64,000 nt of DNA. Origin: Saprospira grandis str. Lewin (GTDB lineage: Bacteria > Bacteroidota > Bacteroidia > Chitinophagales > Saprospiraceae). Positions 1-64,000 of the stretch are shown in pieces. Within the stretch, counting starts at the first letter, position 1; every line of letters begins with the position of its first letter. The notes beneath the pieces were generated by a model. The model made no database searches. It saw only the letters and a program-made list of their open reading frames with translations, and was not told where the DNA came from. The stretch is taken from positions 2,280,001 to 2,344,000 of the forward strand of contig NC_016940.1 in NCBI RefSeq assembly GCF_000250635.1, in the 5' to 3' direction. The position numbers and the translations under genes are program-made.

Positions 1-339
1 CAACTCCGCCACCAATTTAAAAATCAACTCCAACTAGAGAGCCTGCCCAATCTGCAGGCCATGCTCCTACTTGTCGGTATCCAAGAACTTGGGCAACTGA
101 AAGAGGAGTTTACCAAAGAGGAAAAACAAGACCTCATGCAGCTGGCCTCTTGCCGCCTTTTGGCCTATGAAGGCTATTTTGAGTTTGAAGGCCTAGATGC
201 CGAGGGCTGGCCACATTATCGCAACCTTGGCCTAGCCCCAAAAATGGGCATCAAAGAGCAAGAAAAACTCCTTAAGTCTCTGCTGCTCCGATATGCCAAA
301 GAAGAGTTAGAGCTGCCCAAAGAAGAAAATCCCAACTAA
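1..339 (+). CDS. Hypothetical protein, C-terminal part (5' end outside window)
   Basis: The reading frame is open from base 1 to a TAA at 337-339, so the gene starts before the window; the ATG at 61 is probably internal. The visible 112 residues are charged and look alpha-helical, with many Leu, Glu and Lys and no membrane segment. I recognise no family. It ends 42 bases before the cyclophilin gene on the same strand. That this is a coding tail rather than a chance frame is moderately supported by the continuous frame and by codon use like that of its neighbours. Confidence 0.6.
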   Translation, partial: QLRHQFKNQLQLESLPNLQAMLLLVGIQELGQLKEEFTKEEKQDLMQLASCRLLAYEGYFEFEGLDAEGWPHYRNLGLAPKMGIKEQEKLLKSLLLRYAKEELELPKEENPN

Positions 340-381
340 ACCAAATATTTATTTTCATGTTCTAATAATAATTGTAGCTAC

Positions 382-1104
382 ATGAATACATTTTATCGGC
401 AATTGCCTAAGTTTGCATTGCTATTTTTTGTCACATTTATGCTATTTAGCGCCTGTCAAAAGCCTATGTTTAATCCAAAATCTGCAGAATATTCTCCTAT
501 CATTGAGCTGCAAACGACTAAAGGAAACCTGCAAATCCAATTGTACGCTTCGACCCCTAAACACCGCGACAATTTTGTAGAACTCGTGAAAGAAGGCTAC
601 TATAACGGCTTGCTTTTTCATCGTGTCATTGCCAACTTTATGGTGCAGGGCGGCGATCCCGATTCTAAGGAAGCTAAGCCTGGCCAGTCCTTAGGTATGG
701 GTGGCCCCGGCTATCAAATTGATGCCGAACTAGGCGTAAATGCCGATAGTACACTCAATCATATCCATCTTAAGGGCCGCATTGCTGCCGCTCGCCAAGG
801 TGGAATTGGCAACCCCCTCAAAAAGTCTAGCGGATCACAGTTTTATATTGTGCAAGGCCAAAAGGTAGAAGAGGATTTCCTCCAAAAAGTAGAGAATATT
901 CGCAAGTTTAAATATTCAGAAGCGCAGAAGAAGGCTTATCTAGAAAAAGGCGGAACGCCCCATCTAGATGCCGATTATACCGTTTTTGGAGAGTTGGTGG
1001 ATGGCGAAGAGGTGCTAGATGCTATTAGCAATGTCCCTTGCGATCAGATGGACCGCCCTATGCAAGATGTCCGCATCATTAAAGCCGTGATCGTAAAGGG
1101 CTAA
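382..1104 (+). CDS. Cyclophilin-type peptidyl-prolyl cis-trans isomerase, lipoprotein
   Basis: 240 residues. The N-terminus is a lipoprotein signal (hydrophobic stretch then LFSAC, Cys25), so the enzyme should sit on a membrane facing the periplasm and help fold exported proteins by isomerising X-Pro bonds. The cyclophilin core begins near residue 42 (TTKGNLQIQLY) and carries the FHRVI and GGDP motifs and later GSQFYIV. An insertion of about 40 charged residues (roughly 157-197) lies before the final DYTVFGELVDG block, a form common in Bacteroidota secreted cyclophilins. The next gene begins 13 bases after the stop, so the two are probably co-transcribed. Confidence 0.93.
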   Translation: MNTFYRQLPKFALLFFVTFMLFSACQKPMFNPKSAEYSPIIELQTTKGNLQIQLYASTPKHRDNFVELVKEGYYNGLLFHRVIANFMVQGGDPDSKEAKPGQSLGMGGPGYQIDAELGVNADSTLNHIHLKGRIAAARQGGIGNPLKKSSGSQFYIVQGQKVEEDFLQKVENIRKFKYSEAQKKAYLEKGGTPHLDADYTVFGELVDGEEVLDAISNVPCDQMDRPMQDVRIIKAVIVKG

Positions 1105-1117
1105 ACGCCTTTTAATC

Positions 1118-1831
1118 ATGAAAATACTCTATGTCTTTCCACATCCCGATGACGAATCTTATGGCCCTGCCGGCGCTATTTATCAGCAACTGCAAGCCGG
1201 GCATGAGGTCCACCTCCTGACCCTAACAGAGGGGGAAGCCACCCGAATGCGCCATAAATTGGACCTTTCTAAAGCAGAAATGGGCCAAGTCCGCCGAAAA
1301 GAAATGGAGGCGGTAGCGCAGGTTTTGGGCCTTTCTTCGCTTACCGTCTGGACCTGGCCCGATAGCCAACTTCAAGACCTTGATCCTCGTCCGTTGGTCC
1401 AAGAACTCAAGGCGTTTATCCAGCAACTGAAACCTGAGATCCTGGTCTCTTATCCGGTGCATGGCATTAGCGGCTTTCACGACCATTTGGTCACGCATAG
1501 CCTCATCAAACAATGCTTTTTGGAGCTAAAAACGGAGGGGCATTCGCCAATCAAGCGTTTGGCTTTTTATACCATTCCGGACCATGGACAAGCTACTTTC
1601 AGCGGAGATTTTATCCGTATGCGCCATTCTACAAAAGAGCGGATTGATTGCATTGAGCCGCTTTCGGTCCAAGCGATACAGAAAAATCGGGAGGCCCTGA
1701 TGGCTTATGAAAGCTATCAAGAGGTCATCGAAGAGTCGGGGATTCTCAACAAATTGGATGAGAAGGCCCATTATGAGTTTTTTCAAGAAAATTTCGAGCC
1801 GCCAGTCCAAGAACTAACGGCTGGCCTCTAA
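1118..1831 (+). CDS. PIG-L/LmbE family zinc N-deacetylase
   Basis: 237 residues. The N-terminal PHPDDE motif (His9, Asp11, Asp12) and the downstream HDH (121-123) match the zinc and catalytic residues of the LmbE/PIG-L fold, which removes acetyl groups from N-acetylglucosaminyl or similar substrates. No signal peptide, so cytoplasmic. The substrate cannot be told; BshB-type (bacillithiol) and MshB-type enzymes belong to the same fold. Probably in one transcript with the cyclophilin gene, ended by the hairpin terminator at 1837-1877. Confidence 0.88.
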   Translation: MKILYVFPHPDDESYGPAGAIYQQLQAGHEVHLLTLTEGEATRMRHKLDLSKAEMGQVRRKEMEAVAQVLGLSSLTVWTWPDSQLQDLDPRPLVQELKAFIQQLKPEILVSYPVHGISGFHDHLVTHSLIKQCFLELKTEGHSPIKRLAFYTIPDHGQATFSGDFIRMRHSTKERIDCIEPLSVQAIQKNREALMAYESYQEVIEESGILNKLDEKAHYEFFQENFEPPVQELTAGL

Positions 1832-1836
1832 GGCCC

Positions 1837-1877
1837 AAAAGTCACTGCTTAATGATTTAGGCAGTGACTTTTTTTTT
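1837..1877 (+). terminator. Rho-independent terminator after the PIG-L gene
   Basis: An 11-bp perfect stem (AAAGTCACTGC at 1838-1848 with GCAGTGACTTT at 1861-1871) and a 12-base loop, followed by a run of T. It lies 6 bases after the stop codon. Confidence 0.88.
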
Positions 1878-1886
1878 ATCTAAGGA

Positions 1887-2050
1887 TTTGGGGCCTCAGC
1901 TGCGGCTTCGCCTTGCTGCGGGCTGTGTCGCGGCTCGCAGGTCTGCTCGGCCCTGCAGTTTTTTCGCTTTGCTCAAAAACTTGGGTCTGCGGCTTCGCCG
2001 CCCCGCTTTCCATCCCTAGGCCTGCGGGCGCTTTGCGCCCTGCTACATCC
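1887..2050 (+). repeat. Intergenic structured element, copy 1 (+)
   Basis: GC-rich element that starts TTTGGGGCCTC and holds the family core (GCAGGTCTGCTCGGCCC near 1937). Hairpin 1 after the core has AT-rich arms here (AGTTTTT ... AAAAACT); hairpin 2 is TGCGGC-ttc-GCCGC. The 3' end is of the CCATCCCT type with a final GGGCGC-ttt-GCGCCC hairpin. It fills most of the gap between two + strand genes. Confidence 0.85.
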
Positions 2051-2108
2051 AAAAAGGGCCAAAAAAACCTAAAAAAAACTGTACTTTAGGCTAGCCAAAT
2101 CAATCATT

Positions 2109-2981
2109 ATGCAGTTAAGAGAACTCTTATTTAAGTACACCACCGACGCCTCTCGTTTTTTGGTTGTAGATGATATGCTCATCCATTATCGAGATGAGGG
2201 AACTGGAGAACCCTTGCTCCTTTTGCATGGGGCTTTTTCTTCTTTACATACCTATAATGAATGGACCAAATACCTCAAAAGCCATTATCGGGTGATTCGC
2301 TTAGATTTGATGGGTTTTGGTTTGACAGGGCCCAACTCTACAGGCAATTATACGATGGAAAATCATATTCGGGTGCTCAAGCAGTTTCTGGATATTTTGG
2401 GTTTAGAGCAGTTTCATTTGGTGGGCAATTCGTTGGGGGGCTGGATCAGCTGGGAGTTTGCCTATCGTTATCCCCAAAGGGTCAAAAAATTGGTCCTTAT
2501 TGATGCGGCGGGTTTTATGGAGGAAGAAAATGTGCCCTTACCCTTTAAATTGGCCCAAGCGCCCATCTTTGGTCGGGTGGTCAAGTATGTGGTTCGGAAA
2601 CCCATTTTAGAGAGTTTTTTGCGGCAGGTATACTACGATAGTGATAAAGTGACCAATGCCTTGGTAGATCGTTATTACGAGCTATTTAGTCGAGAGGGGA
2701 ACAATGACGCCTTTCTCAAGCTCGTCAATTCGCCTTATACGGACCATAGTCCATTTTTGAAATATGTGAGCAACCCCACCTTAGTGATGTGGGGGAGAGA
2801 AGACATGTGGATTCCGGTCCATAATGCCGATCGGTTTCATAAGCTACTGCCTCATTCTTGGCAAAAGATTTACCCTAGGGTAGGGCATATCCCGATGGAG
2901 GAAATTCCGGAAGAAAGCGTTTTAGACCTCTTGCATTTTTTGCAGGAAAGTGCGGAATTTTCCCATATTTCTGAGGGCTAA
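2109..2981 (+). CDS. Alpha/beta-fold hydrolase
   Basis: 290 residues, no signal peptide. The oxyanion-region HG motif (LLLLHGAFSS, about 36-45) and the nucleophile elbow GNSLGG (Ser108) are clear. A late Asp in WGREDMW (about 231) and His in VGHIPMEE (about 261) complete the triad. This is the classic layout of small esterase, epoxide-hydrolase-like or C-C hydrolase enzymes, and the substrate is unknown. It sits alone between repeat elements 1 and 2. Confidence 0.88.
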   Translation: MQLRELLFKYTTDASRFLVVDDMLIHYRDEGTGEPLLLLHGAFSSLHTYNEWTKYLKSHYRVIRLDLMGFGLTGPNSTGNYTMENHIRVLKQFLDILGLEQFHLVGNSLGGWISWEFAYRYPQRVKKLVLIDAAGFMEEENVPLPFKLAQAPIFGRVVKYVVRKPILESFLRQVYYDSDKVTNALVDRYYELFSREGNNDAFLKLVNSPYTDHSPFLKYVSNPTLVMWGREDMWIPVHNADRFHKLLPHSWQKIYPRVGHIPMEEIPEESVLDLLHFLQESAEFSHISEG

Positions 2982-3057
2982 AAAAATAAATGGAAGAAAA
3001 AAAGGGCTCCTTTTGCAAAGCTTGCAGAATATTTAATAATTTAATCTTGCCTTAGAT

Positions 3058-3214
3058 CTGCGATCTACAGGCCCGCAGGGCCGCAGGCTGAGGGATGGAA
3101 AGTGGGGCGGCGCAGCCGCAGACCCAGCAGGCAAAGCCTGCGCAGGGCCGAGCAGACTTGCGAGCCACGACAGAGCCCGACCCGAGCGAAGCGAGTGGGC
3201 AGCCCCCAAAAAAA
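3058..3214 (-). repeat. Intergenic structured element, copy 2 (-)
   Basis: Reverse-orientation copy. Read on the minus strand it starts at TTTTTTTGGGGGCTGCCC, then a GGGTCGGGCT block, the core variant GCAAGTCTGCTCGGCCC, hairpin 1 GCAGGC-ttt-GCCTGC, hairpin 2 TGCGGC-tgc-GCCGC, and the CCATCCCT-type 3' end. It lies between two + strand genes, so its orientation does not follow the flanking genes. Confidence 0.84.
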
Positions 3215-3299
3215 GTTCTTAGCCTAATGAAAAATAGTCTTTTAGCCATATAACTTATTGAAGAATTTGATCTTGAGTGAGTTCATAAAATGATAACCC

Positions 3300-4847
3300 A
3301 TGTTAGTTCCAAGCCTTATTCTTAAGCAACTGTATAACTTTAATAGCCTAGCGAATGTAGAGGGCGGTTTGCAGTTCATGATGAAAAATCGTTTGAGCGA
3401 TACGCAGATTACCCAACTCAAATCGGTGCGTATTGGAGACCATCGGCTGCAGGCGGATGAAATTACGCTTTTGCTAGAAGATGGCAGTCAGCGGGCTGCG
3501 GCTAGTTTGACCGAAGCCGCGCCCTTAGATTTGCCCCTAAAGGCCAGTTTTCAGTTACATTGTGCCATGCCCCAATTGCCTAATGGAAAATATGAGGTAG
3601 AAATTGTTTTTTCTGCTCAGCCTTTTGGCGAATTGACCTTAGTGGTAGAAGATGGGCTTTCGGATAAATCGGAGCCTACGGTTAGCATTCCTAGAGACCG
3701 GAGCGATGACTATGGCGATGCCATTATTAAGGAGCGTCAAAAGTTTGTAGAGGATTATACGGGGGCCAAAATGGAGCATGTTGGACAATACTCTTTTGAT
3801 CCGCATAGCTGTAATGGAAACTGCGAGCACTTTATTGGAGCGGCTCAGATTCCGTTGGGTGTAGCTGGGCCTTTGCAAGTAAACGGAGAATTTGCCCAGG
3901 GCGAGTTTTTGATTCCATTGGCCACCTCAGAAGGGACCCTAGTGGCCTCTTACAACCGAGGCATTAAGGTTGTTAACCTTTCTGGAGGGGTAAAATGTAC
4001 GGTCCAAAGAGATTCGATGCAAAGAGCGCCCGTTTTTGTTTTTGAGGATGCCCGTGCTGCTCGTGACTTTGTAGACTGGGTAAAGGTTAATTTTGCCAAA
4101 ATTGCCGAAGAAGCCGAAGCTACCTCAAGTGTGGCTCGTTTGCAATACATTGACCCCTATTTGGCCAATAAATTTGCCTACCTCCGCTTCAACTTCTTTA
4201 CGGGAGATGCTGCGGGGCAAAACATGGTGGGTAGAGCTACTTTTGCGGCCTGTAGTTGGATTCTAGACGCCTATAAGGACCATAAAGTAGAGCACTTTTA
4301 CTTAGAGTCGAATTTTGCGACTGATAAAAAAGCCTCTCAGGTAAACATCATGCGCACTAGAGGAAAACGAGTAACTGCCGAGGTCGTACTCAAGCGAGAT
4401 GTACTCATTCAAAATATGCGGGTAGAGCCCGAAAGTTTGGCCTACCACTATGGCGTGGCCAATATTGGCTCTATTATGTCGGGGGCCAACAACAACGGTC
4501 TACACTCAGCCAATGCCATTACGGCCATGTTCATTGCTACGGGCCAAGATGTAGCCAACGTTTCAGAATCTTCTGCGGGCTTGGTCTACTGTGAGCTCAC
4601 GCCCGAAAAAGACCTTTATTTCTCGATCACCATCCCTTCGCTGATTGTGGCCACTTTTGGAGGCGGAACAGGCCTCGCCACCCAGAACGAATGCTTGAGC
4701 ATGTTGGGTTGTGTAGGCCGCGATAAGGTCAATAAGCTAGCTGAAATCATTGCGGGAGTAGTGCTTGCTGGAGAAATTTCTTTGGCCTCGGCCATCTCCT
4801 CTTCCGATTGGGTATCTAGCCATGAACAATATGGAAGGAACCGATAG
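3300..4847 (+). CDS. hmgA: Hydroxymethylglutaryl-CoA reductase
   Basis: 515 residues. It reduces HMG-CoA to mevalonate for isoprenoid synthesis. Signature blocks: CEHFIG...PLGVAGPL, ATSEGTLVASYNRG (catalytic Glu), TGDAAGQNM (cofactor region), TDKKASQVN (Lys), TGQDVANVSESS (Asp), GGGTGLATQNECL, and a C-terminal SSHEQYGRNR with the His that is typical of class I enzymes. About 120 N-terminal residues precede the catalytic core and match nothing I recognise; there are no membrane spans. Start ATG at 3300; a later ATG at 3378 (MMKNRLSD) is a possible alternative. Confidence 0.93.
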   Translation: MLVPSLILKQLYNFNSLANVEGGLQFMMKNRLSDTQITQLKSVRIGDHRLQADEITLLLEDGSQRAAASLTEAAPLDLPLKASFQLHCAMPQLPNGKYEVEIVFSAQPFGELTLVVEDGLSDKSEPTVSIPRDRSDDYGDAIIKERQKFVEDYTGAKMEHVGQYSFDPHSCNGNCEHFIGAAQIPLGVAGPLQVNGEFAQGEFLIPLATSEGTLVASYNRGIKVVNLSGGVKCTVQRDSMQRAPVFVFEDARAARDFVDWVKVNFAKIAEEAEATSSVARLQYIDPYLANKFAYLRFNFFTGDAAGQNMVGRATFAACSWILDAYKDHKVEHFYLESNFATDKKASQVNIMRTRGKRVTAEVVLKRDVLIQNMRVEPESLAYHYGVANIGSIMSGANNNGLHSANAITAMFIATGQDVANVSESSAGLVYCELTPEKDLYFSITIPSLIVATFGGGTGLATQNECLSMLGCVGRDKVNKLAEIIAGVVLAGEISLASAISSSDWVSSHEQYGRNR

Positions 4848-4914
4848 GCACCGTTTTTGCCTAGGAAGGCTAGCAAAAGAGAAAAAATTGCTGCAAATTT
4901 TATCTTTTTTCGCT

Positions 4915-4950
4915 TTTGTCAATTTACTTTCCGTAAAAACTGTAATTTTG
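4915..4950 (+). promoter_or_regulatory. Possible Bacteroidota-type promoter for the EGF-like lipoprotein
   Basis: TAATTTTG at 4943-4950 fits the -7 consensus TAnnTTTG, and TTTG at 4915-4918 could be the -33 box. The 24-base spacing is longer than the usual 18-21, so the -33 assignment is weak. The gene starts 34 bases downstream. Confidence 0.45.
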
Positions 4951-4983
4951 CAGTGCTTTTATTTTACACAAAATCACACATCT

Positions 4984-5493
4984 ATGAAAAATCTTGTGAA
5001 ATTTCTTTCGTTCGCTGCTCTAGTTGCTGCTTTCACCACTTCTTGTACTGAAGACGATCCCTGTAAAGACGTAGTTTGCGGCGACTTCGGTAGCTGTAAC
5101 GAAGGCGTTTGTGAGTGTGTTTATGGCTATGAGCAAGATGCTGACGGCCTATGTAACACTACTTGGGCGGCTAAGTTTGCTGCTGGACCCAACGCTCCTG
5201 CTGCTGACACTGTTTATGGAGAGACAGGTAATTACACTCAGGCTTACAACATGACTGTTTCTGTAACTGACTCAGTAAACCTTTCTACTACTAACTTGGG
5301 TGGATTTGGTGCTAACAATGTTGTAAATATGGAAGTTACTAGCAGCTACGATATTTTGATCGACGATACTGATATTGGTGGCCGCACATTTAACGGTACT
5401 GGTACAATCAGCGGTAGCGAGATCACTTTGAACTACACAGTGACTTATAGCGATAACACCGTAGATACTTGCGAAACTGTTATCACAAAATAA
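4984..5493 (+). CDS. Small lipoprotein with EGF-like cysteine motif
   Basis: 169 residues from the ATG at 4984. The frame is open further upstream into the HMG-CoA reductase gene, but only this start gives a clean lipoprotein signal (MKNLVKFLSF... TTSC). Residues about 24-51 hold six cysteines in an EGF-like spacing (CKDVVC, GSC, GVCECVYGY, LC). The rest is Thr/Val/Asn-rich beta-type sequence with two further Cys. Family and partner unknown; probably exposed outside the inner membrane. It has its own likely promoter and a strong terminator (5518-5552), so it is a single-gene unit. Confidence 0.8.
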   Translation: MKNLVKFLSFAALVAAFTTSCTEDDPCKDVVCGDFGSCNEGVCECVYGYEQDADGLCNTTWAAKFAAGPNAPAADTVYGETGNYTQAYNMTVSVTDSVNLSTTNLGGFGANNVVNMEVTSSYDILIDDTDIGGRTFNGTGTISGSEITLNYTVTYSDNTVDTCETVITK

Positions 5494-5517
5494 TTAGGAC
5501 TTAATTCCTAAATGTTT

Positions 5518-5552
5518 AGGCCCAGCTTTTCTAAGCTGGGCCTTTTTATTTT
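5518..5552 (+). terminator. Rho-independent terminator after the EGF-like lipoprotein
   Basis: An 11-bp perfect stem AGGCCCAGCTT / AAGCTGGGCCT (5518-5528 with 5533-5543), TTCT loop, then a T-rich run. Confidence 0.92.
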
Positions 5553-5615
5553 TTTGTGAACTCCAAACTGCGCCTTATTTTGCGCTCGTCAAATTTTGCC
5601 CCTAAATATAGCCAC

Positions 5616-7385
5616 ATGTCTATCTACGCTCAACGCCTCGACCAATTTACTGCTGCCCACAAACAGGCTCAACAACAGTTCAATCTGCTGAGTATTGCCC
5701 GCCTGATTACGGTGGGGCTCTTTATTGTTGCTGGCTATTACTATCTCGATAATCAGGAAAGTCTTTGGGCTTATTTGCTGCTGGGCAGTACGCTGGCCTT
5801 TTTTGGCCTGCTCCGCCTGCACGATCAGGTAAAACGCAAACGAGACCGCCTCAAGGAACTTTGTATTATCAATGAGCAGGAGCTGGCCCATACCCAAAAT
5901 GGAGCGCTTCCCTTTGATGATGGTCAGGCGCTGGCCCCTCAAGATCATCCCTATTCTCATGATCTAGATCTTTTTGGCCCTAATTCGCTCTACCAATTGC
6001 TCAACCGCACGGCTACCCCTATGGGCCAAGCCGCACTCCAAAAAGATTTGTTAGAGGGCCTAGAACAGGCCGATATTCTGGCCCGACATGCCGCTATTGA
6101 AGAGCTTAAAGCCGAACTCGACTGGCGGCAAGAGTTTTTGGCCCAAGCTCGCCTAGCACCCAAAGGCAGCCAAAGCCTTTATCCCGATTTTTTGCGCTGG
6201 ACCCAAAGAGCGGCCTCTTCAGTTCATCCTTTAGCAAATGTTCTCCGCTTCCTTTTTCCTATCGGCCTTTTGCTTTCCGCTATCGCCTATATATTTACGT
6301 TTAGCCTGCTTTGGGAACGCTTGACCGAAGCCTTTTTTATCCTCAATATTATTTTGGTCCAACGCCATCTTAAGGCCATTCAGGCCGAAAGCCTACAACT
6401 GGACCGCCTGCGGCCTACACTCCGCCAATACGGCATTCTCCTCCAATTGTTCGAGAAGAAAAGCTGGCAATCGCCGCTACTCCAAAATATGCAGGCCAAT
6501 TTGCGCAAAAATGGCCCAGAAGCCGCCCAAGCCCTTAGCCAATTGGGCCGCCTGCTGGCTGGCCTCGATAGTATTAGCAATCTGGTCGGCGCCCTGATCT
6601 TTAACGGCATCGGCGCTTATCATCTCCACCTTTTGGCCCAACTCTACAATTGGCGGAAAAAATACGCCAAAGAACTCAACGAATGGTTGCTGCTGCTAGG
6701 CGAGCTCGAAAGCCTGAATTCCTTGGCCAATTTGGCCTATAATCGCCCCGATTACCAGTTTCCCGAACTGCAAAATACCCCCGATTTCTATTTTGAAGAC
6801 CTGAAACATCCGCTGCTTCCCCCAGAACAGGCGGTGGGCAACGAACTCGATCTCCGCCAACAAAAGCTAATTATCCTCACGGGCTCCAATATGTCGGGCA
6901 AAAGTACTTTCCTCCGCGCTATGGGCCTCGCTATGGTCATGGCCCGCATGGGCTCGGTAGTGGCCGCCAAAACGGCTCAATTACAAGCCCTGCCGCTCTA
7001 TCTGTCGATGCGCGTCAATGACTCGCTCAGCGAAAATGCCTCTTACTTTTTTGCCGAGGTCAAACGCCTGCAAACTATTCTTGAAGCCCTAAAAAAAGCA
7101 CCCCATTTTGTCCTCCTAGACGAAATTCTGCGCGGTACAAATTCCGATGATAAACGCAACGGAACTCTGGGCGTACTCCGAAAACTAGTGGAGTATAAGG
7201 CCGTTGGCGCCTTGGCTACACACGACCTCGAGGTCTGTGCCCTACAAGCCAATTATCCCAATTATTTGCTCAATGCCTGCTTTGAGGTCGAAATCCGTGA
7301 ACAAGAACTCTATTTTGACTATAAACTAAGAACGGGTATCTGCCAAAATCAATCGGCCAGCTTCCTGATGCGGAAATATTTGTAG
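5616..7385 (+). CDS. MutS-family ATPase with N-terminal membrane segments
   Basis: 589 residues from the ATG at 5616; a GTG at 5556 is in frame but lies in the preceding terminator's T run. Hydrophobic stretches near residues 25-65 and 210-255 look like membrane spans. The C-terminal third is a MutS domain V ATPase: Walker A GSNMSGKST (about 425), Walker B LLDEILRGTNSDD (about 500) and the ATHD switch. The mismatch-recognition domain of true MutS is absent, so a mismatch-repair role is not supported. Related membrane-anchored MutS-like proteins of unknown function are, from memory, frequent in Bacteroidota. Confidence 0.85.
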   Translation: MSIYAQRLDQFTAAHKQAQQQFNLLSIARLITVGLFIVAGYYYLDNQESLWAYLLLGSTLAFFGLLRLHDQVKRKRDRLKELCIINEQELAHTQNGALPFDDGQALAPQDHPYSHDLDLFGPNSLYQLLNRTATPMGQAALQKDLLEGLEQADILARHAAIEELKAELDWRQEFLAQARLAPKGSQSLYPDFLRWTQRAASSVHPLANVLRFLFPIGLLLSAIAYIFTFSLLWERLTEAFFILNIILVQRHLKAIQAESLQLDRLRPTLRQYGILLQLFEKKSWQSPLLQNMQANLRKNGPEAAQALSQLGRLLAGLDSISNLVGALIFNGIGAYHLHLLAQLYNWRKKYAKELNEWLLLLGELESLNSLANLAYNRPDYQFPELQNTPDFYFEDLKHPLLPPEQAVGNELDLRQQKLIILTGSNMSGKSTFLRAMGLAMVMARMGSVVAAKTAQLQALPLYLSMRVNDSLSENASYFFAEVKRLQTILEALKKAPHFVLLDEILRGTNSDDKRNGTLGVLRKLVEYKAVGALATHDLEVCALQANYPNYLLNACFEVEIREQELYFDYKLRTGICQNQSASFLMRKYL

Positions 7386-7402
7386 GCTGTTGTATATATA
7401 GG

Positions 7403-7619
7403 TTTGGGGCCTCCGCCTCGCTGGTCGGCGGTTACTCCCGCTGGTCGTCGAACTGCGGCCTAAAGGCCTTGTTGTCGTTTCGCAGCTCGCTGCTGTTTTG
7501 GGGCCTCCGCCTCGCTTCGCTCGTCGGCGCTACGTTTCGCAGCTCGCAGGTCTGCTCGGCCCTGCGGCGGCTTTGCCGCCTTGGTCTGGCCTGCGGCCAC
7601 TGCTGCACATCGCTAGGCC
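7403..7619 (+). repeat. Intergenic structured element, copy 3 (+), tandem double
   Basis: Two GGGGCCTCCGCCTCGC heads in tandem: a partial unit (7403-7495) ending at a CGCAGCTCGCTGCTG block, and a full unit (7496-7619). The full unit has the core near 7545, hairpin 1 GGCGGC-ttt-GCCGCC, hairpin 2 TGGCC-tgc-GGCCA and the CACATCGCTAGGCC end. Copy 4 has the same double structure. Confidence 0.87.
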
Positions 7620-7685
7620 AGTCGCTTCGCTCCTCAGAATGCGCCAAAATGGCTTTCCTCTTCATCCGTCTAAGAAAAGGGACCT

Positions 7686-9104
7686 ATGTACAAGAGTAAA
7701 CTATTTGCCTTATATCGCTCTTTGGGAACTGCTCAAGAGCAGCGCCTAGGCCGCTTTTTGTCTTCTCCCTACCACAACCAAAGAGAAGATATTTTGGCCC
7801 TTTATGATTATATACACAATCATGCAACCGAAACAGATCGCCAATCACTACGTAAAGAAACGGTCTATGCCGCCCTTTTTGAAGGCCCCTATAAGGTGGC
7901 CAAAATGGACCATCTGATGTCTATGCTCCTCCAACTGATCGAACGCTTTTTGTTGGTCGAACGCATCGAGCAAGAACCCCTAGAATCACAAATCAAACTC
8001 AACCGCAGCTATCTGGAATTGGGCCTCGATAAGCATTTTAGACAAAGCTGGCGAAAAGCCGAAGCCCTAAGAGAAGAGTCTCCGCTCCGAGATAGTAATT
8101 ACTATAGATACGGCTATTACTTAGAGTACCAACGCTACGAACAGTCTACCTCAGAACGTAGACACCAAGCCAAAAATCTACTTAAGTTGAGCCAAAGCTT
8201 TGATATTTACTTTCTAGCCGAACGCTTCAAACAAGCTTGCCTGATGCTGGCCCATGAAGCAGTCTATAAGGTAGAGTACAACCGCAGCCTAGTCGAACTA
8301 CTCGAACAATATGTGCAGCAAAACCCTCAGCTTTTGGCCCAGGATAGTCCTCTTTCCCTTTATTTTTTTTGCTACCAAAGTTTACTTCCGCCTTATCCCG
8401 AAGCCAGTTTCCAAGCTTTTAAAAAGGCCCTGCTTGGCCCCGCTCAAAATACACTCCCCAAGGCCGAACTCCGAGACCTCTATCTATTGGCCATCAATTA
8501 CTGTATTCGCCGCTCTAATTCTGGACAAAAACACTATCTCAAAGAATTACTCTATTTCTATAAGTCGGGCCTGCAAGAAGGGATCCTCATCCAAAATGGC
8601 CGCCTGCCAACAAGTAGCTTTAAGAATATGGTCAAGGCCGCCCTCAAAAGCAAAGAGTTTGCCTGGGCCAAGGAGTTTATTGAGCAGTATCCACCCTATT
8701 TAGACCCCAAGCACCGAGCCGCTTATTTACATTATGCCCAAGGCGAATACTATTATTATTTGGGCCAATATGAACAAGCTATGCTGGCCCTGCAAGAAAT
8801 TGAGTTTGGCGATATTTTTATGAATCTGAGCGCCCGCCTGCTCTTACTCAAAATGTACTACGAATTAGGCGAACTAGAGGCCCTAGAAGCCCAAATCAAT
8901 AGTATGAAAATCTATTTGCAACGCAAGGACCAACTGGGCTACCACCGAGAGAACTATAAGAATATTCTCTACTTCTGTCGCCGCCTCCTCCAATTACCCC
9001 CATACCCCAAAATAGCCGAGAAAAAAAAGCTAGAGGCCGACATCCAAAGCCGCCAACCCTTAACCGAAAAAGACTGGCTGCTCCAACAATTGGCCAAAAA
9101 ATAA
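7686..9104 (+). CDS. Helical-repeat (TPR-like) hypothetical protein
   Basis: 472 residues, no signal peptide and no membrane span. Rich in Tyr, Leu, Gln and Glu, with a pattern of paired amphipathic helices. A TPR-like stretch is visible around residues 345-400 (RAAYLHYAQGEYYYYLGQYEQAMLAL). Probably a protein-binding scaffold; I know no catalytic motif in it. It begins right after repeat copy 3 and ends at the hairpin terminator at 9111-9148. Confidence 0.75.
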   Translation: MYKSKLFALYRSLGTAQEQRLGRFLSSPYHNQREDILALYDYIHNHATETDRQSLRKETVYAALFEGPYKVAKMDHLMSMLLQLIERFLLVERIEQEPLESQIKLNRSYLELGLDKHFRQSWRKAEALREESPLRDSNYYRYGYYLEYQRYEQSTSERRHQAKNLLKLSQSFDIYFLAERFKQACLMLAHEAVYKVEYNRSLVELLEQYVQQNPQLLAQDSPLSLYFFCYQSLLPPYPEASFQAFKKALLGPAQNTLPKAELRDLYLLAINYCIRRSNSGQKHYLKELLYFYKSGLQEGILIQNGRLPTSSFKNMVKAALKSKEFAWAKEFIEQYPPYLDPKHRAAYLHYAQGEYYYYLGQYEQAMLALQEIEFGDIFMNLSARLLLLKMYYELGELEALEAQINSMKIYLQRKDQLGYHRENYKNILYFCRRLLQLPPYPKIAEKKKLEADIQSRQPLTEKDWLLQQLAKK

Positions 9105-9110
9105 GCAAAA

Positions 9111-9148
9111 CAAAAGGCCCTGCAGCTCGCTGCGGGGCCTTTTGTTTG
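9111..9148 (+). terminator. Strong hairpin terminator after the helical-repeat gene
   Basis: A 15-bp stem (CAAAAGGCCC-TGCAG with CTGCG-GGGCCTTTTG, one G-T pair) and a 4-base loop. The T run is short, so termination is inferred from stem strength and position 6 bases after the stop. Confidence 0.72.
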
Positions 9149-9451
9149 CCCAGAACCGCCCCTGAGGCCAAGAATTAGAAATCTAAAACTATTCTAAATA
9201 AGAAGCAACTAGGCCTTTATTTAAGCAAAAAGCGGGCTCTTGGGTTTTGATATAGTAATTTAGATATAAATCTGGCTCAGAAGATAAGCCTTTTGCCCGC
9301 TCTTTCTGTAACTATCTTTACAAAAAAGGGAAGAAAGAGGACAAAATTTAATATTTTTCGGCCGCTTTGTTTGTAGCAAAAAACAGACAAAATTGGGAGA
9401 AATATCTTCTTCTGAGAACGAAAACACATTATCGAACCAAAATCTTGACAC
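9149..9451. other. AT-rich upstream region of the sdh operon
   Basis: About 300 bases without a credible gene. Short frames here have no family match and no codon signal. It should hold the sdhCAB promoter, but I could not find a convincing TTTG-N19-TAnnTTTG pair. Confidence 0.5.
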
Positions 9452-10126
9452 ATGAATTGGGTAGTCAAATTTCTTACTTCATCTTTGGGCAAAAAGCTCA
9501 TCATGAGTCTTACCGGTCTCTTTTTATGCACCTTTTTGGTGGTGCATATGATTGGTAACCTGGCTCTGTTTGCCGATGCCGACGGTCATAGTTTCAACGA
9601 ATATGCCGAGTTTATGGCCCACAACCCCCTCATTAAGACGGTTTCTTTGGGCCTCTATTTCTTCATTTTTCTGCATGCTGTACAGGGAATTGCCATTTGG
9701 GTATCTAACCGCAATTCTGCCGGAGGAAGCAGCCGCTATAAGGGCAGCGAAAAAGCTAAAACAGAAGCTAGCGCAGCTTCTCGCAACATGATGTGGCTAG
9801 GCGTACTTATCCTCGCCTTTTTGTTGTTGCACATGGCGCAGTTCTGGCTCAAAGCTAAGTTTACTGGCCTTACCCGTGAAGGCGACCTATACTATGAGGT
9901 CTCTCTTGCCTTTCAGCAAGAATGGGTGGTGATTGTTTATCTATTGGGCTTGTTTGCACTCTCTGCTCACCTTTTACACGGCTTTCAGTCTGCTTTCCAA
10001 ACTTTGGGACTCAACCACAAAAAGTATACTCCCGTTGTTAAAGCTATCGGAGTTGCCTTTGCTATCCTTGTCCCTCTCGGATTCGCAACTATGCCAATCT
10101 TCTTCTACGTTAAGGAAATGCTCTAG
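9452..10126 (+). CDS. sdhC: Succinate dehydrogenase cytochrome b subunit (fused-type membrane anchor)
   Basis: 224 residues, with five hydrophobic spans and His residues suited to haem binding (VVHMIGN, FLHAVQG, LLHMAQF, SAHLLHG). It anchors complex II in the membrane and passes electrons to quinone. One five-span subunit in place of separate SdhC and SdhD is the Bacteroidota/Bacillus type. First gene of sdhCAB. Confidence 0.92.
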   Translation: MNWVVKFLTSSLGKKLIMSLTGLFLCTFLVVHMIGNLALFADADGHSFNEYAEFMAHNPLIKTVSLGLYFFIFLHAVQGIAIWVSNRNSAGGSSRYKGSEKAKTEASAASRNMMWLGVLILAFLLLHMAQFWLKAKFTGLTREGDLYYEVSLAFQQEWVVIVYLLGLFALSAHLLHGFQSAFQTLGLNHKKYTPVVKAIGVAFAILVPLGFATMPIFFYVKEML

Positions 10127-10171
10127 ATAGCGCAAACTATCTAAGTAGCTAGCTGTTAGTTTATTAGCAGC
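10124..10171 (+). other. Two stem-loops between sdhC and sdhA
   Basis: TAGATAG / CTATCTA (10124-10130 with 10137-10143, overlapping the sdhC stop codon), then GCTGTTA / TAGCAGC (about 10149-10171, one G-T pair). Neither is followed by a T run, so mRNA stability or processing is more likely than termination. Confidence 0.5.
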
Positions 10172-10231
10172 GAAATGTTTGGCTCTGCCAACAGTATTCA
10201 AACTCGACTTTAAAAAAATAATCATACTCTT

Positions 10232-12235
10232 ATGAGAAAGTTAGATTCTAAAGTACCTCCTGGTCCCTTAGCCGAAAAATGGGTTAAGTATCGTTCAACT
10301 ATGCCGCTAGTAGCCCCCAATAACAAACGTCGCCTAGATGTTATCGTTGTTGGTACTGGCCTCGCTGGTGCCTCTGCTGCAGCAACCCTAGGAGAGTTAG
10401 GCTATAATGTTTCTTGTTTTACTTTTCATGATAGCCCCCGCCGCGCTCACTCTATCGCCGCTCAGGGTGGAATCAATGCCGCCAAAAATTACCGAAATGA
10501 TGGCGATAGCGTTTACCGCCTTTTCTATGATACCATCAAAGGGGGAGACTACCGCTCTAGAGAAGCTAATGTGCATCGCCTAGCCGAAGCCTCTACCGAT
10601 ATTATTGACCAATGTGTGGCTCAAGGGGTTCCCTTCGCCCGCGAATATGGTGGAGAACTCGCTACCCGCTCTTTCGGTGGGGTACAAGTATCTCGTACCT
10701 TCTATGCCCGTGGCCAAACTGGTCAGCAGCTTTTGTTGGGCGCCTATAGTGCCCTCTCTCGCCAAATCTCTTTGGGTAGCGTGACGATGTATAACCGCCA
10801 CGAAATGCTCGATTTGGTAGTCGTAGACGGTAAAGCTCGCGGAATTATCGCCCGTAACCTCCTCAACGGGAAAATTGAACGCTATGCCGCTCATGCCGTT
10901 GTGCTCGGTACCGGCGGATACGGTAATGTGTATTATCTCTCTACTAACGCTATGGGATGTAATGTCTCTGCCGCCTGGAGAGCCCACCGCCGTGGTGCCT
11001 ATTTTGCCAACCCTTGCTATTGCCAAATTCACCCCACCTGTATCCCCGTTTCGGGCGATTATCAGTCTAAACTAACACTGATGTCAGAATCACTCCGTAA
11101 TGACGGACGTGTATGGGTGCCCAAGGATATGGCTATGGTCGAAAAACTCCGCAAAGGAGAAGTTAAACCCGAAAATGTAGCCGAGGAAGATCGCGATTAT
11201 TACCTAGAACGCATCTATCCCGCTTTCGGTAACTTGGTGCCTCGTGATGTAGCCTCTAGAGCCGCTAAATATGTTTGTGATGAAGGACGTGGAGTTGGAC
11301 CAACTGGCCTCTCTGTTTACCTAGATTTCTCTACAAACACTATGCGCTACGGCCGCTCTGTAGCTATCTCTAAAGGCCAGCCCGATGCCTCAGATGCTAA
11401 GGTGAAAGAATGGGGTAAAGAAGTGGTTTCTGCAAAATACGGTAACCTCTTCGAAATGTATGAGAAGATTACTGGCGAAAATCCCTACGAAACACCCATG
11501 CGTATCTATCCCGCTATCCACTATACTATGGGGGGACTTTGGGTAGATTATAACCTAGAAACAACGATCCCCGGCCTCTTCGCCCTAGGCGAATGTAATT
11601 TCTCTGACCATGGCGCTAACCGCCTCGGTGCTTCTGCCCTAATGCAAGGTCTAGCCGATGGCTATTTCGTCATCCCTTACACTATCGGTACTTTCTTGGC
11701 CAACGAAATCCGTACACCCAAGATTAGCCCCGAACAAGCTGCTTTCGATCAAGCAGAAAAAGAAGTGAAGGAACGTATCGAGAAACTACTTAGCATCCAA
11801 GGAAACCGCTCTGTAGAGTCTTTCCACCGCGAACTAGGCGTAGATATTATGTGGGAGTACTGCGGTATGGCCCGTAATGCCGATGGCCTCAAAACAGCAC
11901 AGCAAAAGGTCCGCAAACTCCGCGATGAGTTCTGGAAAAATGTATTCGTCCCCGGCGCTGCCAACGAATATAATCCCGAACTCGAAAAAGCGCTCCGCGT
12001 AGCCGATTTCTTCGAACTCGCCGAGGTGATGATTATGGATGCCCTAGACCGTAAAGAGTCTTGCGGTGGCCACTTCCGCGATGAATACGCTACTCCAGAA
12101 GGAGAAGCCCAGCGTAATGATAAAGAATATGCTTATGTAGCCGCCTGGGAATTTAAAGGCCCCGGCCAAGCCGAACTCCACAAAGAAGAACTCACCTTCG
12201 AAAATGTAGAGCTCAAAACGCGTAGCTACAAGTAA
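10232..12235 (+). CDS. sdhA: Succinate dehydrogenase/fumarate reductase flavoprotein subunit
   Basis: 667 residues. It oxidises succinate to fumarate in the TCA cycle. FAD dinucleotide fold [12 protein letters not shown] (about 41-52), the [11 protein letters not shown] motif whose His carries covalent FAD, active-site blocks IHPT and [11 protein letters not shown], and [10 protein letters not shown]. The length fits the long FrdA/SdhA type of Bacteroidota. Second gene of the operon, 105 bases after sdhC. Confidence 0.96.
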
Positions 12236-12274
12236 TTCTTTTCACATCTATTGACTATTTAAACTCCATATATT

Positions 12275-13048
12275 ATGGCTCATGACGAAATTAGACTGAC
12301 GCTCAACGTCTGGAGACAAAAAAGTGCAGGCCAAGCCGGTAAGTTCGAAAGCTATCAGGTGACTGCCAATACGCATATGTCTTTCCTCGAAATGTTGGAC
12401 GTCCTCAATGAACAACTCAACTCCCAAAAGAAAGACCCCGTCGCTTTTGAACACGATTGCCGCGAGGGAATCTGCGGAGCTTGTAGCCTCGTAATCAACG
12501 GCCGCCCGCATGGCCCTATGCAAGGTACCACTACTTGCCAATTGCATATGCGCCACTTCGATGATGGCGATACGATCTGGATCGAACCCTACCGCGCTAA
12601 GGCCTTCCCCGTAGTGAAGGACCTGGTGGTAGACCGCTCTGCCTTCGATCGCATTATCCAAGCCGGAGGATACGTTTCTGTAAATACTGGGGGTACTCCC
12701 GACGGTAACGCTATTCCTATCGAGCAAGAGGTGGCCGCCAAGGGCTTTAATGCCGCCGCTTGTATTGGCTGTGGCGCCTGTGTGGCCGCCTGCCCCAATG
12801 CCTCGGCTATGCTCTTTACTTCTGCTAAAGTGACGCATTTGGCCACTATGCCGCAAGGACATGTAGAGGCCCAACAACGGGTACTCAATATGGTCAGCCA
12901 AATGGATGGCGAGGGCTTCGGTCTTTGCTCTAATATTGGCGCCTGTGAGGCCGAATGCCCCAAGGAAATCTCTATCGAGAATATCGCTCAGATGAACCGC
13001 GAGTATATTGCCGCTGTCTTTGGCTCTAACCGCCAAGCTGCTAAATAA
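12275..13048 (+). CDS. sdhB: Succinate dehydrogenase/fumarate reductase iron-sulfur subunit
   Basis: 257 residues. It carries electrons from the flavin to the membrane anchor. [2Fe-2S] ligands in CREGICGAC...C; the [4Fe-4S] and [3Fe-4S] ligands in [12 protein letters not shown] and [12 protein letters not shown]. It starts 39 bases after sdhA and closes the operon, followed by the terminator at 13077-13110. Confidence 0.96.
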
Positions 13049-13076
13049 ACCGCTTCCTCTGATCCCAATTTATACT

Positions 13077-13110
13077 GGTCAGTGCCTCCTGAGGTACTGA
13101 CCTTTTTTTT
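13077..13110 (+). terminator. Rho-independent terminator of the sdh operon
   Basis: Stem GGTCAGT-g-CCTC / GAGG-t-ACTGACC with a 2-base loop, then eight T. Repeat copy 4 begins within the T run. Confidence 0.9.
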
Positions 13111-13331
13111 GGGGCCTCCGCCTCGCTACGCTCGTCGGCGGTTACTCCCTTTGGTCGTCGAACTGCGGACTGAAGTCCTTGTTGTCGTTCCGCAGCTCGC
13201 TGCTGTTTTTGGGCCTCCGCCTCCCTTTGGTCGTCGGCGCTACGTTCCGCAGCTCGCAGGTCTGCTCGGCCCTGCGTCGCCTTCGGCTCCTTGGTCTGCG
13301 GCTGCGCCGCACTGCTGCACATCGCTAGGCC
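13105..13331 (+). repeat. Intergenic structured element, copy 4 (+), tandem double
   Basis: A partial unit (13105-13205) with the same CGTCGAACTGCGG...CGCAGCTCGCTGCTG plan as copy 3, then a full unit (13206-13331). The full unit has the core at about 13251-13277, hairpin 2 TGCGGC-tgc-GCCGCA and the CACATCGCTAGGCC end. It starts directly at the sdh terminator T run. Confidence 0.87.
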
Positions 13332-13347
13332 GCTCAGCTGTCTTTTT

Positions 13348-13848
13348 TCAGCCTAAGTTTCTTCTTCGGCCTTTGATCTCTGTCAAATAGGGCGTAAAGG
13401 TTTTGATGGGGTATTTGATCTCTGTCAAATAGGGCGTAAAGGTTTTGATGGGGTATTTGATCTCTGTCAAATAGGGCAAAAAGGTTTTGATGGGGTATTT
13501 GATCTCTGTCAAATAGGGCGTAAAGGTTTTGATGGGGTATTTGATCTCTGTCAAATAGGGCGTAAAGGTTTTGATATGCCGTTCTGCATCTGCAGAATAG
13601 GGTGTAAAGGTTTTGATATGCTGTTCTGCATCTGCAGAATAGGGTGTAAAGGTTTTGATGTGCTGTTCTGCATCTGCAGAATAGGGCGTAAAGGTTTTGA
13701 TATGCTGTTCTGCATCTGCAGAATAGGGCGTAAAGGTTTTGATGTGCCGTTCTGCATCTGCAGAATAGGGTGTAAAGGTTTTGATGTGCCGTTCTGCATC
13801 TGCAGAATAGGGCATAAAGGTTTTGATAGGTTGTTCTGCCGCAGCCAA
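13348..13848 (-). CDS. Possible repeat protein across the 42-bp array (uncertain)
   Basis: An open frame of up to 166 residues with 14-residue repeats. It starts at TTG (13848); no ATG or GTG lies between the preceding in-frame stop and the repeats, and I see no convincing ribosome-binding site or signal. In favour of coding: two of the three recurrent differences between type-2 units (ACA/ACG and CAT/CAC) are silent in this frame but change residues in the open + strand frame. Against: no start, no homologue I know, and location in a gene-poor island. It may be a relic or no gene at all. Confidence 0.25.
   Translation of the reverse strand: MAAAEQPIKTFMPYSADAERHIKTFTPYSADAERHIKTFTPYSADAEQHIKTFTPYSADAEQHIKTFTPYSADAEQHIKTFTPYSADAERHIKTFTPYLTEIKYPIKTFTPYLTEIKYPIKTFLPYLTEIKYPIKTFTPYLTEIKYPIKTFTPYLTEIKGRRRNLG
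13372..13833. repeat. Eleven tandem 42-bp repeats in two alternating-arm types
   Basis: Units start at 13372 and every 42 bases after it. The first five (13372-13581) carry the block TTTGATCTCTGTCAAA; the next six (13582-13833) carry TTCTGCATCTGCAGAA instead. Both blocks are inverted repeats (TTTGA/TCAAA and TTCTGCA/TGCAGAA). The other 26 bases (TAGGGCGTAAAGGTTTTGAT plus 6) are nearly constant. As 42 is a multiple of three, both strands stay open: minus strand unit IKTFTPYSADAEQH or IKTFTPYLTEIKYP. A 12th partial unit starts at 13834. Coding or structural function unresolved. Confidence 0.92.
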
Positions 13849-13875
13849 TCTTGCTGGGCCATCATCTTGCTCGCC

Positions 13876-14020
13876 GCAGGAGCTTAAAAGCCCCTGCTTC
13901 TTGGATAGAAGGCAGGGACTTAGATTTTTCAGGTCCTGCGGCTTTTAAGCTGCAGGCCAAGAGGACTGCCAAAATCTAGCTTAGTTGTTCCGAAATTGGC
14001 TGCGGCTTTTAAGCTGCAGC
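13876..14020. repeat. Three related palindromes with a GCTT-AAGC centre
   Basis: 13876-13897 (GCAGG-a-GCTT-aa-AAGC-c-CCTGC), 13935-13956 (CCTGC-g-GCTT-tt-AAGC-t-GCAGG) and 13999-14020 (GCTGC-g-GCTT-tt-AAGC-t-GCAGC). The inner stem is constant and the outer arms change while remaining complementary. The middle one is further enclosed by an AGATTTT / AAAATCT pair (about 13922 and 13971). No gene is visible here. Confidence 0.75.
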
Positions 14021-14040
14021 TATGATGGCCGAAGGCCAAA

Positions 14041-14157
14041 GGCCTAGCGATGTGCAGCAGTGGCCGTCAGGCCAGACCGAGCCGCTGAAAGCGGCGAAGG
14101 GCCGAGCGAAGAGCGAGCTGCGCAACGTAGCGCCCGCCGAAGGCGGGAGGCCCCCAA
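14041..14157 (-). repeat. Intergenic structured element, copy 5 (-)
   Basis: On the minus strand: GGGGGCCTCCCGCC-ttc-GGCGGG head, CGCTACGTT, the core variant GCTCGCTCTTCGCTCGGCC, hairpin 1 GCCGCT-ttc-AGCGGC, hairpin 2 TGGCC-tgac-GGCCA, end CACATCGCTAGGCC. It faces copy 4 across the 42-bp array. Confidence 0.85.
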
Positions 14158-14233
14158 TCCCCCTAACTACTTGCAAAAGACCTAGTTGAAACAACTTTTT
14201 GAGGAGAAAAAACGTCTTGTTAATAAAGACCTA

Positions 14234-15601
14234 ATGAAAGCAACTGTACTCTACTCTCTTATTTTTATTTTCTTGAGCTACCTAGGCGCCGCCCAGAGCT
14301 TTGAAAGCCCCGAAGAGCTCCTTTTTGCCGCCATATTTGATCAAGACCTAGAGCAGGTAGAGGCGGCTTTGGGACAGGGGGCGCAACTGGATAGCCGCTA
14401 TACCTATAGCCGCTATGCCGAGGATTGTTTTTATTGGACCCCCATGATGGCCGCCTGTGCCATGGGACAAGTTGAGCTGGTCCGGCTGTTGCAGGATAAT
14501 GGGGCAAGCCTTTGGGCCCCTTTGACGGAAGGTTGGCGCTCTGCCGGACCATTAAGCCAAAAGGGGAGTAGGCCCCTACATGTAGCTGCGGCCTACGGAA
14601 GCGTCGAGGTGGCCGAGTTTTTACTGCAAAGAGGCGCTTTGGTCAATGCTGGCCCCAAGCATTATACCCCCTTATTTTATGCCCTGCAAGCCCCCGAGGC
14701 CAAGCGAGAAGAGCTCATTAGCCTATTGCTCTCTTATGGGGCTGACTATCGACAGCCGGGCATCTTGGCCGAGGCCATTGCGCAGGGCGAAATAGACTGG
14801 GCCAAAAAATGGTTGCGCAAACAAGCCTCTGCCAAGGCCAAACGCCCCAATTGTCAGGGCGCCTGTAGTCCCTTAGAATTGGCCATACAAAAAGAAGCCA
14901 ACGAACTCCTGCCGCTGCTCAAACAAAAAGGGGCCAAATTAGTGGCTAGCGCAGGAGCCCCCCCCTTATTAGAACAGGCCTTTTTGGCCCAAAATCTCTT
15001 TGCTTTTCAGTGGCTTTACCGCCAAGGGCTACGGCCCGATGCCGTCCTATTGGCTCTAGCCGAAAACAGCTCCTCGAGCTGGCAGAAAATCTTGCAAAAT
15101 GGGCAGCTGCAGGCCGAAGATCGCCGTTTTTTGGCCCTGCTTAAAGACCCCATTTTTCAGAATATAGAACTGAGCGAAAAACCTTTGCAAAATATGCAAT
15201 GGCGCAGCCTGAGCGGAGGCTTTATCAGTCTGAAGCAATTGCAAGGCGAATGGCTGCTGATTGTGCCTTGGGCCAGCTGGTGCGAAAGCTGCAAAGAACA
15301 GCTCCGCTCTTTGCATAAGCTAGACAAAAAGCAGCAAAATTGGCGGATTTTAGTCATTTCTCTAGACCCCAAACCCTATCCCTTAGAAGATTTTATGAAG
15401 GCCGAAAAACTGCCTTTTTTAGCCGCTCATGATCCTCAGCTTCATAGCATTAAGGCTTGGGATTGGCGGGCCCCCGAATTGATTTTGCTAGACCCCCAAG
15501 GCTGGCAACGCAGCCGCTCTAAGCAGGCCCTAGACTGGCACAAAAAGCCCCTCAGCCGCTTTTTGCAATTGCAGCGAAAACGCTATCCTGCTAGACCATA
15601 A
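14234..15601 (+). CDS. Secreted ankyrin-repeat protein fused to a thioredoxin-like domain
   Basis: 455 residues from the ATG at 14234, chosen because it gives a signal peptide (hydrophobic core, cut near GAAQS); the frame is also open to a TTG at 14186. Residues about 25-270 hold ankyrin repeats (PLHVAAAYGSVEVAEFLLQRGA, TPLFYAL). Residues about 315-450 are a TlpA/redoxin-like domain with WASWCESC, a CxxC redox pair, and a late LILLDPQG strand. Ankyrin plus thioredoxin in one exported chain is uncommon; the repeats may bring client proteins to the redox site. Ends at a shared bidirectional terminator. Confidence 0.85.
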   Translation: MKATVLYSLIFIFLSYLGAAQSFESPEELLFAAIFDQDLEQVEAALGQGAQLDSRYTYSRYAEDCFYWTPMMAACAMGQVELVRLLQDNGASLWAPLTEGWRSAGPLSQKGSRPLHVAAAYGSVEVAEFLLQRGALVNAGPKHYTPLFYALQAPEAKREELISLLLSYGADYRQPGILAEAIAQGEIDWAKKWLRKQASAKAKRPNCQGACSPLELAIQKEANELLPLLKQKGAKLVASAGAPPLLEQAFLAQNLFAFQWLYRQGLRPDAVLLALAENSSSSWQKILQNGQLQAEDRRFLALLKDPIFQNIELSEKPLQNMQWRSLSGGFISLKQLQGEWLLIVPWASWCESCKEQLRSLHKLDKKQQNWRILVISLDPKPYPLEDFMKAEKLPFLAAHDPQLHSIKAWDWRAPELILLDPQGWQRSRSKQALDWHKKPLSRFLQLQRKRYPARP

Positions 15602-15602
15602 A

Positions 15603-15635
15603 AAAAAGGGCGACCGATAAACGGTCGCCCTTTTT
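15603..15635. terminator. Bidirectional terminator between the ankyrin-thioredoxin gene and trpS
   Basis: Stem AAAAAGGGCGACCG / CGGTCGCCCTTTTT with the loop ATAAA. It has A runs and T runs on both sides, so it can stop both converging genes. Confidence 0.93.
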
Positions 15636-15645
15636 GGTTACTACT

Positions 15646-16662
15646 TTAGAAGCGAACATTGCTTAGGCCAGCCAAATCCTTGACCTCCTTAATGCAGTCT
15701 TGGGCTCGTTTCCGAATCTCTTCGGAGCTGGCCTTAATTTGTTTCTTATACTCCTTTTTATTGCTCAAAACCTCGGCTCGTTTTTCCTTAAAGCCGCCAA
15801 TCAATTGGCCCAAAGCCGTTTTTGCGGCCTCCTTGAGGTCCTTATAAGAAAGTTGTTGGTTGGGATCCTGATAAACGGCCAATAATTGCTCATGCTCAGT
15901 AATATGTCCAGCCGCCTTAATCAAAGTAAAGAGGTTGTCTACCCCAGGGCTCATGATGCCTTGGGCCTGTTCGGCTCCCGTATCGGTCACGGCAGAACCC
16001 ACCTTCTTAAAGAGGCGGGCTTCCTCTTCAAAAACACTGATATAATGCTTTTCGCCTAGGCTTTTGCTCATTTTGCGGTTGGGGTCGGCCAAAGAGCGAA
16101 TCTTAGGCGACTCTGTAAATAGGGGCTCGGGCAGCTCAAAAAACTCCTTGCCCACAGCCTGATTGAAGCGAGTAGCAATATTGCGAGTAAGCTCTAGATG
16201 CTGCTCTTGGTCCTTGCCCACCGGCACATAATCGGCCCGATAAATTAGGATATCGGCTGCTTGCAAAACGGGGTAGCTAAACAAAGCCGCCGAGATAAAG
16301 CTATCTTTTTGGCCCTCTTTCACCTGTTGGCTTTTGTCCTTAAACTGCGTCATGCGGCTCAGCTCGCCATAAGAGCAAAAGCAGCTCAAAATCCAGCAGA
16401 GCTCGGCATGTTCGGGGACCAAAGATTGCAAAAAGAGATACTCTGGCTTGACATCTAGGGCCAGAAGATTAAAAATCATGTTCCAGCTATTCTCCCGCAG
16501 TTTTTTGGTTTTATAGGGCATGGTCATGGCATGATAATCCACCACCCCAAAGGTACAATCGTAGTTTTCTTGTAGGCGCACCCAATTTTGGACCGCCCCA
16601 AAGTAGTTGCCCAAATGAAGGTCTCCGGTAGGTTGAATGGCTGAGAGAACGCGTTTTTTCAT
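15646..16662 (-). CDS. trpS: Tryptophanyl-tRNA synthetase
   Basis: 338 residues from the ATG at 16662; an upstream in-frame start at 16686 adds eight residues without family support. It charges tRNA-Trp. Class I signatures: AIQPTGDLHLGNYFGA (HIGH-type, about 6-21) and KMSKS (about 197). The length is normal. Single-gene unit on the minus strand. Confidence 0.96.
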   Translation of the reverse strand: MKKRVLSAIQPTGDLHLGNYFGAVQNWVRLQENYDCTFGVVDYHAMTMPYKTKKLRENSWNMIFNLLALDVKPEYLFLQSLVPEHAELCWILSCFCSYGELSRMTQFKDKSQQVKEGQKDSFISAALFSYPVLQAADILIYRADYVPVGKDQEQHLELTRNIATRFNQAVGKEFFELPEPLFTESPKIRSLADPNRKMSKSLGEKHYISVFEEEARLFKKVGSAVTDTGAEQAQGIMSPGVDNLFTLIKAAGHITEHEQLLAVYQDPNQQLSYKDLKEAAKTALGQLIGGFKEKRAEVLSNKKEYKKQIKASSEEIRKRAQDCIKEVKDLAGLSNVRF

Positions 16663-16773
16663 CTTCTTAAAAGTTCTTGGACCCAAAGGCCCACATGGTT
16701 ATAGTAAAGAATCAAAGTTAAAAATCTTTTGGCTTTTGGGGCCTTTGCTTGCTGCTTTTTTGTCTGCTGTTAA

Positions 16774-16996
16774 TTTTGGGGCTGCCCCTTGCTTCGCTCG
16801 GGTCGGGCTATGTATTCCCGTTGGTCATCGAACTGGCGCCCCTTTGGGGCTGGTTGTCGCAGCTCGCTGTTACTTGCTTCGCTGCGTCGGCTCCCGTTGG
16901 TCGGGTCGCTCGGCCCTGCAGCCCTGCGGGCTTTGGTCTGGCCTTCGGCCACTGCTTTCTATCCCTCAGCCTGCGGCGGCTCCGCCGCCTGTCCAC
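16774..16996 (+). repeat. Intergenic structured element, copy 6 (+), long form
   Basis: GGGGCTGCCC head, GGGTCGGGCT block, a GGCGCC-cctttgg-GGC region, then a divergent core GGGTCGCTCGGCCCTGC. Hairpin 1 is AGCCC-tgc-GGGCT, hairpin 2 TGGCC-ttc-GGCCA. CTATCCCTCAGCCTGCGG end with GGCGGC-tcc-GCCGCC. It lies upstream of the minus-strand trpS and downstream of another minus-strand gene. Confidence 0.8.
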
Positions 16997-17011
16997 CGCA
17001 AAATGGACCAA

Positions 17012-17042
17012 ACAAAAAACGCTCTACCTTTTGGGTAGAGCG
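17012..17042 (-). terminator. Rho-independent terminator of the flavin reductase-like gene
   Basis: CGCTCTACC / GGTAGAGCG (17020-17028 with 17034-17042), followed on the minus strand by TTTTTTGTTT. Confidence 0.87.
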
Positions 17043-17072
17043 AACTAAAAAGTATGGACCCATTAAAGGAGC

Positions 17073-17975
17073 TTATTCAATCATCAGGCAGGCCAGGGCA
17101 TTGGCATATTCTCCCTGTTGGATGAGGGTACGGGCATAGCGTTCTTGCATCTGAAAGCGGGCTGTAGAGCCTGCGGGAGCTAGCTCGAGCAAATTGGCCA
17201 AACTATCATCTTTTTGGACCAACTGTTCTATTTCCTGCTCTGTTGGTAGGGCCATTAGGCCCGCCATGCAAGCAATTTCACTTCCCTTAAGGGTATCGCT
17301 CTGGCGGATGCGCTCTGGCAATTGATCAAAGCCTAGGGCCAAATCAGAAGGATTTTGATAAATAGAGAAAAGGGCATCTCCACTAGCACGCACATAATAG
17401 GCTCGGCCAAGGCGGCCCACCAAATCGAGTTTATGAGGGTCAATGCGGTTGCGTTCATCAATAACAGCCTCATCAATATGGAAGCGCTGCACCTTACAGA
17501 ACATCAGGTTGCCGGCTCCGCCATGTTCTCCCAAGCTAACAATTTGCTCCACCTTGCACTCAAACTGCACGGGAGATTCGGCAATGCGGAAGGGGGCCAC
17601 GGTTTCTGCGGCTAGGGGCGTAAAGCCTGCTTTGGCAAACTCATCAATATGGGCGGGATAAGAAATGCTGGCCAGGGTCATTTGTTGGACCATATCGTAG
17701 GTGACCACATTGATGACCACCTCTTGATTTGCCTGAATATTATGTAAAGTATCTTTAGTGGTATTTCCTCTGACGGTTCGGTTAGAAGAAAAGACCATCA
17801 TGGGCGGATTAGAGGAAAAGGCATTGAAAAAGCTATAGGGAGCAATATTGGCCACCCCATTTTCATCAATGGTAGAAACAAAAGCAATGGGACGAGGGGC
17901 AATGGCCCCCACCATAAACTGGTGCAGGTCTTTAATTTCTAGGTCTTGAGGGTTGATGCTACGCATTTTTGACAT
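17073..17975 (-). CDS. Flavin reductase-like FMN-binding protein
   Basis: 300 residues. The N-terminal 200 residues are an FMN-binding split barrel of the flavin reductase/DIM6 type (GAIAPRPIAFVSTIDENGVANIAPYSFF, then SSNRTVRGNTTKDTL). The C-terminal 100 residues are helical and unassigned. It would bind FMN and may reduce or use flavin; the true substrate is unknown. Its start lies 8 bases after the stop of the thioredoxin-like gene, so the two are probably one transcript and may share redox work. Confidence 0.85.
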   Translation of the reverse strand: MSKMRSINPQDLEIKDLHQFMVGAIAPRPIAFVSTIDENGVANIAPYSFFNAFSSNPPMMVFSSNRTVRGNTTKDTLHNIQANQEVVINVVTYDMVQQMTLASISYPAHIDEFAKAGFTPLAAETVAPFRIAESPVQFECKVEQIVSLGEHGGAGNLMFCKVQRFHIDEAVIDERNRIDPHKLDLVGRLGRAYYVRASGDALFSIYQNPSDLALGFDQLPERIRQSDTLKGSEIACMAGLMALPTEQEIEQLVQKDDSLANLLELAPAGSTARFQMQERYARTLIQQGEYANALACLMIE

Positions 17976-17983
17976 GAGTCAAT

Positions 17984-18595
17984 TTATTTTAAGAGCGATT
18001 TGATAGTAATATGGTCGGCGATATTTTTGCCGTAATGTACTTGTTTTAATTCTTGATTATCTTGAATGACAAAATCGGCAGGGATGATAGGGCCAGGGCG
18101 GTTGCCTTTTTTGGGGTATTTTTCTCCATCATAGGCTTTCTTTCCCTTTTTTGCGGCCTTGCGGACCTTTTTGCTAAAAATGGAATTTCGGACTTTTCCC
18201 GCAGATTTTTCAATTTTATAGGCCTCAAAAAGTTCTTCATCGGGGTCGGCCACAACAATAAAGGGGAGTTCGGCATCTTCGGCTAGGGCTTTGAGGCGGT
18301 CTTTGGGGCTAGGGTAGACCACAATAACGGCATAACCTTGTGCTTTGAGGGCCTCATAATTATCTTTGAGCTCATGGGTTCTAAAGTTACAGACGGGGCA
18401 CCAAGTAGGTCTTAAAAAAGTGATGAGGACCCGATCATTTTCTTTGAGTAGCTCTTTGAGCTTATAGCTTTCGCCATCTATGGCTTCAAAGGTAGTTTTG
18501 GGGGCTTTTTCGCCTTCTATTAGGCGTTCTGTTTGGGCTTGGGCCAAATTAAACTGGCCAATGAGAAGGCCCAAAAATAAGAGTAAGCTACGCAT
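17984..18595 (-). CDS. Exported peroxiredoxin/thioredoxin-like protein
   Basis: 203 residues. Signal peptide (MRSLLLFLGLLIGQFNLAQAQ), then an AhpC/TSA-type redoxin fold with FLRPTWCPVCNFRTHEL, a CxxC pair at about residues 65-68, and YPSPKDRLKALAED. A basic loop (KKVRKAAKKGKKAYDG) interrupts the C-terminal part. Probably a periplasmic thiol oxidoreductase. Upstream partner of the flavin reductase-like gene. Confidence 0.83.
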   Translation of the reverse strand: MRSLLLFLGLLIGQFNLAQAQTERLIEGEKAPKTTFEAIDGESYKLKELLKENDRVLITFLRPTWCPVCNFRTHELKDNYEALKAQGYAVIVVYPSPKDRLKALAEDAELPFIVVADPDEELFEAYKIEKSAGKVRNSIFSKKVRKAAKKGKKAYDGEKYPKKGNRPGPIIPADFVIQDNQELKQVHYGKNIADHITIKSLLK

Positions 18596-18706
18596 AGGTA
18601 AATTGTTTTGGGGAGGGGGGGATAAATAAAATTTGGCTTAAAATACGCTCTTTTCCTAGGCGAGGTTCTCAAGGAAATGATAAAATAGGTTTAAGAAGAT
18701 ACAAAA

Positions 18707-18732
18707 AAAGGCAAGCCATCTGGCTTGCCTTT
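18707..18732 (-). terminator. Rho-independent terminator of the secreted-protein gene
   Basis: GGCAAGCC / GGCTTGCC around an ATCT loop; on the minus strand it runs into TTTTTTT. Closely follows the gene at 18762-19223. Confidence 0.9.
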
Positions 18733-18761
18733 CATTTGCGGATGCTAATTAGCGGTCTCGC

Positions 18762-19223
18762 TTATTTTTCTTCACGCTGGATAGTCACCTTGCGGTTAAG
18801 TTCAGCGCCAGATTCGTCAGTAATTTGGAACATATAAGTACCATCCTCTAGTGTTTCTACGTTGAGTGCGCGGTAGTTGCTACCTTCAGTTACTTCCATA
18901 ACTCGGTGAGCAGCTAGTTCGTAGCCCTCTTCGTCAAACATTTTCATGGTCAATTCTTTCTGCTCTTGAGATTTTAGAGAGAACACATAGACATCATCTT
19001 GAACGGGATCATCAGAGGCAACCATTTCGATATCTAGGACCTTGGCCACTTTTTCGGCAGACATAAGGCTAGTATAAATTGTAGCTACAACTTCACGGTC
19101 ATCGCCATTGTCCATAAGGAGAATAACAGCAACCATCTTGTCTTCATGATTAGGGTTTGCAGCGAAAGCGTTGCTGGCATTGAAGCCAAGAACAAGCGCT
19201 AGGACGAAAGATAGAATTTTCAT
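18762..19223 (-). CDS. Small secreted protein, possible T9SS-like C-terminal module
   Basis: 153 residues from the ATG at 19223, which gives a clean signal peptide (MKILSFVLALVLGFNASNAFA). The mature part is acidic. The C-terminal 35 residues (ETLEDGTYMFQITDESG... KVTIQ) follow the pattern of a short beta sandwich resembling type IX secretion sorting modules (LPxGxYxxxI...G....KxxIx). That resemblance is by eye and the chain is shorter than usual cargo. Own terminator; monocistronic. Confidence 0.72.
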   Translation of the reverse strand: MKILSFVLALVLGFNASNAFAANPNHEDKMVAVILLMDNGDDREVVATIYTSLMSAEKVAKVLDIEMVASDDPVQDDVYVFSLKSQEQKELTMKMFDEEGYELAAHRVMEVTEGSNYRALNVETLEDGTYMFQITDESGAELNRKVTIQREEK

Positions 19224-19546
19224 ATCGATCAATGTTAAAAAGTAGTGTAGATAAAAAGTAGATTAGAAATAGCAGGTAAAAACACTCCTTTTGAGCGCTT
19301 TTTAGATAGAGACGTACTGGAGTAGAGGCAGTCACTCTTAATAAAGGACTTTTCTTTTGGGGAAGAGCGGCAAACCACCGAAGACAGAAAAAATTGCTTA
19401 TCTTTGGCTTTGCCCTAACAAAAATAAGTACAAGTCCTTAGAGTTCAAAATTTTAGGATTTGAAATATAACATTTTCTTAAAAATTATTTGGGTGTTCAA
19501 TTTATTGATTCCCTGATGATTAGCATACTTTTTAAGTTTTTGCTAT
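19224..19546. other. Intergenic region between divergent genes
   Basis: 323 bases without a gene, expected to hold the promoters of the secreted protein (-) and the purine nucleoside phosphorylase (+). A -7-like TATCTTTG lies at 19399-19406 and a weaker TACTTTTT at 19526-19533 on the + strand, but neither has a well-placed TTTG box. Confidence 0.4.
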
Positions 19547-20377
19547 ATGAGTTTAGCACAACAAATTGCCGTTTGCCATCAGTACTTAAATAACAGAACT
19601 GAGACCTTTAAGGTTCGCTATGGTTTAATTTTAGGTACGGGTTTAGGCCCTTTGGCGGAAGAAATAGAAGAAGTTCATCGTATTCCTTATGCGGAGATCC
19701 CGCATTTTCCGGTATCTACGGTAGAGGGGCATGCGGGTTGTTTGATCTTTGGGTATTTGGCGGGGCAGCCGGTGGTGGCTATGTCGGGTCGTTTTCATTA
19801 TTATGAGGGCTATTCGAGCAAGGAGGCGACTTTTCCGATACGCATATTTAAGGCTTTGGGCGTAGAGCGCCTATTGATTTCTTCTGCGGTGGGCAGTGTG
19901 AATGGGGAGATGAATGCGGGCGACATTATTTTGGTCCGTGATCATATCAACTTCATTCCCGATCATCCGTTGCGGGGAAAGAACGACGATCGTTTGGGTC
20001 CTCGTTTTCCAGATATGAAAGATGCCTATGATCATGCTTTAAATAATCGGGTAGAAGCCAAGGCCAAGGCCATGGGGTTGCCCATTCATCAGGGCGTATA
20101 TTTGGCCCTGCAGGGGCCCAATTTAGAAACGCCAGCAGAATATCGGATGGCGCATATTTTGGGTGCGGATGTCATTGGGATGTCTACGGTGCCTGAGGTC
20201 ATTGTGGCCAAGCATGCGGAGCTGCCTGTTTTAGTCACTTCTATTGTCTCGAATAAATGTTGGCCTTTAGAGGAGATTGTCGAGACCAGCTTAGAAGATG
20301 TTTTGGGGGTTGTAGAAAAGGCTTCGCCCAAACTTTCTGCATTGGTCAAAACTTTATTGGAAGAGGAGATGCTTTAG
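19547..20377 (+). CDS. punA: Purine nucleoside phosphorylase (trimeric, inosine/guanosine type)
   Basis: 276 residues, the size of the trimeric PNP family. It splits purine nucleosides with phosphate to free base and ribose-1-phosphate (salvage). Motifs: LGTGLGPLAEEI (phosphate site), GRFHYYEGYS, and LQGPNLETPAEYRM, with the conserved Glu and the later VIGMSTVPEVIVAKH and SNKC residues. Cytoplasmic, apparently monocistronic. Confidence 0.93.
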   Translation: MSLAQQIAVCHQYLNNRTETFKVRYGLILGTGLGPLAEEIEEVHRIPYAEIPHFPVSTVEGHAGCLIFGYLAGQPVVAMSGRFHYYEGYSSKEATFPIRIFKALGVERLLISSAVGSVNGEMNAGDIILVRDHINFIPDHPLRGKNDDRLGPRFPDMKDAYDHALNNRVEAKAKAMGLPIHQGVYLALQGPNLETPAEYRMAHILGADVIGMSTVPEVIVAKHAELPVLVTSIVSNKCWPLEEIVETSLEDVLGVVEKASPKLSALVKTLLEEEML

Positions 20378-20378
20378 G

Positions 20379-20538
20379 GCCTTGGCCCTAGCTGGGCGGC
20401 CGCAGGCCGCTTTTGTATGGCCTAGCGATGCGAAAGGGTGGCCGTTAGGCCAGACCGAAGCCCGAAGGGCTGAAGGGCCGAGCGAATAGCGAGCCCTGTA
20501 GCGTAGCGCCGCAGCTTTGCTGCGGAGGCCCCAAAAAA
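20379..20538 (-). repeat. Intergenic structured element, copy 7 (-)
   Basis: On the minus strand: GGGGCCTCCGCAGC-aaa-GCTGCGG head, CGCTACGCTACAGG, the core variant GCTCGCTATTCGCTCGGCC, hairpin 1 AGCCC-ttc-GGGCT, hairpin 2 TGGCC-taac-GGCCA, and a slightly altered end CGCATCGCTAGGCC. An extra palindromic GGCGGCCGCAGGCCGC stretch follows. Confidence 0.83.
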
Positions 20539-20602
20539 CAATTAGAATATTATTTAACATAGAACTCCATTTAGATGAGTTCATTTTGCGACGCAAAACA
20601 CT

Positions 20603-21685
20603 ATGAATAGCTTATTGAGCAAGCTGTCTGCGATTAAGGACAAATTTGAGTACCTGCAAGAGCAGCTTTCGGACCCCAGCATTTCTTCTGATATGAAGAA
20701 ATTTATGAAGGTCAATAAAGAATATAAGAGTTTGGAGCCTTTGGTAAAGGCGCATGAGGAGTACAAAGCCATCTTGGATGGTTTGGCCGAGTGCAAAGAA
20801 ATTTTGGATAACTCTGATGAGGCCGAATTTAAGGAAATGGCCAAAATGGAGATGGACGAGCTTTTGGAGCGCCGGGGGCCGTTGGAAGAGGAAATCAAGT
20901 ATATGTTGATTCCCAAAGACCCTGAAGATGAGAAAAACGTCACGATTGAAATTCGCTCGGGAGCGGGTGGAGATGAGGCGGCCATTTTTGCGGGCGATTT
21001 GCTTCGGATGTATGAGCGCTATATTGATAAAATGGGCTGGAAGCGGGAGTTAATCTCGGAAACCCCTAGTGGTTCTGGGGGCTACTCTAAAGTATTTATG
21101 GAAGTAACTGGCGATGGGGTGTATGGCCTGCTCAAATATGAGTCGGGCACACACCGCGTACAGCGAGTGCCTAAAACGGAATCTCAGGGGCGGGTGCACA
21201 CCTCTACGGCTACTGTGGCCATTATGCCTATTTTTGAGACCGAAGATATTCAGATCAATACCGCCGATTTGGACTGGGACACTTTCCGGGCCAGTGGGGC
21301 AGGGGGGCAGCACGTAAACAAAACGGAATCTGCCGTGCGGGTAACGCACAAACCCAGTGGGGTAGTGGTAGAATGTCAGGAAGGACGTTCGCAGCATCGC
21401 AACCGAGAAATTGCCTTACAAAAACTCTATGCTCGTTTGTTTGAATTGCAGCAGCAAGAGCAGCAAGATAGCATTACCGATTTGCGAAATAGCTTGGTGG
21501 TCTCTAGTGATCGCTCTTCAAAAATTCGGACCTATAACTACCCTCAAAACCGAGTGACGGATCACCGCATCAATTTTACCCGCTATAATCTAGGCGATAT
21601 GATGAACGGAGCCATTGATGAGTTCATTGAGGCTATTCAAACTACCTATAATGCCGAGAAACTAAAAGCCAGCGAAGAAGTATAA
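20603..21685 (+). CDS. prfA: Peptide chain release factor 1
   Basis: 360 residues, the normal length. It ends translation at UAA and UAG. The GGQ motif (SGAGGQHVNKTESAVRV, about 233-249) is intact and the codon-recognition loop region lies around residues 180-195 (HRVQRVPKTESQGRVHTS). The DUF368 gene begins 3 bases after its stop, so the pair is probably co-transcribed. Confidence 0.97.
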   Translation: MNSLLSKLSAIKDKFEYLQEQLSDPSISSDMKKFMKVNKEYKSLEPLVKAHEEYKAILDGLAECKEILDNSDEAEFKEMAKMEMDELLERRGPLEEEIKYMLIPKDPEDEKNVTIEIRSGAGGDEAAIFAGDLLRMYERYIDKMGWKRELISETPSGSGGYSKVFMEVTGDGVYGLLKYESGTHRVQRVPKTESQGRVHTSTATVAIMPIFETEDIQINTADLDWDTFRASGAGGQHVNKTESAVRVTHKPSGVVVECQEGRSQHRNREIALQKLYARLFELQQQEQQDSITDLRNSLVVSSDRSSKIRTYNYPQNRVTDHRINFTRYNLGDMMNGAIDEFIEAIQTTYNAEKLKASEEV

Positions 21686-21687
21686 TT

Positions 21688-22596
21688 ATGCAACATCTAT
21701 TTACTTTTCTCAAAGGGATGGCCATGGGCGCTGCAGATGTGGTGCCTGGGGTTTCTGGCGGAACCGTAGCCTTTATTACGGGCATTTATGAGCGTTTGCT
21801 TCGGGGCATTAAGGGCGTTAATTTGGAGAGCTTAAAAGTTTTGCAAAGACAAGGTATTGCCGCTTTCTGGACCGCCATAGATGGCAATTTTTTATTGGCC
21901 CTTTTTGGGGGCATCTTTGTCAGTGTCTTGAGTTTGGCCTCTTTGCTTAGCTCGGCCCTAGAACATTACCCGCAGCTACTTTGGTCCTTTTTTATGGGCT
22001 TGGTCTTGGCTTCGGCCCTATATGTTGGGCGGCAAATTAAGTGGAACAACCTGCCTTCTATCGTCCTATTGATTATGGGCGCGGGCATTGCCTACGGCAT
22101 TACGCTTTTTGTGCCTACCGAAATGCCCAAAAGCTACCCTATGGCCTTCATTTCTGGGGCTATTGCTATTTGTGCCATGATTTTACCTGGCATCTCGGGT
22201 AGTTTCATTTTGCTCCTGATGGGCATGTATAAGCATGTGATTGAGGCCATTCATGAAAGAGATATCCTTTTTCTCTTGGTCTTTATGATGGGCTGTGGTT
22301 TGGGCCTATTGAGTTTTGCTAGAATATTGAGCTGGCTGTTTGAGCATTATCGCTCGGCGGCCTTGGCTTTGCTCACTGGCTTTATGTTGGGCTCTTTGCC
22401 CAAAATTTGGCCTTGGCAAAATGTCATCCAAACACGTATCAATAGCCATGGCGAAGAAGAGCCTTTCTTGTTTCAATCTGTTTTGCCTAACGCCTATGAA
22501 GGTGAGCCCTACCTGTTAGGCGCCAGCCTTTTGGCCCTTTTGGGCTTCGCTTTGGTGTTTGGCCTAGAACGCCTAGGACAAAAAACAGGGGAATAA
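21688..22596 (+). CDS. DUF368 membrane protein, probable polyprenyl-phosphate transporter
   Basis: 302 residues with about eight hydrophobic spans and the family's GxxxGxADVVPGVSGGT motif (about 14-26), repeated in altered form as ILPGISGS. DUF368 proteins have been linked to recycling of undecaprenyl phosphate across the inner membrane (PopT type); applying that here is by family membership. Starts 3 bases after prfA. Confidence 0.9.
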   Translation: MQHLFTFLKGMAMGAADVVPGVSGGTVAFITGIYERLLRGIKGVNLESLKVLQRQGIAAFWTAIDGNFLLALFGGIFVSVLSLASLLSSALEHYPQLLWSFFMGLVLASALYVGRQIKWNNLPSIVLLIMGAGIAYGITLFVPTEMPKSYPMAFISGAIAICAMILPGISGSFILLLMGMYKHVIEAIHERDILFLLVFMMGCGLGLLSFARILSWLFEHYRSAALALLTGFMLGSLPKIWPWQNVIQTRINSHGEEEPFLFQSVLPNAYEGEPYLLGASLLALLGFALVFGLERLGQKTGE

Positions 22597-22607
22597 GAAA
22601 GTAAAAC

Positions 22608-22637
22608 TTTGCTAGAAGTACTAAAAAATTATATTTT
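22608..22637 (+). promoter_or_regulatory. Probable promoter of the lysozyme-like gene
   Basis: TTTG (22608-22611), 18 bases, TATATTTT (22630-22637): near the Bacteroidota consensus with the last -7 base changed. The gene starts about 60 bases downstream. Confidence 0.5.
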
Positions 22638-22698
22638 AGGGAGATAGAATCTCTAAATTGCTTTTTAAGCACCAATATGGTGCCCTAAATATTGACTC

Positions 22699-23478
22699 AT
22701 GGGAAGACCTACACTCCGTCTATATGATGGCTATCGCCACACCTCCCCCCATCTTCGCGATGAGGTGGCCGAGCTACAAACATTACTCAAAGGTTATGGC
22801 TACCGCGTTCGCCCCGATGGCGAATTTGGTCCCTATACCGAGAATTGCGTCAAGCATTTCCAATATAAAAAAAGAATGACGCCTGACGGTATCGTAGGCC
22901 CTTCTACCTGGGCGGCCTTGCTGAATCGCCCCCAACCTTCGGGCAATTATCTTCAGTTTCAGACCTCCTACGCCAAAAATAACCCCCATTTGCTCAAGCA
23001 ATTGGCAGAGCTCAATGGCAAGTATAAAAATGCTGTGCTCCGAGTATCGCAACAATACGGTATTCCCGCCTCGGTAATCGCTGGCATCGGCTCTAGAGAG
23101 TCGCATTGGGGCTTGGCCCTAACCCCTCCCGGCCCACATGGCACCGGAGATGGTGGCCACGGTAGAGGACTCATGCAGGTGGATGACCGCTGGCATGTCG
23201 CTTTTATCCAGTCTGGAAAATGGGCAAATGCTACCGAAAATATTATCTATGGCTGCGCCGTGCTCAAAAATTCTATGAACCTCTTTACCAAAAAGTTGGG
23301 CTGGAAAATGAGCAAACAACTCCTGCAAGCTGGTATCGCTGGCTATAACTGCGGGCCTTCTCGCGCCCTCAGCGCCCATCAATCTGGCTACGATATTGAC
23401 TACTACACCACAGGCCGAGATTATTCTCGAAATGTGCTAGAAAGAGCGGGCTGGTTCCAACTTCATGGCTGGAAATAA
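22699..23478 (+). CDS. Peptidoglycan-binding goose-type lysozyme-like protein
   Basis: 259 residues, no N-terminal signal. Residues about 15-75 form a PG_binding_1 domain (DEVAELQTLL...DGEFGPYTENCVKHFQ...DGIVGPSTW). Residues about 90-259 resemble goose-type lysozyme / lytic transglycosylase: GIGSRESHWG with the catalytic Glu134, RGLMQVD, and AGYNCGP. It would cut the glycan strands of peptidoglycan. The lack of a signal peptide means release must use another route (a contractile or type VI-like system, lysis or leaderless export). Ends at its own terminator; the next two genes look functionally related. Confidence 0.87.
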   Translation: MGRPTLRLYDGYRHTSPHLRDEVAELQTLLKGYGYRVRPDGEFGPYTENCVKHFQYKKRMTPDGIVGPSTWAALLNRPQPSGNYLQFQTSYAKNNPHLLKQLAELNGKYKNAVLRVSQQYGIPASVIAGIGSRESHWGLALTPPGPHGTGDGGHGRGLMQVDDRWHVAFIQSGKWANATENIIYGCAVLKNSMNLFTKKLGWKMSKQLLQAGIAGYNCGPSRALSAHQSGYDIDYYTTGRDYSRNVLERAGWFQLHGWK

Positions 23479-23495
23479 ACCGCATATAACAAACT

Positions 23496-23527
23496 AAAGG
23501 GCTGTCCATCTGGATAGCCCTTTTTTT
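23496..23527 (+). terminator. Rho-independent terminator after the lysozyme-like gene
   Basis: AAAGGGCTGTCC / GGATAGCCCTTT with the loop ATCT and one G-T pair, then seven T. Confidence 0.92.
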
Positions 23528-23542
23528 ATGTCTCTAAGGATC

Positions 23543-23680
23543 TTTTTTTGGGGCTGTCCCGCCCTACGGGCGGGTCGCTACGTTTCGGGGCTCGCAGGTC
23601 TGCTCGGCCCTGCAGCCGCCAAAGGCGGCTTTGGTCTGGCCTAACGGCCACCCCTGCACATCGCTCATCCGCTCATCGCT
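23543..23680 (+). repeat. Intergenic structured element, copy 8 (+)
   Basis: TTTTTTTGGGGCTGT head with CCCGCC-ctac-GGGCGGG, CGCTACGTTTCGGG, the core near 23593-23616, hairpin 1 AGCCGCC-aaa-GGCGGCT, hairpin 2 TGGCC-taac-GGCCA, then CACATCGCTCATCC. It mixes a B-type head with an A-type tail. Confidence 0.86.
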
Positions 23681-23798
23681 AGAGAGCTGCTTTTAGCTGG
23701 AGCTCTTCGGCACTTAATAGGCAAAAAATCAATAAGATAGACCTAAAAAATGAGATAAACAATAGAAAAATAAATTAGCTGTAAAACTCTTTAGATGC

Positions 23799-23830
23799 TT
23801 TGTAGAGCCCATCTCTTTTTTCTACATTTA
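23799..23830 (+). promoter_or_regulatory. Bacteroidota-type promoter for the 23874 gene
   Basis: TTTG (23799-23802), 20-base spacer, TACATTTA (23823-23830; consensus TAnnTTTG with the last base changed). The start codon is 43 bases after the -7 box. Confidence 0.6.
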
Positions 23831-23873
23831 ATAGTCAAGCAAGATTTTACCCCACTAAATTAACTAAAAAAGA

Positions 23874-24527
23874 ATGAAAGCTAAGATTCAACCAGATTAC
23901 AAAAATCTGACCCATGCCGCCTATGTCAAGGAGTTTAAACGCCTAGCCAAAATGGCCGAAACTCAAGCCAATGGCGAAGAAAATGCCGTTACTTTCTTTG
24001 TAAAACGCATGCATAAATTTGCCTGCGGCACAGAAGCTCCCCTAATGCTCCTCTCTAAAATGGATGCAAAATGGAAAAAGCAAGCCAAGGAAGACCTTAA
24101 AGGCGATAAAAAGATGATTCTTATTGCTAAAGCTCATTTTACCGCTGGCGAAAATGGCAATGTCCTAGAACTTTCTCCCATTAAAGGAAATGCGCCCTTG
24201 GCCAAAATTGCTAAGGAAGGAAAGGCCCTACTCAAAAAGGCCAAATTTGCCCTCGTTAAGGCTGGAGAAGCCGTAAGCGCCGCCGCTGCAGAAGGAGCCG
24301 CCGCCGCCGGAGGAGAAGAAGAAGCGCCCAAAGAAGAAGCACAGCCAACAACAGAAGACAGCAAAACTACCGAAACTGCCGAAACCACTAGCGATGATAC
24401 CGCCGCTGCCGGAGCAGAGTCTGCCGCTGTAGATCCTCAACTAGAAAAGAAAAAAGCCAAAGGACGTCAAGTAATGGCCAAAATGCTCGAAAACCTTCAG
24501 AAGATTGAAGCCAAACTGAAGAACTAA
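23874..24527 (+). CDS. Cytoplasmic Lys/Ala-rich hypothetical protein of the lytic cassette
   Basis: 217 residues, no signal peptide. Residues 1-135 look like a compact helical domain rich in Lys. About 135-190 is a low-complexity Ala/Glu/Thr linker, and the last 30 residues (EKKKAKGRQVMAKMLENLQKIEAKLKN) form a basic amphipathic helix. No family recognised. It has its own promoter and ends 28 bases before the amidase-like gene, whose N-terminus is also a short helix followed by a similar Ala/Thr/Glu linker. A partner, chaperone or immunity role for that enzyme is possible but not shown. Confidence 0.7.
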   Translation: MKAKIQPDYKNLTHAAYVKEFKRLAKMAETQANGEENAVTFFVKRMHKFACGTEAPLMLLSKMDAKWKKQAKEDLKGDKKMILIAKAHFTAGENGNVLELSPIKGNAPLAKIAKEGKALLKKAKFALVKAGEAVSAAAAEGAAAAGGEEEAPKEEAQPTTEDSKTTETAETTSDDTAAAGAESAAVDPQLEKKKAKGRQVMAKMLENLQKIEAKLKN

Positions 24528-24555
24528 GCCAACCCATTTACCTAACTAACTTTTA

Positions 24556-25899
24556 ATGACCAATCTTATGGCAAATTTTGATAAGATCCAAGCTCGCTTG
24601 GAGCAGTATAATGCAACCCTTGACCAACTCAAGGAGCTCTTTATGAGTGATGGGAAAATTGATGCCCAAGAACAAGAGCAAATCAACCAAATTGAAGCCG
24701 CTATTGCCCGCCTAGGCGAGCGCATTGGCTCGGCTACCGCTGCGGCAACTGCCGCCGCAGAAACTCCCGCCGAAACAGGCAGCGAAACGCCTGCCACAGA
24801 AACTCCCGCTCCTGCAGCCTCTTCTATTTCGGGCTCGGTGGGCAAAGGCGGAGACAATAAAGAGGCCGATGTGAAATTGGTCCAAGAACTACTCAAGAAA
24901 AAGGGCCAAAATGTAGCCGTAGATGGCGACTGTGGACCAAAAACTATCGCCGCTATCAAAGCTTTCCAACAAGCAGCCTTTGGCTGGCAAGATGGCCGCA
25001 TTGATCCAGGCGGGAAAAGCTGGGGCGCCCTCTCTGGCGGAAGCTCTTCTAGCTCTTCAGAGGATAGCAGCAGCTCAGATAGCAGCAGCGCTGATGCTGC
25101 AGCCACAACAGAAGAAGCCGCTCCAACAGGAGATCCCGTTCCAATTAAGGACCTTCAAGGATCTGTGGGCCAAGGCGGAAAAAATAATCCCGATGATGTC
25201 AAGGTGGTCCAAACCCTTCTCCGTGAAGAGTTTGACTATAAAGTGGATATCAGCGGAACTTGCGATAATAAGACCATTACCGCGATTAGTAATTTCCAAG
25301 CCACTAAATTGGGCGTCAGCAAACCCGATGGCCGTGTAGATCCAGGCGGAAAAAGCTGGAAGGGCCTCAATGGCGAAGGCCTACAAGAAGCCGCTATCCC
25401 TGGCCCCATGAATAAACCCAACTGGATCAAGGTGGCAGAGTCTGAGCTGGGCGTTACCGAAATCCCCGGCGCAGAAGATAACCCCCGAGTAATTGAGTAT
25501 CACTCGACTACTGGTGGCTTCCGCGATGATGAGACGCCTTGGTGCGCCTCTTTTGTCAACTGGGTGATGAATAAAGCAGGCCAAGGTGGAACAGGCAGCG
25601 CAATGGCGATGTCTTGGGCCAAATATGGTAAAAAGGTGGATAAACCCGCCTATGGCGCTATTGCCGTTTTGAGCTATGGCGGTGGAAAAGGCCATGTGGG
25701 CTTTGTGGTCGGCAAAAAGGGCGGCAATGTCTTGCTTTTGGGCGGTAACCAAAGCAATATGGTGAAAATCTCTGCCTTTAGCACCAGCAAGATTCACGCT
25801 TATGTCTTCCCTAACAACTTTGAGGTTCCCGAAAACTACTATACCTTCGGCGAAGCAGAAGGCGACTTTGAGACGACAGATTTCTCTCAAACTCGATAG
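24556..25899 (+). CDS. Two peptidoglycan-binding domains plus CHAP/TIGR02594-type amidase
   Basis: 447 residues, no signal peptide; an alternative start is the ATG at 24568. Order: helical N-terminus (1-57), Ala/Thr/Pro linker, PG-binding domain 1 (about 93-159), Ser-rich linker (162-180), PG-binding domain 2 (about 202-271), and a Cys peptidase/amidase domain (285-430) with PWCASFVNWV (Cys330) and KGHVGFVVG (His380). Both binding domains share the form SVGxGG...DVKxVQxLL...DGR(I/V)DPGGKSW, which I associate with toxin-like and tail-associated cell-wall enzymes. Expected to cleave the peptide part of peptidoglycan, complementing the lysozyme-like gene upstream. Confidence 0.86.
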   Translation: MTNLMANFDKIQARLEQYNATLDQLKELFMSDGKIDAQEQEQINQIEAAIARLGERIGSATAAATAAAETPAETGSETPATETPAPAASSISGSVGKGGDNKEADVKLVQELLKKKGQNVAVDGDCGPKTIAAIKAFQQAAFGWQDGRIDPGGKSWGALSGGSSSSSSEDSSSSDSSSADAAATTEEAAPTGDPVPIKDLQGSVGQGGKNNPDDVKVVQTLLREEFDYKVDISGTCDNKTITAISNFQATKLGVSKPDGRVDPGGKSWKGLNGEGLQEAAIPGPMNKPNWIKVAESELGVTEIPGAEDNPRVIEYHSTTGGFRDDETPWCASFVNWVMNKAGQGGTGSAMAMSWAKYGKKVDKPAYGAIAVLSYGGGKGHVGFVVGKKGGNVLLLGGNQSNMVKISAFSTSKIHAYVFPNNFEVPENYYTFGEAEGDFETTDFSQTR

Positions 25900-25919
25900 G
25901 GCCAATTGGCGCTAGACGC

Positions 25920-25955
25920 AAAGGGGCGGTCGGATTTTCCGACCGCCCCTTTTTT
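25920..25955 (+). terminator. Rho-independent terminator after the amidase-like gene
   Basis: 14-bp stem AAAGGGGCGGTCGG / CCGACCGCCCCTTT with the loop ATTTT, then T run. Confidence 0.94.
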
Positions 25956-25990
25956 GTCTTTTTCGGGCCCCTTGGGGCCTTTTGTCGAGC

Positions 25991-26133
25991 TGGCCCAGCG
26001 CTGCGCAGCCGTGGCCGAAGGCCAGACCCAAGGCGAAACGAAGTGGAGCCTGCAGGGCCGAGCAGACCTGCGAGCGGCGTAGCATAGCGGCGGCCGCCTT
26101 GGCTTTGCCAAGGCGGCCGCGGGCCCCAAAAAA
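25991..26133 (-). repeat. Intergenic structured element, copy 9 (-)
   Basis: C-type copy. On the minus strand: GGGGCCCGC, a long head hairpin GGCCGCCTTGGC-aaa-GCCAAGGCGGCC, GCCGCTATGCTACGCCGCTC, core, hairpin 1 AGGC...GCCT (loose), hairpin 2 TGGCC-ttc-GGCCA, end GCGCAGCGCTGGGCC. Its head hairpin is nearly identical to that of copy 12. Confidence 0.85.
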
Positions 26134-26144
26134 CAGCAGAAAAA

Positions 26145-26603
26145 CTACTGCTCTTGCTCTTCGTTATTGAAGTAATTCATCAGGTCCGAAGAAACTCGGT
26201 CCATGCCATTTACGCCCATTTTGGCGGCAATTTGAAACATATTATTGGTCACTAGGGCCGTGGCCAGGGCCTCGGCGCCAGCAATATGAATGGTATCATT
26301 GACCTTTTCATGCAGGCGGTTGAGGCGCAACATTACTCGGCCCAACTGCTGATAAAGTTCTAAATCTCGCTTCATTTCGGCCACATCAATATAGTCGGGC
26401 AAAACATCATCATGCTGCTCTGCCGCTCGAATTGTCTCCTCGACAAAGATTTCATTTTCTCTATGGAGTTTGGGGAAAGAAGCGCGCTCGTCTTGGGTAA
26501 GCGAGAGCAAAAAGGGGAGCTTTTCTTCAATTTGGGTCACTAATTGGCGGACCTCTTCTACCATATCGGTAGTCAATTCGATAGAAATGCGATTTTCGGC
26601 CAT
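26145..26603 (-). CDS. Helical hypothetical protein
   Basis: 152 residues, acidic and entirely helical in appearance (LVTQIEEKLPFLLSLTQDERASF, LELYQQLGRVMLRLNRLHEKVND), no signal or membrane span. It may form a four-helix bundle. No family recognised and no catalytic motif. It lies downstream of the HNH nuclease gene on the same strand with an 82-base gap. Confidence 0.7.
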   Translation of the reverse strand: MAENRISIELTTDMVEEVRQLVTQIEEKLPFLLSLTQDERASFPKLHRENEIFVEETIRAAEQHDDVLPDYIDVAEMKRDLELYQQLGRVMLRLNRLHEKVNDTIHIAGAEALATALVTNNMFQIAAKMGVNGMDRVSSDLMNYFNNEEQEQ

Positions 26604-26685
26604 TGGATTTATTTTTTAAATGAAATGAGCTTAATACCTCTTCAATATAGGCTTTTTTGAAGGAAAATGAAATTTTATGCTCCTG

Positions 26686-27564
26686 CTAATCTCGGCTATA
26701 TCCCTGAAAAACCTCTTGCAAATGCCAGTCGAGATAGTCCTCTTTGGGCCGATATTTTTTGAGATGAGGCAGACGGATTTGCTGGGCCTGATGCCGCAGT
26801 AAATAGTAATCCAAACCCTCGCCATGTACCTTATGCGAGACCTGCATGCGCAAGGAATCATCAATCCGAAAAGCGCCCAGATCAAAGAGTTTGTGGTGCA
26901 TGCTGCAAAGGGCCAGGCCATTTTCTGCCCGATCGGGCCCGCCCGCCTGATGCCACTTAATATGAGCGGCCTCTAAGGCCAAAGGCTGATGCCCCAGCCG
27001 CAAATTGAAGCCACAAACCGCACAGGCATAGCCATAGGCCTCCAAAATTTGGCCCCGAAAACGAGGGTCTCTTTTTCGCCTTTTGCTAAGCAAAAAGGCA
27101 GGTTCTAGCTCTAAGCCCACGGCTTGCAAAATATTTTGGTGCAGACTTTCGGGGAAGTTGCGCTGCAAAAGCTGCTCGGCCAAATGCCCCACTAAATCGG
27201 GTTGCTCTCGCAAAAGCGCTTGCATCTCGGCAGGGAATTGAGCGCTGATGCCTTCTTCTCGGAGTCGCTTGGGCGAGCTATTGATTTTACCATCGATGCG
27301 ATGCAGTTCACTGAGTTCCCAAATCTTATCTGAGCTTAGGTAGACAAAAGGGTAGTTGGGGCCAGGTGCACTATTTGGTGGACCAAACTCCCGAAAATAA
27401 TCCTTCAGCTTTGCTTCTTCCTCTGCATACTGCAGTTTTGTTCGGCCTTGTTGCCAGGCGGCTAGGGCATACAGCAGCAAAAGCGGTTTGTGCGGGGCTC
27501 GTTTGCCCTTGGCTTTCCAGCTTTTGATTTTGGCCCAGCGGCTTTCTAGTTCTTTTCGGTCCAT
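26686..27564 (-). CDS. HNH restriction-like endonuclease (possible sulfur-binding type IV enzyme)
   Basis: 292 residues. The C-terminal half has an HNH nuclease: CAVC (181-184), AAHIKWHQAGGP (His201), ENGLALCSMHHKLFD (Asn215, Cys220, His223-224). The N-terminal half starts APHKPLLLLYAL, typical of COG3440-type predicted restriction endonucleases, some of which bind phosphorothioate DNA through this domain and cut as type IV restriction enzymes. Phosphorothioate specificity is inference. No dnd or methylase gene is adjacent. It starts 3 bases after the pdxH stop, so it appears to be expressed from the pdxH transcript. Confidence 0.82.
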   Translation of the reverse strand: MDRKELESRWAKIKSWKAKGKRAPHKPLLLLYALAAWQQGRTKLQYAEEEAKLKDYFREFGPPNSAPGPNYPFVYLSSDKIWELSELHRIDGKINSSPKRLREEGISAQFPAEMQALLREQPDLVGHLAEQLLQRNFPESLHQNILQAVGLELEPAFLLSKRRKRDPRFRGQILEAYGYACAVCGFNLRLGHQPLALEAAHIKWHQAGGPDRAENGLALCSMHHKLFDLGAFRIDDSLRMQVSHKVHGEGLDYYLLRHQAQQIRLPHLKKYRPKEDYLDWHLQEVFQGYSRD

Positions 27565-27567
27565 GAC

Positions 27568-28239
27568 TTAAGGCGCTAAGCGTTCGATTTTCCATTTTTT
27601 CTCTTCGCCCTCAATTTTGTCTATGGTATAACGAAGGCGGTCGTGCAGGCGGCTGCGGCGGCCCTGCCAAAACTCGAAGCGGTAGGGTCGGACCAAATAG
27701 CCACCCCAGTTTTCGGGCATGGGAATCTCTGTTCCCTCTGGGTATTTTGCCTTCAGCTCGGCCAAACGATCTTCCAAAACAGAACGATCGCTAATCACTT
27801 GACTCTGAGCCGAGGCTAGGGCTCCAAATTGGCTATCTCGAGGGCGAGAGCGGAAATACTGCTCAGAAGCCGAGGCGCTCAACTTTTCGACTAGGCCATC
27901 TATGCGAATTTGGCGCTCCATTTCGATCCAAGCAAAAACCAAGGCAGCCTGCGGGTTCAGATCGAGTTGTTGTCCTTTGGCGCTGCCATAATTCGTATAA
28001 AAATACAGGCCTTTTTCATCAAATCCCTTGAGCAGAACGATGCGGGCCGCGGGCCGCCCCTGTTCGTCTACCGTGGCCAAGGTCATGGCGTTGGGCTCGG
28101 GCAAATTGGCATTTAAAGCAGCCTTGAACCAGTTTTCAAACTGCCGAAAAGGGCTTTCGGCTACCTCAGTTTCTAATAGGCTGCCCATTTGATAATCTTC
28201 TCTTAATTGGGCGACCTTCTCATTTAAATCTCGATTCAT
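27568..28239 (-). CDS. pdxH: Pyridoxamine 5'-phosphate oxidase
   Basis: 223 residues, normal length. It oxidises pyridoxine or pyridoxamine phosphate to pyridoxal phosphate with FMN. Family features: EPNAMTLATVDEQGRPAARIVLLKGFDEKGLYFYTNY, SRPRDSQ(FG)A, and the C-terminal PYRFEFWQGRRSRLHDR substrate block. The HNH nuclease gene follows almost directly. pdxA is encoded at 31346, also on the minus strand. Confidence 0.96.
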   Translation of the reverse strand: MNRDLNEKVAQLREDYQMGSLLETEVAESPFRQFENWFKAALNANLPEPNAMTLATVDEQGRPAARIVLLKGFDEKGLYFYTNYGSAKGQQLDLNPQAALVFAWIEMERQIRIDGLVEKLSASASEQYFRSRPRDSQFGALASAQSQVISDRSVLEDRLAELKAKYPEGTEIPMPENWGGYLVRPYRFEFWQGRRSRLHDRLRYTIDKIEGEEKKWKIERLAP

Positions 28240-28350
28240 ATGCTTATCCTGTTTGAAATGAAAAAAACGGCTTACAGTAAGTTAGTAGGAACTCCTTTAA
28301 AAGCGGCATCTGCTAGGCAGAAAATTAGCTTTCTGGGGTTTTTAATAGAC

Positions 28351-28384
28351 TGCGCTATAAAGCGCAGCAAAACTAATATCTTTG
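28351..28384 (+). promoter_or_regulatory. Possible promoter/operator ahead of the KpsF-like gene
   Basis: TATCTTTG (28377-28384) fits the -7 consensus. The inverted repeat TGCGCT-ataa-AGCGCA (28351-28366) occupies the place where a -33 box would be, so it could be an operator or RNA hairpin. No TTTG -33 box is visible. Confidence 0.35.
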
Positions 28385-28419
28385 GGCTGCTCTCTGACAA
28401 ACTTGTTTAAAAATAGTGT

Positions 28420-29364
28420 ATGTCTTATCAAGAAACTGCAAAATCGGTATTTGAGTTGGAGGCCAAGGCCCTTCAGCAACTTGGCCAAAAAATTAACAGT
28501 CATTTTGATGGGGCTGTTCAGGCTATTCTCAATTGCTCGGGCCGCTTGGTGGTCTGTGGCATGGGCAAATCGGGCCTGATTGGGAAGAAGATTGCGGCGA
28601 CTTTGGCCAGTGTGGGCCGCCCTAGCTTTTTTCTCCACCCTTCAGAGGCCATTCATGGCGATTTGGGGATGCTGATGGAAAATGACTGCTTTTTGAGCCT
28701 TTCTAATTCGGGAGAAACGGATGAACTCTTGCAAATTTTGCCTCATATTCAAGCGCTCGAGCTGCCGCATATTTGTATTGTGGGCCGCCCCAAATCAACC
28801 TTGGCCCGTTATGCCGACTTTGTCCTAGATGTGGGCGTTTCGGTAGAGGCCGCCCGCCTGCAGGCGGTTCCCTTAGCCTCTAGCCTGACCGCCCTGGCCA
28901 TGGGCGATGCCCTAGCCGCGGCCTATATTGAGGCCAGCAATTTCCAACAGGCCGATTTTTTGCGCTATCATCCTGGCGGCAACCTCGGCAAGCGCCTGCT
29001 CACTAAGGTCCAAGAGGCCATGCAAAGCGAAAAATTGCCCCTTGTTGGTCCAAATACCAATATGCAAGAGCTACTATTGACGATTTCGGCTGGGCAGCTG
29101 GGCCTAGCCATTGTTCAGGAGGCCGGAAAAGTCTTGGGCATTATTACCGATGGCGATTTGCGCCGCCAACTGAGCCAAACGGCCAATGATGCCTTTTTTG
29201 CCCTGAAGGCCAAGGCCCTAATGACGCCAAGACCCAAAACTATTTCTCCCCAAGCCTCTTTGCTCGATGCCGAGGAGCAAATGCAGCAGCTGAGAATCAA
29301 CGCCCTTTTGGTCCTTGAAGAAGAACGCCTGCTGGGGATTATTGCCAAGCAACATCTTAAGTAG
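28420..29364 (+). CDS. kdsD: D-arabinose 5-phosphate isomerase, SIS plus CBS domains
   Basis: 314 residues. The SIS domain (about 25-170: GMGKSGLIGKKIAATLASVG, SLSNSGETDELL) and two CBS repeats (about 200-314: ITDGDLRRQL, KALMTPRPKTI) give the KdsD/KpsF/GutQ layout. It makes arabinose 5-phosphate from ribulose 5-phosphate, the first step to Kdo for lipopolysaccharide. kdsA is in the same window (57381), which supports this role, though paralogues exist. Confidence 0.92.
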   Translation: MSYQETAKSVFELEAKALQQLGQKINSHFDGAVQAILNCSGRLVVCGMGKSGLIGKKIAATLASVGRPSFFLHPSEAIHGDLGMLMENDCFLSLSNSGETDELLQILPHIQALELPHICIVGRPKSTLARYADFVLDVGVSVEAARLQAVPLASSLTALAMGDALAAAYIEASNFQQADFLRYHPGGNLGKRLLTKVQEAMQSEKLPLVGPNTNMQELLLTISAGQLGLAIVQEAGKVLGIITDGDLRRQLSQTANDAFFALKAKALMTPRPKTISPQASLLDAEEQMQQLRINALLVLEEERLLGIIAKQHLK

Positions 29365-29366
29365 GA

Positions 29367-29489
29367 TTTGGGGCCTCCGCTGCGCTGCGCTTGCGGCGCT
29401 ATGTTGCGGGGCTCGCAGGTCTGCTCGGCCCTGCGGCGGCTGCGCCGCCTGGGTCTGGCCTGACGGCCACCCCTCCACAGCGCTAGGCC
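29367..29489 (+). repeat. Intergenic structured element, copy 10 (+)
   Basis: TTTGGGGCCTCCGCTGCGCTGCGC head, CGCTATGTTGCGGG, the core at about 29410-29433, hairpin 1 GGCGGC-tgc-GCCGCC, hairpin 2 TGGCC-tgac-GGCCA, end CACAGCGCTAGGCC. It begins 2 bases after the kdsD stop codon. Confidence 0.86.
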
Positions 29490-29522
29490 AAGGAGGCCTG
29501 GCCCTACACACAAACTAAAACT

Positions 29523-31085
29523 ATGTATCCATACCTTTTTGCCATCAGTCTGATTTGTACGGCCTCCTTTTTGCGGGCCCAATCTCTTTTTAGTTTAGAA
29601 CAACTAGAAAACGATGAGGAAATTCCCCTCTACTATTCGGTAGATAAGGCCTATATAGAAAAAGCCAAGGCCTATAAGCTACGCCTCTACAAACAGGCCA
29701 ATAGTCTGCCGCCTTTAGTGGCCCAATTGCCCAATTTGCAAGCCCTTTATGCCGAACATATTTACTTTGAGCATTTAACGGAGGCCATTGGCGATTTAGA
29801 ACAGCTACAACTGCTTTCTCTTCGGCATAATAAGGTGAAAGAACTGCCCGAAGCCCTGGCCAAATTGCAAAACCTCAAGTGGCTGGACCTCAGCAAAAAT
29901 CGTCTGACAAGCTTTCCCTATCCCTTGGACCAATTAGGCGGCTTAGAAACATTGCAACTGCAAGAAAATGATATCGATAGCCTGCCCGCCGATTTATCGA
30001 ACTGGCAAAATTTGCAATATCTGGACCTCTCTAATAATTATTTTGTAGACCTTGGTGGCCTGCCTAAATTGCCCAATTTGCAGTATCTAGATCTCTATTA
30101 TAATAAGCTAGAAGAACTAGATAGCCTGCTCTGGCAAATGGAGAACCTACAACAACTCAATTTGGGCCGAAACCCCCTCAAAAATCCAGAACAACTCTTT
30201 GAGCAACTGCCTGCACTCAAACAACTCTATGAGCTACAATTGCCCGAATTGGGCCTAGAGCAACTGCCCAGTAATTTGGACCAATTGCAGCAAATAGAAC
30301 GCCTTAACCTCAAGGGGAATAAACTAAAAGCCATAGACGAAAGCCTCTATAGCATGAAGGACCTCTTTTGGCTAGACCTCTCTGATAACCGACTCGATAG
30401 CCTCTCGCCCAGAATAGGCGAGCTAGAGCATTTGGTTTGGTTAGACTTGGCTGGAAATGATCTAGAGGTTTTGCCCGATAGCCTAAAATATCTGGAAAAT
30501 CTCCGCTACCTCAGTATTCGGGTGATGGACCTCAAGGGCTTTCCAGAGGTAGTCTGCGAACTGCCCAACCTAGAAGAGCTCAATGCCGCCAATGTTCAGA
30601 TTTATAGTTTGCCCAGTAGCATGGAAAAAATGCAAAACTTAAGGGCCATTGATTTGAGCTATAACAAATACCTTAAACCAGGCCAGGTTTTTGCCCGCTT
30701 GGCCAAACTCCCTCGCTTGAGCAGCCTAAAATTAGCGGGGACCAAATATAACTACCTCCCCCCCAATATTGGCGATTTGCAGGCCCTAGAAATCTTGGAC
30801 CTCTCGGATAATGATTTTGGCCAACTACCCGATAGTCTGTATAGCCTACGCAATTTGCGCCAACTGAATTTGGCCGATACCAAGCTGCGCAAACTCAAGC
30901 ATAAAATTGGGCAATTGGAGAACTTGGAAGAGCTCGATTTGCGCTATAATAGCAAATTGGACCATTTGCCAGAAAGCATTAAGCAGTGCAAAAAGCTAAA
31001 GAAAATCTATTTGAGGGGCTGCCCTATTCCCGAAGAAGAAAAGGCTTGCCTCCGAGAATGGTTGCCTGGCGTAAAGCTCTATTAA
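29523..31085 (+). CDS. Exported leucine-rich repeat protein
   Basis: 520 residues. Signal peptide (MYPYLFAISLICTASFLRAQS), then about 18 leucine-rich repeats of 22-24 residues from near residue 60 to the end (LQNLKWLDLSKNRLTSFP type). No enzyme domain and no membrane anchor. Such proteins usually mediate binding to other proteins or surfaces. No partner is apparent nearby. Confidence 0.88.
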   Translation: MYPYLFAISLICTASFLRAQSLFSLEQLENDEEIPLYYSVDKAYIEKAKAYKLRLYKQANSLPPLVAQLPNLQALYAEHIYFEHLTEAIGDLEQLQLLSLRHNKVKELPEALAKLQNLKWLDLSKNRLTSFPYPLDQLGGLETLQLQENDIDSLPADLSNWQNLQYLDLSNNYFVDLGGLPKLPNLQYLDLYYNKLEELDSLLWQMENLQQLNLGRNPLKNPEQLFEQLPALKQLYELQLPELGLEQLPSNLDQLQQIERLNLKGNKLKAIDESLYSMKDLFWLDLSDNRLDSLSPRIGELEHLVWLDLAGNDLEVLPDSLKYLENLRYLSIRVMDLKGFPEVVCELPNLEELNAANVQIYSLPSSMEKMQNLRAIDLSYNKYLKPGQVFARLAKLPRLSSLKLAGTKYNYLPPNIGDLQALEILDLSDNDFGQLPDSLYSLRNLRQLNLADTKLRKLKHKIGQLENLEELDLRYNSKLDHLPESIKQCKKLKKIYLRGCPIPEEEKACLREWLPGVKLY

Positions 31086-31119
31086 CAGCGCATTTTACTG
31101 GGGGCGCAGCCCCTTTGAT

Positions 31120-31244
31120 GGCCTAGCGATGTGCAGCAGTGCGGCGCAGCCGCAGACCAAGGCCGTCAGGCCGCAGGGCCGAGCAGACCTGCGAGCTGCG
31201 AAACGTAGCGCCGACGACCGAAGGGAGGCGGAGGCCCCAAAAAA
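31120..31244 (-). repeat. Intergenic structured element, copy 11 (-)
   Basis: A-type. On the minus strand: GGGGCCTCCGCCTCCC, CGTCGGCGCTACGTTTCGCAG, core, hairpin 1 GGCC-tgac-GGCC, hairpin 2 TGCGGC-tgc-GCCGCA, end CACATCGCTAGGCC. Nearly the same as copy 20 apart from the hairpin arms. Confidence 0.87.
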
Positions 31245-31307
31245 GATGATTATTCATCTAAATCGTTTTTCTCTTTGAGCGTTATTTACAGGCAGATGCC
31301 CAGAACT

Positions 31308-31343
31308 AAAAAGGGCTGTCGGAATTCTCCAACAGCCCTTTTT
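31308..31343 (-). terminator. Rho-independent terminator of pdxA
   Basis: AAAAAGGGCTGT-c-GGA / TCC-a-ACAGCCCTTTTT, one C-A mismatch, AATTC-type loop, and T run on the minus strand. Confidence 0.9.
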
Positions 31344-31345
31344 GC

Positions 31346-32899
31346 TTAGTCCTTATTCAGTTCCTCTTGCTTCTGCACATTTTTAGGAGCTTCGGCTTTG
31401 GGTTCCTGTTTTTTGGGTTCCTGCTTCTGCACATTTTTAGGAGCTTCGGCCTTAGGTTCCTGTTTTTTGGGTTCCTGCTTCTGCTCATTTTTAGGAGCTT
31501 CGGCCTTAGGTTCCTGTTTTTTGGGTTCCTGTTTCTGCACATTTTTAGGAGCTTCGGCTTTGGGTTCCTGTTTTTTGGGTTCCTGCTTCTGCTCATTTTT
31601 AGGAGCTTCGGCTTTGGGTTCCTGTTTTTGGGGTTCCTGCTTCTGCTCATTTTTAGGAGCTTCGGCCTCTTTATTTTCTACAGTATCTGTAGGACGGGGA
31701 CCCTTGCGTTTTGGTCCACGAGGGGGGCGCTTACTGCTGCGCTTGCCTTTTCCTTTGGGGTCCTCCTCATTCGTCTCCTCTTGTTTAGGAGCATCTTTTC
31801 GTTCTTGTTGGCGTTGCTTGCGGTATTTCCGTCTTTCCTGTTCCTCTTCCTTTTCGTATTGTTCTAGGCTAATACTAGGCATTTCATTAGCGTGCATATC
31901 CTCATAATTGGCCCTATTTCTATGGGCATCGATAGCCAGATAGAGCGCACGGCGGAAAGAGTCGGCATCGGCTACATTTTTTCCGGCCAAATTGAAGGCG
32001 GTCCCATGGTCTGGAGAAGTGCGGACAAAGGGCATTCCTGCGGTAAAATTGACCCCTTGACCAAAAGAGAGGGCCTTAAAAGCCACCAGTCCTTGGTCGT
32101 GGTACATGGCCAAAATGGCGTCAAAATTTTTATAATTTTGGCTACCAAAGAATCCATCGGCAGGGTAGGGGCCAATAGCCATAATGCCTTCTTTTTTGGC
32201 TTTTTCGATAGCGGGGAGAATCACTTCTTGCTCTTCGGTCCCAATATTTCCACCATCGCTAGCGTGGGGATTAAGGCCCAGAACGGCAATTTTTGGGCGG
32301 TCCAGCCCAAAGTCGGCCCGCAAACTATGGTGCATCAGTTGTAGCTTGCGCAAAACGGTTTGGCTATTGATGGCATCGGCCACTTGGCGAATAGGGAGAT
32401 GATTGGTCACTAGGCCTACACGGAGGTTTTCATGCACCAGCATCATTAGATTTTCTTTGCTACCCAATTGCTCGGCCAGATACTCGGTATGTCCCGTATG
32501 CGGAAAGTTGGCTAGCTGCATAGCCTCCTTATTGATTGGGGCTGTGACTAGGGCATCTACATAGCCATCTTTTAGGGCCTGTACGGCTTTTTCGAGGGCG
32601 ATATAAGCATATTTGCCAGCTTCTTCAGAGATATTGCCCAAATTGATACGAACATTATCGCTCCAACAATTGACCACATTGATTTGTCCTTCTTCTGGCT
32701 GTTCTCCTTCTTCTATGGTATGAAACTGAAAACTGCGCAGCTTGACAATATTCTTATGGTAGGCCAAGATCTTGGCCGAACCAAAAATAACGGGCGTACA
32801 AAGTTCGGTAATGCGGCTATCGCCTAATGTCTTGAGGAGAACTTCTGGACCAATACCGTTAATGTCTCCAATAGAAATTCCTATTTTAATCTTTTCCAT
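31346..32899 (-). CDS. pdxA: 4-hydroxythreonine-4-phosphate dehydrogenase with long repetitive C-terminal tail
   Basis: 517 residues. Residues 1-344 are a full PdxA (GDINGIGPEV, HTGHTEYLA, LNPHASDGG with metal-binding His, YHDQGLVAFK, TSPDHGTAFN), an oxidoreductase of pyridoxal phosphate synthesis. About 173 extra residues follow: a basic/acidic stretch rich in Lys, Arg and Glu, then about five and a half copies of an 18-residue Gln/Lys/Glu/Pro/Ala repeat. The normal enzyme is 330-360 residues. The tail is in frame with no stop, so it is a real fusion on this sequence. Gap of 32 bases to the phosphatase gene upstream. Confidence 0.93.
   Translation of the reverse strand: MEKIKIGISIGDINGIGPEVLLKTLGDSRITELCTPVIFGSAKILAYHKNIVKLRSFQFHTIEEGEQPEEGQINVVNCWSDNVRINLGNISEEAGKYAYIALEKAVQALKDGYVDALVTAPINKEAMQLANFPHTGHTEYLAEQLGSKENLMMLVHENLRVGLVTNHLPIRQVADAINSQTVLRKLQLMHHSLRADFGLDRPKIAVLGLNPHASDGGNIGTEEQEVILPAIEKAKKEGIMAIGPYPADGFFGSQNYKNFDAILAMYHDQGLVAFKALSFGQGVNFTAGMPFVRTSPDHGTAFNLAGKNVADADSFRRALYLAIDAHRNRANYEDMHANEMPSISLEQYEKEEEQERRKYRKQRQQERKDAPKQEETNEEDPKGKGKRSSKRPPRGPKRKGPRPTDTVENKEAEAPKNEQKQEPQKQEPKAEAPKNEQKQEPKKQEPKAEAPKNVQKQEPKKQEPKAEAPKNEQKQEPKKQEPKAEAPKNVQKQEPKKQEPKAEAPKNVQKQEELNKD
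31361..31670 (-). repeat. 54-bp tandem repeats encoding the PdxA tail
   Basis: The motif GAGCTTCGG recurs at 31387, 31441, 31495, 31549, 31603 and 31657, exactly 54 bases apart. Units differ by few bases, giving Asn-Glu or Asn-Val at one place and Gln or Lys at another. High identity suggests recent expansion; the long open frame on the opposite strand is a by-product. Confidence 0.93.
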
Positions 32900-32931
32900 G
32901 ATTGCTTAAAATGAGCGCATAAAAAAAAGCC

Positions 32932-33384
32932 CTAGCTCAGTTGTTGAATCAGCGCCTCGCAGGCGCGGTCCAACATGGCATAGACCAACTCAAAGCCATT
33001 GTCATCCCAATAAGGATCGGGAACGGCTTGGTTGAAATGGGGCCGTTCGAAGTTCATAATGAGCTGTACTTTTGCTTTTTGCTCTTCTCCTTGGGCCATT
33101 TTTCGGGCATCTTGATAATTTTGGCTATCCATAGCCAGAATAAGGTCAAAGATAGCAAAATCTTTGGGTTTTAGGGCTCGAGATCGCTGTTGGCTGATGT
33201 CGATCCCATGGGCGAAGGCCACCGCCTGAGAACGAGGATCGGGGGCTTCGCCAGCATGATAGGCAGAGGTCCCCGCCGAATCTATAGTCCAGTCTAAATT
33301 TAAATCAGTTACTTTTTTACGCAGAATGCCCTCCGCTAGCGGAGAGCGGCATATATTGCCTAGGCAAAGCATTAAAATTTTCAT
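32932..33384 (-). CDS. Low-molecular-weight protein tyrosine phosphatase
   Basis: 150 residues, normal size. The catalytic loop CLGNICRS (Cys7, Arg13, Ser14) is at the N-terminus and the general-acid Asp is in VPDPYWDD (about 121). It removes phosphate from tyrosine of proteins, in many bacteria from exopolysaccharide kinases; no such kinase is nearby. Transcribed ahead of pdxA. Confidence 0.94.
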   Translation of the reverse strand: MKILMLCLGNICRSPLAEGILRKKVTDLNLDWTIDSAGTSAYHAGEAPDPRSQAVAFAHGIDISQQRSRALKPKDFAIFDLILAMDSQNYQDARKMAQGEEQKAKVQLIMNFERPHFNQAVPDPYWDDNGFELVYAMLDRACEALIQQLS

Positions 33385-33520
33385 TATACAATTTGCTTTT
33401 TTATTTTGTACAACTGTTTAGTTTTTAAGCGGGAGCTGAGCTAATTTTGGCCCTCTTGCAACTTATGGACAGGCTTTATTTATACACTCCACTTTAAGGT
33501 AAATAAACTCCCCCGGATTT

Positions 33521-35074
33521 ATGTCAAAAATAAAAGGACAACTATTCAAGCGGGGGCTGATGTGGCATTTGCGATCAGCCTCTCAACGGCAACAAACTCC
33601 GCTGCGCTTGCAGCAGCAGAGCTTGCAGTTTCTTTTGCAGATGGCTGAGCAAACAGCATTTGGTCGGCACTATAAGTTTGCTCAAATTCGGGCGGCTCTA
33701 GACCCCATTCGGGCCTATCAGGAGCAGCTTCCTATTGTAGATTATGAACAGATGTATGCCCATTGGTGGCATCGTTTGCTAGAGGATGAGGCCAATGTAG
33801 TTTGGCCTGGGAAAATCCGTTATTTTGCCCAAAGTTCGGGCACTTCTGGCAGCCCTAGCAAGAAGATTCCCGTGAGCAAGGCGATGCTAGGCGCCATGAA
33901 ACGCAGCACTAAGTTTATGTTTGCTCATTCTACCCAATGGGAGCTTGGCCCCAATTTTTATGGCCGAGATTTCCTCATTATGGGCAGTAGTACGACTTTG
34001 CGCAAGCAGGGCCAGCATTGGCTAGGCGATATTTCGGGCATTAATGCCACGCAAATGCCAAGCTGGTTTCGGGGCTTTTATAAACCTGGTGCCAAAATTA
34101 TTAAACTCCCCAATTGGGAGGAACGAGTTTCTGCTATTGCCGAACAGGCCCATAAATGGGACCTAAGCGTAATTGCGGGTATCCCTTCCTGGGTGCAGAT
34201 GATGCTCGAACGAGTGCTGCAGGTCCAAAAAGCGGATCAAATTATTGATATCTGGCCCAATCTCAAGATTTATGTCTCTGGCGGGATCGCCTTTTCGCCT
34301 TACCGACAACGCTTTAAGGAGTTGATTGGCGGCAATGTACACACCCTAGATACCTATAATACCTCGGAGGGGAGCTTGGCCTGTCAAACCCGAATTGACG
34401 ATGAGGTCATGCCCCTAGAGTTGATTCTGAATAATGGGATTTTCTTTGAGTTTATTCCCTTCAATGCCGATAATTTTAGCCCAATGGGCCAGTTGCTTCC
34501 CCAGGCCAAAGCCCTGCATATTGGGGAGGTTCGGGAAGGCAAGGAGTATGCTCTGCTCCTCAGTACTTGCTCGGGCGCTTGGCGCTATTTGCTGGGCGAT
34601 ACGGTCCGCATTCTCAATAAACAAAGGGCCGAGATTCGCCTTACGGGCCGCATTAAGCATTTTGTGAGCATCTGCGGCGAGCACCTTTCTGTAGACAATA
34701 TGAATGAGGCCCTGGCCCGCTGCGAAGCAGAACTAGGCTTGCAATTTGGCGAGTTTCATCTGCAGGCCGTTAAGGTCGGCAATCATTTTGAGCACCATTG
34801 GTTTTTGGGCCAAACGGCCCCCTTGGCGGGCTTGTCGGAGGAGTTGCTGGCCCAAAAAGTCGACCAATATTTGGGCGCTCTAAACGACGATTATAAAACA
34901 GAAAGAGAAGATAATTTGTTAAAGAAAGTGAAGCTGCGCCTCTTGCCCAATGCCCTGTTTTGGGAGTGGTGGGGGCAGCAAAAACGCCTCGACGGGCAGT
35001 CCAAGTTTCCTAGGGTACTGACCGCCAAGCAATTTGCCGACTGGAAACAATTTTTAGATGCCAAAGGATACTAA
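33521..35074 (+). CDS. GH3 family acyl-adenylate-type protein
   Basis: 517 residues. Matches the GH3 auxin-responsive family by FAQSSGTSGSPSKKIPVS (nucleotide loop), YNTSEGSLACQ and YLLGDTVRI...TGRIKHFVSICGEHLS. In plants these enzymes join amino acids to acyl acids by way of acyl-AMP; the bacterial substrate is unknown. Cytoplasmic. Overlaps the next gene by 17 bases, so translation may be coupled. Confidence 0.9.
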   Translation: MSKIKGQLFKRGLMWHLRSASQRQQTPLRLQQQSLQFLLQMAEQTAFGRHYKFAQIRAALDPIRAYQEQLPIVDYEQMYAHWWHRLLEDEANVVWPGKIRYFAQSSGTSGSPSKKIPVSKAMLGAMKRSTKFMFAHSTQWELGPNFYGRDFLIMGSSTTLRKQGQHWLGDISGINATQMPSWFRGFYKPGAKIIKLPNWEERVSAIAEQAHKWDLSVIAGIPSWVQMMLERVLQVQKADQIIDIWPNLKIYVSGGIAFSPYRQRFKELIGGNVHTLDTYNTSEGSLACQTRIDDEVMPLELILNNGIFFEFIPFNADNFSPMGQLLPQAKALHIGEVREGKEYALLLSTCSGAWRYLLGDTVRILNKQRAEIRLTGRIKHFVSICGEHLSVDNMNEALARCEAELGLQFGEFHLQAVKVGNHFEHHWFLGQTAPLAGLSEELLAQKVDQYLGALNDDYKTEREDNLLKKVKLRLLPNALFWEWWGQQKRLDGQSKFPRVLTAKQFADWKQFLDAKGY

Positions 35075-35465
35075 AGCCATTTTACTTTTTGATGGGGTTT
35101 GCCATCTTTGCGAGAAAAGCGTGCAGTTTGTGCTGCAAAGAGATCGGCAGGCTAAGGTTCATTTTGCCGCCTTGCAATCGGAGGCAGGGCAGCGGATTTT
35201 GGCCCAACAGCAACTGGCCCAAAGCGATTTTAAATCGCTGGTTTTAGTAGAAGATGGCCAGGCCTATTTGGGCTCTACGGCGGCTTTGCGCCTGCTTTGT
35301 TTGCTGCCTTTTCCCTGGCCCATTTTTGGCGTTTTTTTGTGGCTGCCCCGCTTTTTAAGAGATCCCGTCTACTACTGGATTTCCAAAAATCGCTATCGTT
35401 GGTTTGGCCAAAAAGAGCACTGTATGCTGCCTAAAGCGGATTGGCAAGACCGTTTTCTTTCCTAA
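35058..35465 (+). CDS. DCC family thiol-disulfide oxidoreductase-like protein
   Basis: 135 residues. N-terminal LLFDGVCHLC (Cys15, Cys18) is the motif that names the DCC (DUF393/YuxK) family, a thioredoxin-like fold. One hydrophobic stretch near 84-103 (LLCLLPFPWPIFGVFLWLP). Function in the cell unknown. Its start overlaps the end of the GH3 gene; together they form a two-gene unit. Confidence 0.88.
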   Translation: MPKDTKAILLFDGVCHLCEKSVQFVLQRDRQAKVHFAALQSEAGQRILAQQQLAQSDFKSLVLVEDGQAYLGSTAALRLLCLLPFPWPIFGVFLWLPRFLRDPVYYWISKNRYRWFGQKEHCMLPKADWQDRFLS

Positions 35466-35468
35466 TAA

Positions 35469-35605
35469 TTTGGGGCCCGCGGCCGCCTTGGCAAAGCCAA
35501 GGCGGCCGCCGCTATGCTGCGCCGCTCGCAGGTCTGCTCGGCCCTGCAGCCGCCTTTGGCGGCTTGGGTCTGGCCCTGCGGGCCACGGCTGCGCAGCGCT
35601 GGGCC
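35469..35605 (+). repeat. Intergenic structured element, copy 12 (+)
   Basis: C-type: GGGGCCCGC head with GGCCGCCTTGGC-aaa-GCCAAGGCGGCC, GCCGCTATGCTGCGCCGCTC, core, hairpin 1 AGCCGCC-ttt-GGCGGCT, hairpin 2 TGGCCC-tgc-GGGCCA, end GCGCAGCGCTGGGCC. It starts 3 bases after the DCC gene's stop codon and faces copy 13. Confidence 0.87.
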
Positions 35606-35789
35606 GCTCATCTTTTTGGCTTTCTTTTGGCCCGCTTCTTCGGCCCGCAAAAAGGAGCAAAACCCTAGGGTTTTGCCAATCATCGCCTAGGGGCTTGTCT
35701 CTAGGCGGCAAAAAGGATAAACACAACATTTTAAACAGACACATAAGGAGCAAGATTAAATTTCTGCGTTTAGAAGGAGCGCAGCGACT
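35606..35789. other. Spacer between convergently placed elements 12 and 13
   Basis: About 180 bases with no credible gene; open frames here run from the repeats and have no codon signal. Probably the decayed remainder of intergenic DNA between convergent transcription units. Confidence 0.4.
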
Positions 35790-35908
35790 GGCCTAGCGAT
35801 GTGCAGCAGTGGCCCGTAGGGCCAGACCGAGCCAGCTTGCTGGCGAAGGGCCGAGCGAATAGCGAGCTGCGAAACGTAGCGCCCGCCGCAGGCGGGAGGC
35901 CCCAAAAA
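35790..35908 (-). repeat. Intergenic structured element, copy 13 (-)
   Basis: A-type. On the minus strand: GGGGCCTCCCGCC-tgc-GGCGGG, CGCTACGTTTCGCA, the core variant GCTCGCTATTCGCTCGGCC, hairpin 1 GCCAGC-aa-GCTGGC, hairpin 2 TGGCCC-tac-GGGCCA, end CACATCGCTAGGCC. Confidence 0.86.
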
Positions 35909-35930
35909 CAGCAGCAGCTTAAAAATAAAC

Positions 35931-36575
35931 CTAGAGAAAGCCTTTTAATTTGGAGCTATGCAAGTTTCTTTTTTGGCTAGGGGCGGCTTGATAAATGGCA
36001 TAATCGGGCGTATCCTGGCTAATGATAGCGCCCATACCGATAATATTATATTGGCCGATTTGGACATTTTGTTGGACAGCGGATTGGAGGCCGAGGAAAG
36101 AGCCCTGGCCCACAGTAACATTGCCTGCGAGGGTACAGCCGCTGAGGAGAGTATGGGCCTGGATTTGGCAATGATGGCCTAGTCTGGCGCCAAAGAGAAT
36201 ACAGTTATCGGCTAATTGGATAAAGGGTTGGAGGTCAGATCCTTCTCCGATAAAGACATTTTCGCCAAACTGGAGATTGGGCCAAACGTCTGCTTTAGAG
36301 GAGCAATAGCTGGCCAAGGTGTAGCCTTTTTCTTTAAAGTAGTGGAAGAGTCGTTTTCGTTCTTTGATATTGCCAAGAGCAATAAAAACCGCAGTTGTTG
36401 AAGGGGGGAAGGAGTTGGGGAGTTCTTCTAGGGGGATAATAGGGTAGTCTGCTTTTGCGTTGGCTAGATACTTTTGTTCGATACAGTGGGCAACAATTTG
36501 GTAGGGACTATCTAGTTGAAAAACATAAGCGGCATAGGCGGCAAAGCGGCCGCAGCCATAAATAATTAGCTGCAT
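35931..36575 (-). CDS. NeuD-like sugar O-acyltransferase, left-handed beta-helix
   Basis: 214 residues. N-terminal Rossmann-like strand (LIIYGCGRFAAYAAYVF) and C-terminal hexapeptide repeats (about 95-195: FGENVFIGEGSDLQP, AGNVTVGQGSFLGLQSAVQQNVQIGQYNIIGMGA). This is the plan of the NeuD/PglD acyltransferases, which acetylate sugars or amino sugars of surface glycans. The NeuD-type His is plausibly in LGHHCQI. No glycan cluster surrounds it. Confidence 0.86.
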   Translation of the reverse strand: MQLIIYGCGRFAAYAAYVFQLDSPYQIVAHCIEQKYLANAKADYPIIPLEELPNSFPPSTTAVFIALGNIKERKRLFHYFKEKGYTLASYCSSKADVWPNLQFGENVFIGEGSDLQPFIQLADNCILFGARLGHHCQIQAHTLLSGCTLAGNVTVGQGSFLGLQSAVQQNVQIGQYNIIGMGAIISQDTPDYAIYQAAPSQKRNLHSSKLKGFL

Positions 36576-36631
36576 GAAAGAAATTGGTTATATACATTGG
36601 AATAGAGTGGTGTAGTGGTAAATAAGCATAG

Positions 36632-36666
36632 AGAGCGGCCTACTTCCTTTGGAAATAGGCCGCTCT
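36632..36666 (-). terminator. Hairpin between the M16 protease and NeuD-like genes
   Basis: Long stem AGAGCGGCCTA-c-TTCC / GGAA-a-TAGGCCGCTCT around TTT. On the minus strand it is not followed by a T run, so it may end or stabilise the M16 transcript. Confidence 0.6.
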
Positions 36667-36689
36667 TGTAAAGCTAAGAATAAAAAAGA

Positions 36690-39650
36690 TTAGGGGCGTT
36701 TGTTATCCACCTCTTTTTCGGGTTTGATAGTTAGGATCAATGCTTTTTCGATATCGGCATATTGGTTAATGGCCTTTTTGATATCATCTGCTTTGAGATC
36801 TTCGATCATTTTTTCTTTGTCGAAAATGCTCAAGGGATTTTCATTGAAGCGATATTTATTGAGCAATTGGCCGATCCAGAAGCGGTTCTCTTTGAGCGAA
36901 GTTTCTAGGCCACGGCGTTTAGTTTCGCGGACCTTTTCGAGATTTTCCTCAGAGGGGCCATCTTTTTGGAGCTTGGCCACTTCTTCTTTAACGGCTTCTA
37001 CGAGGACCTCCACATCATCGGGAGCGCATTGGAAGAAGACAATAATCTGGCTAGTTCCCTTGGGTTCGCGGCTCATGCCACCGCCTACAAATGGGCTATA
37101 GACCCCCCCTTTATCTTCGCGGAGGTTTTCTCGGACCATGATGCTCAGGACGCTAATTGCGGCATCTAATTTAAAGGCCTCTTCAGCCGACCAATTGACC
37201 TCTTGGGCAAAAGAGAGAATCACATTAGACTGAGGAGCGAGTCCTTTCTTCAGGTTTTTGGTCATACCCTTAGCGGGGAACTTCACCTCAGGGTCTTTAT
37301 AATTCTCCTTGCGGTTGGTGCTAGGGAGGCTAGCGATATACTGCTCCACCTGTCCTTTAATCTCTTCGGGTTTAAAGTTACCGACGAGGACAAAAGTAAA
37401 GTCGCTAAAATCGGCGAAGCGTTCCTTATAAATCTCGTGAGCACGTTTCATATCGATGCTACGGATTTGCTCCTCAGAGAGGAGGCCAGGGCGGCGGGGG
37501 TGATTTTGGCTAAGGGCCTTTTGGTACTCGTTGAAGAAATACTGTTGGGGGTTAGACAGGGCGTTACGGCTTTGTTCTATGGCCTCTTCCAGATAAGCTT
37601 CATAGGCTTTTTCGTCTAGGCGGCTTTGGGTAGCATAGAGATAAAGCAATTTGAGCATAGTTTCAAAATCGGCGGTAGAAGAGCGGCCAGAGAAGCCCTC
37701 GCTCAGTTCGCTGATATAGGGGCTAATGCTGACTGTTTTGGCGGTCAATTTTTTCTCTAGGGCGATAAGGTCAAATTGGCCAACGCCAGAGCGGTCGATC
37801 AATTCGGCGGCGCTAGAAGCCGTAAGGAAATCCTTGACATCATAGATAGAGTGGCCACCGGGGCTATAGGCTTGCAGCATAATTTGGTCGCCTTCAAAGT
37901 CGGTGGGTTTCAAGATCACCTTAGCGCCGTTAGAGAGCGTCCATTCGGTAATATTGAGTTCTTTCTCCTTCACTTCTTTTTGGGCCGTTACCTTACCTGT
38001 TTTGGGGGCTTTTTCGAGCAGCGGCATATCGAGGAACTTATCCTTATAGGCTTCCACTTCAATCTTTTCGTTTTCGGCTAGCAGTTCGCGGATGCGGTCT
38101 TCAGTTGGGATCTTGAGGCCCTCTTTGGCTGGGGCGGTAAGGATAGCCGTGCGGTTTTCCTTGGTGATCCAAGCCTTGGGCAGGGCATTCATTTCCTTAA
38201 GCTTAATGCTAGGGAGAAACTCCTTGACCAACTGTAGTTCTTTTTCGATACCGAATAGGGGGGCATCTTGGAGGAAGTGGCTCACACATTCGCTGGCGAT
38301 AGAGGCTGAAGTCACCTTATCGCGTTTGCGGTAAGCTTGTTCTACATAATTGAGATATTCGGCTTTGGCCCGTTCTAGTTCGGTATCGGTAAAGCCGTGT
38401 TCTAGTACACGTTTTTGTTCGCGTAGGACCAGGGCGATAGCCTCTTCGATACTATTTTCTTTGGCGGCAGCTTGGATAAAATAGGCATCGGAATTACGCA
38501 CATAATTGCCATAGCCAGAACCTGCATAGAGGAAAGGGGCTTTGGGATCTTGGCTTAGCTCATTATAGCGAGCATTAAGCATGATATTATAGAGTTGGTG
38601 CGTAATAGAGGTTCTAAAATCGTCTAGAGTCTTGATGCTTTTGGGAGCATGTTTATGGATCATTTGGAAGCTCACATTCGTGGCTTCTTTATCGGTAGCT
38701 ACAGCGACAAAAGTTTCCTTATGGCCGGGGACCTCAAAGAGTTTTTTCTCTTTGGGGTTTTCGGGATTTTCCATTTTAGAAAAATTCGTTTTGATTTTGG
38801 CTTCGATCTCATCTAGGTCGATATCGCCGACCACGATAAGGGCCATAAGATTGGGGCGGTACCAATCCTTGTAGAAGGTCGTGAGGCGTTCGTAGGGGGC
38901 ATTTTGGATCACCTCTGTAGTCCCGATAGGTAGGCGATTAGCATAGCGAGAATTATAGAAAAGTTTGGGCCAGTAGACCTGGCGCATACGTTCGTCGGCG
39001 CCGAGGCGGGTTCTCCATTCTGAGAGAATAACGCCTCTTTCCTTATCAATTTCTTCTTCTTCAAAAGAGACTGCTGAGGCCCAATCTTGCATAACGACCA
39101 GTCCTTTATCGACTAAGCCTTCCTTATCGGTAGGGAGTTGGAGCATATAGACCGTTTCATCGAAAGAAGTATAGGCGTTGAGGTCTGCACCGAAGCGGAC
39201 CCCTGTTTTTTCTAGGAAGTCGACCAACTCATTCTTTTTGAAGTTGGCAGTACCATTAAAGCACATATGCTCTACAAAGTGGGCGAGGCCTCTTTGGCTA
39301 TCTTCCTCTTGCATAGAGCCGGCATCGATAGCTAGGCGTAATTCGATGCGGTTTTCGGGTTTGGCATTTTTGCGCAGATAGTAGCGCATACCGTTTTCTA
39401 GTTGGCCAGTGCGGATACTTTCGTCAAAAGGCAGGGCGGCTTCCATGCCACTTGCTTTTTCCTCTACGGTAGAGGTATTGGCGGAGATACTGCCTAGGCC
39501 GCTAAGGGGCGAGCTAGTATCTTTGGCTGGGCTATTTTGTTGCTCATCATTAGAGGAGAGCCCACCTTTTACTTTAGTAGAGGTTTTGCAGGCGGCTACT
39601 CCCATTAGGAGCAACCCTAGGGCAAAGCCCCATTGTTTTAGCTTCATCAT
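36690..39650 (-). CDS. M16 family zinc metalloprotease, lipoprotein
   Basis: 986 residues from the ATG at 39650 (ATG at 39647 also possible; the frame extends to a TTG at 39662). Lipoprotein signal ending GVAAC (Cys21). The first M16 domain keeps the inverted zinc motif HFVEH (about 124-128); the second M16 domain in the C-terminal half lacks it, as in other two-domain pitrilysin-type proteases. Expected to degrade peptides on the outer side of the inner membrane or in the periplasm. Monocistronic. Confidence 0.93.
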   Translation of the reverse strand: MMKLKQWGFALGLLLMGVAACKTSTKVKGGLSSNDEQQNSPAKDTSSPLSGLGSISANTSTVEEKASGMEAALPFDESIRTGQLENGMRYYLRKNAKPENRIELRLAIDAGSMQEEDSQRGLAHFVEHMCFNGTANFKKNELVDFLEKTGVRFGADLNAYTSFDETVYMLQLPTDKEGLVDKGLVVMQDWASAVSFEEEEIDKERGVILSEWRTRLGADERMRQVYWPKLFYNSRYANRLPIGTTEVIQNAPYERLTTFYKDWYRPNLMALIVVGDIDLDEIEAKIKTNFSKMENPENPKEKKLFEVPGHKETFVAVATDKEATNVSFQMIHKHAPKSIKTLDDFRTSITHQLYNIMLNARYNELSQDPKAPFLYAGSGYGNYVRNSDAYFIQAAAKENSIEEAIALVLREQKRVLEHGFTDTELERAKAEYLNYVEQAYRKRDKVTSASIASECVSHFLQDAPLFGIEKELQLVKEFLPSIKLKEMNALPKAWITKENRTAILTAPAKEGLKIPTEDRIRELLAENEKIEVEAYKDKFLDMPLLEKAPKTGKVTAQKEVKEKELNITEWTLSNGAKVILKPTDFEGDQIMLQAYSPGGHSIYDVKDFLTASSAAELIDRSGVGQFDLIALEKKLTAKTVSISPYISELSEGFSGRSSTADFETMLKLLYLYATQSRLDEKAYEAYLEEAIEQSRNALSNPQQYFFNEYQKALSQNHPRRPGLLSEEQIRSIDMKRAHEIYKERFADFSDFTFVLVGNFKPEEIKGQVEQYIASLPSTNRKENYKDPEVKFPAKGMTKNLKKGLAPQSNVILSFAQEVNWSAEEAFKLDAAISVLSIMVRENLREDKGGVYSPFVGGGMSREPKGTSQIIVFFQCAPDDVEVLVEAVKEEVAKLQKDGPSEENLEKVRETKRRGLETSLKENRFWIGQLLNKYRFNENPLSIFDKEKMIEDLKADDIKKAINQYADIEKALILTIKPEKEVDNKRP

Positions 39651-40187
39651 GAGATATGTCAATTAAGAAATAAGGTGTGTAAAATACATGTATATTAGTG
39701 TTGTGTTTTGCTTTTTAGTTAAGCAAAAATAAAATTTGAAAATAGAAACTGAATTTTTTTCGACTGAAATGCCTTTATAGGCCATAAAAACAGTTAAATT
39801 TAACTTTTGTTATATTGCAGTACGACCCCTTAACAGGGCTATATAGTATTTTCTCCATTTTGAGGGCGGAGAAAAAGAAGAGCAAGCGAGTTAACCTATA
39901 GAATGTATTGAAAAAACGAACTAGCTTAGTGAACTAGGCCCCCCTTTCTGTTTGCCTATTATTTTGGGTAATTATTTTGGGCAGCCCGTCAAAAAAAGCC
40001 TAAAAGCAGTCTAGCCAATAGAGGCTTATATCCGAGTTATTGGCTAGCTCACTCATTATTTTATCAATTTTTGGCAAAATAAACATTGAGTCTAATGGTT
40101 TGCAAATGAGTGGTTTAAGTTGTTTTTTTGCTATTGGGGGGTAATTTTTCGATTTTTGAGGTAACAAAAACCAAAATTTTGGCATAA
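39651..40187. other. Long AT-rich regulatory region upstream of the sigma factor
   Basis: 537 bases with no credible gene. It contains the direct repeat ATTATTTTGGG at 39958-39968 and 39971-39981 (13 bases apart) and the 10-bp inverted repeat CTAGCCAATA / TATTGGCTAG (40011-40020 with 40038-40047). Both look like binding sites or RNA structures controlling the sigma-factor gene and perhaps the divergent M16 gene. Confidence 0.6.
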
Positions 40188-40787
40188 ATGTCTAAAGATA
40201 GAAGTAAAGAGAACGCTCCATTGCTTGAAGCGATTCGGTTGAGAGACGATAAAGTAATAAAGCAGATATATCTGGAGAACAAGAAAAAGTTTGTACCTGC
40301 AGCTTGTAAAATTTTTATGCAAAAAGAAGCGGAGGTCAATGAGTACTATCATGAATGTTTTCTTGTTTTTGTAGATAATGTGCAGAAAGGTAAATTAACG
40401 AAGCTGACTTGTCAGCTACATACTTATTTACTGGCTATATCTAAGCGTTTGCGCAAGGAATCTTTCCGGAATCAGCAAAGAGACAAGTTGTCTACTCAGG
40501 ATACCGAATTTTGGTTAAATGTAGATGGGGAGTCTAGTTCTGTTGATACCTCTATTTTGGAACATTACGAAGATGAGCATCGTAAAAAGATAGTAAGGAG
40601 TTTACTAAAGCGTATTAGTCCTTCCTGTCAAAAGTTGCTCAATCTTATTTTTTACAAAAATCATAGCTTAGCTGAGATTGTCGAGCTAATGGAGTATTCT
40701 GATGAGCGAGTTGTGCGCAAGCGAAAATCGATTTGCATGAAGAAGCTCCGGGAGATTGCGCAGTCTTTTAAAGATAAGCTTCACTAA
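40188..40787 (+). CDS. ECF-like RNA polymerase sigma factor
   Basis: 199 residues. Region 2-like helices at about 20-95 (KQIYLENKKKFVPAACKIF, LTCQLHTYLLAISKRLRK) and a region 4 helix-turn-helix at about 145-195 (CQKLLNLIFYKNHSLAEIVELMEY... KRKSICMKKLREI). Divergent from textbook ECF factors but the two-domain plan is clear. The next gene encodes a one-span protein that could be its anti-sigma factor. A large regulatory region lies upstream. Confidence 0.85.
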   Translation: MSKDRSKENAPLLEAIRLRDDKVIKQIYLENKKKFVPAACKIFMQKEAEVNEYYHECFLVFVDNVQKGKLTKLTCQLHTYLLAISKRLRKESFRNQQRDKLSTQDTEFWLNVDGESSSVDTSILEHYEDEHRKKIVRSLLKRISPSCQKLLNLIFYKNHSLAEIVELMEYSDERVVRKRKSICMKKLREIAQSFKDKLH

Positions 40788-40832
40788 CTGCTAGCCCCCC
40801 CTATATTTGCTAGTAGTAAAACGCCCCTAATA

Positions 40833-41609
40833 ATGATCACAGAAGAGAAAAAACTAGAGCTGATTGAAAAGCTGGTCCTCAACTATGAGATGACAGCAGG
40901 AGATCGGCAGATGGCAAATGACTTAAAAGAGGAGATGCCTAGGGAAGAGTATGAAGATTATGAGATGCTCTTTAAGGGCTTGGATGGTCTGGCTGCAGAT
41001 AGCTTATTAGCCGATATGAAAAGCTGGGATGCTGAAGAGGAGTTGGCAGAAGAAAAACCGGCCGCCAAGGTCTTTTTCTTGCCTAACTTTAAGTTTTGGC
41101 AACTGGCCGCTTCTGTACTTTTGTTGTTTGGCCTGAGCTATAGCCTTTATCAGCTGCTGCCCCAAGAAGATCGCTATTTTGCTAGCTTGCCAGCCGCTCC
41201 TTTGTATAGCTTTACCCGAGGAGAAGCTCTGGAGGCTAGTCAAGCATTGATTGCCCAGAAATACCGGGATGAAGATTACACAGCTATTGTAGAGCAGATG
41301 GCTCAGCTGTCTTTGGCCGAACTACAAGCTAAGGAGCTTAAAATGCAGTTGGCCTTTGGGTTTAGTACTATCAAAACAGGCAAAGAACTGGAGAAGGCTG
41401 AGGCTATGCTCTTGGCTTTTCCTCAAGAAGAGGATAAAATGCGCTTAATGCAGCTCAAGGACTTTCAACTCTTTTTGATTAGTTATCAATTAGGAAAGGA
41501 AGAGCGCATGCAGGCACTTGCTGCACAAATCTTAAAACAGCCTCGACATGAGTGCTATGCGCAAGTACAAGCCTTCTATGAGGAAAAAGGCCTTGCCTTA
41601 CCTCAATAA
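40833..41609 (+). CDS. Single-span membrane protein, probable anti-sigma factor
   Basis: 258 residues. Acidic helical N-terminus (1-75) on the cytoplasmic side, one membrane span (about 88-109, FWQLAASVLLLFGLSYSLYQLL), then a helical, TPR-like outer domain (about 140-255). I see no zinc-binding HxxxCxxC. The position 45 bases after a sigma factor and the topology suggest an anti-sigma role; this is inference. Confidence 0.68.
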   Translation: MITEEKKLELIEKLVLNYEMTAGDRQMANDLKEEMPREEYEDYEMLFKGLDGLAADSLLADMKSWDAEEELAEEKPAAKVFFLPNFKFWQLAASVLLLFGLSYSLYQLLPQEDRYFASLPAAPLYSFTRGEALEASQALIAQKYRDEDYTAIVEQMAQLSLAELQAKELKMQLAFGFSTIKTGKELEKAEAMLLAFPQEEDKMRLMQLKDFQLFLISYQLGKEERMQALAAQILKQPRHECYAQVQAFYEEKGLALPQ

Positions 41610-41637
41610 TTAGTGATAGTTAAGATAGAATTCTACC

Positions 41638-41668
41638 AGCCAGTCCTACCTTAGGGCTGGCTTTTTTA
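41638..41668 (+). terminator. Rho-independent terminator after the anti-sigma-like gene
   Basis: AGCCAG-t-CCTA / TAGG-g-CTGGCT with the loop CCT, then TTTTTT. Confidence 0.9.
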
Positions 41669-41735
41669 TTTGCAGAATGCAAAGCGCTGGCAACCATAGA
41701 AAGGGCGGCAATGCCCCAAAAATATAAAGCATAAG

Positions 41736-41767
41736 TTTGTTTAACTTGGCAAACTGCCGTAAGTTGA
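41736..41767 (+). promoter_or_regulatory. Possible promoter of the ABC ATPase gene
   Basis: TTTG (41736-41739), 20-base spacer, TAAGTTGA (41760-41767; two differences from TAnnTTTG). The start codon is 24 bases downstream. Confidence 0.4.
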
Positions 41768-41790
41768 TGGACTAAATCCGTATCATAATT

Positions 41791-43503
41791 ATGGCCATTT
41801 TGTTAGCGTATAAGGGCTTGACAATAGACTTTAAACAGGGCGATATGCCCGCTGTTCGAGCCGTGGACCAGCTGAGCTTTCAGTTGCGCTCTGGAGAGTT
41901 GTTGGGCATTGTCGGAGAATCAGGCTCTGGCAAATCAGTGAGCTGTTTGGCCGCACTACGACTGTTGGCCAGGCCAGCAGCACAGTATGTAGCCGGACAA
42001 ATTATTTATCGAAAAGGAGAGGAGGAGCTAGATCTTTTGCAACTGAAAGATGCCGAAATGCGGAAGATTCGAGGCCAGGAAATCGCCATGATTTTTCAGG
42101 AGCCCATGAGTTCTTTAAATCCCGTTCTTTCTTGTGGCGAACAATTGATAGAAGCGATCCCCAAAGAAGAAAAAAAGGAAGCCAAGGCCGCCAAAGCTCG
42201 AGCCTTGGCCCTATTGGAAAAAGTACGTTTGGATGATAGTGAACGCATTTTTTCAGCTTATCCACATCAATTATCTGGCGGCCAAAAACAACGCCTAATG
42301 ATAGCTATGGCTTTGGCCGGCCGCCCCAAGATCCTAATTGCCGATGAACCCACAACAGCCCTAGATGTCTCGGTCCAAAAGTCTATCTTGGCCCTGATTA
42401 AGCAGTTGCAAAAGGAGCTAGATATGGCCGTAATATTTGTTACGCATGATTTGGCCGTTCTAGCCGAAATTGCCGACCGAGTTCTGGTGATGTATCAGGC
42501 TAAACGAATGGAAGAAGGACCTATCTCAGAGATTTATGAATCTCCCAAATCACCTTATACAAGAAGCCTACTGGCCTGCCACCCGCCCCTAGATAGTTGG
42601 CTCAGCCGCTTGCCTACTGTGGCCGATTTTATGGGAGAACCCCCCAAATATAGCTCGGCCAAAGCCGCCCGAAAAGCACTCGCTAAACCAGCCCCTACTT
42701 ATGAAGTACCTAAGGTTCAGCCGCTTTTGGAGGTGGAAAACCTAAGGACCTATTTCCCTAAGCAACGAACTTTCTTTGGCCGTACCAAAAGCTACCTTAA
42801 AGCCGTTGATGGAGTGTCCTTTGCTTTGTATCCCGGCGAGGTCTTGGGCTTGGTCGGGGAGTCGGGCTCTGGAAAAACTACCCTGGGCCGCAGTTTGCTG
42901 CGCCTACAAGATTGCCAAGCCGATAAGCTTTGCTTTGATGGGCAAGATCTCCGAACACTCTCGCCTAAAAAGTTGCGTCAGCTGCGCCCACAAATGCAAA
43001 TCATTTTTCAAGATCCCCTAGCCGCACTCAATCCCAGACAAAAAATTGGAGCCGCCATTGAAGAACCCATGCGTATGCACGGCATTTTGTCCTCTAAACG
43101 AGAACGCCGAAAACGCGTGGAGGAACTGCTGGAACAAGTCGGACTTTCTGCCGATCAATATAACCGATACCCCCATGAGTTTTCTGGTGGACAGCGCCAA
43201 CGAATCTGTATCGCTCGGGCTTTGGCCCTGCAACCCCGCCTGATTGTTTGCGATGAGTCGGTGTCTGCCCTAGATGTCTCGGTGCAGGCACAGGTCCTCA
43301 ATTTATTGCTGGACCTAAAAGAACAGTACCAATTGAGCTATATCTTTATCTCTCATGACCTCTCTGTGGTCAAGTTTATGGCCGACCGCCTGCTCGTTAT
43401 GCAAAACGGAAAAATTGTAGAATCAGGCAGTAGTCGACAAATTTATGAAAACCCCCAAGAAGCTTATACCCAAGAACTCATTGCTGCCATCCCCAAAGGT
43501 TAG
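41791..43503 (+). CDS. Oligopeptide-type ABC transporter, two ATPase domains fused
   Basis: 570 residues with two full nucleotide-binding domains. Walker A GESGSGKS at about 42-49 and GESGSGKT at about 355; signatures LSGGQKQR and FSGGQRQR; Walker B LIADEPT and VCDESVSALD. It corresponds to DppD plus DppF fused, as in YejF and GsiA. It would energise peptide or nickel uptake, but no permease or binding protein gene is adjacent, so the partners lie elsewhere. A gene of unknown function follows 14 bases later. Confidence 0.95.
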   Translation: MAILLAYKGLTIDFKQGDMPAVRAVDQLSFQLRSGELLGIVGESGSGKSVSCLAALRLLARPAAQYVAGQIIYRKGEEELDLLQLKDAEMRKIRGQEIAMIFQEPMSSLNPVLSCGEQLIEAIPKEEKKEAKAAKARALALLEKVRLDDSERIFSAYPHQLSGGQKQRLMIAMALAGRPKILIADEPTTALDVSVQKSILALIKQLQKELDMAVIFVTHDLAVLAEIADRVLVMYQAKRMEEGPISEIYESPKSPYTRSLLACHPPLDSWLSRLPTVADFMGEPPKYSSAKAARKALAKPAPTYEVPKVQPLLEVENLRTYFPKQRTFFGRTKSYLKAVDGVSFALYPGEVLGLVGESGSGKTTLGRSLLRLQDCQADKLCFDGQDLRTLSPKKLRQLRPQMQIIFQDPLAALNPRQKIGAAIEEPMRMHGILSSKRERRKRVEELLEQVGLSADQYNRYPHEFSGGQRQRICIARALALQPRLIVCDESVSALDVSVQAQVLNLLLDLKEQYQLSYIFISHDLSVVKFMADRLLVMQNGKIVESGSSRQIYENPQEAYTQELIAAIPKG

Positions 43504-43517
43504 CTAAACCCTTATCA

Positions 43518-44699
43518 ATGATAAAACTAATCGAGCAATGGCCTTACCCCCCTAAGGCAATTAAGTCCAAATTACACGCATGGGCCTATTGCTTAACCGA
43601 TGACAAAAATTGGCAACTCAGTCAGGAGTTTGTAGATGCAGCCTCTGGACTGACTGTACTTCTGTTGCAGGCTCGAAGGCGATACCGCCTCAATGAAAAA
43701 GGAGAGGGCTATAGCCTACCCAATAAGGTCTTTTTGCTAGACCAAAAGCCTACTCGCTTATTAGCACCCAAGGATTGGCGCCCCCGCTTTGAGTATAAAC
43801 GCAAAGAATGGCAAGACCCTAAAGGCATTTTCCTTTTGCAAGTAGAAAGAATTTGGTCCGAGACCGGCGACTATTATGAGGAAAAACTCTTTAAAACCGA
43901 AAATATGCAGTTGCTCATGCAACGCCAACGCCTCGCTTTTGAAGAAAAAGAAGCCGAAAGCCTTTTGCTCAAACAACTCCGAAAAGAACGAAGCCTAAAA
44001 AATAACCCCCAAAGCCTTAGTTTGACCGAACTGAGCCAGCTGCAGGCCCAAAAAATGAAGGAAAGTCCATGCTTACTCTTACTTAGCTATGTCGATGAGG
44101 AAAATAAAATCTTCCGACTTTGGTCAAAATATGCCAGCCTAGAATTAAAAGACGAAGATGGCCAACTCTGCCAAAAATTTGACAGCCTAGAGGATTTTTG
44201 GTGGTTCTGGAATGCCGCCGGCCTCTTTTTTCTCTATTATCGCCCCTGCCATCATTGCCTAGACCATATCGAACGCCCCCTCTTCCTCTGCCAATGGATT
44301 GTCCAATTAGGTAACCAATTGCGCCAAAGCCAAAACCTAAACAGTAGCGACTATTTCCTGCTCCAACAATGGGAAAATCTCTGCTTCGACCCCAGCCTTT
44401 CAAGCGGCTGCTTCAAGCAGTTTTGCCCAATTTGCCAACAAGCCCTGCCCTATAATCCCCGCTACCCCAAAAGGATCTGCAAAAACTGCCAAGCCAAAGC
44501 CCAAAATGAAGCCGGCCAAAGCCTCCGCTTCTACAATCAAGGCCTAAATAAAGGCTTGGTCCTCGAAACCCTCGGCCCAAAAGGCAAAGTCCTCAAAAAA
44601 GACCAAGGCCGTAGCCAATATTATTGCTATATCAATAAACAACTTTGCCTCATCCATGAAGGCCGCTTCGGAGGCATCCTCCTGCGTTTAGTCGATTGA
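43518..44699 (+). CDS. Hypothetical protein with cysteine pairs (zinc-ribbon-like)
   Basis: 393 residues, no signal. Rich in Leu, Gln, Trp and charged residues. Cysteine pairs at about 250-253 (CHHC) and a zinc-ribbon-like CPIC...CKNC at about 305-330. No known family. The 14-base gap suggests co-transcription with the ABC ATPase, but I see no functional link. Confidence 0.72.
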   Translation: MIKLIEQWPYPPKAIKSKLHAWAYCLTDDKNWQLSQEFVDAASGLTVLLLQARRRYRLNEKGEGYSLPNKVFLLDQKPTRLLAPKDWRPRFEYKRKEWQDPKGIFLLQVERIWSETGDYYEEKLFKTENMQLLMQRQRLAFEEKEAESLLLKQLRKERSLKNNPQSLSLTELSQLQAQKMKESPCLLLLSYVDEENKIFRLWSKYASLELKDEDGQLCQKFDSLEDFWWFWNAAGLFFLYYRPCHHCLDHIERPLFLCQWIVQLGNQLRQSQNLNSSDYFLLQQWENLCFDPSLSSGCFKQFCPICQQALPYNPRYPKRICKNCQAKAQNEAGQSLRFYNQGLNKGLVLETLGPKGKVLKKDQGRSQYYCYINKQLCLIHEGRFGGILLRLVD

Positions 44700-44710
44700 T
44701 TTTTTGCTGT

Positions 44711-44846
44711 TTTTGGGGCCCGCGGCCGGCTAGGCTTCGCCTAGCTCGGCCGCCGCTATGCTGCGGGGCTCGCAAGCCTGCTCGGCCCTGCGCGGGCTTC
44801 GCCCGCTGGGTCTGGCCTGCGGCCACCCACTCCGCAGCGCTGGGCC
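44711..44846 (+). repeat. Intergenic structured element, copy 14 (+)
   Basis: C-type: GGGGCCCGC head, hairpin GGCCGGCTAGGC-ttc-GCCTAGCTCGGCC, GCCGCTATGCTGCGGG, the core variant GCAAGCCTGCTCGGCCC, hairpin 1 GCGGGC-ttc-GCCCGC, hairpin 2 TGGCC-tgc-GGCCA, end CCGCAGCGCTGGGCC. Confidence 0.87.
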
Positions 44847-45005
44847 AAATAACGCCTGGCCGAAATAGAAAACTTGAGCAAAGGGAGAAAAAAATTAGGT
44901 AGAATCAAAAAACAATTAATATATTGCCAGCCGCAGTTAACTAACTGAAAATAAAAAAGTTACGTCAATTGCCTAATCGATTGAGAATTAATAAATTAGC
45001 ATAAA

Positions 45006-45542
45006 TTGAAGAGCTATATCGTTTTTCTAAGAGGAATCAATGTCGGCGGCAAACGCAAATTGCCCATGAAGTCGCTCCAAAGCTGGCTAGCCGAAAGCGG
45101 AGACTACCAAGCCGTAAAAAGCTACCTGCAAACCGGTAATGTTTTGCTCAAAACAACAGCAACCTCCCCCAAAGCATTAGAAGACCAACTAGAAAAATTG
45201 CTCCAAAGCAAAATGCAAGATGCTCCCACGGTCTTGGCCCGAACCGTAGAAGATTATATTTCTGCCATAGAAAATCGGCCATTTCAAGAGCAGGCCTTAG
45301 AAAAATCTTATCTTTGTCTTCTCAAATCTGCTGATTATCAAGGCCAGCAAAAGCCCAGCGATGAAGTAGAAAAATGGGAGTGGCGAAAAGGAATGTTATT
45401 TCTCTATTACCCCAATGGCTACGGCCGCTCAAAACGAGCCAACAACTATTGGGAACGACAACTAAAAATGCCCTGTAGTAGCCGCAACTATAAAACTTGT
45501 CTACATTTACTCGCCTTAGCCAAAAGCACCTATGTTGATTAG
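45006..45542 (+). CDS. DUF1697 family protein
   Basis: 178 residues. The family normally begins with (M)xxYIxxLRGINVGGKxxxPMxxL, and here the frame gives KSYIVFLRGINVGGKRKLPMKSL right after a TTG at 45006, with no upstream ATG in frame, so TTG is the likely start. Function of DUF1697 unknown. Its last 11 bases overlap the methyltransferase gene, implying coupled translation. Confidence 0.88.
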   Translation: MKSYIVFLRGINVGGKRKLPMKSLQSWLAESGDYQAVKSYLQTGNVLLKTTATSPKALEDQLEKLLQSKMQDAPTVLARTVEDYISAIENRPFQEQALEKSYLCLLKSADYQGQQKPSDEVEKWEWRKGMLFLYYPNGYGRSKRANNYWERQLKMPCSSRNYKTCLHLLALAKSTYVD

Positions 45543-47424
45543 CAAACAAGAGTTGAGTTCTTCCCTTGGCGTCTGTAACTCAACCATTAGCAACTGGATT
45601 AGAACCGGCCTGCTACCCGATTACCAAAAAGGCCAAGAAGGATATAGCCCCAGAACGATAGAGGATATCATGAGCCAGATACAAGCCACAAACAAACTGA
45701 AAAGTAGAGTGAACCGCAGCCATAAACATGAATTGCAAATCGTAACCGGAACCCTAAGCTATGCCGAAAGTAAGCTTTTGGTCGAATGGCTACTCCAACT
45801 CTCCGAACGCCACCAGCTTTCGGTAGATGCACTCATGTGTTGCCTCTCTATTAAGGCCCTTGATGATGCTCAACTCATTAAAATGGATTGGGCCAATAGC
45901 CAACTCAGCTCTAGCTCAGATGAGTTTACGCTCTTCCTGCAAACTTGGCTAGATGAACAAGGCCTACCCCAAGATTTAGAACCCCTCCAAAGAGATCTGC
46001 TCGGCCTAACTGTGCCCGAAAAAGAACCCGATTTTATGGGGGTGATCTACGAATCTATGCGCAGCCTGAGCGAAAAAGCTAAGCTGGGCGCTTTCTTTAC
46101 CCCCGCCGAATTGGTCGAGGATATTGTACTGCCCGCTACCGCTTCTGTGCTCGACCCCTGTAGCGGAACCGGAACTATTTTACTCCATGTCTTGGACCGT
46201 GCACACGCTCCCTCTCTTATTCACCTCCGAGATGTAGATAGCCTCGCTCTCCGCATCGCTAAGGTCAATTTTGCCCTCTTTTTTCAACGTATCGACGAGC
46301 TGGTCCATACCGAAGTAATGGATGTGCTAGAGGAACAACCCCAAGAACGATTCGATTATATTATTACGAATCCTCCCTGGGGCGCCAAATTGGACAAAAA
46401 ACGCAAGAAGGAGTTACGCAAAACCTATCCCGAACTCAAAAGCCCAGAGTCGTTCAGTATCGCAGTCTTCAATGCCTTAGGCAAACTCAAAAGAGGCAGC
46501 CAAACCGGTAGCCGCCAAAATAGCCGCCTGATTTTTATCCTGCCCGAGTCCCTACTCTATGTAGATGCCCACAAAGGCATCCGAGAAATTCTCTTTGAAC
46601 GCCAATACAAAATTGCTATCCGCTTTTTTGGAAAAGCCTTTAAAGGGGTGATGTCTAGCGTGATTCGACTAGAACTCCAAAGAGGAAAACGCCAACTCCA
46701 ACTCGAAAGAGAGGGCCAGTCTATGGAAATCCCCTTTGAGCTATTGGCCCAAAATTATTTCCGCCCCCCAGCCCTAGAAACTAAGGCCGAACTCCAAATT
46801 CTTCAAAAGATTCTGGACCGCCCTTCTTTTACCCTGGCCCAAGGCGATAGCACTTTTGGCCTCGGTATCGTTACCGGAAATAATAAGGCGCACCTCAAAA
46901 ATGAACCGGCCCCAGGCCTAGAACCTATTTATACGGGCAAAGAGTTACAACCCTTCGCCTTTGATGCCCCCCGCAAGTTCATCCGATTTGAACCCGCAAA
47001 ACTACAACAGGTGGCCCCTCTGCAGCTCTATCGCCAACCCAAAATTTGCTACCGCTTTATTTCTAAAGAACTTAAGGTAGTGGCCGATTTTAAAGGCAGC
47101 TTGCTGCTCAATAGTATCAATTTTATTGTGCCCGACCGCAGGCTGTCTATTAAGGCCCTTTGCGCCTTTCTCAACTCGCCTGTGGCTAGCTTTCTCTATC
47201 AACGACTCTTTAATTCCATCAAGGTTTTGCGCCGCCAAATTGAGCATTTTCCAATCCCGCAAGCCTTTAAGGAGTATAGCCCAGCCCTAGAAAATCTGCA
47301 CGATTGGCAGGTGGAAGGCAATGAAGGCCGCTGGGAACTACATGTACTCACCGCCAAAATGTACGGCCTAGACGATCTAGAAACAGAAGTCCTCTGGAAA
47401 ACTATGGGCGGAGAAGATCTTTAA
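45532..47424 (+). CDS. N6-adenine DNA methyltransferase with N-terminal MerR-like HTH (orphan)
   Basis: 630 residues. Residues about 1-40 look like a MerR-type helix-turn-helix (ISKQELSSSLGVCNSTISNWIRTGLLPDY). The SAM site LDPCSGTGT is at about 205 and the catalytic NPPW at about 281, followed by FILPESLLYV. The C-terminal 200 residues (GIVTGNN..., YTGKELQPF, LNSINFIVP..., LNSPVASFLYQ) resemble a TaqI-like target recognition domain. No nuclease domain or adjacent restriction gene, so it is an orphan methyltransferase, perhaps regulatory. Confidence 0.88.
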   Translation: MLISKQELSSSLGVCNSTISNWIRTGLLPDYQKGQEGYSPRTIEDIMSQIQATNKLKSRVNRSHKHELQIVTGTLSYAESKLLVEWLLQLSERHQLSVDALMCCLSIKALDDAQLIKMDWANSQLSSSSDEFTLFLQTWLDEQGLPQDLEPLQRDLLGLTVPEKEPDFMGVIYESMRSLSEKAKLGAFFTPAELVEDIVLPATASVLDPCSGTGTILLHVLDRAHAPSLIHLRDVDSLALRIAKVNFALFFQRIDELVHTEVMDVLEEQPQERFDYIITNPPWGAKLDKKRKKELRKTYPELKSPESFSIAVFNALGKLKRGSQTGSRQNSRLIFILPESLLYVDAHKGIREILFERQYKIAIRFFGKAFKGVMSSVIRLELQRGKRQLQLEREGQSMEIPFELLAQNYFRPPALETKAELQILQKILDRPSFTLAQGDSTFGLGIVTGNNKAHLKNEPAPGLEPIYTGKELQPFAFDAPRKFIRFEPAKLQQVAPLQLYRQPKICYRFISKELKVVADFKGSLLLNSINFIVPDRRLSIKALCAFLNSPVASFLYQRLFNSIKVLRRQIEHFPIPQAFKEYSPALENLHDWQVEGNEGRWELHVLTAKMYGLDDLETEVLWKTMGGEDL

Positions 47425-47426
47425 GC

Positions 47427-47626
47427 TTTTTTGGGGCTGCCCCGCCTTTTAGGCGGGTCGGGCTGGATACTCCCGTTGGTCGTCGAACTGGCGCCCCTTT
47501 AGGGGCTGGTTGTCGCAGCTCGCAGGTCTGCTCGGCCCTGCAGCGGCTGCGCCGCTTTGGTCTGCCGCCTTCGGCGGCCCTGCTGTCCATCCCTCAGCCT
47601 GCGGCGGCTTTGCCGCCTGTAGGACC
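47427..47626 (+). repeat. Intergenic structured element, copy 15 (+)
   Basis: B-type: TTTTTTGGGGCTGC, CCCGCC-tttta-GGCGGG, TCGGGCTGGATACTCCC, a GGCGCC...GGGGC loop region like copy 6, core, hairpin 1 AGCGGC-tgc-GCCGCT, hairpin 2 TGCCGCC-ttc-GGCGGC, CCATCCCTCAGCC with GGCGGC-ttt-GCCGCC. It starts 2 bases after the methyltransferase stop. Confidence 0.86.
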
Positions 47627-47627
47627 T

Positions 47628-47664
47628 AAAAAAGGGCCTCGCTATATCTAGCGAGGCCCTTTTG
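47628..47664. terminator. Bidirectional terminator between the methyltransferase and DUF4290 genes
   Basis: AAAAGGGCCTCGCTA / TAGCGAGGCCCTTTT with the loop TATC, A and T runs on both sides. Lies between converging genes. Confidence 0.92.
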
Positions 47665-47671
47665 CTTTGCC

Positions 47672-48301
47672 CTAACGGCGGTTGTTATACTGCCGCTTTT
47701 TTTGGTAATTATTATTCTTCTTATAATAATTGTTGCGTCGATATTTAGGCTTGAGAAAGTCTAAGTAGACCTTGGGCGAAATGCTTAGCTCTCCTTTGCT
47801 CAAACGATGCAGCTCATCGGCAATGAGCTCATTGGTGGCATGCCCCTGATTAAATTTATTATAGGCCTGCTTCATAAAGGCGGCAATGATACGAGTAAAA
47901 TCAGCCTTTTTATCCTCATCCTCCATGGCAATTGCTTTCTCAATCATCTGCGGAATGCCCCGGCCATATTGGCGATAACGGAGATTGTTTTCGGGGTAGG
48001 GGATAGCATCGGGCTTGATTTTTTCCTTTTTGCGAGGGACCTCCTCGGGAATATCAACCTCTAGCTCATAATTGCAAATTTGCAAAATATGCGACCAAAT
48101 TTTGATGCGGTAATCTTCGGTGCTTCTTTGTGGGTCGGGATACATATTGGTAATCAACTTGACAATATGTTCTATAGCGGCCTGTCGTTCTTCTGCATCT
48201 TCAATGGCTTTGGTATGAAGAATCATGGCTTGCATATTTCGGCCAAACTCACGCACGAGAATGGGCTCTTTTTCAGTATGATAAGTAGATGGATGTTGCA
48301 T
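47672..48301 (-). CDS. DUF4290 family protein
   Basis: 209 residues from the ATG at 48301 (MQHPSTYHTEKEPILVREFG). The frame stays open upstream to 48529 only because it runs into repeat copy 16, so that extension is rejected. Helical body; C-terminal Lys/Asn/Tyr/Arg-rich tail (RRNNYYKKNNNYQKKRQ) suitable for nucleic-acid contact. DUF4290 has no known function. Confidence 0.85.
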   Translation of the reverse strand: MQHPSTYHTEKEPILVREFGRNMQAMILHTKAIEDAEERQAAIEHIVKLITNMYPDPQRSTEDYRIKIWSHILQICNYELEVDIPEEVPRKKEKIKPDAIPYPENNLRYRQYGRGIPQMIEKAIAMEDEDKKADFTRIIAAFMKQAYNKFNQGHATNELIADELHRLSKGELSISPKVYLDFLKPKYRRNNYYKKNNNYQKKRQYNNRR

Positions 48302-48360
48302 AAATAGTGTTCTGTGTACAAAGGAATGCAAGGGGCCAAATTGGTCCTTTGCGGTAGTAT

Positions 48361-48534
48361 GGGGCGGCGAAGCCGCCACGGCCGTTAGGCCGAACGGACT
48401 AGCGATCTGTAGCAGGGCCGCCGCAGGCGGCAGACCTAGGCGCCAAAGGCGCCGCAGGGCCGAGCAGACCTGCGAGCTGCGAAAGGTAGCGCCCGCAGCC
48501 CCAAAAAAAAGGGCTGCGGGAGGCCCCAAAAAAG
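48361..48534 (-). repeat. Intergenic structured element, copy 16 (-)
   Basis: On the minus strand: GGGGCCTCCCGCAGCCC with an A/T-run loop and a second GGGGCTGCGGG, CGCTACCTTTCGCAG, core, hairpin 1 GGCGCC-ttt-GGCGCC, hairpin 2 TGCCGCC-tgc-GGCGG, then an altered end ACAGATCGCTAGTCC and an extra GGCCTAACGGCC. It starts 4 bases after the glmS stop. Confidence 0.84.
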
Positions 48535-48538
48535 GAGA

Positions 48539-50395
48539 CTATTCTACAGTAACAGATTTGGCAAGATTACGGGGCTGGTCTACATTACAGTCGCGCAAAA
48601 TGGCAATATGATAAGCCAGCAACTGCAAGGGGATAACAGAAAGTAGGGGAGAGAGTGGCTCCTCGGTATCTGGAATTTCGATGGCATAATCGACCAATTT
48701 CTCAATGGCCTGATCGCCTTCCTTGATAATGGCGATGACCTTCCCTTTGCGGGCCTTGACTTCCTGAATATTGCTAATGACCTTTTCGCGGGTGCTATCA
48801 TTGGAGGCCACCACGATCACGGGCATATTTTCATCGATAAGGGCGATAGGACCGTGCTTCATTTCGGCTGCGGGATAGCCCTCTGCGTGAATATAAGAAA
48901 TTTCTTTGAGTTTGAGTGCGCCTTCTAGGGCCACGGGGAAATTATAGCCACGGCCTAGGTAGAGGGCATTATTGGCATCCTTAATTTCCTGGGCCACATA
49001 CTTGATTTTGGCGTCATTTTGCAGCAGGCTTTCCACTTTTGCAGGAATATTTTCTAGCTCATTGAGGAGCTGGAAAAAGTAAGAGCTAGAGATGGTGCCC
49101 TTTTTGCGGGCTAGCTGTAGGGCCATCAAAGTAAGCAGCACCAATTGGCCCGTAAAGGCCTTGGTAGAAGCCACGCCAATTTCTGGACCAGCATGAATAT
49201 AAGAGCCAGCATCCGTCATTCGGGCAATAGAGGAGCCCACCACATTGCAAATACCGTAGAGCAGGGCATCGCGGTCGCGGGCCAATTCTAGAGCGGCAAT
49301 GGTATCGGCGGTTTCTCCAGATTGAGAGATGGCCAAAACGATATCATTATTTTTGATAATCGGGTTACGGTAGCGGAACTCCGAAGCGTATTCTACTTCT
49401 GTAGGAATACGAGCTAGGTCTTCAAAAAGGTGTTCGCCAATCAGGCCGGCAATCCAAGAGGTGCCACAGGCGGCAATAATAATGCGATCGGCATTCAAAA
49501 AGCGGTTTTCAAACTCATTGATTCCCCCCAAAGTAATAATGCCTTGTTTGGCATTGATGCGCCCACGCATAGCATCGGCAATAGTTTTGGGTTGTTGGTA
49601 AATCTCTTTGAGCATATAGTGGTCAAAACCGCCCTTCTCGATGGTGTCAATTTCCATTTCGAGATATTGGATAAAAGGCGTTTGGATCTCATCGCCAATG
49701 TTTTTAATCACAAACTCGCCATTATCGCGAGCAATTAGGATTTCCTCATCATTGAGATAAACCACATTCTTGGTATACTCTACAATTGGAGACGCATCAG
49801 AGGCGATAAAAAACTCGCCAGATTCGCCCAAGCCGAGCACCATCGGGCTACCTTTTCGGGCGGCAATAATGCGGTCGGGAGCTGTTTTATCAATAATCAC
49901 AATCGCATAAGCGCCAATGACTCGGCTAAGCGACATTCTTACGGCCTCTTCAATAGAAACGGCCTCTTTTTTCTGAATCTCTTCAATGAGATGAATCAAG
50001 ACCTCTGTATCGGTTTCCGACTCAAACTCATGCCCTTCTTTTTCTAGGGCCATCCGAAGGCTATCGTAGTTTTCGATAATTCCATTATGAATAATAGCCA
50101 GTTGCTTGTTGCCCGAAATATGAGGGTGCGCATTGATGTGGTTGGGTGCGCCATGCGTTGCCCAGCGAGTATGTCCAATACCAATATTGGCTTGGGTGCT
50201 TTTTCCGGTAGAAAAATCAAGCAATTCCTTGACCTTTCCCTGCCGTTTATAAACCTTAATCTCTGTTTCCCCCTCGGCAGGATTAAAAAGTGCCACGCCG
50301 GCACTATCATAGCCACGGTACTCTAGGCGCTGAAGCCCTTTAATAAGGATAGGGAAAGCCTGACGCTCTCCAATGTAGGCAACAATTCCACACAT
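48539..50395 (-). CDS. glmS: Glutamine-fructose-6-phosphate aminotransferase (isomerising)
   Basis: 618 residues, normal length. It makes glucosamine-6-phosphate for peptidoglycan and lipopolysaccharide. N-terminal glutaminase with Cys2 (MCGIVAYIG), then two SIS domains and the C-terminal PRNLAKSVTVE. Its start lies 3 bases from the stop of the DUF4270 gene, so the two are probably one transcript. I see no glmS ribozyme upstream. Confidence 0.97.
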   Translation of the reverse strand: MCGIVAYIGERQAFPILIKGLQRLEYRGYDSAGVALFNPAEGETEIKVYKRQGKVKELLDFSTGKSTQANIGIGHTRWATHGAPNHINAHPHISGNKQLAIIHNGIIENYDSLRMALEKEGHEFESETDTEVLIHLIEEIQKKEAVSIEEAVRMSLSRVIGAYAIVIIDKTAPDRIIAARKGSPMVLGLGESGEFFIASDASPIVEYTKNVVYLNDEEILIARDNGEFVIKNIGDEIQTPFIQYLEMEIDTIEKGGFDHYMLKEIYQQPKTIADAMRGRINAKQGIITLGGINEFENRFLNADRIIIAACGTSWIAGLIGEHLFEDLARIPTEVEYASEFRYRNPIIKNNDIVLAISQSGETADTIAALELARDRDALLYGICNVVGSSIARMTDAGSYIHAGPEIGVASTKAFTGQLVLLTLMALQLARKKGTISSSYFFQLLNELENIPAKVESLLQNDAKIKYVAQEIKDANNALYLGRGYNFPVALEGALKLKEISYIHAEGYPAAEMKHGPIALIDENMPVIVVASNDSTREKVISNIQEVKARKGKVIAIIKEGDQAIEKLVDYAIEIPDTEEPLSPLLSVIPLQLLAYHIAILRDCNVDQPRNLAKSVTVE

Positions 50396-50398
50396 AAT

Positions 50399-51688
50399 TT
50401 AATCGATTTTGGTGTAGGTTAAGAAGAGTTTGGCCTGAAGGCTACTCGCCTGCCCATTTCCAATACGCATACGCTCGGTATCCGTAATAGCAGCCGTTTG
50501 AATATAAAGTGCTGCCTCCTCTGTTTCCTGATCAACTAGGCGTTGCAGGTATTCAGATAAATTCATGGCAAAATAGGCTTGATCTCCATCATAGCTCAAC
50601 AATCCACCAAAGAGGCGGAAAGGGTCGCTTGGGTTAAGATTGACAGAACTGGTCACATCATCAATCAATAGGTAACCATCAGTACTCGTTTTCTCTAAAC
50701 AAAAAAGTTGATCTGGGGCGGGAAAATTTCGGTCCTGCTCTTCGGCTAGTTGAATGACTAGTTCCGCTTTATTCACAATAATAGCGCCTAAGTTAGCCAG
50801 ATGCGGAAAGGCTAGGCGAACACCTAGACCGTTCATTCCCTGAAGGTAAACGATGCTGTCACTGCTATTATTTTGAAGTACAGTCGTATTGCTATAATCA
50901 TGGCTAATGTTCAAAACAGATTCGGCATCATCATCCATCAAGTAGTCGTAGCTTTGGGCCACCCCCGCAGAATCTGTATAATAAAGCGTCAGCTTAGAAT
51001 AGGCACTCTCTGATAAGAAACGCAGAATAGCCGATTGCTGTCCATTGGTTTTTGGACGAATATACACCCCCTTAAAGGCTTCTTTAAAAACACTATTACT
51101 ACTATAAATAGCAGAATCGGGCTGCATGAGGTATTGGCCCAAAGAATCGGCCAAGCGAATGCGCAACTGAGGGTCAAGGGCCGCATCATCTACACTCACG
51201 GACTCATTCACCTTGGGAATAAAGCTAAAGTCAGCCAACAAATCGCCCGTCAAAAATTCAGTATCAGCGCTATAGTCTTCATCGGGGTCAATGTCTTCTG
51301 TCAAACGATAAACCTGCCATTCCTGAACCCCCAACTGGCTAATGTTTCCACCATAATGCCCTACCGAATCATAGGCCAAACTCAACACCAAAGAATCAAA
51401 ACTAGCATTGGGAAAACTGGCATTACTACTGGTCAAGCGAAAGTTGGCATAAAGCCCAGCCTCCGTTTTACCAAAAATAGGGTCCAGATAACTGCCACAA
51501 ATCCAACGCGTCCGAGCCGAGCTCGTAAGCGGATCGGTCAATACCGTTTGTAGATCCAGACTCAAACTGTCGGTATAAATAATATTGGCAGGGTCTTGCT
51601 CTACTAAAGAAAGACCTAATTCGCTAGGTTTGCTACAAGCAGCCAGAAAAAAAAGGCTGCTCCAAAAAAAGAGGGTTCTAATTTGCAT
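50399..51688 (-). CDS. DUF4270 lipoprotein
   Basis: 429 residues. Lipoprotein signal ending FLAAC (Cys18). Beta-rich body with the family hallmarks of an early PANIIYTDS and a late AYFAMNLSEYLQRLV. DUF4270 proteins are specific to Bacteroidota and often lie beside glmS and a short GT5 glycogen synthase-like gene, as here. Function unknown; envelope location by signal. Confidence 0.88.
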   Translation of the reverse strand: MQIRTLFFWSSLFFLAACSKPSELGLSLVEQDPANIIYTDSLSLDLQTVLTDPLTSSARTRWICGSYLDPIFGKTEAGLYANFRLTSSNASFPNASFDSLVLSLAYDSVGHYGGNISQLGVQEWQVYRLTEDIDPDEDYSADTEFLTGDLLADFSFIPKVNESVSVDDAALDPQLRIRLADSLGQYLMQPDSAIYSSNSVFKEAFKGVYIRPKTNGQQSAILRFLSESAYSKLTLYYTDSAGVAQSYDYLMDDDAESVLNISHDYSNTTVLQNNSSDSIVYLQGMNGLGVRLAFPHLANLGAIIVNKAELVIQLAEEQDRNFPAPDQLFCLEKTSTDGYLLIDDVTSSVNLNPSDPFRLFGGLLSYDGDQAYFAMNLSEYLQRLVDQETEEAALYIQTAAITDTERMRIGNGQASSLQAKLFLTYTKID

Positions 51689-51835
51689 AAACGTTTAGAC
51701 TACAAGGCCCATATCGGGCGGTGATTCAATGCTAGAGAGGCCAAGGCCGCTAAGCGGTCACAAAGGTACAAAATAGTATTTAGCTTTCTCTAGCTTTTAT
51801 ATAACTGGGCGGCTTATTGAGATCAATAGCTTGAT

Positions 51836-51982
51836 TTTTAGGGGCTTTCCCTCCCTGCGGTCGGGCCGGGCTGTGTCGCAGCTCGCTCTTCGCTCGGCCC
51901 TTCGGCGCAAAGCGCCTCGGTCTGGCCCTGCGGGCCACTGCTATCCATCCCTAAGCCTGCGGCGGCTTCGCCGCCTGTAGGC
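51836..51982 (+). repeat. Intergenic structured element, copy 17 (+)
   Basis: B-type: GGGGCTTTCCCTCCCTGCGG, TCGGGCCGGGCTGTGTCGCA, the core variant GCTCGCTCTTCGCTCGGCC, hairpin 1 GGCGC-aaa-GCGCC, hairpin 2 TGGCCC-tgc-GGGCCA, CTATCCATCCCTAAGCC with GGCGGC-ttc-GCCGCC. Remaining DNA in the 51689-52115 gap has no gene. Confidence 0.85.
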
Positions 51983-52043
51983 CGCCAAAAGGGGAGCTCT
52001 CCCTTAGCAACGCCCCTTAGGCCAAAAGTGTGGGGCCAAAAAC

Positions 52044-52081
52044 AAAAAAAGCGCTCATCAATAAATTGATAAGCGCTTTTT
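52044..52081 (-). terminator. Terminator of the short GT5 gene
   Basis: AAAAAGCGCT-c-ATCAAT / ATTGAT-a-AGCGCTTTTT with a 2-base loop; T run on the minus strand. Confidence 0.92.
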
Positions 52082-52115
52082 ATTGCTCCAAATAAATTAG
52101 AGTCTTGGCAAACGA

Positions 52116-52931
52116 CTAGGCGTTTTCTTCTACAGGCTTAAGCAATTCCTGGAAAAAATCCCATTGCTTGCTCCATGCCTCTGCATCTTTTTCTACCCCA
52201 CAGCAAAAGCTCGATTTATCACTCTTTTGCATCATCTCCTCCGGCGCCGTAAAGGCATCGGCATAGGCAATCGCCCCAGCATTGAGGTCCAATTGCCCCT
52301 CAGGCATATAAGCGGCCTGCTCTTCTTCACTCAATTGGTTTTCTGTAGCTACCTGAGCAAACTGCCCAGCCAAAGCCGTCTGTACTTTCTCCTCTACAGG
52401 ATAAGCAGAGTAAACCAACTGGCTATCTTGGAAAATAGGCTCGTTCTTATAATGATTCTTGAGGTAAGCAGGCAATAAACTGCTCATCCAGCCATGGCAA
52501 TGAATTAGGTCAGGTGCCCAACCAAATTTCTTAACCGTTTCAATTACCCCCTTGCAAAAGAAGGTCATGCGGCTCATGTTATCCTCAAAAGGCTGCTCGT
52601 CCTTGTCCAAGAACAATTGCTTGCGCTTGAAAAAGTCGTCATTGTCCAAAAAATATACCTGCATACGTGTACCAGGCAAAGAGGCAACTTTAATAAGTAG
52701 AGGGTAGTCTTCATCACTGACGTTAATGTTCATACCAGAGAGACGGACCACCTCATGCAAACGGTGGCGACGCTCGTTGATCAATCCATATCGAGGCATC
52801 AAAATGCGCAATTCCGCACCCTGCTCCTGAATGTATTGAGTGTACTGACGAGCAATCTCCGCAATCTCCGACGCAGTTGTGTAGGGCTTGAACGCCTGGC
52901 TCACAACCAAGATTCTTTTTTTATCAGCCAT
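52116..52931 (-). CDS. Short glycogen/starch synthase-like protein (GT5 N-terminal domain only)
   Basis: 271 residues, about half of a normal glycogen synthase (470-500). It has only the N-terminal GT5 Rossmann fold (ILVVSQAFKPYTTASEIAEIA, LIHCHGWMSSLLPAYLK). The usual KTGGL motif and the C-terminal nucleotide-sugar domain are missing. There is a clean stop and terminator and no remnant downstream, so it is a stable short form, as known next to panC and DUF4270 in many Bacteroidota. Enzyme activity is doubtful. Divergent from panC. Confidence 0.85.
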   Translation of the reverse strand: MADKKRILVVSQAFKPYTTASEIAEIARQYTQYIQEQGAELRILMPRYGLINERRHRLHEVVRLSGMNINVSDEDYPLLIKVASLPGTRMQVYFLDNDDFFKRKQLFLDKDEQPFEDNMSRMTFFCKGVIETVKKFGWAPDLIHCHGWMSSLLPAYLKNHYKNEPIFQDSQLVYSAYPVEEKVQTALAGQFAQVATENQLSEEEQAAYMPEGQLDLNAGAIAYADAFTAPEEMMQKSDKSSFCCGVEKDAEAWSKQWDFFQELLKPVEENA

Positions 52932-53095
52932 AGACCTTATATGTATATAGTTAAAAGAAAATTTTCTTTGAAATCGAACTTCAAAGCGTTTGCAAAATTA
53001 CAAAAAAAAACCGACTTTTCCGAATTTATTGGCAGATTCCTATCGGTCAAGCGCTTTGTACATAGGAGTTTGTAGGTTTTTTAAGCAAGAAAATT

Positions 53096-53950
53096 ATGCT
53101 GGTTTGTAAAAGTCGATCTGCCTTGCAAGCAGCTCTAAACAATTGGAAGGCCGCCAACAAAAGTTGGGGCTTTGTGCCCACTATGGGCGCCCTGCATCAG
53201 GGCCACCTTAGCCTCCTCCAACAGGCCAAAGAAGAACAGGGCCTAGCCCTCTGCTCTATCTTTGTTAATCCCACCCAATTTAATGACCCCAAAGACCTAG
53301 ACGCCTACCCCCGCCCCATAGAAAAAGATATTGCCGCCCTAGAAGCCATAGGTTGCGACCTGCTTTTTTTACCTCCCGTAAAAGAGGTCTACCCCACTAA
53401 TTGGACAGCCCCAGTGGTGCCCCTAGATGGCCTAGACCTTCCCATGGAAGGGGCCCATCGCCCCGGCCACTTCAAAGGGGTGGTAGAGGTGGTCTACCGC
53501 CTCCTAGAACTCTGCCAACCCAAAGCCCTTTATATGGGCCAAAAGGATTTTCAACAGTATGCTATCGTGGGCAAGATGATTAGAGAATTAGAGCTGCCCG
53601 TAGAGCTGCACTGCGCTCCAATCGTCCGCGAAAAAGATGGCCTGGCTATGAGCTCCCGAAATGTGCGCCTCAGCCCCCAAGGCCGTGCCCTGGCCCCCGC
53701 TCTCTACCAATCTCTACAAGCTATGCAATCCGCTAGCGAAAAGGAACCTCAGGCCAAAAACTTAGTCGAACAAGCCCAAAAAAGCTTGCAAGCAGCAGGG
53801 ATCCAAGAAATTGACTACTTCGAAATTGTAGATGGCTATAATTTGCAGCCCCTAAAGTCCCTAGAAAATACTAACTTTGCGGTCGCCTGCGCTACTATCC
53901 GTATTGACGGTGTGCGCCTGCTCGATAACCAAATTCTGAAGAAAATTTAA
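53096..53950 (+). CDS. panC: Pantothenate synthetase
   Basis: 284 residues, normal length. It joins pantoate and beta-alanine for coenzyme A. PTMGALHQGHLSLL (HIGH-like, about 28-41), FVNPTQF, YMGQKDFQQ, and DGLAMSSRNVRL (KMSKS-like). Divergent from the GT5 gene, the arrangement seen in relatives. Confidence 0.97.
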   Translation: MLVCKSRSALQAALNNWKAANKSWGFVPTMGALHQGHLSLLQQAKEEQGLALCSIFVNPTQFNDPKDLDAYPRPIEKDIAALEAIGCDLLFLPPVKEVYPTNWTAPVVPLDGLDLPMEGAHRPGHFKGVVEVVYRLLELCQPKALYMGQKDFQQYAIVGKMIRELELPVELHCAPIVREKDGLAMSSRNVRLSPQGRALAPALYQSLQAMQSASEKEPQAKNLVEQAQKSLQAAGIQEIDYFEIVDGYNLQPLKSLENTNFAVACATIRIDGVRLLDNQILKKI

Positions 53951-53994
53951 TTTGTGGCCCAGCCACAAAGCAATTATTATAACTTATAGAGAAA

Positions 53995-54624
53995 ATGAAA
54001 TACAAAGCCCACCCATGGCACGGCATCTCTGCCGGTAAGAAAGCTCCCGAATTGGTGACCTGCTTTATCGAAGTAGTACCCGGAGACGAAATGAAGTATG
54101 AAGTAGATAAGGAAAGCGGCTATCTCATGATCGACCGCCCCAATAAGTTTTCTAATATTCTGCCCGCCCTCTACGGCTTTATTCCTCAAACTTATTCTGC
54201 CGAGGCTTGCGCCAATTATTGCATGAAGCAATCTGGCCTAAGCAATATTGAAGGCGATGGCGATCCTATCGATATTGTGGTCCTCACCGACCGCAAAGTC
54301 CCGCATGGCGACCTCCTCCTAGAAGCGATTCCCGTAGGCGGTTTCCGCATGATTGATGGCGGCGAAGCCGATGACAAAATTGTTGCAGTCCTGAAAGGCG
54401 ACTCTACTTATGGCGATATTCAGGAGATGAGCGATCTGCCCGAAAAACTCATCAAACGCATCAAACATTATTTCCTTACCTATAAGGAGCATCCCGATAC
54501 CCTGGGCAAACAAGCCCCTAAGGTGGAAATTACTCAGGAATATGGCCAAGAAGAAGCTTTTGAGGTGATTACCGCCGGCCAAAAAGATTATCTCACGCAT
54601 TATGGCCAAAAAGAAATGGCCTAA
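53995..54624 (+). CDS. ppa: Inorganic pyrophosphatase (family I)
   Basis: 209 residues. It splits pyrophosphate to phosphate. Active-site block EGDGDPIDIVVLTDR with the metal-binding Asp residues, ALYGFIPQTY, and DDKIVAV. Slightly longer than the 175-residue E. coli type, as is common in Bacteroidota and chlamydiae. Followed 12 bases later by the PepSY-like gene. Confidence 0.95.
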   Translation: MKYKAHPWHGISAGKKAPELVTCFIEVVPGDEMKYEVDKESGYLMIDRPNKFSNILPALYGFIPQTYSAEACANYCMKQSGLSNIEGDGDPIDIVVLTDRKVPHGDLLLEAIPVGGFRMIDGGEADDKIVAVLKGDSTYGDIQEMSDLPEKLIKRIKHYFLTYKEHPDTLGKQAPKVEITQEYGQEEAFEVITAGQKDYLTHYGQKEMA

Positions 54625-54636
54625 AATTAATCGATT

Positions 54637-55029
54637 ATGCAAGATTTTTTTGTTCCAAATGATATCCTTCGCGTTTTTAGAGGCCTTTACCCTAATGTAG
54701 ACCTCTGCCAAGTAGAATGGAGCTGGGAAGTGCCCGGCAAAATCTATGAAGCCGATTTTGAACTGAATGGCCATGAGTATGAGGTGGAAATTACCGTTAC
54801 GGGCCACCACCTTCTTACCGAAATTGAAGGCCCAGAAGCACCAAAATCAGTACGTGATGTGCTAGCAGAACTTTATCCCGACCATAGCGTAGATGCCTGC
54901 ACTTGGGTGCACTATAGCAATGGCGACCTCAGCTTTGAGTTTGAACTCACTTCTGCCAAAGATGGCCGAGAGTTTGAAGTTCATCTCCGTGAAGATGGTC
55001 AGTTCCTCCTAGAAGGTATCGACCTCTAA
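54637..55029 (+). CDS. PepSY-like small protein
   Basis: 130 residues, acidic, no signal peptide. Two related modules of about 60 residues (VPNDILRVFRGLYPNV...YEVEITVTGHHLLTEIEG and APKSVRDVLAELYPDH...REFEVHLREDGQFLLEGID), the beta-sheet PepSY-like pattern. Function unknown. Close behind ppa, probably one transcript. Confidence 0.75.
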   Translation: MQDFFVPNDILRVFRGLYPNVDLCQVEWSWEVPGKIYEADFELNGHEYEVEITVTGHHLLTEIEGPEAPKSVRDVLAELYPDHSVDACTWVHYSNGDLSFEFELTSAKDGREFEVHLREDGQFLLEGIDL

Positions 55030-55056
55030 ATTGTTTTAGCCTCTTTTTAAGATGAA

Positions 55057-55195
55057 TTTGGGGCCTGCGGCCAAGCCAGGCATTGCCTGGCTTGGCCGCC
55101 GCTATGCTGCGCCGCTCGCAAGTCTGCTCGGCCCTGCAGCCGCCGAAGGCGGCTTTGGTCTGGCCCTTCGGGCCACGGCTGCGCAGCGCTAGGCC
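55057..55195 (+). repeat. Intergenic structured element, copy 18 (+)
   Basis: C-type: GGGGCCTGC, head hairpin GGCCAAGCCAGGC-att-GCCTGGCTTGGCC, GCCGCTATGCTGCGCCGCTC, the core variant GCAAGTCTGCTCGGCCC, hairpin 1 AGCCGCC-gaa-GGCGGCT, hairpin 2 TGGCCC-ttc-GGGCCA, end GCGCAGCGCTAGGCC. Faces copy 19. Confidence 0.87.
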
Positions 55196-55278
55196 AACAG
55201 TCGCTCGGCCTTTTCTTTTACTAAAAGAGGCTATTTGTTACCCCAATTTTAGCATGTTTTGGACCAATTTTAGGTCAG

Positions 55279-55446
55279 ACAGGCGGCGAAGCCGCCGCAG
55301 GCTTAGGGATGGATAGGGGGGCGGCGAAGCCGCAGACCCAAGTTTTTTGAGCAAAGCGAAAAAAACTGCAGGGCCGAGCGAATAGCGAGCCCCGACACAG
55401 CCCGACCCGAAGGCCCAAAGGGCCGAAGGGGAAGCCCCAAAAAAAT
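55279..55446 (-). repeat. Intergenic structured element, copy 19 (-)
   Basis: B-type. On the minus strand: GGGGCTTCCCCTTCGGCC, GGGTCGGGCTGTGTCGGGG, the core variant GCTCGCTATTCGCTCGGCC, AT-rich hairpin 1 (AGTTTTTT ... AAAAAACT) as in copy 1, hairpin 2 TGCGGC-ttc-GCCGC, CTATCCATCCCTAAGCC with GGCGGC-ttc-GCCGCC. Ends 14 bases before asnB. Confidence 0.86.
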
Positions 55447-55460
55447 AGCCCCTTATATAT

Positions 55461-57368
55461 ATGTGTAGACTTAGCGGATTTTGGGATTTTTCTAGCCCTA
55501 CTTATGACCCTCAGGCGGTTTTGCAAAAAATGCGAGATAGCCTGCAGCATGGTGGTCCCGATTATGGCGGCGCTTTTTTAGATGCGGAAACGGGCCTGGC
55601 CCTAGGCCATCGCCGCTTGTCCATTATTGACTTGAGCCCCGCCGGCAACCAACCGCTTTATTATAAAGAGAAGGCCCTGATTTTTAATGGGGAAATTTAT
55701 AATTATCAGGAGATCCGCAAGGAGCTGGAGCTTTTGGGCCGTGCTTTTCAAACAGAATCGGATACGGAGGTGCTTTTTCAGGCCCTAGAAGAATGGGGCG
55801 AGGCTGCCGTCAATCGCTTTCATGGTATGTTTGCTTTTGCGCTTTGGGATAAGGCCAATAAGGAGCTATTAATTTGCCGAGATCGTTTGGGCGTAAAGCC
55901 GCTCTACTATTATTATCAGGATGGGCTCTTTTTGTTTGCCTCGGAGCTCAAAGCTTTCCATCAACATCCTCGTTTTCGCAAAGAAATTTCGCCTCAGGCG
56001 GTTTCGCTTTATTTGCAGCAGGGCTATATTCCAGCGCCCTATTGCATTTTTAAGGGCTGCCAAAAGCTAAAAGGGGGACATTTTCTCAAGCTCAACCAAA
56101 AGGGCGAGCTGAAAACTTATCCCTATTGGTCTTTGGCGGAACGTTATGCAGCTGCAGAAATTCCAGATGCCTCAGAAGCGGAACTCAAGTCGGCTTTGGA
56201 GAAAGAGTTGCGAAAATCTTTTGCCTTGCGGATGGTGGCTGATGTGCCCGTGGGCGTATTTTTGTCGGGGGGAGTAGATTCTTCGATTGTGGCGGCTTTG
56301 CTACAAGATCAATCGGCCCAACAGCTGCGCACTTTTACCATTGGGTTTAAGGACAAAGAATATAATGAGGCCAATCAGGCCAAGGCCGTGGCGGAGCATA
56401 TTGGTAGCCAGCATGAGGAGCTTTATTGTGGACCAGAAGATTTTGAGCAGCTGATTCCCAATTGGGCCGAACTATATGACGAGCCTTTTGGCGATAGCTC
56501 TGGCATTCCTACTTATTTGGTGGCTCAAATGGCCAAACAATCGGTCAAAGTGAGTCTTTCGGCCGATGGTGGCGATGAACTTTTTGGCGGCTACACTAAA
56601 TATGAGGTCTGTCAACGTTTTTATCCGAAAATAAAGAAATTGGGGCCCCTTCGCCCCTTGGCAGCTGCATTAATGGGCCAAATTAATCCCTTTTGGTTAG
56701 AGCGGAATGCCAGTAAATTGCCCATTCTCAAAGGCTATAAAAATATTAGCAACAAATGGCCGAAATTGGTGGCTGCTTTGGGCGCCAAGGACCAAGAGGC
56801 TTTTTTCCATCAGTCTTCCTCTTATATTTCGCCCCAAAAGCATCAGGCTTTATTTGGATCCCCCACGCCTCGCTATCAAGGCGAGCTCAAGCCCAAAGCG
56901 GGGCGATATATTGGGTATTTGGGCAGTTTAGATTTGCTCACTTATCTAGAAGGCGATATTATGGTTAAGGTGGATCGGGCCACGATGGCCGTCGCTTTGG
57001 AGGGCCGAGAGCCCTTATTGGACCATCAACTGCTCGATTTTGCGCTTTCTTTGCCCGATGAGCTCAAAATTCGCTCGGGCCAAGGCAAATATTTGTTGCG
57101 GCAGCTGCTGTATGATTATGTCCCCAAAGACTTAATTGAACGCCCCAAGCAGGGATTTTCAATCCCCATTGAGCAATGGCTGCGGGGCTTGCTCCGCCCA
57201 GACTTAGAAGCTTTGGCCCAAGATAAGGCCTTTGCCGATTGCTTTGGGCTGCAACAAACGGTCTTAGAAGATATGTTGCGGCAGTTTTTAGACCGCAAAG
57301 CTTATATCAACCCTCATTTCATCTGGTTCTTGTATGTGCTTCGGCAGTGGTACAAGCGCTGGTTCTAA
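55461..57368 (+). CDS. asnB: Asparagine synthase (glutamine-hydrolysing)
   Basis: 635 residues. N-terminal class II glutaminase with Cys2 (MCRLSGFWDF) and RLSIIDLSPAGNQP; C-terminal synthetase with the PP-loop LSGGVDSS and SLSADGGDELFGGY. It makes asparagine from aspartate and glutamine, or is a paralogue used to amidate envelope sugars. kdsA starts 12 bases later, so both are probably one transcript, which favours some envelope connection but does not prove it. Confidence 0.93.
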   Translation: MCRLSGFWDFSSPTYDPQAVLQKMRDSLQHGGPDYGGAFLDAETGLALGHRRLSIIDLSPAGNQPLYYKEKALIFNGEIYNYQEIRKELELLGRAFQTESDTEVLFQALEEWGEAAVNRFHGMFAFALWDKANKELLICRDRLGVKPLYYYYQDGLFLFASELKAFHQHPRFRKEISPQAVSLYLQQGYIPAPYCIFKGCQKLKGGHFLKLNQKGELKTYPYWSLAERYAAAEIPDASEAELKSALEKELRKSFALRMVADVPVGVFLSGGVDSSIVAALLQDQSAQQLRTFTIGFKDKEYNEANQAKAVAEHIGSQHEELYCGPEDFEQLIPNWAELYDEPFGDSSGIPTYLVAQMAKQSVKVSLSADGGDELFGGYTKYEVCQRFYPKIKKLGPLRPLAAALMGQINPFWLERNASKLPILKGYKNISNKWPKLVAALGAKDQEAFFHQSSSYISPQKHQALFGSPTPRYQGELKPKAGRYIGYLGSLDLLTYLEGDIMVKVDRATMAVALEGREPLLDHQLLDFALSLPDELKIRSGQGKYLLRQLLYDYVPKDLIERPKQGFSIPIEQWLRGLLRPDLEALAQDKAFADCFGLQQTVLEDMLRQFLDRKAYINPHFIWFLYVLRQWYKRWF

Positions 57369-57380
57369 ATTATTATTACA

Positions 57381-58184
57381 ATGATTGATTATCATAAAAT
57401 TGGCGAGCGCTTGCTCTTGATTGCAGGCCCTTGCGTGATCGAATCTAAAGAATTATTGCAGGAAGTGGCCCAAGAGTTGGTTCGCTTGCAAGAGAAATAT
57501 CCCGTACAAATTGTCTTTAAGGCTTCCTTCGATAAGGCCAACCGCAGCTCAATCGGCTCTTTTCGGGGCCCTGGTCTAGAAAAAGGCTTGCAAATGCTGG
57601 CCGAAATCAAAGAAGAGTTTGGCTTGCCCATTTTGAGCGATATTCATTTGCCTAGCCAGGCGGCTCCCGCTGCTGAGGTGCTCGACATTTTGCAGATTCC
57701 CGCTTTTCTTTGCCGCCAAACCGATTTGTTGGTGGCCGCCGCCAAAACCAATAAAATTGTCAATGTCAAAAAGGCCCAATTTCTTTCTGGCCCCGATATG
57801 AAACATGTGCTCGGCAAACTAGAGGCGGCTGGCAACAAACAGTTGTTGCTAACGGAGCGAGGAACCTCTTTTGGCTACAATAATTTGGTGGTCGATTATA
57901 CGGGCATTTTAGAAATGCAAGAGTTGGGCTATCCTGTGGTCATGGATGCCACCCATTCGGTCCAAAAACCCGGCGCAGCCAATGGCAAAAGCGGCGGAAA
58001 TGGCGCTTATGCCCCCTATATGGCCAAGGCGGCTGCCGCTATTGGGGTTGGCGCTTTTTTCATCGAAACCCATCCCAATCCTAGCCAAGCCCTCTCTGAT
58101 GGGCCCAATATGGTCCCGCTGGCCGAGCTAGAAACCCTTTTGCAGCAACTTTTGGCTTTGCATCAGTTGGTACAGACGTTCTAA
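57381..58184 (+). CDS. kdsA: 3-deoxy-8-phosphooctulonate synthase
   Basis: 267 residues, normal length. It condenses arabinose 5-phosphate with phosphoenolpyruvate to Kdo-8-phosphate for lipopolysaccharide. AGPCVIES near the start, FKASFDKANRSS, DIHLPSQA, LTERGTSFGYNNLVVD, and the metal-site ETHPNPSQALSDGPNM. Works after the KdsD-like isomerase at 28420. Confidence 0.97.
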   Translation: MIDYHKIGERLLLIAGPCVIESKELLQEVAQELVRLQEKYPVQIVFKASFDKANRSSIGSFRGPGLEKGLQMLAEIKEEFGLPILSDIHLPSQAAPAAEVLDILQIPAFLCRQTDLLVAAAKTNKIVNVKKAQFLSGPDMKHVLGKLEAAGNKQLLLTERGTSFGYNNLVVDYTGILEMQELGYPVVMDATHSVQKPGAANGKSGGNGAYAPYMAKAAAAIGVGAFFIETHPNPSQALSDGPNMVPLAELETLLQQLLALHQLVQTF

Positions 58185-58203
58185 TATATATAATGGGGTA
58201 GGA

Positions 58204-58228
58204 GAGGGGCAAATGCTCCTCTTTTTTA
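58204..58228 (+). terminator. Rho-independent terminator after kdsA
   Basis: GAGGGGC / GCTCCTC (one G-T pair) with the loop AAAT, then six T. Repeat copy 20 follows at once. Confidence 0.85.
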
Positions 58229-58229
58229 C

Positions 58230-58351
58230 TTTGGGGCCTCCGCCTCGCTACGCTCGTCGGCGCTACGTTTCGCAGCTCGCAGGTCTGCTCGGCCCTGCGG
58301 CCTGACGGCCTTGGTCTGCCGCTGCGCGGCACTGCTGCACATCGCTAGGCC
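58230..58351 (+). repeat. Intergenic structured element, copy 20 (+)
   Basis: A-type: TTGGGGCCTCCGCCTCGC, CGTCGGCGCTACGTTTCGCAG, core, hairpin 1 GGCC-tgac-GGCC, hairpin 2 TGCCGC-tgc-GCGGCA, end CACATCGCTAGGCC. A good reference copy. Confidence 0.88.
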
Positions 58352-58597
58352 TGCGGCTGCAAAACGCAAAGAAAGCCAGTAGCCGCAGCTAAAATTATAA
58401 TAGGCTGATAATAAGCGGCTAAAGCGATTAAGTAAACTAAAGGGAAATTTATTGTTAAAATAAAGAGAGTAAAATTTGGAAAATCCTGATTGAATTTGCA
58501 ACTTTCAATAGCCGAAAGGCCGTAAAAGGAAGCAAAAGAAGTTGGTTTCACAAGGGAGCTAGCTTTTTCATTATAAACTTTGAAAATAGAAACGCCT

Positions 58598-58900
58598 ATG
58601 GATATCAGAACGCAATCAATTCACTTTGATGCAGACGTCAAGTTGTTAGACTTTATTGACAAGAAGGTAGGCAAGTTGAGTACGTTTTTGGACCGTATTG
58701 TTAGTGCTGATGTAATCATGAAGCTCGAGAAAACGGGGCAAATCCAGGATAAAGTTGTAGAGATTAAATTAAATGTCCCTGGAAATGTACTTTTAGCTAA
58801 AGAAACTTGCAAAAGTTTTGAAGAAGCTGTAGATTTGTGCGCCGAATCGCTAAGGCGTCAGTTATTGAAGTATAAAGGCAAGGTTTTGGACCGCCACTAA
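58598..58900 (+). CDS. hpf: Short ribosome hibernation factor (HPF/RaiA family)
   Basis: 100 residues from the ATG at 58598 (the frame extends to a TTG at 58580). Sigma-54-modulation/S30EA fold: MDIRTQSIHFDADVKLLDFIDKK start, KLNVPGNVLLAKE, and the SFEEAVDLCAESLRRQLLKYK helix. It binds the 30S subunit and stabilises idle ribosomes. The short form lacks the dimer domain of long HPF. Lies just ahead of the tRNA-tuf translation cluster. Confidence 0.9.
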   Translation: MDIRTQSIHFDADVKLLDFIDKKVGKLSTFLDRIVSADVIMKLEKTGQIQDKVVEIKLNVPGNVLLAKETCKSFEEAVDLCAESLRRQLLKYKGKVLDRH

Positions 58901-58928
58901 AAAAACTTGACTTTTTTTTACAAAAAGT

Positions 58929-58958
58929 TTTGAATTACAAAAATAGCTGCTATATTTG
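58929..58958 (+). promoter_or_regulatory. Promoter P1 of the tRNA-tuf operon
   Basis: TTTG (58929-58932), 18-base spacer, TATATTTG (58951-58958), which fits TAnnTTTG exactly. It lies about 110 bases before the first tRNA. Confidence 0.75.
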
Positions 58959-59020
58959 CATGCGCTTCTGAGGAAGTGCTGCTTTAAAAAAGCGACAAGA
59001 AAAAAAGTTTCTTGATAAAT

Positions 59021-59052
59021 TTTGATACTTAAGTTTTTTTAACTTATATTTG
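59021..59052 (+). promoter_or_regulatory. Promoter P2 of the tRNA-tuf operon
   Basis: TTTG (59021-59024), 20-base spacer, TATATTTG (59045-59052). Same -7 octamer as P1 and the better spacing; transcription would start a few bases before tRNA-Thr at 59067. Confidence 0.82.
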
Positions 59053-59066
59053 CATCTCGAAAAGAA

Positions 59067-59143
59067 GCCGGCATAGCTCAGTTGGCCAGAGCACGTGATT
59101 TGTAATCTCGGGGTCGTGGGTTCGAATCCCTCTGCCGGCTCCA
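59067..59143 (+). tRNA. tRNA-Thr (anticodon TGT)
   Basis: Cloverleaf with acceptor GCCGGCA / TGCCGGC, D-stem GCTC/GAGC, anticodon loop TTTGTAA, T-loop TTCGAAT, and an encoded CCA. The anticodon stem CGTGA/TCTCG has one T-T mismatch. Confidence 0.95.
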
Positions 59144-59162
59144 CTTTCTTTTCAAGATGTTT

Positions 59163-59245
59163 GGGGATGCGCCGAAGTTGGAGAGTCGGGGCAGACTGTA
59201 AATCTGTTGCTTATAGCTGAGGGGGTTCGAGTCCCTCCATCCCCA
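59163..59245 (+). tRNA. tRNA-Tyr (anticodon GTA)
   Basis: Acceptor GGGGATG / CATCCCC, anticodon loop CTGTAAA, long variable arm (TTGCTTATAGCTGAG), T-loop TTCGAGT. CCA not encoded. Confidence 0.95.
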
Positions 59246-59272
59246 CAGATTTTAATGATTACACAGTATCAA

Positions 59273-59345
59273 GCGGGAGTAGCTCAGTTGGTAGAGCATT
59301 AGCCTTCCAAGCTAACGGTCGCGGGTTCGAGTCTCGTCTCCCGCT
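59273..59345 (+). tRNA. tRNA-Gly (anticodon TCC)
   Basis: Acceptor GCGGGAG / CTCCCGC, discriminator T typical of glycine, anticodon loop CTTCCAA, T-loop TTCGAGT. CCA not encoded. Confidence 0.95.
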
Positions 59346-59393
59346 CTACAGACGAAAAGGGAGTTAGTTCCCTTTTTGTCTTTTTTATGACAA

Positions 59394-59468
<75 letters not shown>

Positions 59469-59567
59469 GTCTTGTGTAAGTAACGCGGTTAGTTGCAATT
59501 AGTTTAGCATAGCCGAGTTTACGAGTAAGTTATATATTTATAAAATCATTTAACACCTATTTAAACA

Positions 59568-60755
59568 ATGGCTAAGGATACGTTTCAGCGCACCAAGCCC
59601 CACGTGAATATTGGTACTATCGGGCACGTGGATCACGGTAAAACTACTCTTACTGCTGCAATTACCACTGTTTTGTCTGACAAAGGTACTGCAGAAAAGA
59701 AAGACTACTCTTCTATTGACTCAGCTCCTGAGGAAAAAGAGCGTGGTATTACTATTAACACTGCTCACGTAGAGTATGAAACAGACAACCGTCACTACGC
59801 TCACGTAGACTGTCCCGGTCACGCCGACTATGTGAAGAACATGGTTACTGGTGCTGCCCAAATGGACGGTGCTATCCTAGTAGTAGCTGCTACTGATGGT
59901 CCTATGCCTCAAACTCGCGAGCACATCTTGTTGGCTCGTCAGGTAGGTGTACCTCAGATTGTAGTTTTCATGAACAAGGTTGACCTTGTTGACGATGAAG
60001 AAATGCTAGAATTGGTAGAGATGGAAGTTCGCGAATTGTTGAGCTCTTACGAGTTTGATGGCGATAACATTTCTGTTATTCAAGGTTCTGCTTTGAAAGC
60101 TCTAGAAGGTGATGCTGAAGGCGTTGCTGCTATCGAATCTTTGATGGCTGCTGTTGATGCTGAAATTCCTGAGCCCGAGCGTGCTGTAGATAAGCCTTTC
60201 TTGATGCCTATCGAGGATGTATTCTCTATCACAGGTCGCGGTACTGTTGCTACTGGTCGTATTGAGCGCGGTGTAGTAAACGTTGGTGAAGCTGTTGAGA
60301 TCATCGGTCTACAAGAAGAGAAATTGACTTCTACTGTAACTGGAGTAGAGATGTTCCGTAAAATTCTAGATCGTGGTGAAGCTGGTGACAACGCTGGTAT
60401 CCTTCTCCGTGGTGTAGATAAGAAAGCGCTTAAGCGTGGTATGGTTATCTGTAAGCCTGGTTCTGTAACTCCTCACACTAAGTTCAAGTGCGAAGTATAC
60501 GTACTATCTAAGGACGAAGGTGGACGTCACAAGCCTTTCTTCAACGGATACCGCCCTCAGTTCTACTTCCGTACCACTGATGTTACTGGATCTATCTCTC
60601 TTCCTGAGAACGTAGAAATGGTAATGCCTGGTGATAACTTGACACTAACTGTTGAGTTGATTGCCCCCATCGCTATGGAAAAAGGTCTTCGTTTCGCTAT
60701 CCGCGAAGGTGGACGTACCGTAGGAGCTGGTCAGGTAACTGAAATCATCGAGTAA
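59568..60755 (+). CDS. tuf: Translation elongation factor Tu
   Basis: 395 residues, full length. It brings aminoacyl-tRNA to the ribosome. G1 [21 protein letters not shown] (G3), NKVD (G4), GSALKAL (G5). Codon use shifts to the Gly GGT / Arg CGT style of highly expressed genes. Preceded by four tRNAs, followed by a terminator-like hairpin and tRNA-Trp. Confidence 0.98.
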
Positions 60756-60779
60756 GAAATTCTTACTTTGAATATACAG

Positions 60780-60811
60780 AGTTGGGTGCTTTCTTAGCAC
60801 CCAACTTTTAT
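60780..60811 (+). terminator. Terminator or attenuator between tuf and tRNA-Trp
   Basis: 11-bp perfect stem AGTTGGGTGCT / AGCACCCAACT with the loop TTCTT, then a short T-rich run. As tRNA-Trp, secE and nusG follow with no clear promoter, it may end only part of the transcripts. Confidence 0.78.
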
Positions 60812-60813
60812 AC

Positions 60814-60886
60814 ACGGGTGTGGCTCAATTGGTAGAGCAGCGGTCTCCAAAACCGCAGGTTGGGGGTTCGAGTCCCTCCGCCCGTG
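60814..60886 (+). tRNA. tRNA-Trp (anticodon CCA)
   Basis: Acceptor ACGGGTG / CGCCCGT (one T-G pair), discriminator G, anticodon stem GCGGT/ACCGC with the loop CTCCAAA, T-loop TTCGAGT. The tuf - tRNA-Trp - secE order is widely conserved. Confidence 0.96.
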
Positions 60887-60910
60887 CAAAATCCTTAAAC
60901 AGGAGGCAAA

Positions 60911-61105
60911 ATGAATGATATCGTACAATATTTCCGCGACAGTTACAATGAGCTGAAGCATAAGGTGACTTGGCCCGCATGGAACGAGTTAGAGCAAACC
61001 ACTGTGGTAGTAATTGTTGCCTCCATTCTTTTGGCATTGCTATTATATGGTATGGACAAACTTGTAGTTTTTGTTCTGGAAGTCTTCTATAGCCTCGGTG
61101 GCTAA
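60911..61105 (+). CDS. secE: Preprotein translocase subunit SecE
   Basis: 64 residues, one C-terminal membrane span (about 30-55) preceded by the family's amphipathic helix and (E)LKHKVTWPAWNEL. Part of the SecYEG channel. Starts 24 bases after tRNA-Trp, with AGGAGG (60901-60906) as ribosome-binding site, unusually canonical for this phylum. Confidence 0.95.
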   Translation: MNDIVQYFRDSYNELKHKVTWPAWNELEQTTVVVIVASILLALLLYGMDKLVVFVLEVFYSLGG

Positions 61106-61162
61106 GCTTAGATTTCTCCTTAGGAAACGCTACGACTACAAATCAAGAGAATTAAAGCTGTC

Positions 61163-61705
61163 ATGTCTACAAATTGGTATTGCCTTAGAGTAATTTCAAA
61201 TAAAGAACGAAAAATCAAAGAGCGCCTAGATGCGCATATTGAACGTTCTAATTGGAGGGAGATTGTTCCCCACATCATTGTTCCCACTGAAAAAATTTAT
61301 AAGATCCGCAACGGAAAAAAGGTAATCCAAGAGCGTACCCTTACGCCAGGTTACATTATGGTAGAAGCGGATCCACATCGTTTTACTATTGAAATCATCC
61401 AAGCTATTGCTAATAGCAAGGATGTTATTCATTTTTTGGGCCGAGATAATCCAGAGCCCATGAAAGAGCATGAAGTAAAACGAATGCTTTCTCAGGTTGA
61501 CTCTTCAGAGGAAGAAGGCGAATCACTAGCCGATCCATTTATTGTTGGAGAGGATGTCAAGGTGATTGAAGGCCCCTTCCAAAACTTTATCGGAACTATC
61601 CAAGAGGTAAATGAAGAGAAGAAAAAGCTAAAGCTAATTATCAAAGTCTTTGGCCGAGGAACAGAAGTTGAATTGAATTTTATGCAAGTTGAAAAACAAT
61701 CTTAA
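61163..61705 (+). CDS. nusG: Transcription termination/antitermination protein NusG
   Basis: 180 residues. NGN domain ([23 protein letters not shown]..., [10 protein letters not shown]) and C-terminal KOW domain ([24 protein letters not shown]). Binds RNA polymerase and links it to Rho or the ribosome. rplK follows 2 bases after the stop. Confidence 0.97.
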
Positions 61706-61707
61706 TA

Positions 61708-62166
61708 ATGGCGAAAGAAGTCGAAACCCTCATTAAATTGCAGGTGAAAGGCGGACAAGCCAACCCAGCTCCTCCCGTAGGTCCCGCTCTAGGTGCCAAA
61801 GGGGTGAACATCATGGAATTCTGCAAGCGTTTTAATGCAGAAACCCAAGATAAAATGGGCCAAGTTTGTCCTGTGATTATCACAGTCTTTAAAGACAAGT
61901 CCTTTACATTTGTAATTAAAACAGCCCCTGCTGCTGTTCAGCTAAAAGAGGCCGCTGGCCTTAAGGGTAAGCCCGGTTCTTCACAGCCCAACTTGGTGAA
62001 AGTTGGATCTGTAACATGGGACCAAGTCCGCGCAATCGCAGAAGACAAAATGGCTGACCTTAACTGCTTCACAGTAGAATCAGGCATGCGCATGGTCGCA
62101 GGTACTGCTCGCTCTATGGGTCTTACCGTAGAAGGCACCGCACCCTGGGAAGAGGCTCAGGCGTAA
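61708..62166 (+). CDS. rplK: 50S ribosomal protein L11
   Basis: 152 residues with a typical start ([22 protein letters not shown]) and the rRNA-binding C-terminal domain. Part of the GTPase-associated centre. Second gene of nusG-rplK-rplA-rplJ-rplL. Confidence 0.98.
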
Positions 62167-62239
62167 GCAGTAAACAAAATTATTTAAGTCTCTATTTGAA
62201 CCTCTAAATAGAGATAACTATTCAAACACAATTTATCAA

Positions 62240-62932
62240 ATGGCTCGATTGAGTAAGAAAAAAGCCGAAGCGCTTAAAAAAGTTGATGCCGAGAAATTGT
62301 ACACACTAGAGGAAGCAATGACACTTCTCCAAGAAGTGAACTATGCGAAGTTTAACGCTTCTGTAGATTTGCACATCAGACTAGGGGTAGACCCCCGTAA
62401 AGCTGATCAGAATCTACGAGGTACCATCTCTCTCCCTAACGGTACAGGTAAAGAAAAGAAGGTTCTTGTTTTCTGTACACCTGATAAAGAACAGGAGGCT
62501 AAAGAGGCGGGCGCAGACTACGCTGGTTTACAGGAATACATCACTAAAATCCAAGAAGGTTGGACCGATGTTGATGTAGTAGTGGCAATGCCTAGTGTAA
62601 TGGCTCAAGTAGGTCGTTTAGGTCGTGTTCTAGGTCCCCGTGGCCTCATGCCTAACCCTAAAACAGGAACTGTAACACCCAATGTTGGTGATGCTGTTCG
62701 CGAAATTAAAAAAGGAAAGACCTCCTTCCGGGTAGATAAGTACGGTATCGTTCATACTTCTGTAGGACGCGTACAGTTCCAACCCAATCAACTTGTAGAA
62801 AATGCCCAAGAAGTAATCGAAACCCTTTCTCGCATGAAGCCCTCTTCTGCTAAAGGTATTTACTTCAAAAGCATTACTGTGGCCTCTACTATGAGCCCCG
62901 GTATCAAAATCGACCCCAAAACGGCTCGATAA
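62240..62932 (+). CDS. rplA: 50S ribosomal protein L1
   Basis: 230 residues. Signature [22 protein letters not shown] and terminal domain with [18 protein letters not shown]1 often represses its own operon in bacteria; the 62167-62239 leader is short and I see no clear L1-type site. Confidence 0.98.
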
Positions 62933-62974
62933 TTTAAATTCAACTATTGGTAAGGTCTTTAAAATAGCAATATA

Positions 62975-63511
62975 ATGACACGCGAACAGAAAACTGCGGT
63001 GATCGAAGAGCTAGCTAGCCAATTCCAAGATTCTAAGTATTTCTATATCACAGATACTTCTGAGCTAACTGTTGAAAAAACAAATCAGCTCCGTCGTAAG
63101 TGCTTCGAAAGCGATATCGAAATGAAGGTAGTCAAAAATACCCTCATCCGTAAAGCACTCGAACGTGCCGCCGACGCCAACGAAGAAGACTACACAGAGA
63201 TCTATTCAGCCCTAAAAGGCTTCTCTGCTGTGATGTTTACTGAGACTGGAAACGTTCCCGCTAAACTCATCAAAGAGTTCCGCAAAGAGAATGATAAGCC
63301 GCTACTTAAAGCCGCTTTTATCGACTCTTCAGTATATATCGGAGACGATCAAGTAGAAGCTCTCACTCAGATCAAATCTAAGGAAGAACTTCTTGGCGAG
63401 ATCATCGGTCTACTCGAATCTCCTATCAAAAATGTTATGGGCGCTCTCCAATCTGGAGGCAATACCATCACAGGACTCCTCAAAGCGCTCGAAGAGCGTG
63501 AGTCTGCCTAA
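62975..63511 (+). CDS. rplJ: 50S ribosomal protein L10
   Basis: 178 residues. N-terminal domain (MTREQKTAVIEELASQFQDS, LRRKCFESDIEMKVVKNTL) and C-terminal helices that bind L7/L12. Base of the ribosomal stalk. 73 bases before rplL. Confidence 0.97.
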   Translation: MTREQKTAVIEELASQFQDSKYFYITDTSELTVEKTNQLRRKCFESDIEMKVVKNTLIRKALERAADANEEDYTEIYSALKGFSAVMFTETGNVPAKLIKEFRKENDKPLLKAAFIDSSVYIGDDQVEALTQIKSKEELLGEIIGLLESPIKNVMGALQSGGNTITGLLKALEERESA

Positions 63512-63584
63512 AGATTTTGGCTTCCACCAACATCACCCATATATCCAACATTCCTTTTAACAACAATCTCTAAAAGCTAATAAA

Positions 63585-63959
63585 ATGGCTGATCTAAATC
63601 AACTAGCAGAACAACTAGTTAACCTAACCGTTAAAGAAGTAAAAGACTTGGCTGACATCCTTAAGGATGAGTATGGTATCGAACCCGCTGCTGCCGCTGT
63701 TGCTGTTGCTGGCCCCGCTGCTGGTGGCGACGCTGCTGCTGCTGAGCAAACTGAATTTGACGTAATCCTTAAGTCTGCTGGTGCAGCTAAACTACAAGTA
63801 GTTAAGGCTGTTAAAACTCTTCTCGGTGTAGGCCTAAAAGAAGCTAAAGCTATGGTTGACAGCGCTCCCGCTCCTGTCAAAGAAAAAGTTTCTAAAGAAG
63901 AAGCTGAGCAAATTAAGGCTGAACTAGAAGGCGCCGGTGCTGAAGTAGAAGTGAAGTAA
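63585..63959 (+). CDS. rplL: 50S ribosomal protein L7/L12
   Basis: 124 residues: N-terminal dimer domain, Ala/Gly hinge (about 38-55) and C-terminal [21 protein letters not shown]...LGLKEAK-type domain. Stalk protein that recruits translation factors. Probably followed by rpoB outside the window. Confidence 0.98.
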
Positions 63960-64000
63960 GTACATACTGCGTTCGCATAATTAGCATGCGCTCGTATCTA

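What the first reader, a model, noticed from the sequence alone, without database searches (positions are those of the whole stretch)
1937..58320. Hairpins in the elements keep pairing while their arms change (covariation)
At the same place just after the core, the copies have different arms that still pair: GGCGGC/GCCGCC (copies 3, 10), AGCCGCC/GGCGGCT (8, 12, 18), GCGGGC/GCCCGC (14), GCCAGC/GCTGGC (13), AGCCC/GGGCT (6, 7), GGCGC/GCGCC (17), GGCGCC self-pair (16), GCAGGC/GCCTGC (2), GGCC/GGCC (11, 20), and even AT-rich AGTTTTT/AAAAACT (1, 19). The second hairpin likewise switches between TGGCC/GGCCA, TGGCCC/GGGCCA, TGCGGC/GCCGCA and TGCCGC/GCGGCA. Loops are usually 3-4 bases (ttt, ttc, tgc, aaa, tgac). 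Such compensatory change is the classic mark of a selected RNA or single-stranded DNA structure. Arm swapping by gene conversion between copies is an alternative.
Basis: partly seen in the sequence, partly recalled or inferred. Interest (0 to 1): 0.88.

Follow-up and report, generated by a model that had tools for sequence, protein, structure and literature searches.

The report
Alternating structured repeats across Saprospira genomes
A marine predatory bacterium carries an estimated 1,400 copies of a roughly 125-base folded element between its genes; the fold is kept while its stems are swapped, and in the stretches sampled neighbouring copies nearly always point in opposite directions, for which I know no explanation.

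Summary
The 20 copies are 117-197 nt multibranched elements. Besides the two local hairpins, long-range stems covary: P1 (GGCCT/AGGCC, GGCCC/GGGCC, GGCTG/CAGCC, GGCTT/AAGCC) and P3 (GCAG/CTGC, GGGG/CCCC, GCCG/CGGC and others). Covariation exceeds shuffled, slid and tree-based nulls; in the cross-genus tree test 17 column pairs are significant, all on the structure. The genome is a Saprospira (96-98% protein identity to S. grandis DSM 2844). Sampling 0.60 Mb gives one element per 3 kb, extrapolating to about 1,450 copies. The family occurs in 31 of 150 Saprospiraceae genomes and matches no Rfam family. Unreported: elements alternate in orientation (20 same-orientation neighbours of 194), by parity and not by distance, on chromosome and plasmid, more weakly in other genera (8 of 35). 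Orientation is independent of gene direction in tandem gaps. Best reading: a REPIN/BIME-like family acting mainly at DNA level as inverted pairs. RNA function is not excluded; mechanism and strand are unproven.

The parts
1887..2022 (+). element copy 1 (P1 GGCCT/AGGCC; AT-rich first hairpin)
3086..3209 (-). element copy 2 (P1 GGCTG/CAGCC; P3 GTGG/CCAC)
7403..7468 (+). partial/variant copy directly upstream of copy 3 (weak match, E 0.39)
7497..7619 (+). element copy 3, used as the exemplar
7502..7506 (+). exemplar: 5' arm of closing stem P1 (GGCCT)
   Evidence: structure; covariation
7539..7542 (+). exemplar: 5' arm of long-range stem P3 (GCAG)
7542..7563 (+). exemplar: conserved core GCTCGC-AGGTCTG-CTCGGCCCT
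7566..7580 (+). exemplar: first hairpin H1 (GGCGGC-TTT-GCCGCC)
7588..7598 (+). exemplar: second hairpin H2 (GGCC-TGC-GGCC)
7600..7603 (+). exemplar: 3' arm of P3 (CTGC)
7615..7619 (+). exemplar: 3' arm of P1 (AGGCC)
13108..13156 (+). partial/variant copy upstream of copy 4 (weak match, E 0.05)
13207..13331 (+). element copy 4
14041..14157 (-). element copy 5
16775..16971 (+). element copy 6, with an extra inserted domain (R1 match covers only 16843-16971, E 1e-5); P1 GGCTG/CAGCC
20419..20535 (-). element copy 7 (P3 AGGG/CCCT)
23547..23670 (+). element copy 8 (P1 has one mismatch)
25992..26130 (-). element copy 9 (P1 GGCCC/GGGCC; P3 GCCG/CGGC)
29367..29489 (+). element copy 10
31120..31241 (-). 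element copy 11
35469..35605 (+). element copy 12
35790..35906 (-). element copy 13 (3'-facing partner of copy 12, 184 bp apart)
44712..44846 (+). element copy 14
47430..47599 (+). element copy 15, with extra inserted domain
48396..48530 (-). element copy 16
51838..51957 (+). element copy 17 (P1 GGCTT/AAGCC)
55057..55195 (+). element copy 18
55300..55441 (-). element copy 19 (3'-facing partner of copy 18, 104 bp apart)
58230..58351 (+). element copy 20

Best explanation
These are copies of one old family of interspersed, structured intergenic elements. Shown: (1) a conserved multibranched fold, with closing stem P1, a variable 5' hairpin, long-range stem P3, a conserved core and two hairpins, kept while the bases change; (2) about one copy per 3 kb on the chromosome stretches and plasmid sampled; (3) positions mostly shared between three Saprospira genomes while inner modules are replaced as blocks, respecting the pairing; (4) orientation that alternates from copy to copy by parity, with close copies facing 3' end to 3' end. 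Inferred: the fold forms in single-stranded DNA (or extruded duplex) and the unit that matters is an inverted pair of elements, as in REPINs and BIMEs; the pair spread, or is kept, because it acts on DNA (nucleoid or protein binding, strand exchange, or past mobility). The many similar copies exchange modules by short gene conversion, possibly started by cleavage of hairpins, while copies whose fold is broken are selected against. Which protein acts on it, and what the host gains, is not known.
For: Fold and covariation. Density: 198 elements in 0.60 Mb of G000. Positions: all 82 flank-mapped comparisons leave at least 77 bp at the site; a wider two-way mapping flagged 23 of 233 as short, of which 18 still hold an element core. 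Module replacement; arm coupling. Alternation: same-orientation neighbours 7/44, 8/49, 10/54, 4/64 and 8/64 in independent stretches, 1/22 on the plasmid, 8 of 35 in other genera. Parity, not distance: at 4-6 kb adjacent copies agree in 5/32, second neighbours in 68/77. Gene direction does not set orientation in tandem gaps: 52 same, 49 opposite. Wobble is rare: 16 GT cells of 3,907 in 130 G000 elements, leaving out one pair that is GT in all of them (no control family was measured). Neighbours are no more alike than random.
Against: No nuclease, transposase or binding protein was linked to the elements: Y1 transposases do not track with them. Three loci lack an element present in a relative; two of these concern a single element, not a pair, and one of them (G002 stretch 42314) stands beside a same-orientation neighbour, so the pair is not always the unit. 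The almost invariant G-T pair, and GT somewhat more often than AC elsewhere (36:21 across genera, 16:8 in G000), fit an RNA or ssDNA of the listed strand, while loop signatures and slightly lower folding energy point to the opposite strand. In convergent gene gaps elements are co-oriented with the nearer gene, 29 to 8, which an mRNA role would also predict. Inner and outer segments do not differ significantly in length change. Alternation outside S. grandis is weaker (27 to 8).
Confidence: 0.46

Rival explanations
1. Selected structured RNA. The elements are functional RNA domains in untranslated and intercistronic regions (mRNA stability, processing or termination) or a repeated small RNA, and covariation reflects selection on the transcript.
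For: Long-range covariation across genera; one copy in another genus lies between tRNA genes on their strand; an almost invariant G-T pair and GT above AC; co-orientation with the nearer gene in convergent gaps, 29 to 8. On the complementary strand the shorter core form reads GAATA, GAACA, GAAGA (42 of 123 parsed cores are TATTCG, TGTTCG, TCTTCG or TGCTCG), which resemble GNR(N)A loops (recalled); the commonest core, AGGTCTG (52 of 123), does not.
Against: Orientation relative to tandem genes is 52:49; neighbours alternate regardless of gene direction; wobble pairs are rare; no Rfam family matches.
Confidence: 0.28
2. Structure without selection. Hairpins are kept perfect by mutation alone, through quasipalindrome template switching and gene conversion between copies, and the elements are inert repeats.
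For: Very fast wholesale replacement of the first hairpin at orthologous sites and reuse of the same modules at many loci.
Against: P1 and P3 arms lie far apart with variable modules between them, yet 5'-arm changes of P3 come with 3'-arm changes (11 of 12, 12 of 15) while core-only changes never alter the 3' arm (0 of 9, 0 of 11); the same fold with different arms persists across genera.
Confidence: 0.13
3. Mobile gene cassettes. Each inverted pair is the pair of ends of a transposon-like unit whose cargo is gained and lost.
For: One locus: G001 has a photolyase-related gene between the pair, G002 has 118 bp, G000 has the two elements fused and the gene gone; inner segments of at least 500 bp covered less than half in the relative's stretch: 1/14, 2/14, 3/16, 4/16, 3/15, 3/15, against outer 0/18, 0/18, 0/20, 1/20, 3/22, 3/22; two inner segments are unrelated between genomes up to the element borders.
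Against: The plasmid pur genes bracketed by the elements keep the same order in G003, whose pur spacers show no element by eye, so these genes are not cargo; inner and outer segments change length at similar rates (p 0.60 and 0.65); part of the gaps lies beyond the stretch fetched from the relative.
Confidence: 0.1

Closest known systems
REP, REPIN and BIME elements (abstracts of PMC2817692 and PMC3116915 seen)
   Same: Hundreds or more extragenic palindromic copies per genome; inverted doublets as a unit (REPIN); alternating orientation within BIMEs; probable DNA-level role.
   Different: About 125 nt multibranched fold with long-range stems, not a 20-40 nt palindrome; alternation runs for hundreds of kilobases across genes, not within one cluster; no linked RAYT found; modules are swapped.
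ERIC / RU-1 (127 bp) and similar enterobacterial intergenic elements (ERIC recalled; RU-1 from the search listing)
   Same: Length, intergenic location, folding potential.
   Different: Copy number, branched architecture and alternation (ERIC side recalled); no sequence comparison with ERIC was made beyond Rfam.
Double-hairpin elements of fungal mitochondrial DNA (recalled; the five rows listed were unrelated)
   Same: Dispersed hairpin elements with compensatory differences between copies.
   Different: Size, host, long-range stems, alternation.

Membership tests
REP / REPIN (RAYT-associated) | 20-40 nt palindrome with a GTAG or CGTC tag at one end | tested here: not met
   Window elements are 117-197 nt with ends TTTGGGG...RGGCC as the common form; by eye, GTAG occurs on the complementary strand only in copies reading GCTACG and is not conserved. 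The tag definition is from the listing (PMC3733652).
REP / REPIN (RAYT-associated) | A cognate rayt (Y1 transposase) gene flanked by inverted copies, whose presence correlates with the repeats | tested here: not met
   PF01797: 1 hit in G000, about 4.2 and 2.1 kb from the nearest listed elements; none in G017, which has at least 87 matches; 2 and 3 hits in G003 and G004, where no element was found. PF01797 is wider than RAYTs.
REP / REPIN (RAYT-associated) | Inverted doublets over-represented | tested here: met
   All 29 gaps under 600 bp in the G000 stretches are 3'-facing inverted pairs.
BIME | Copies in alternating orientation | tested here: met
   20 of 194 same-orientation neighbours in G000, but at kilobase spacing across genes, unlike a BIME cluster.
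A known Rfam RNA family | Score at or above a family's gathering threshold | tested here: not met
   Window and 14 relatives: only tRNAs; permissive scan of one copy: nothing near threshold.
Intrinsic terminator | Hairpin followed by a T run on the same strand | tested here: inconclusive
   By eye in the flanks printed, T runs often lie upstream of the element 5' end and seldom right after its 3' end; not scored by a terminator program.
Functional transcribed RNA | Expression with defined ends | not testable with these tools
   No transcript data available.

The most novel reading that the evidence does not exclude
The bacterial chromosome is ruled by a parity code: about 1,400 single-stranded-DNA-folding elements alternate almost strictly, so that nearly every gene or small gene group sits between two inverted structured brackets. 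The pairing of brackets is actively read (for looping, strand-specific protein loading or bracket-to-bracket exchange), not a relic, since it holds on the plasmid and, more loosely, in other genera.
Probability: 0.25. Interest if true: 0.96.

Novelty: new variant of a known kind. Interest (0 to 1): 0.86.

Why it matters
If the covariation and the alternation are right, a cultured predatory bacterium devotes roughly 4% of its genome (extrapolated) to an element that I found under no name. That gives a natural laboratory with over a thousand replicates in which to ask whether structure is selected in RNA or in DNA. Orientation parity over hundreds of kilobases, independent of gene direction in tandem gaps, is not explained by the models I know for dispersed repeats and is testable by inverting single copies.

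Tried and rejected
Purging of direct repeats as the cause of alternation: rejected, because direct repeats 4-6 kb apart are abundant as second neighbours (68 of 77) while adjacent copies at that distance rarely agree (5 of 32). Panhandle or local conversion between neighbours: rejected, neighbours share modules no more than random pairs. mRNA 3'-UTR element: weakened by 52:49 orientation in tandem gaps, though convergent gaps give 29:8. Folding energy as a strand test: inconclusive (the listed strand is lower in 71 and higher in 101 of 173; z scores on a sample of 40, mean -1.1 against -1.9). Inner segments as specially variable: not significant by length, suggestive only by coverage. Literature: the rows listed showed no description of these repeats; held 330, 376 and 54,670 papers, of which 10, 8 and 5 rows were seen. 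The Lewin genome paper (PMC3368406) is not held. PMC10508125 was searched for terms only (no 'repeat' or 'palindrom'). Of PMC2817692 and PMC3116915 I saw abstract and outline.

Limits: the gene finder was home-made; the tree-based covariation test is mine, not R-scape, and uses alignments fitted to the model, with weak matches up to E 0.5 in A8; genome-wide counts are extrapolated; searches over many genomes score few candidates per genome (24, 9; G047 matched but not), so absences are weak, and G003 is 63% complete; the three-genome comparisons share branches and are not independent.
Full report
What is there. The window is G000:C1:2280001-2344000 of a 4.40 Mb genome with a 4,345,237-base chromosome and a 54,948-base plasmid. 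The closest named genome found is Saprospira grandis DSM 2844 (96% identity for one protein); G001, whose main contig has the same length as that record, is 98% identical for two others. The strain name Lewin for G000 is my recollection. The 20 copies parse into one plan: TTTGGGG start; closing stem P1; a variable 5' hairpin P2; a short stem P1b; stem P3; the core GCTCGC-(AGGTCTG or TATTCG type)-CTCGGCCCT; hairpin H1; GGTCTG; hairpin H2; the 3' arms of P3, P1b and P1.

Is the covariation real? RNAalifold on a plain MAFFT alignment of 16 window copies found 32 pairs, 19 with changes on both sides, including P1 and P3. With sequence anchors only, P3 is fully paired in 115 of 123 elements (best of 2000 shuffles 56) and P1 in 115 of 120 (best shuffle 77); 27 and 30 of the 150 elements were dropped because anchors did not match. 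In the model-fitted alignment A5 (79 distinct rows) 96.3% of cells pair against 74.6% shuffled and at most 49.6% when slid. In A7, 15 sequences from 14 genomes, it is 94.7% against 69.3%, with 26 of 32 pairs changed on both sides somewhere. A home-made tree-based null with 60 simulated alignments gave 17 significant column pairs in the cross-genus alignment A8 (59 sequences), all 17 being consensus pairs (of 32), with 8 of 11 long-range pairs among them; within G000 (130 sequences) 14 of 32 consensus pairs and 6 of 12 long-range ones, and 23 significant pairs in all, 20 of them on or next to the structure.

Extent. A covariance model finds at least 150 copies in G000 (a cap; the weakest has E 5e-17). 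Counts are 45 in 144 kb (from the best 150 of 158 matches in 464 kb of three genomes), 130 in two other 200-kb stretches and 23 on the plasmid: 198 in 0.60 Mb, or about 1,450 per genome if uniform. A second model finds the family in 31 of 150 Saprospiraceae genomes (26 of 112 genera) at E 0.001. Across the phylum 3 of 395 genomes match at E 1e-4: G000 itself, one more Saprospiraceae and one weak case in another family (nine candidates scored per genome). Two genomes of the same genus, G003 (63% complete) and G004, gave no match. Rfam has no match. None of 150 elements lies in a gene predicted by my own finder, and all 22 on 50 kb of the annotated S. grandis WH plasmid lie between annotated genes.

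How it changes. The elements mostly sit at the same places in three genomes. In 82 flank-mapped comparisons at least 77 bp remain at the site. A wider two-way mapping flagged 23 of 233 comparisons as short. On recheck 18 still hold an element core and 5 rows, three loci, do not: G000 97529 (absent in G002), G002 42314 (absent in G000) and the G002 pair 135874/136115 (fused in G000). Inside the elements modules differ: H1 in 27 of 39 and 33 of 36 comparisons, H2 in 25 of 37 and 24 of 32, the core in 21 of 39 and 27 of 36, while aligned flanks are about 75-100% identical. In 8 of 31 and 9 of 30 parsed pairs P3, core, H1 and H2 all changed; in others only the core, H1 or H2 did. The version in the relative is seen at another locus of its roughly 50 sampled copies for the core in 17 of 21 and 23 of 27, for H2 in 16 of 25 and 16 of 24, for H1 in 3 of 27 and 11 of 33. 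It does not remove selection. When the 5' arm of P3 changes the 3' arm changes too (11 of 12; 12 of 15), but when only the core changes the 3' arm never does (0 of 9; 0 of 11), Fisher p 3e-5 and 5e-5. Against a perfect rule: four comparisons show a one-arm change, and in two (one per relative) both arms differ but the stem is broken in one of the two genomes.

Alternation. Neighbouring elements point in opposite directions: same orientation in 7 of 44, 8 of 49 and 10 of 54 neighbours in three genomes, 4 of 64 and 8 of 64 in independent stretches, 1 of 22 on the plasmid; on the related WH plasmid all 21 neighbour pairs alternate (my count). Shuffled expectation is about half. In other genera 27 alternate and 8 do not (p 9e-4; 12 of 25 stretches hold two or more). 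Every one of 29 gaps below 600 bp in G000 is a 3'-facing pair. It is parity and not distance: at 4-6 kb adjacent copies agree in 5 of 32, second neighbours in 68 of 77. Gene direction does not set orientation in tandem gaps (52:49), although in convergent gaps elements go with the nearer gene (29:8) and divergent gaps are avoided (12 of 150 elements; 41 of 209 gaps of 100 bp or more). The pur genes, bracketed on the WH plasmid, keep the same order in G003, whose pur spacers show no element by eye. So those genes are not cargo; the elements either entered an existing operon or were lost from it in G003.

Mechanism. Orientation independent of tandem genes, parity, rare wobble and inverted doublets favour a DNA-level role like REPINs and BIMEs. 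But no RAYT is linked, size and fold differ, and two of the three presence/absence loci concern a single element. Strand clues conflict: an almost invariant G-T pair supports the listed strand. H2 triloops are TNC in 114 of 126 (H1: 46 of 100), that is GNA on the other strand, and the folding energy leans to that strand. That GNA loops are unusually stable in DNA is recalled; the paper search was seen as a listing only. At one locus the segment between a pair differs: a photolyase-related gene in G001, 118 bp in G002, and a fusion of the two elements in G000. I therefore hold the DNA-level paired-element reading at 0.46 and selected RNA at 0.28.

Noticed in passing
G001 stretch coordinates 11046-12678 (C2 about 1,525,046-1,526,678); G000 C1 about 2,414,139-2,414,253: A photolyase-related (DPRP) gene sits between an inverted element pair in G001, is absent from the site in G002, and in G000 the two elements are fused with the gene gone.
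   Followed up: partly
G002 stretch coordinates 42314-42444 (C1 about 2,231,314-2,231,444): A single element present in G002 is absent at the corresponding place in G000 (about 100 bp shorter); in G002 it stands next to a same-orientation neighbour, so it may be a recent single gain.
   Followed up: partly
window 7403-7496, 13108-13206, 16775-16880, 47430-47520: A second recurrent module (TTACTCCCGTTGGTCGTCGAACTG-hairpin-TTGTTGTCG, with variants) occurs inside or next to some elements; G002 has another insert (GTTGAA..AAAGCGGTATCGCTTTGCGAAGC..) in the 5' hairpin of three copies.
   Followed up: no
L144 185-294 (G117): A copy of the element lies inside a tRNA gene array, on the tRNA strand.
   Followed up: no
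window 13295-13882: Tandem array of 42-bp repeats between two elements, with no match in the G002 stretch searched.
   Followed up: no
window 31311-31722: 54-bp tandem repeats overlapping the end of a minus-strand ORF (31346-32899).
   Followed up: no
L202 (G003 pur operon): G003 has other short repeats (TATCAAGTATCAAG-like) in the same intergenic spaces.
   Followed up: no
G002 C1 2199135-2201135 against window 10232-12235: A segment is inverted in G002 relative to G000; one border falls at the end of the element at 13207-13331, suggesting recombination between inverted copies.
   Followed up: partly
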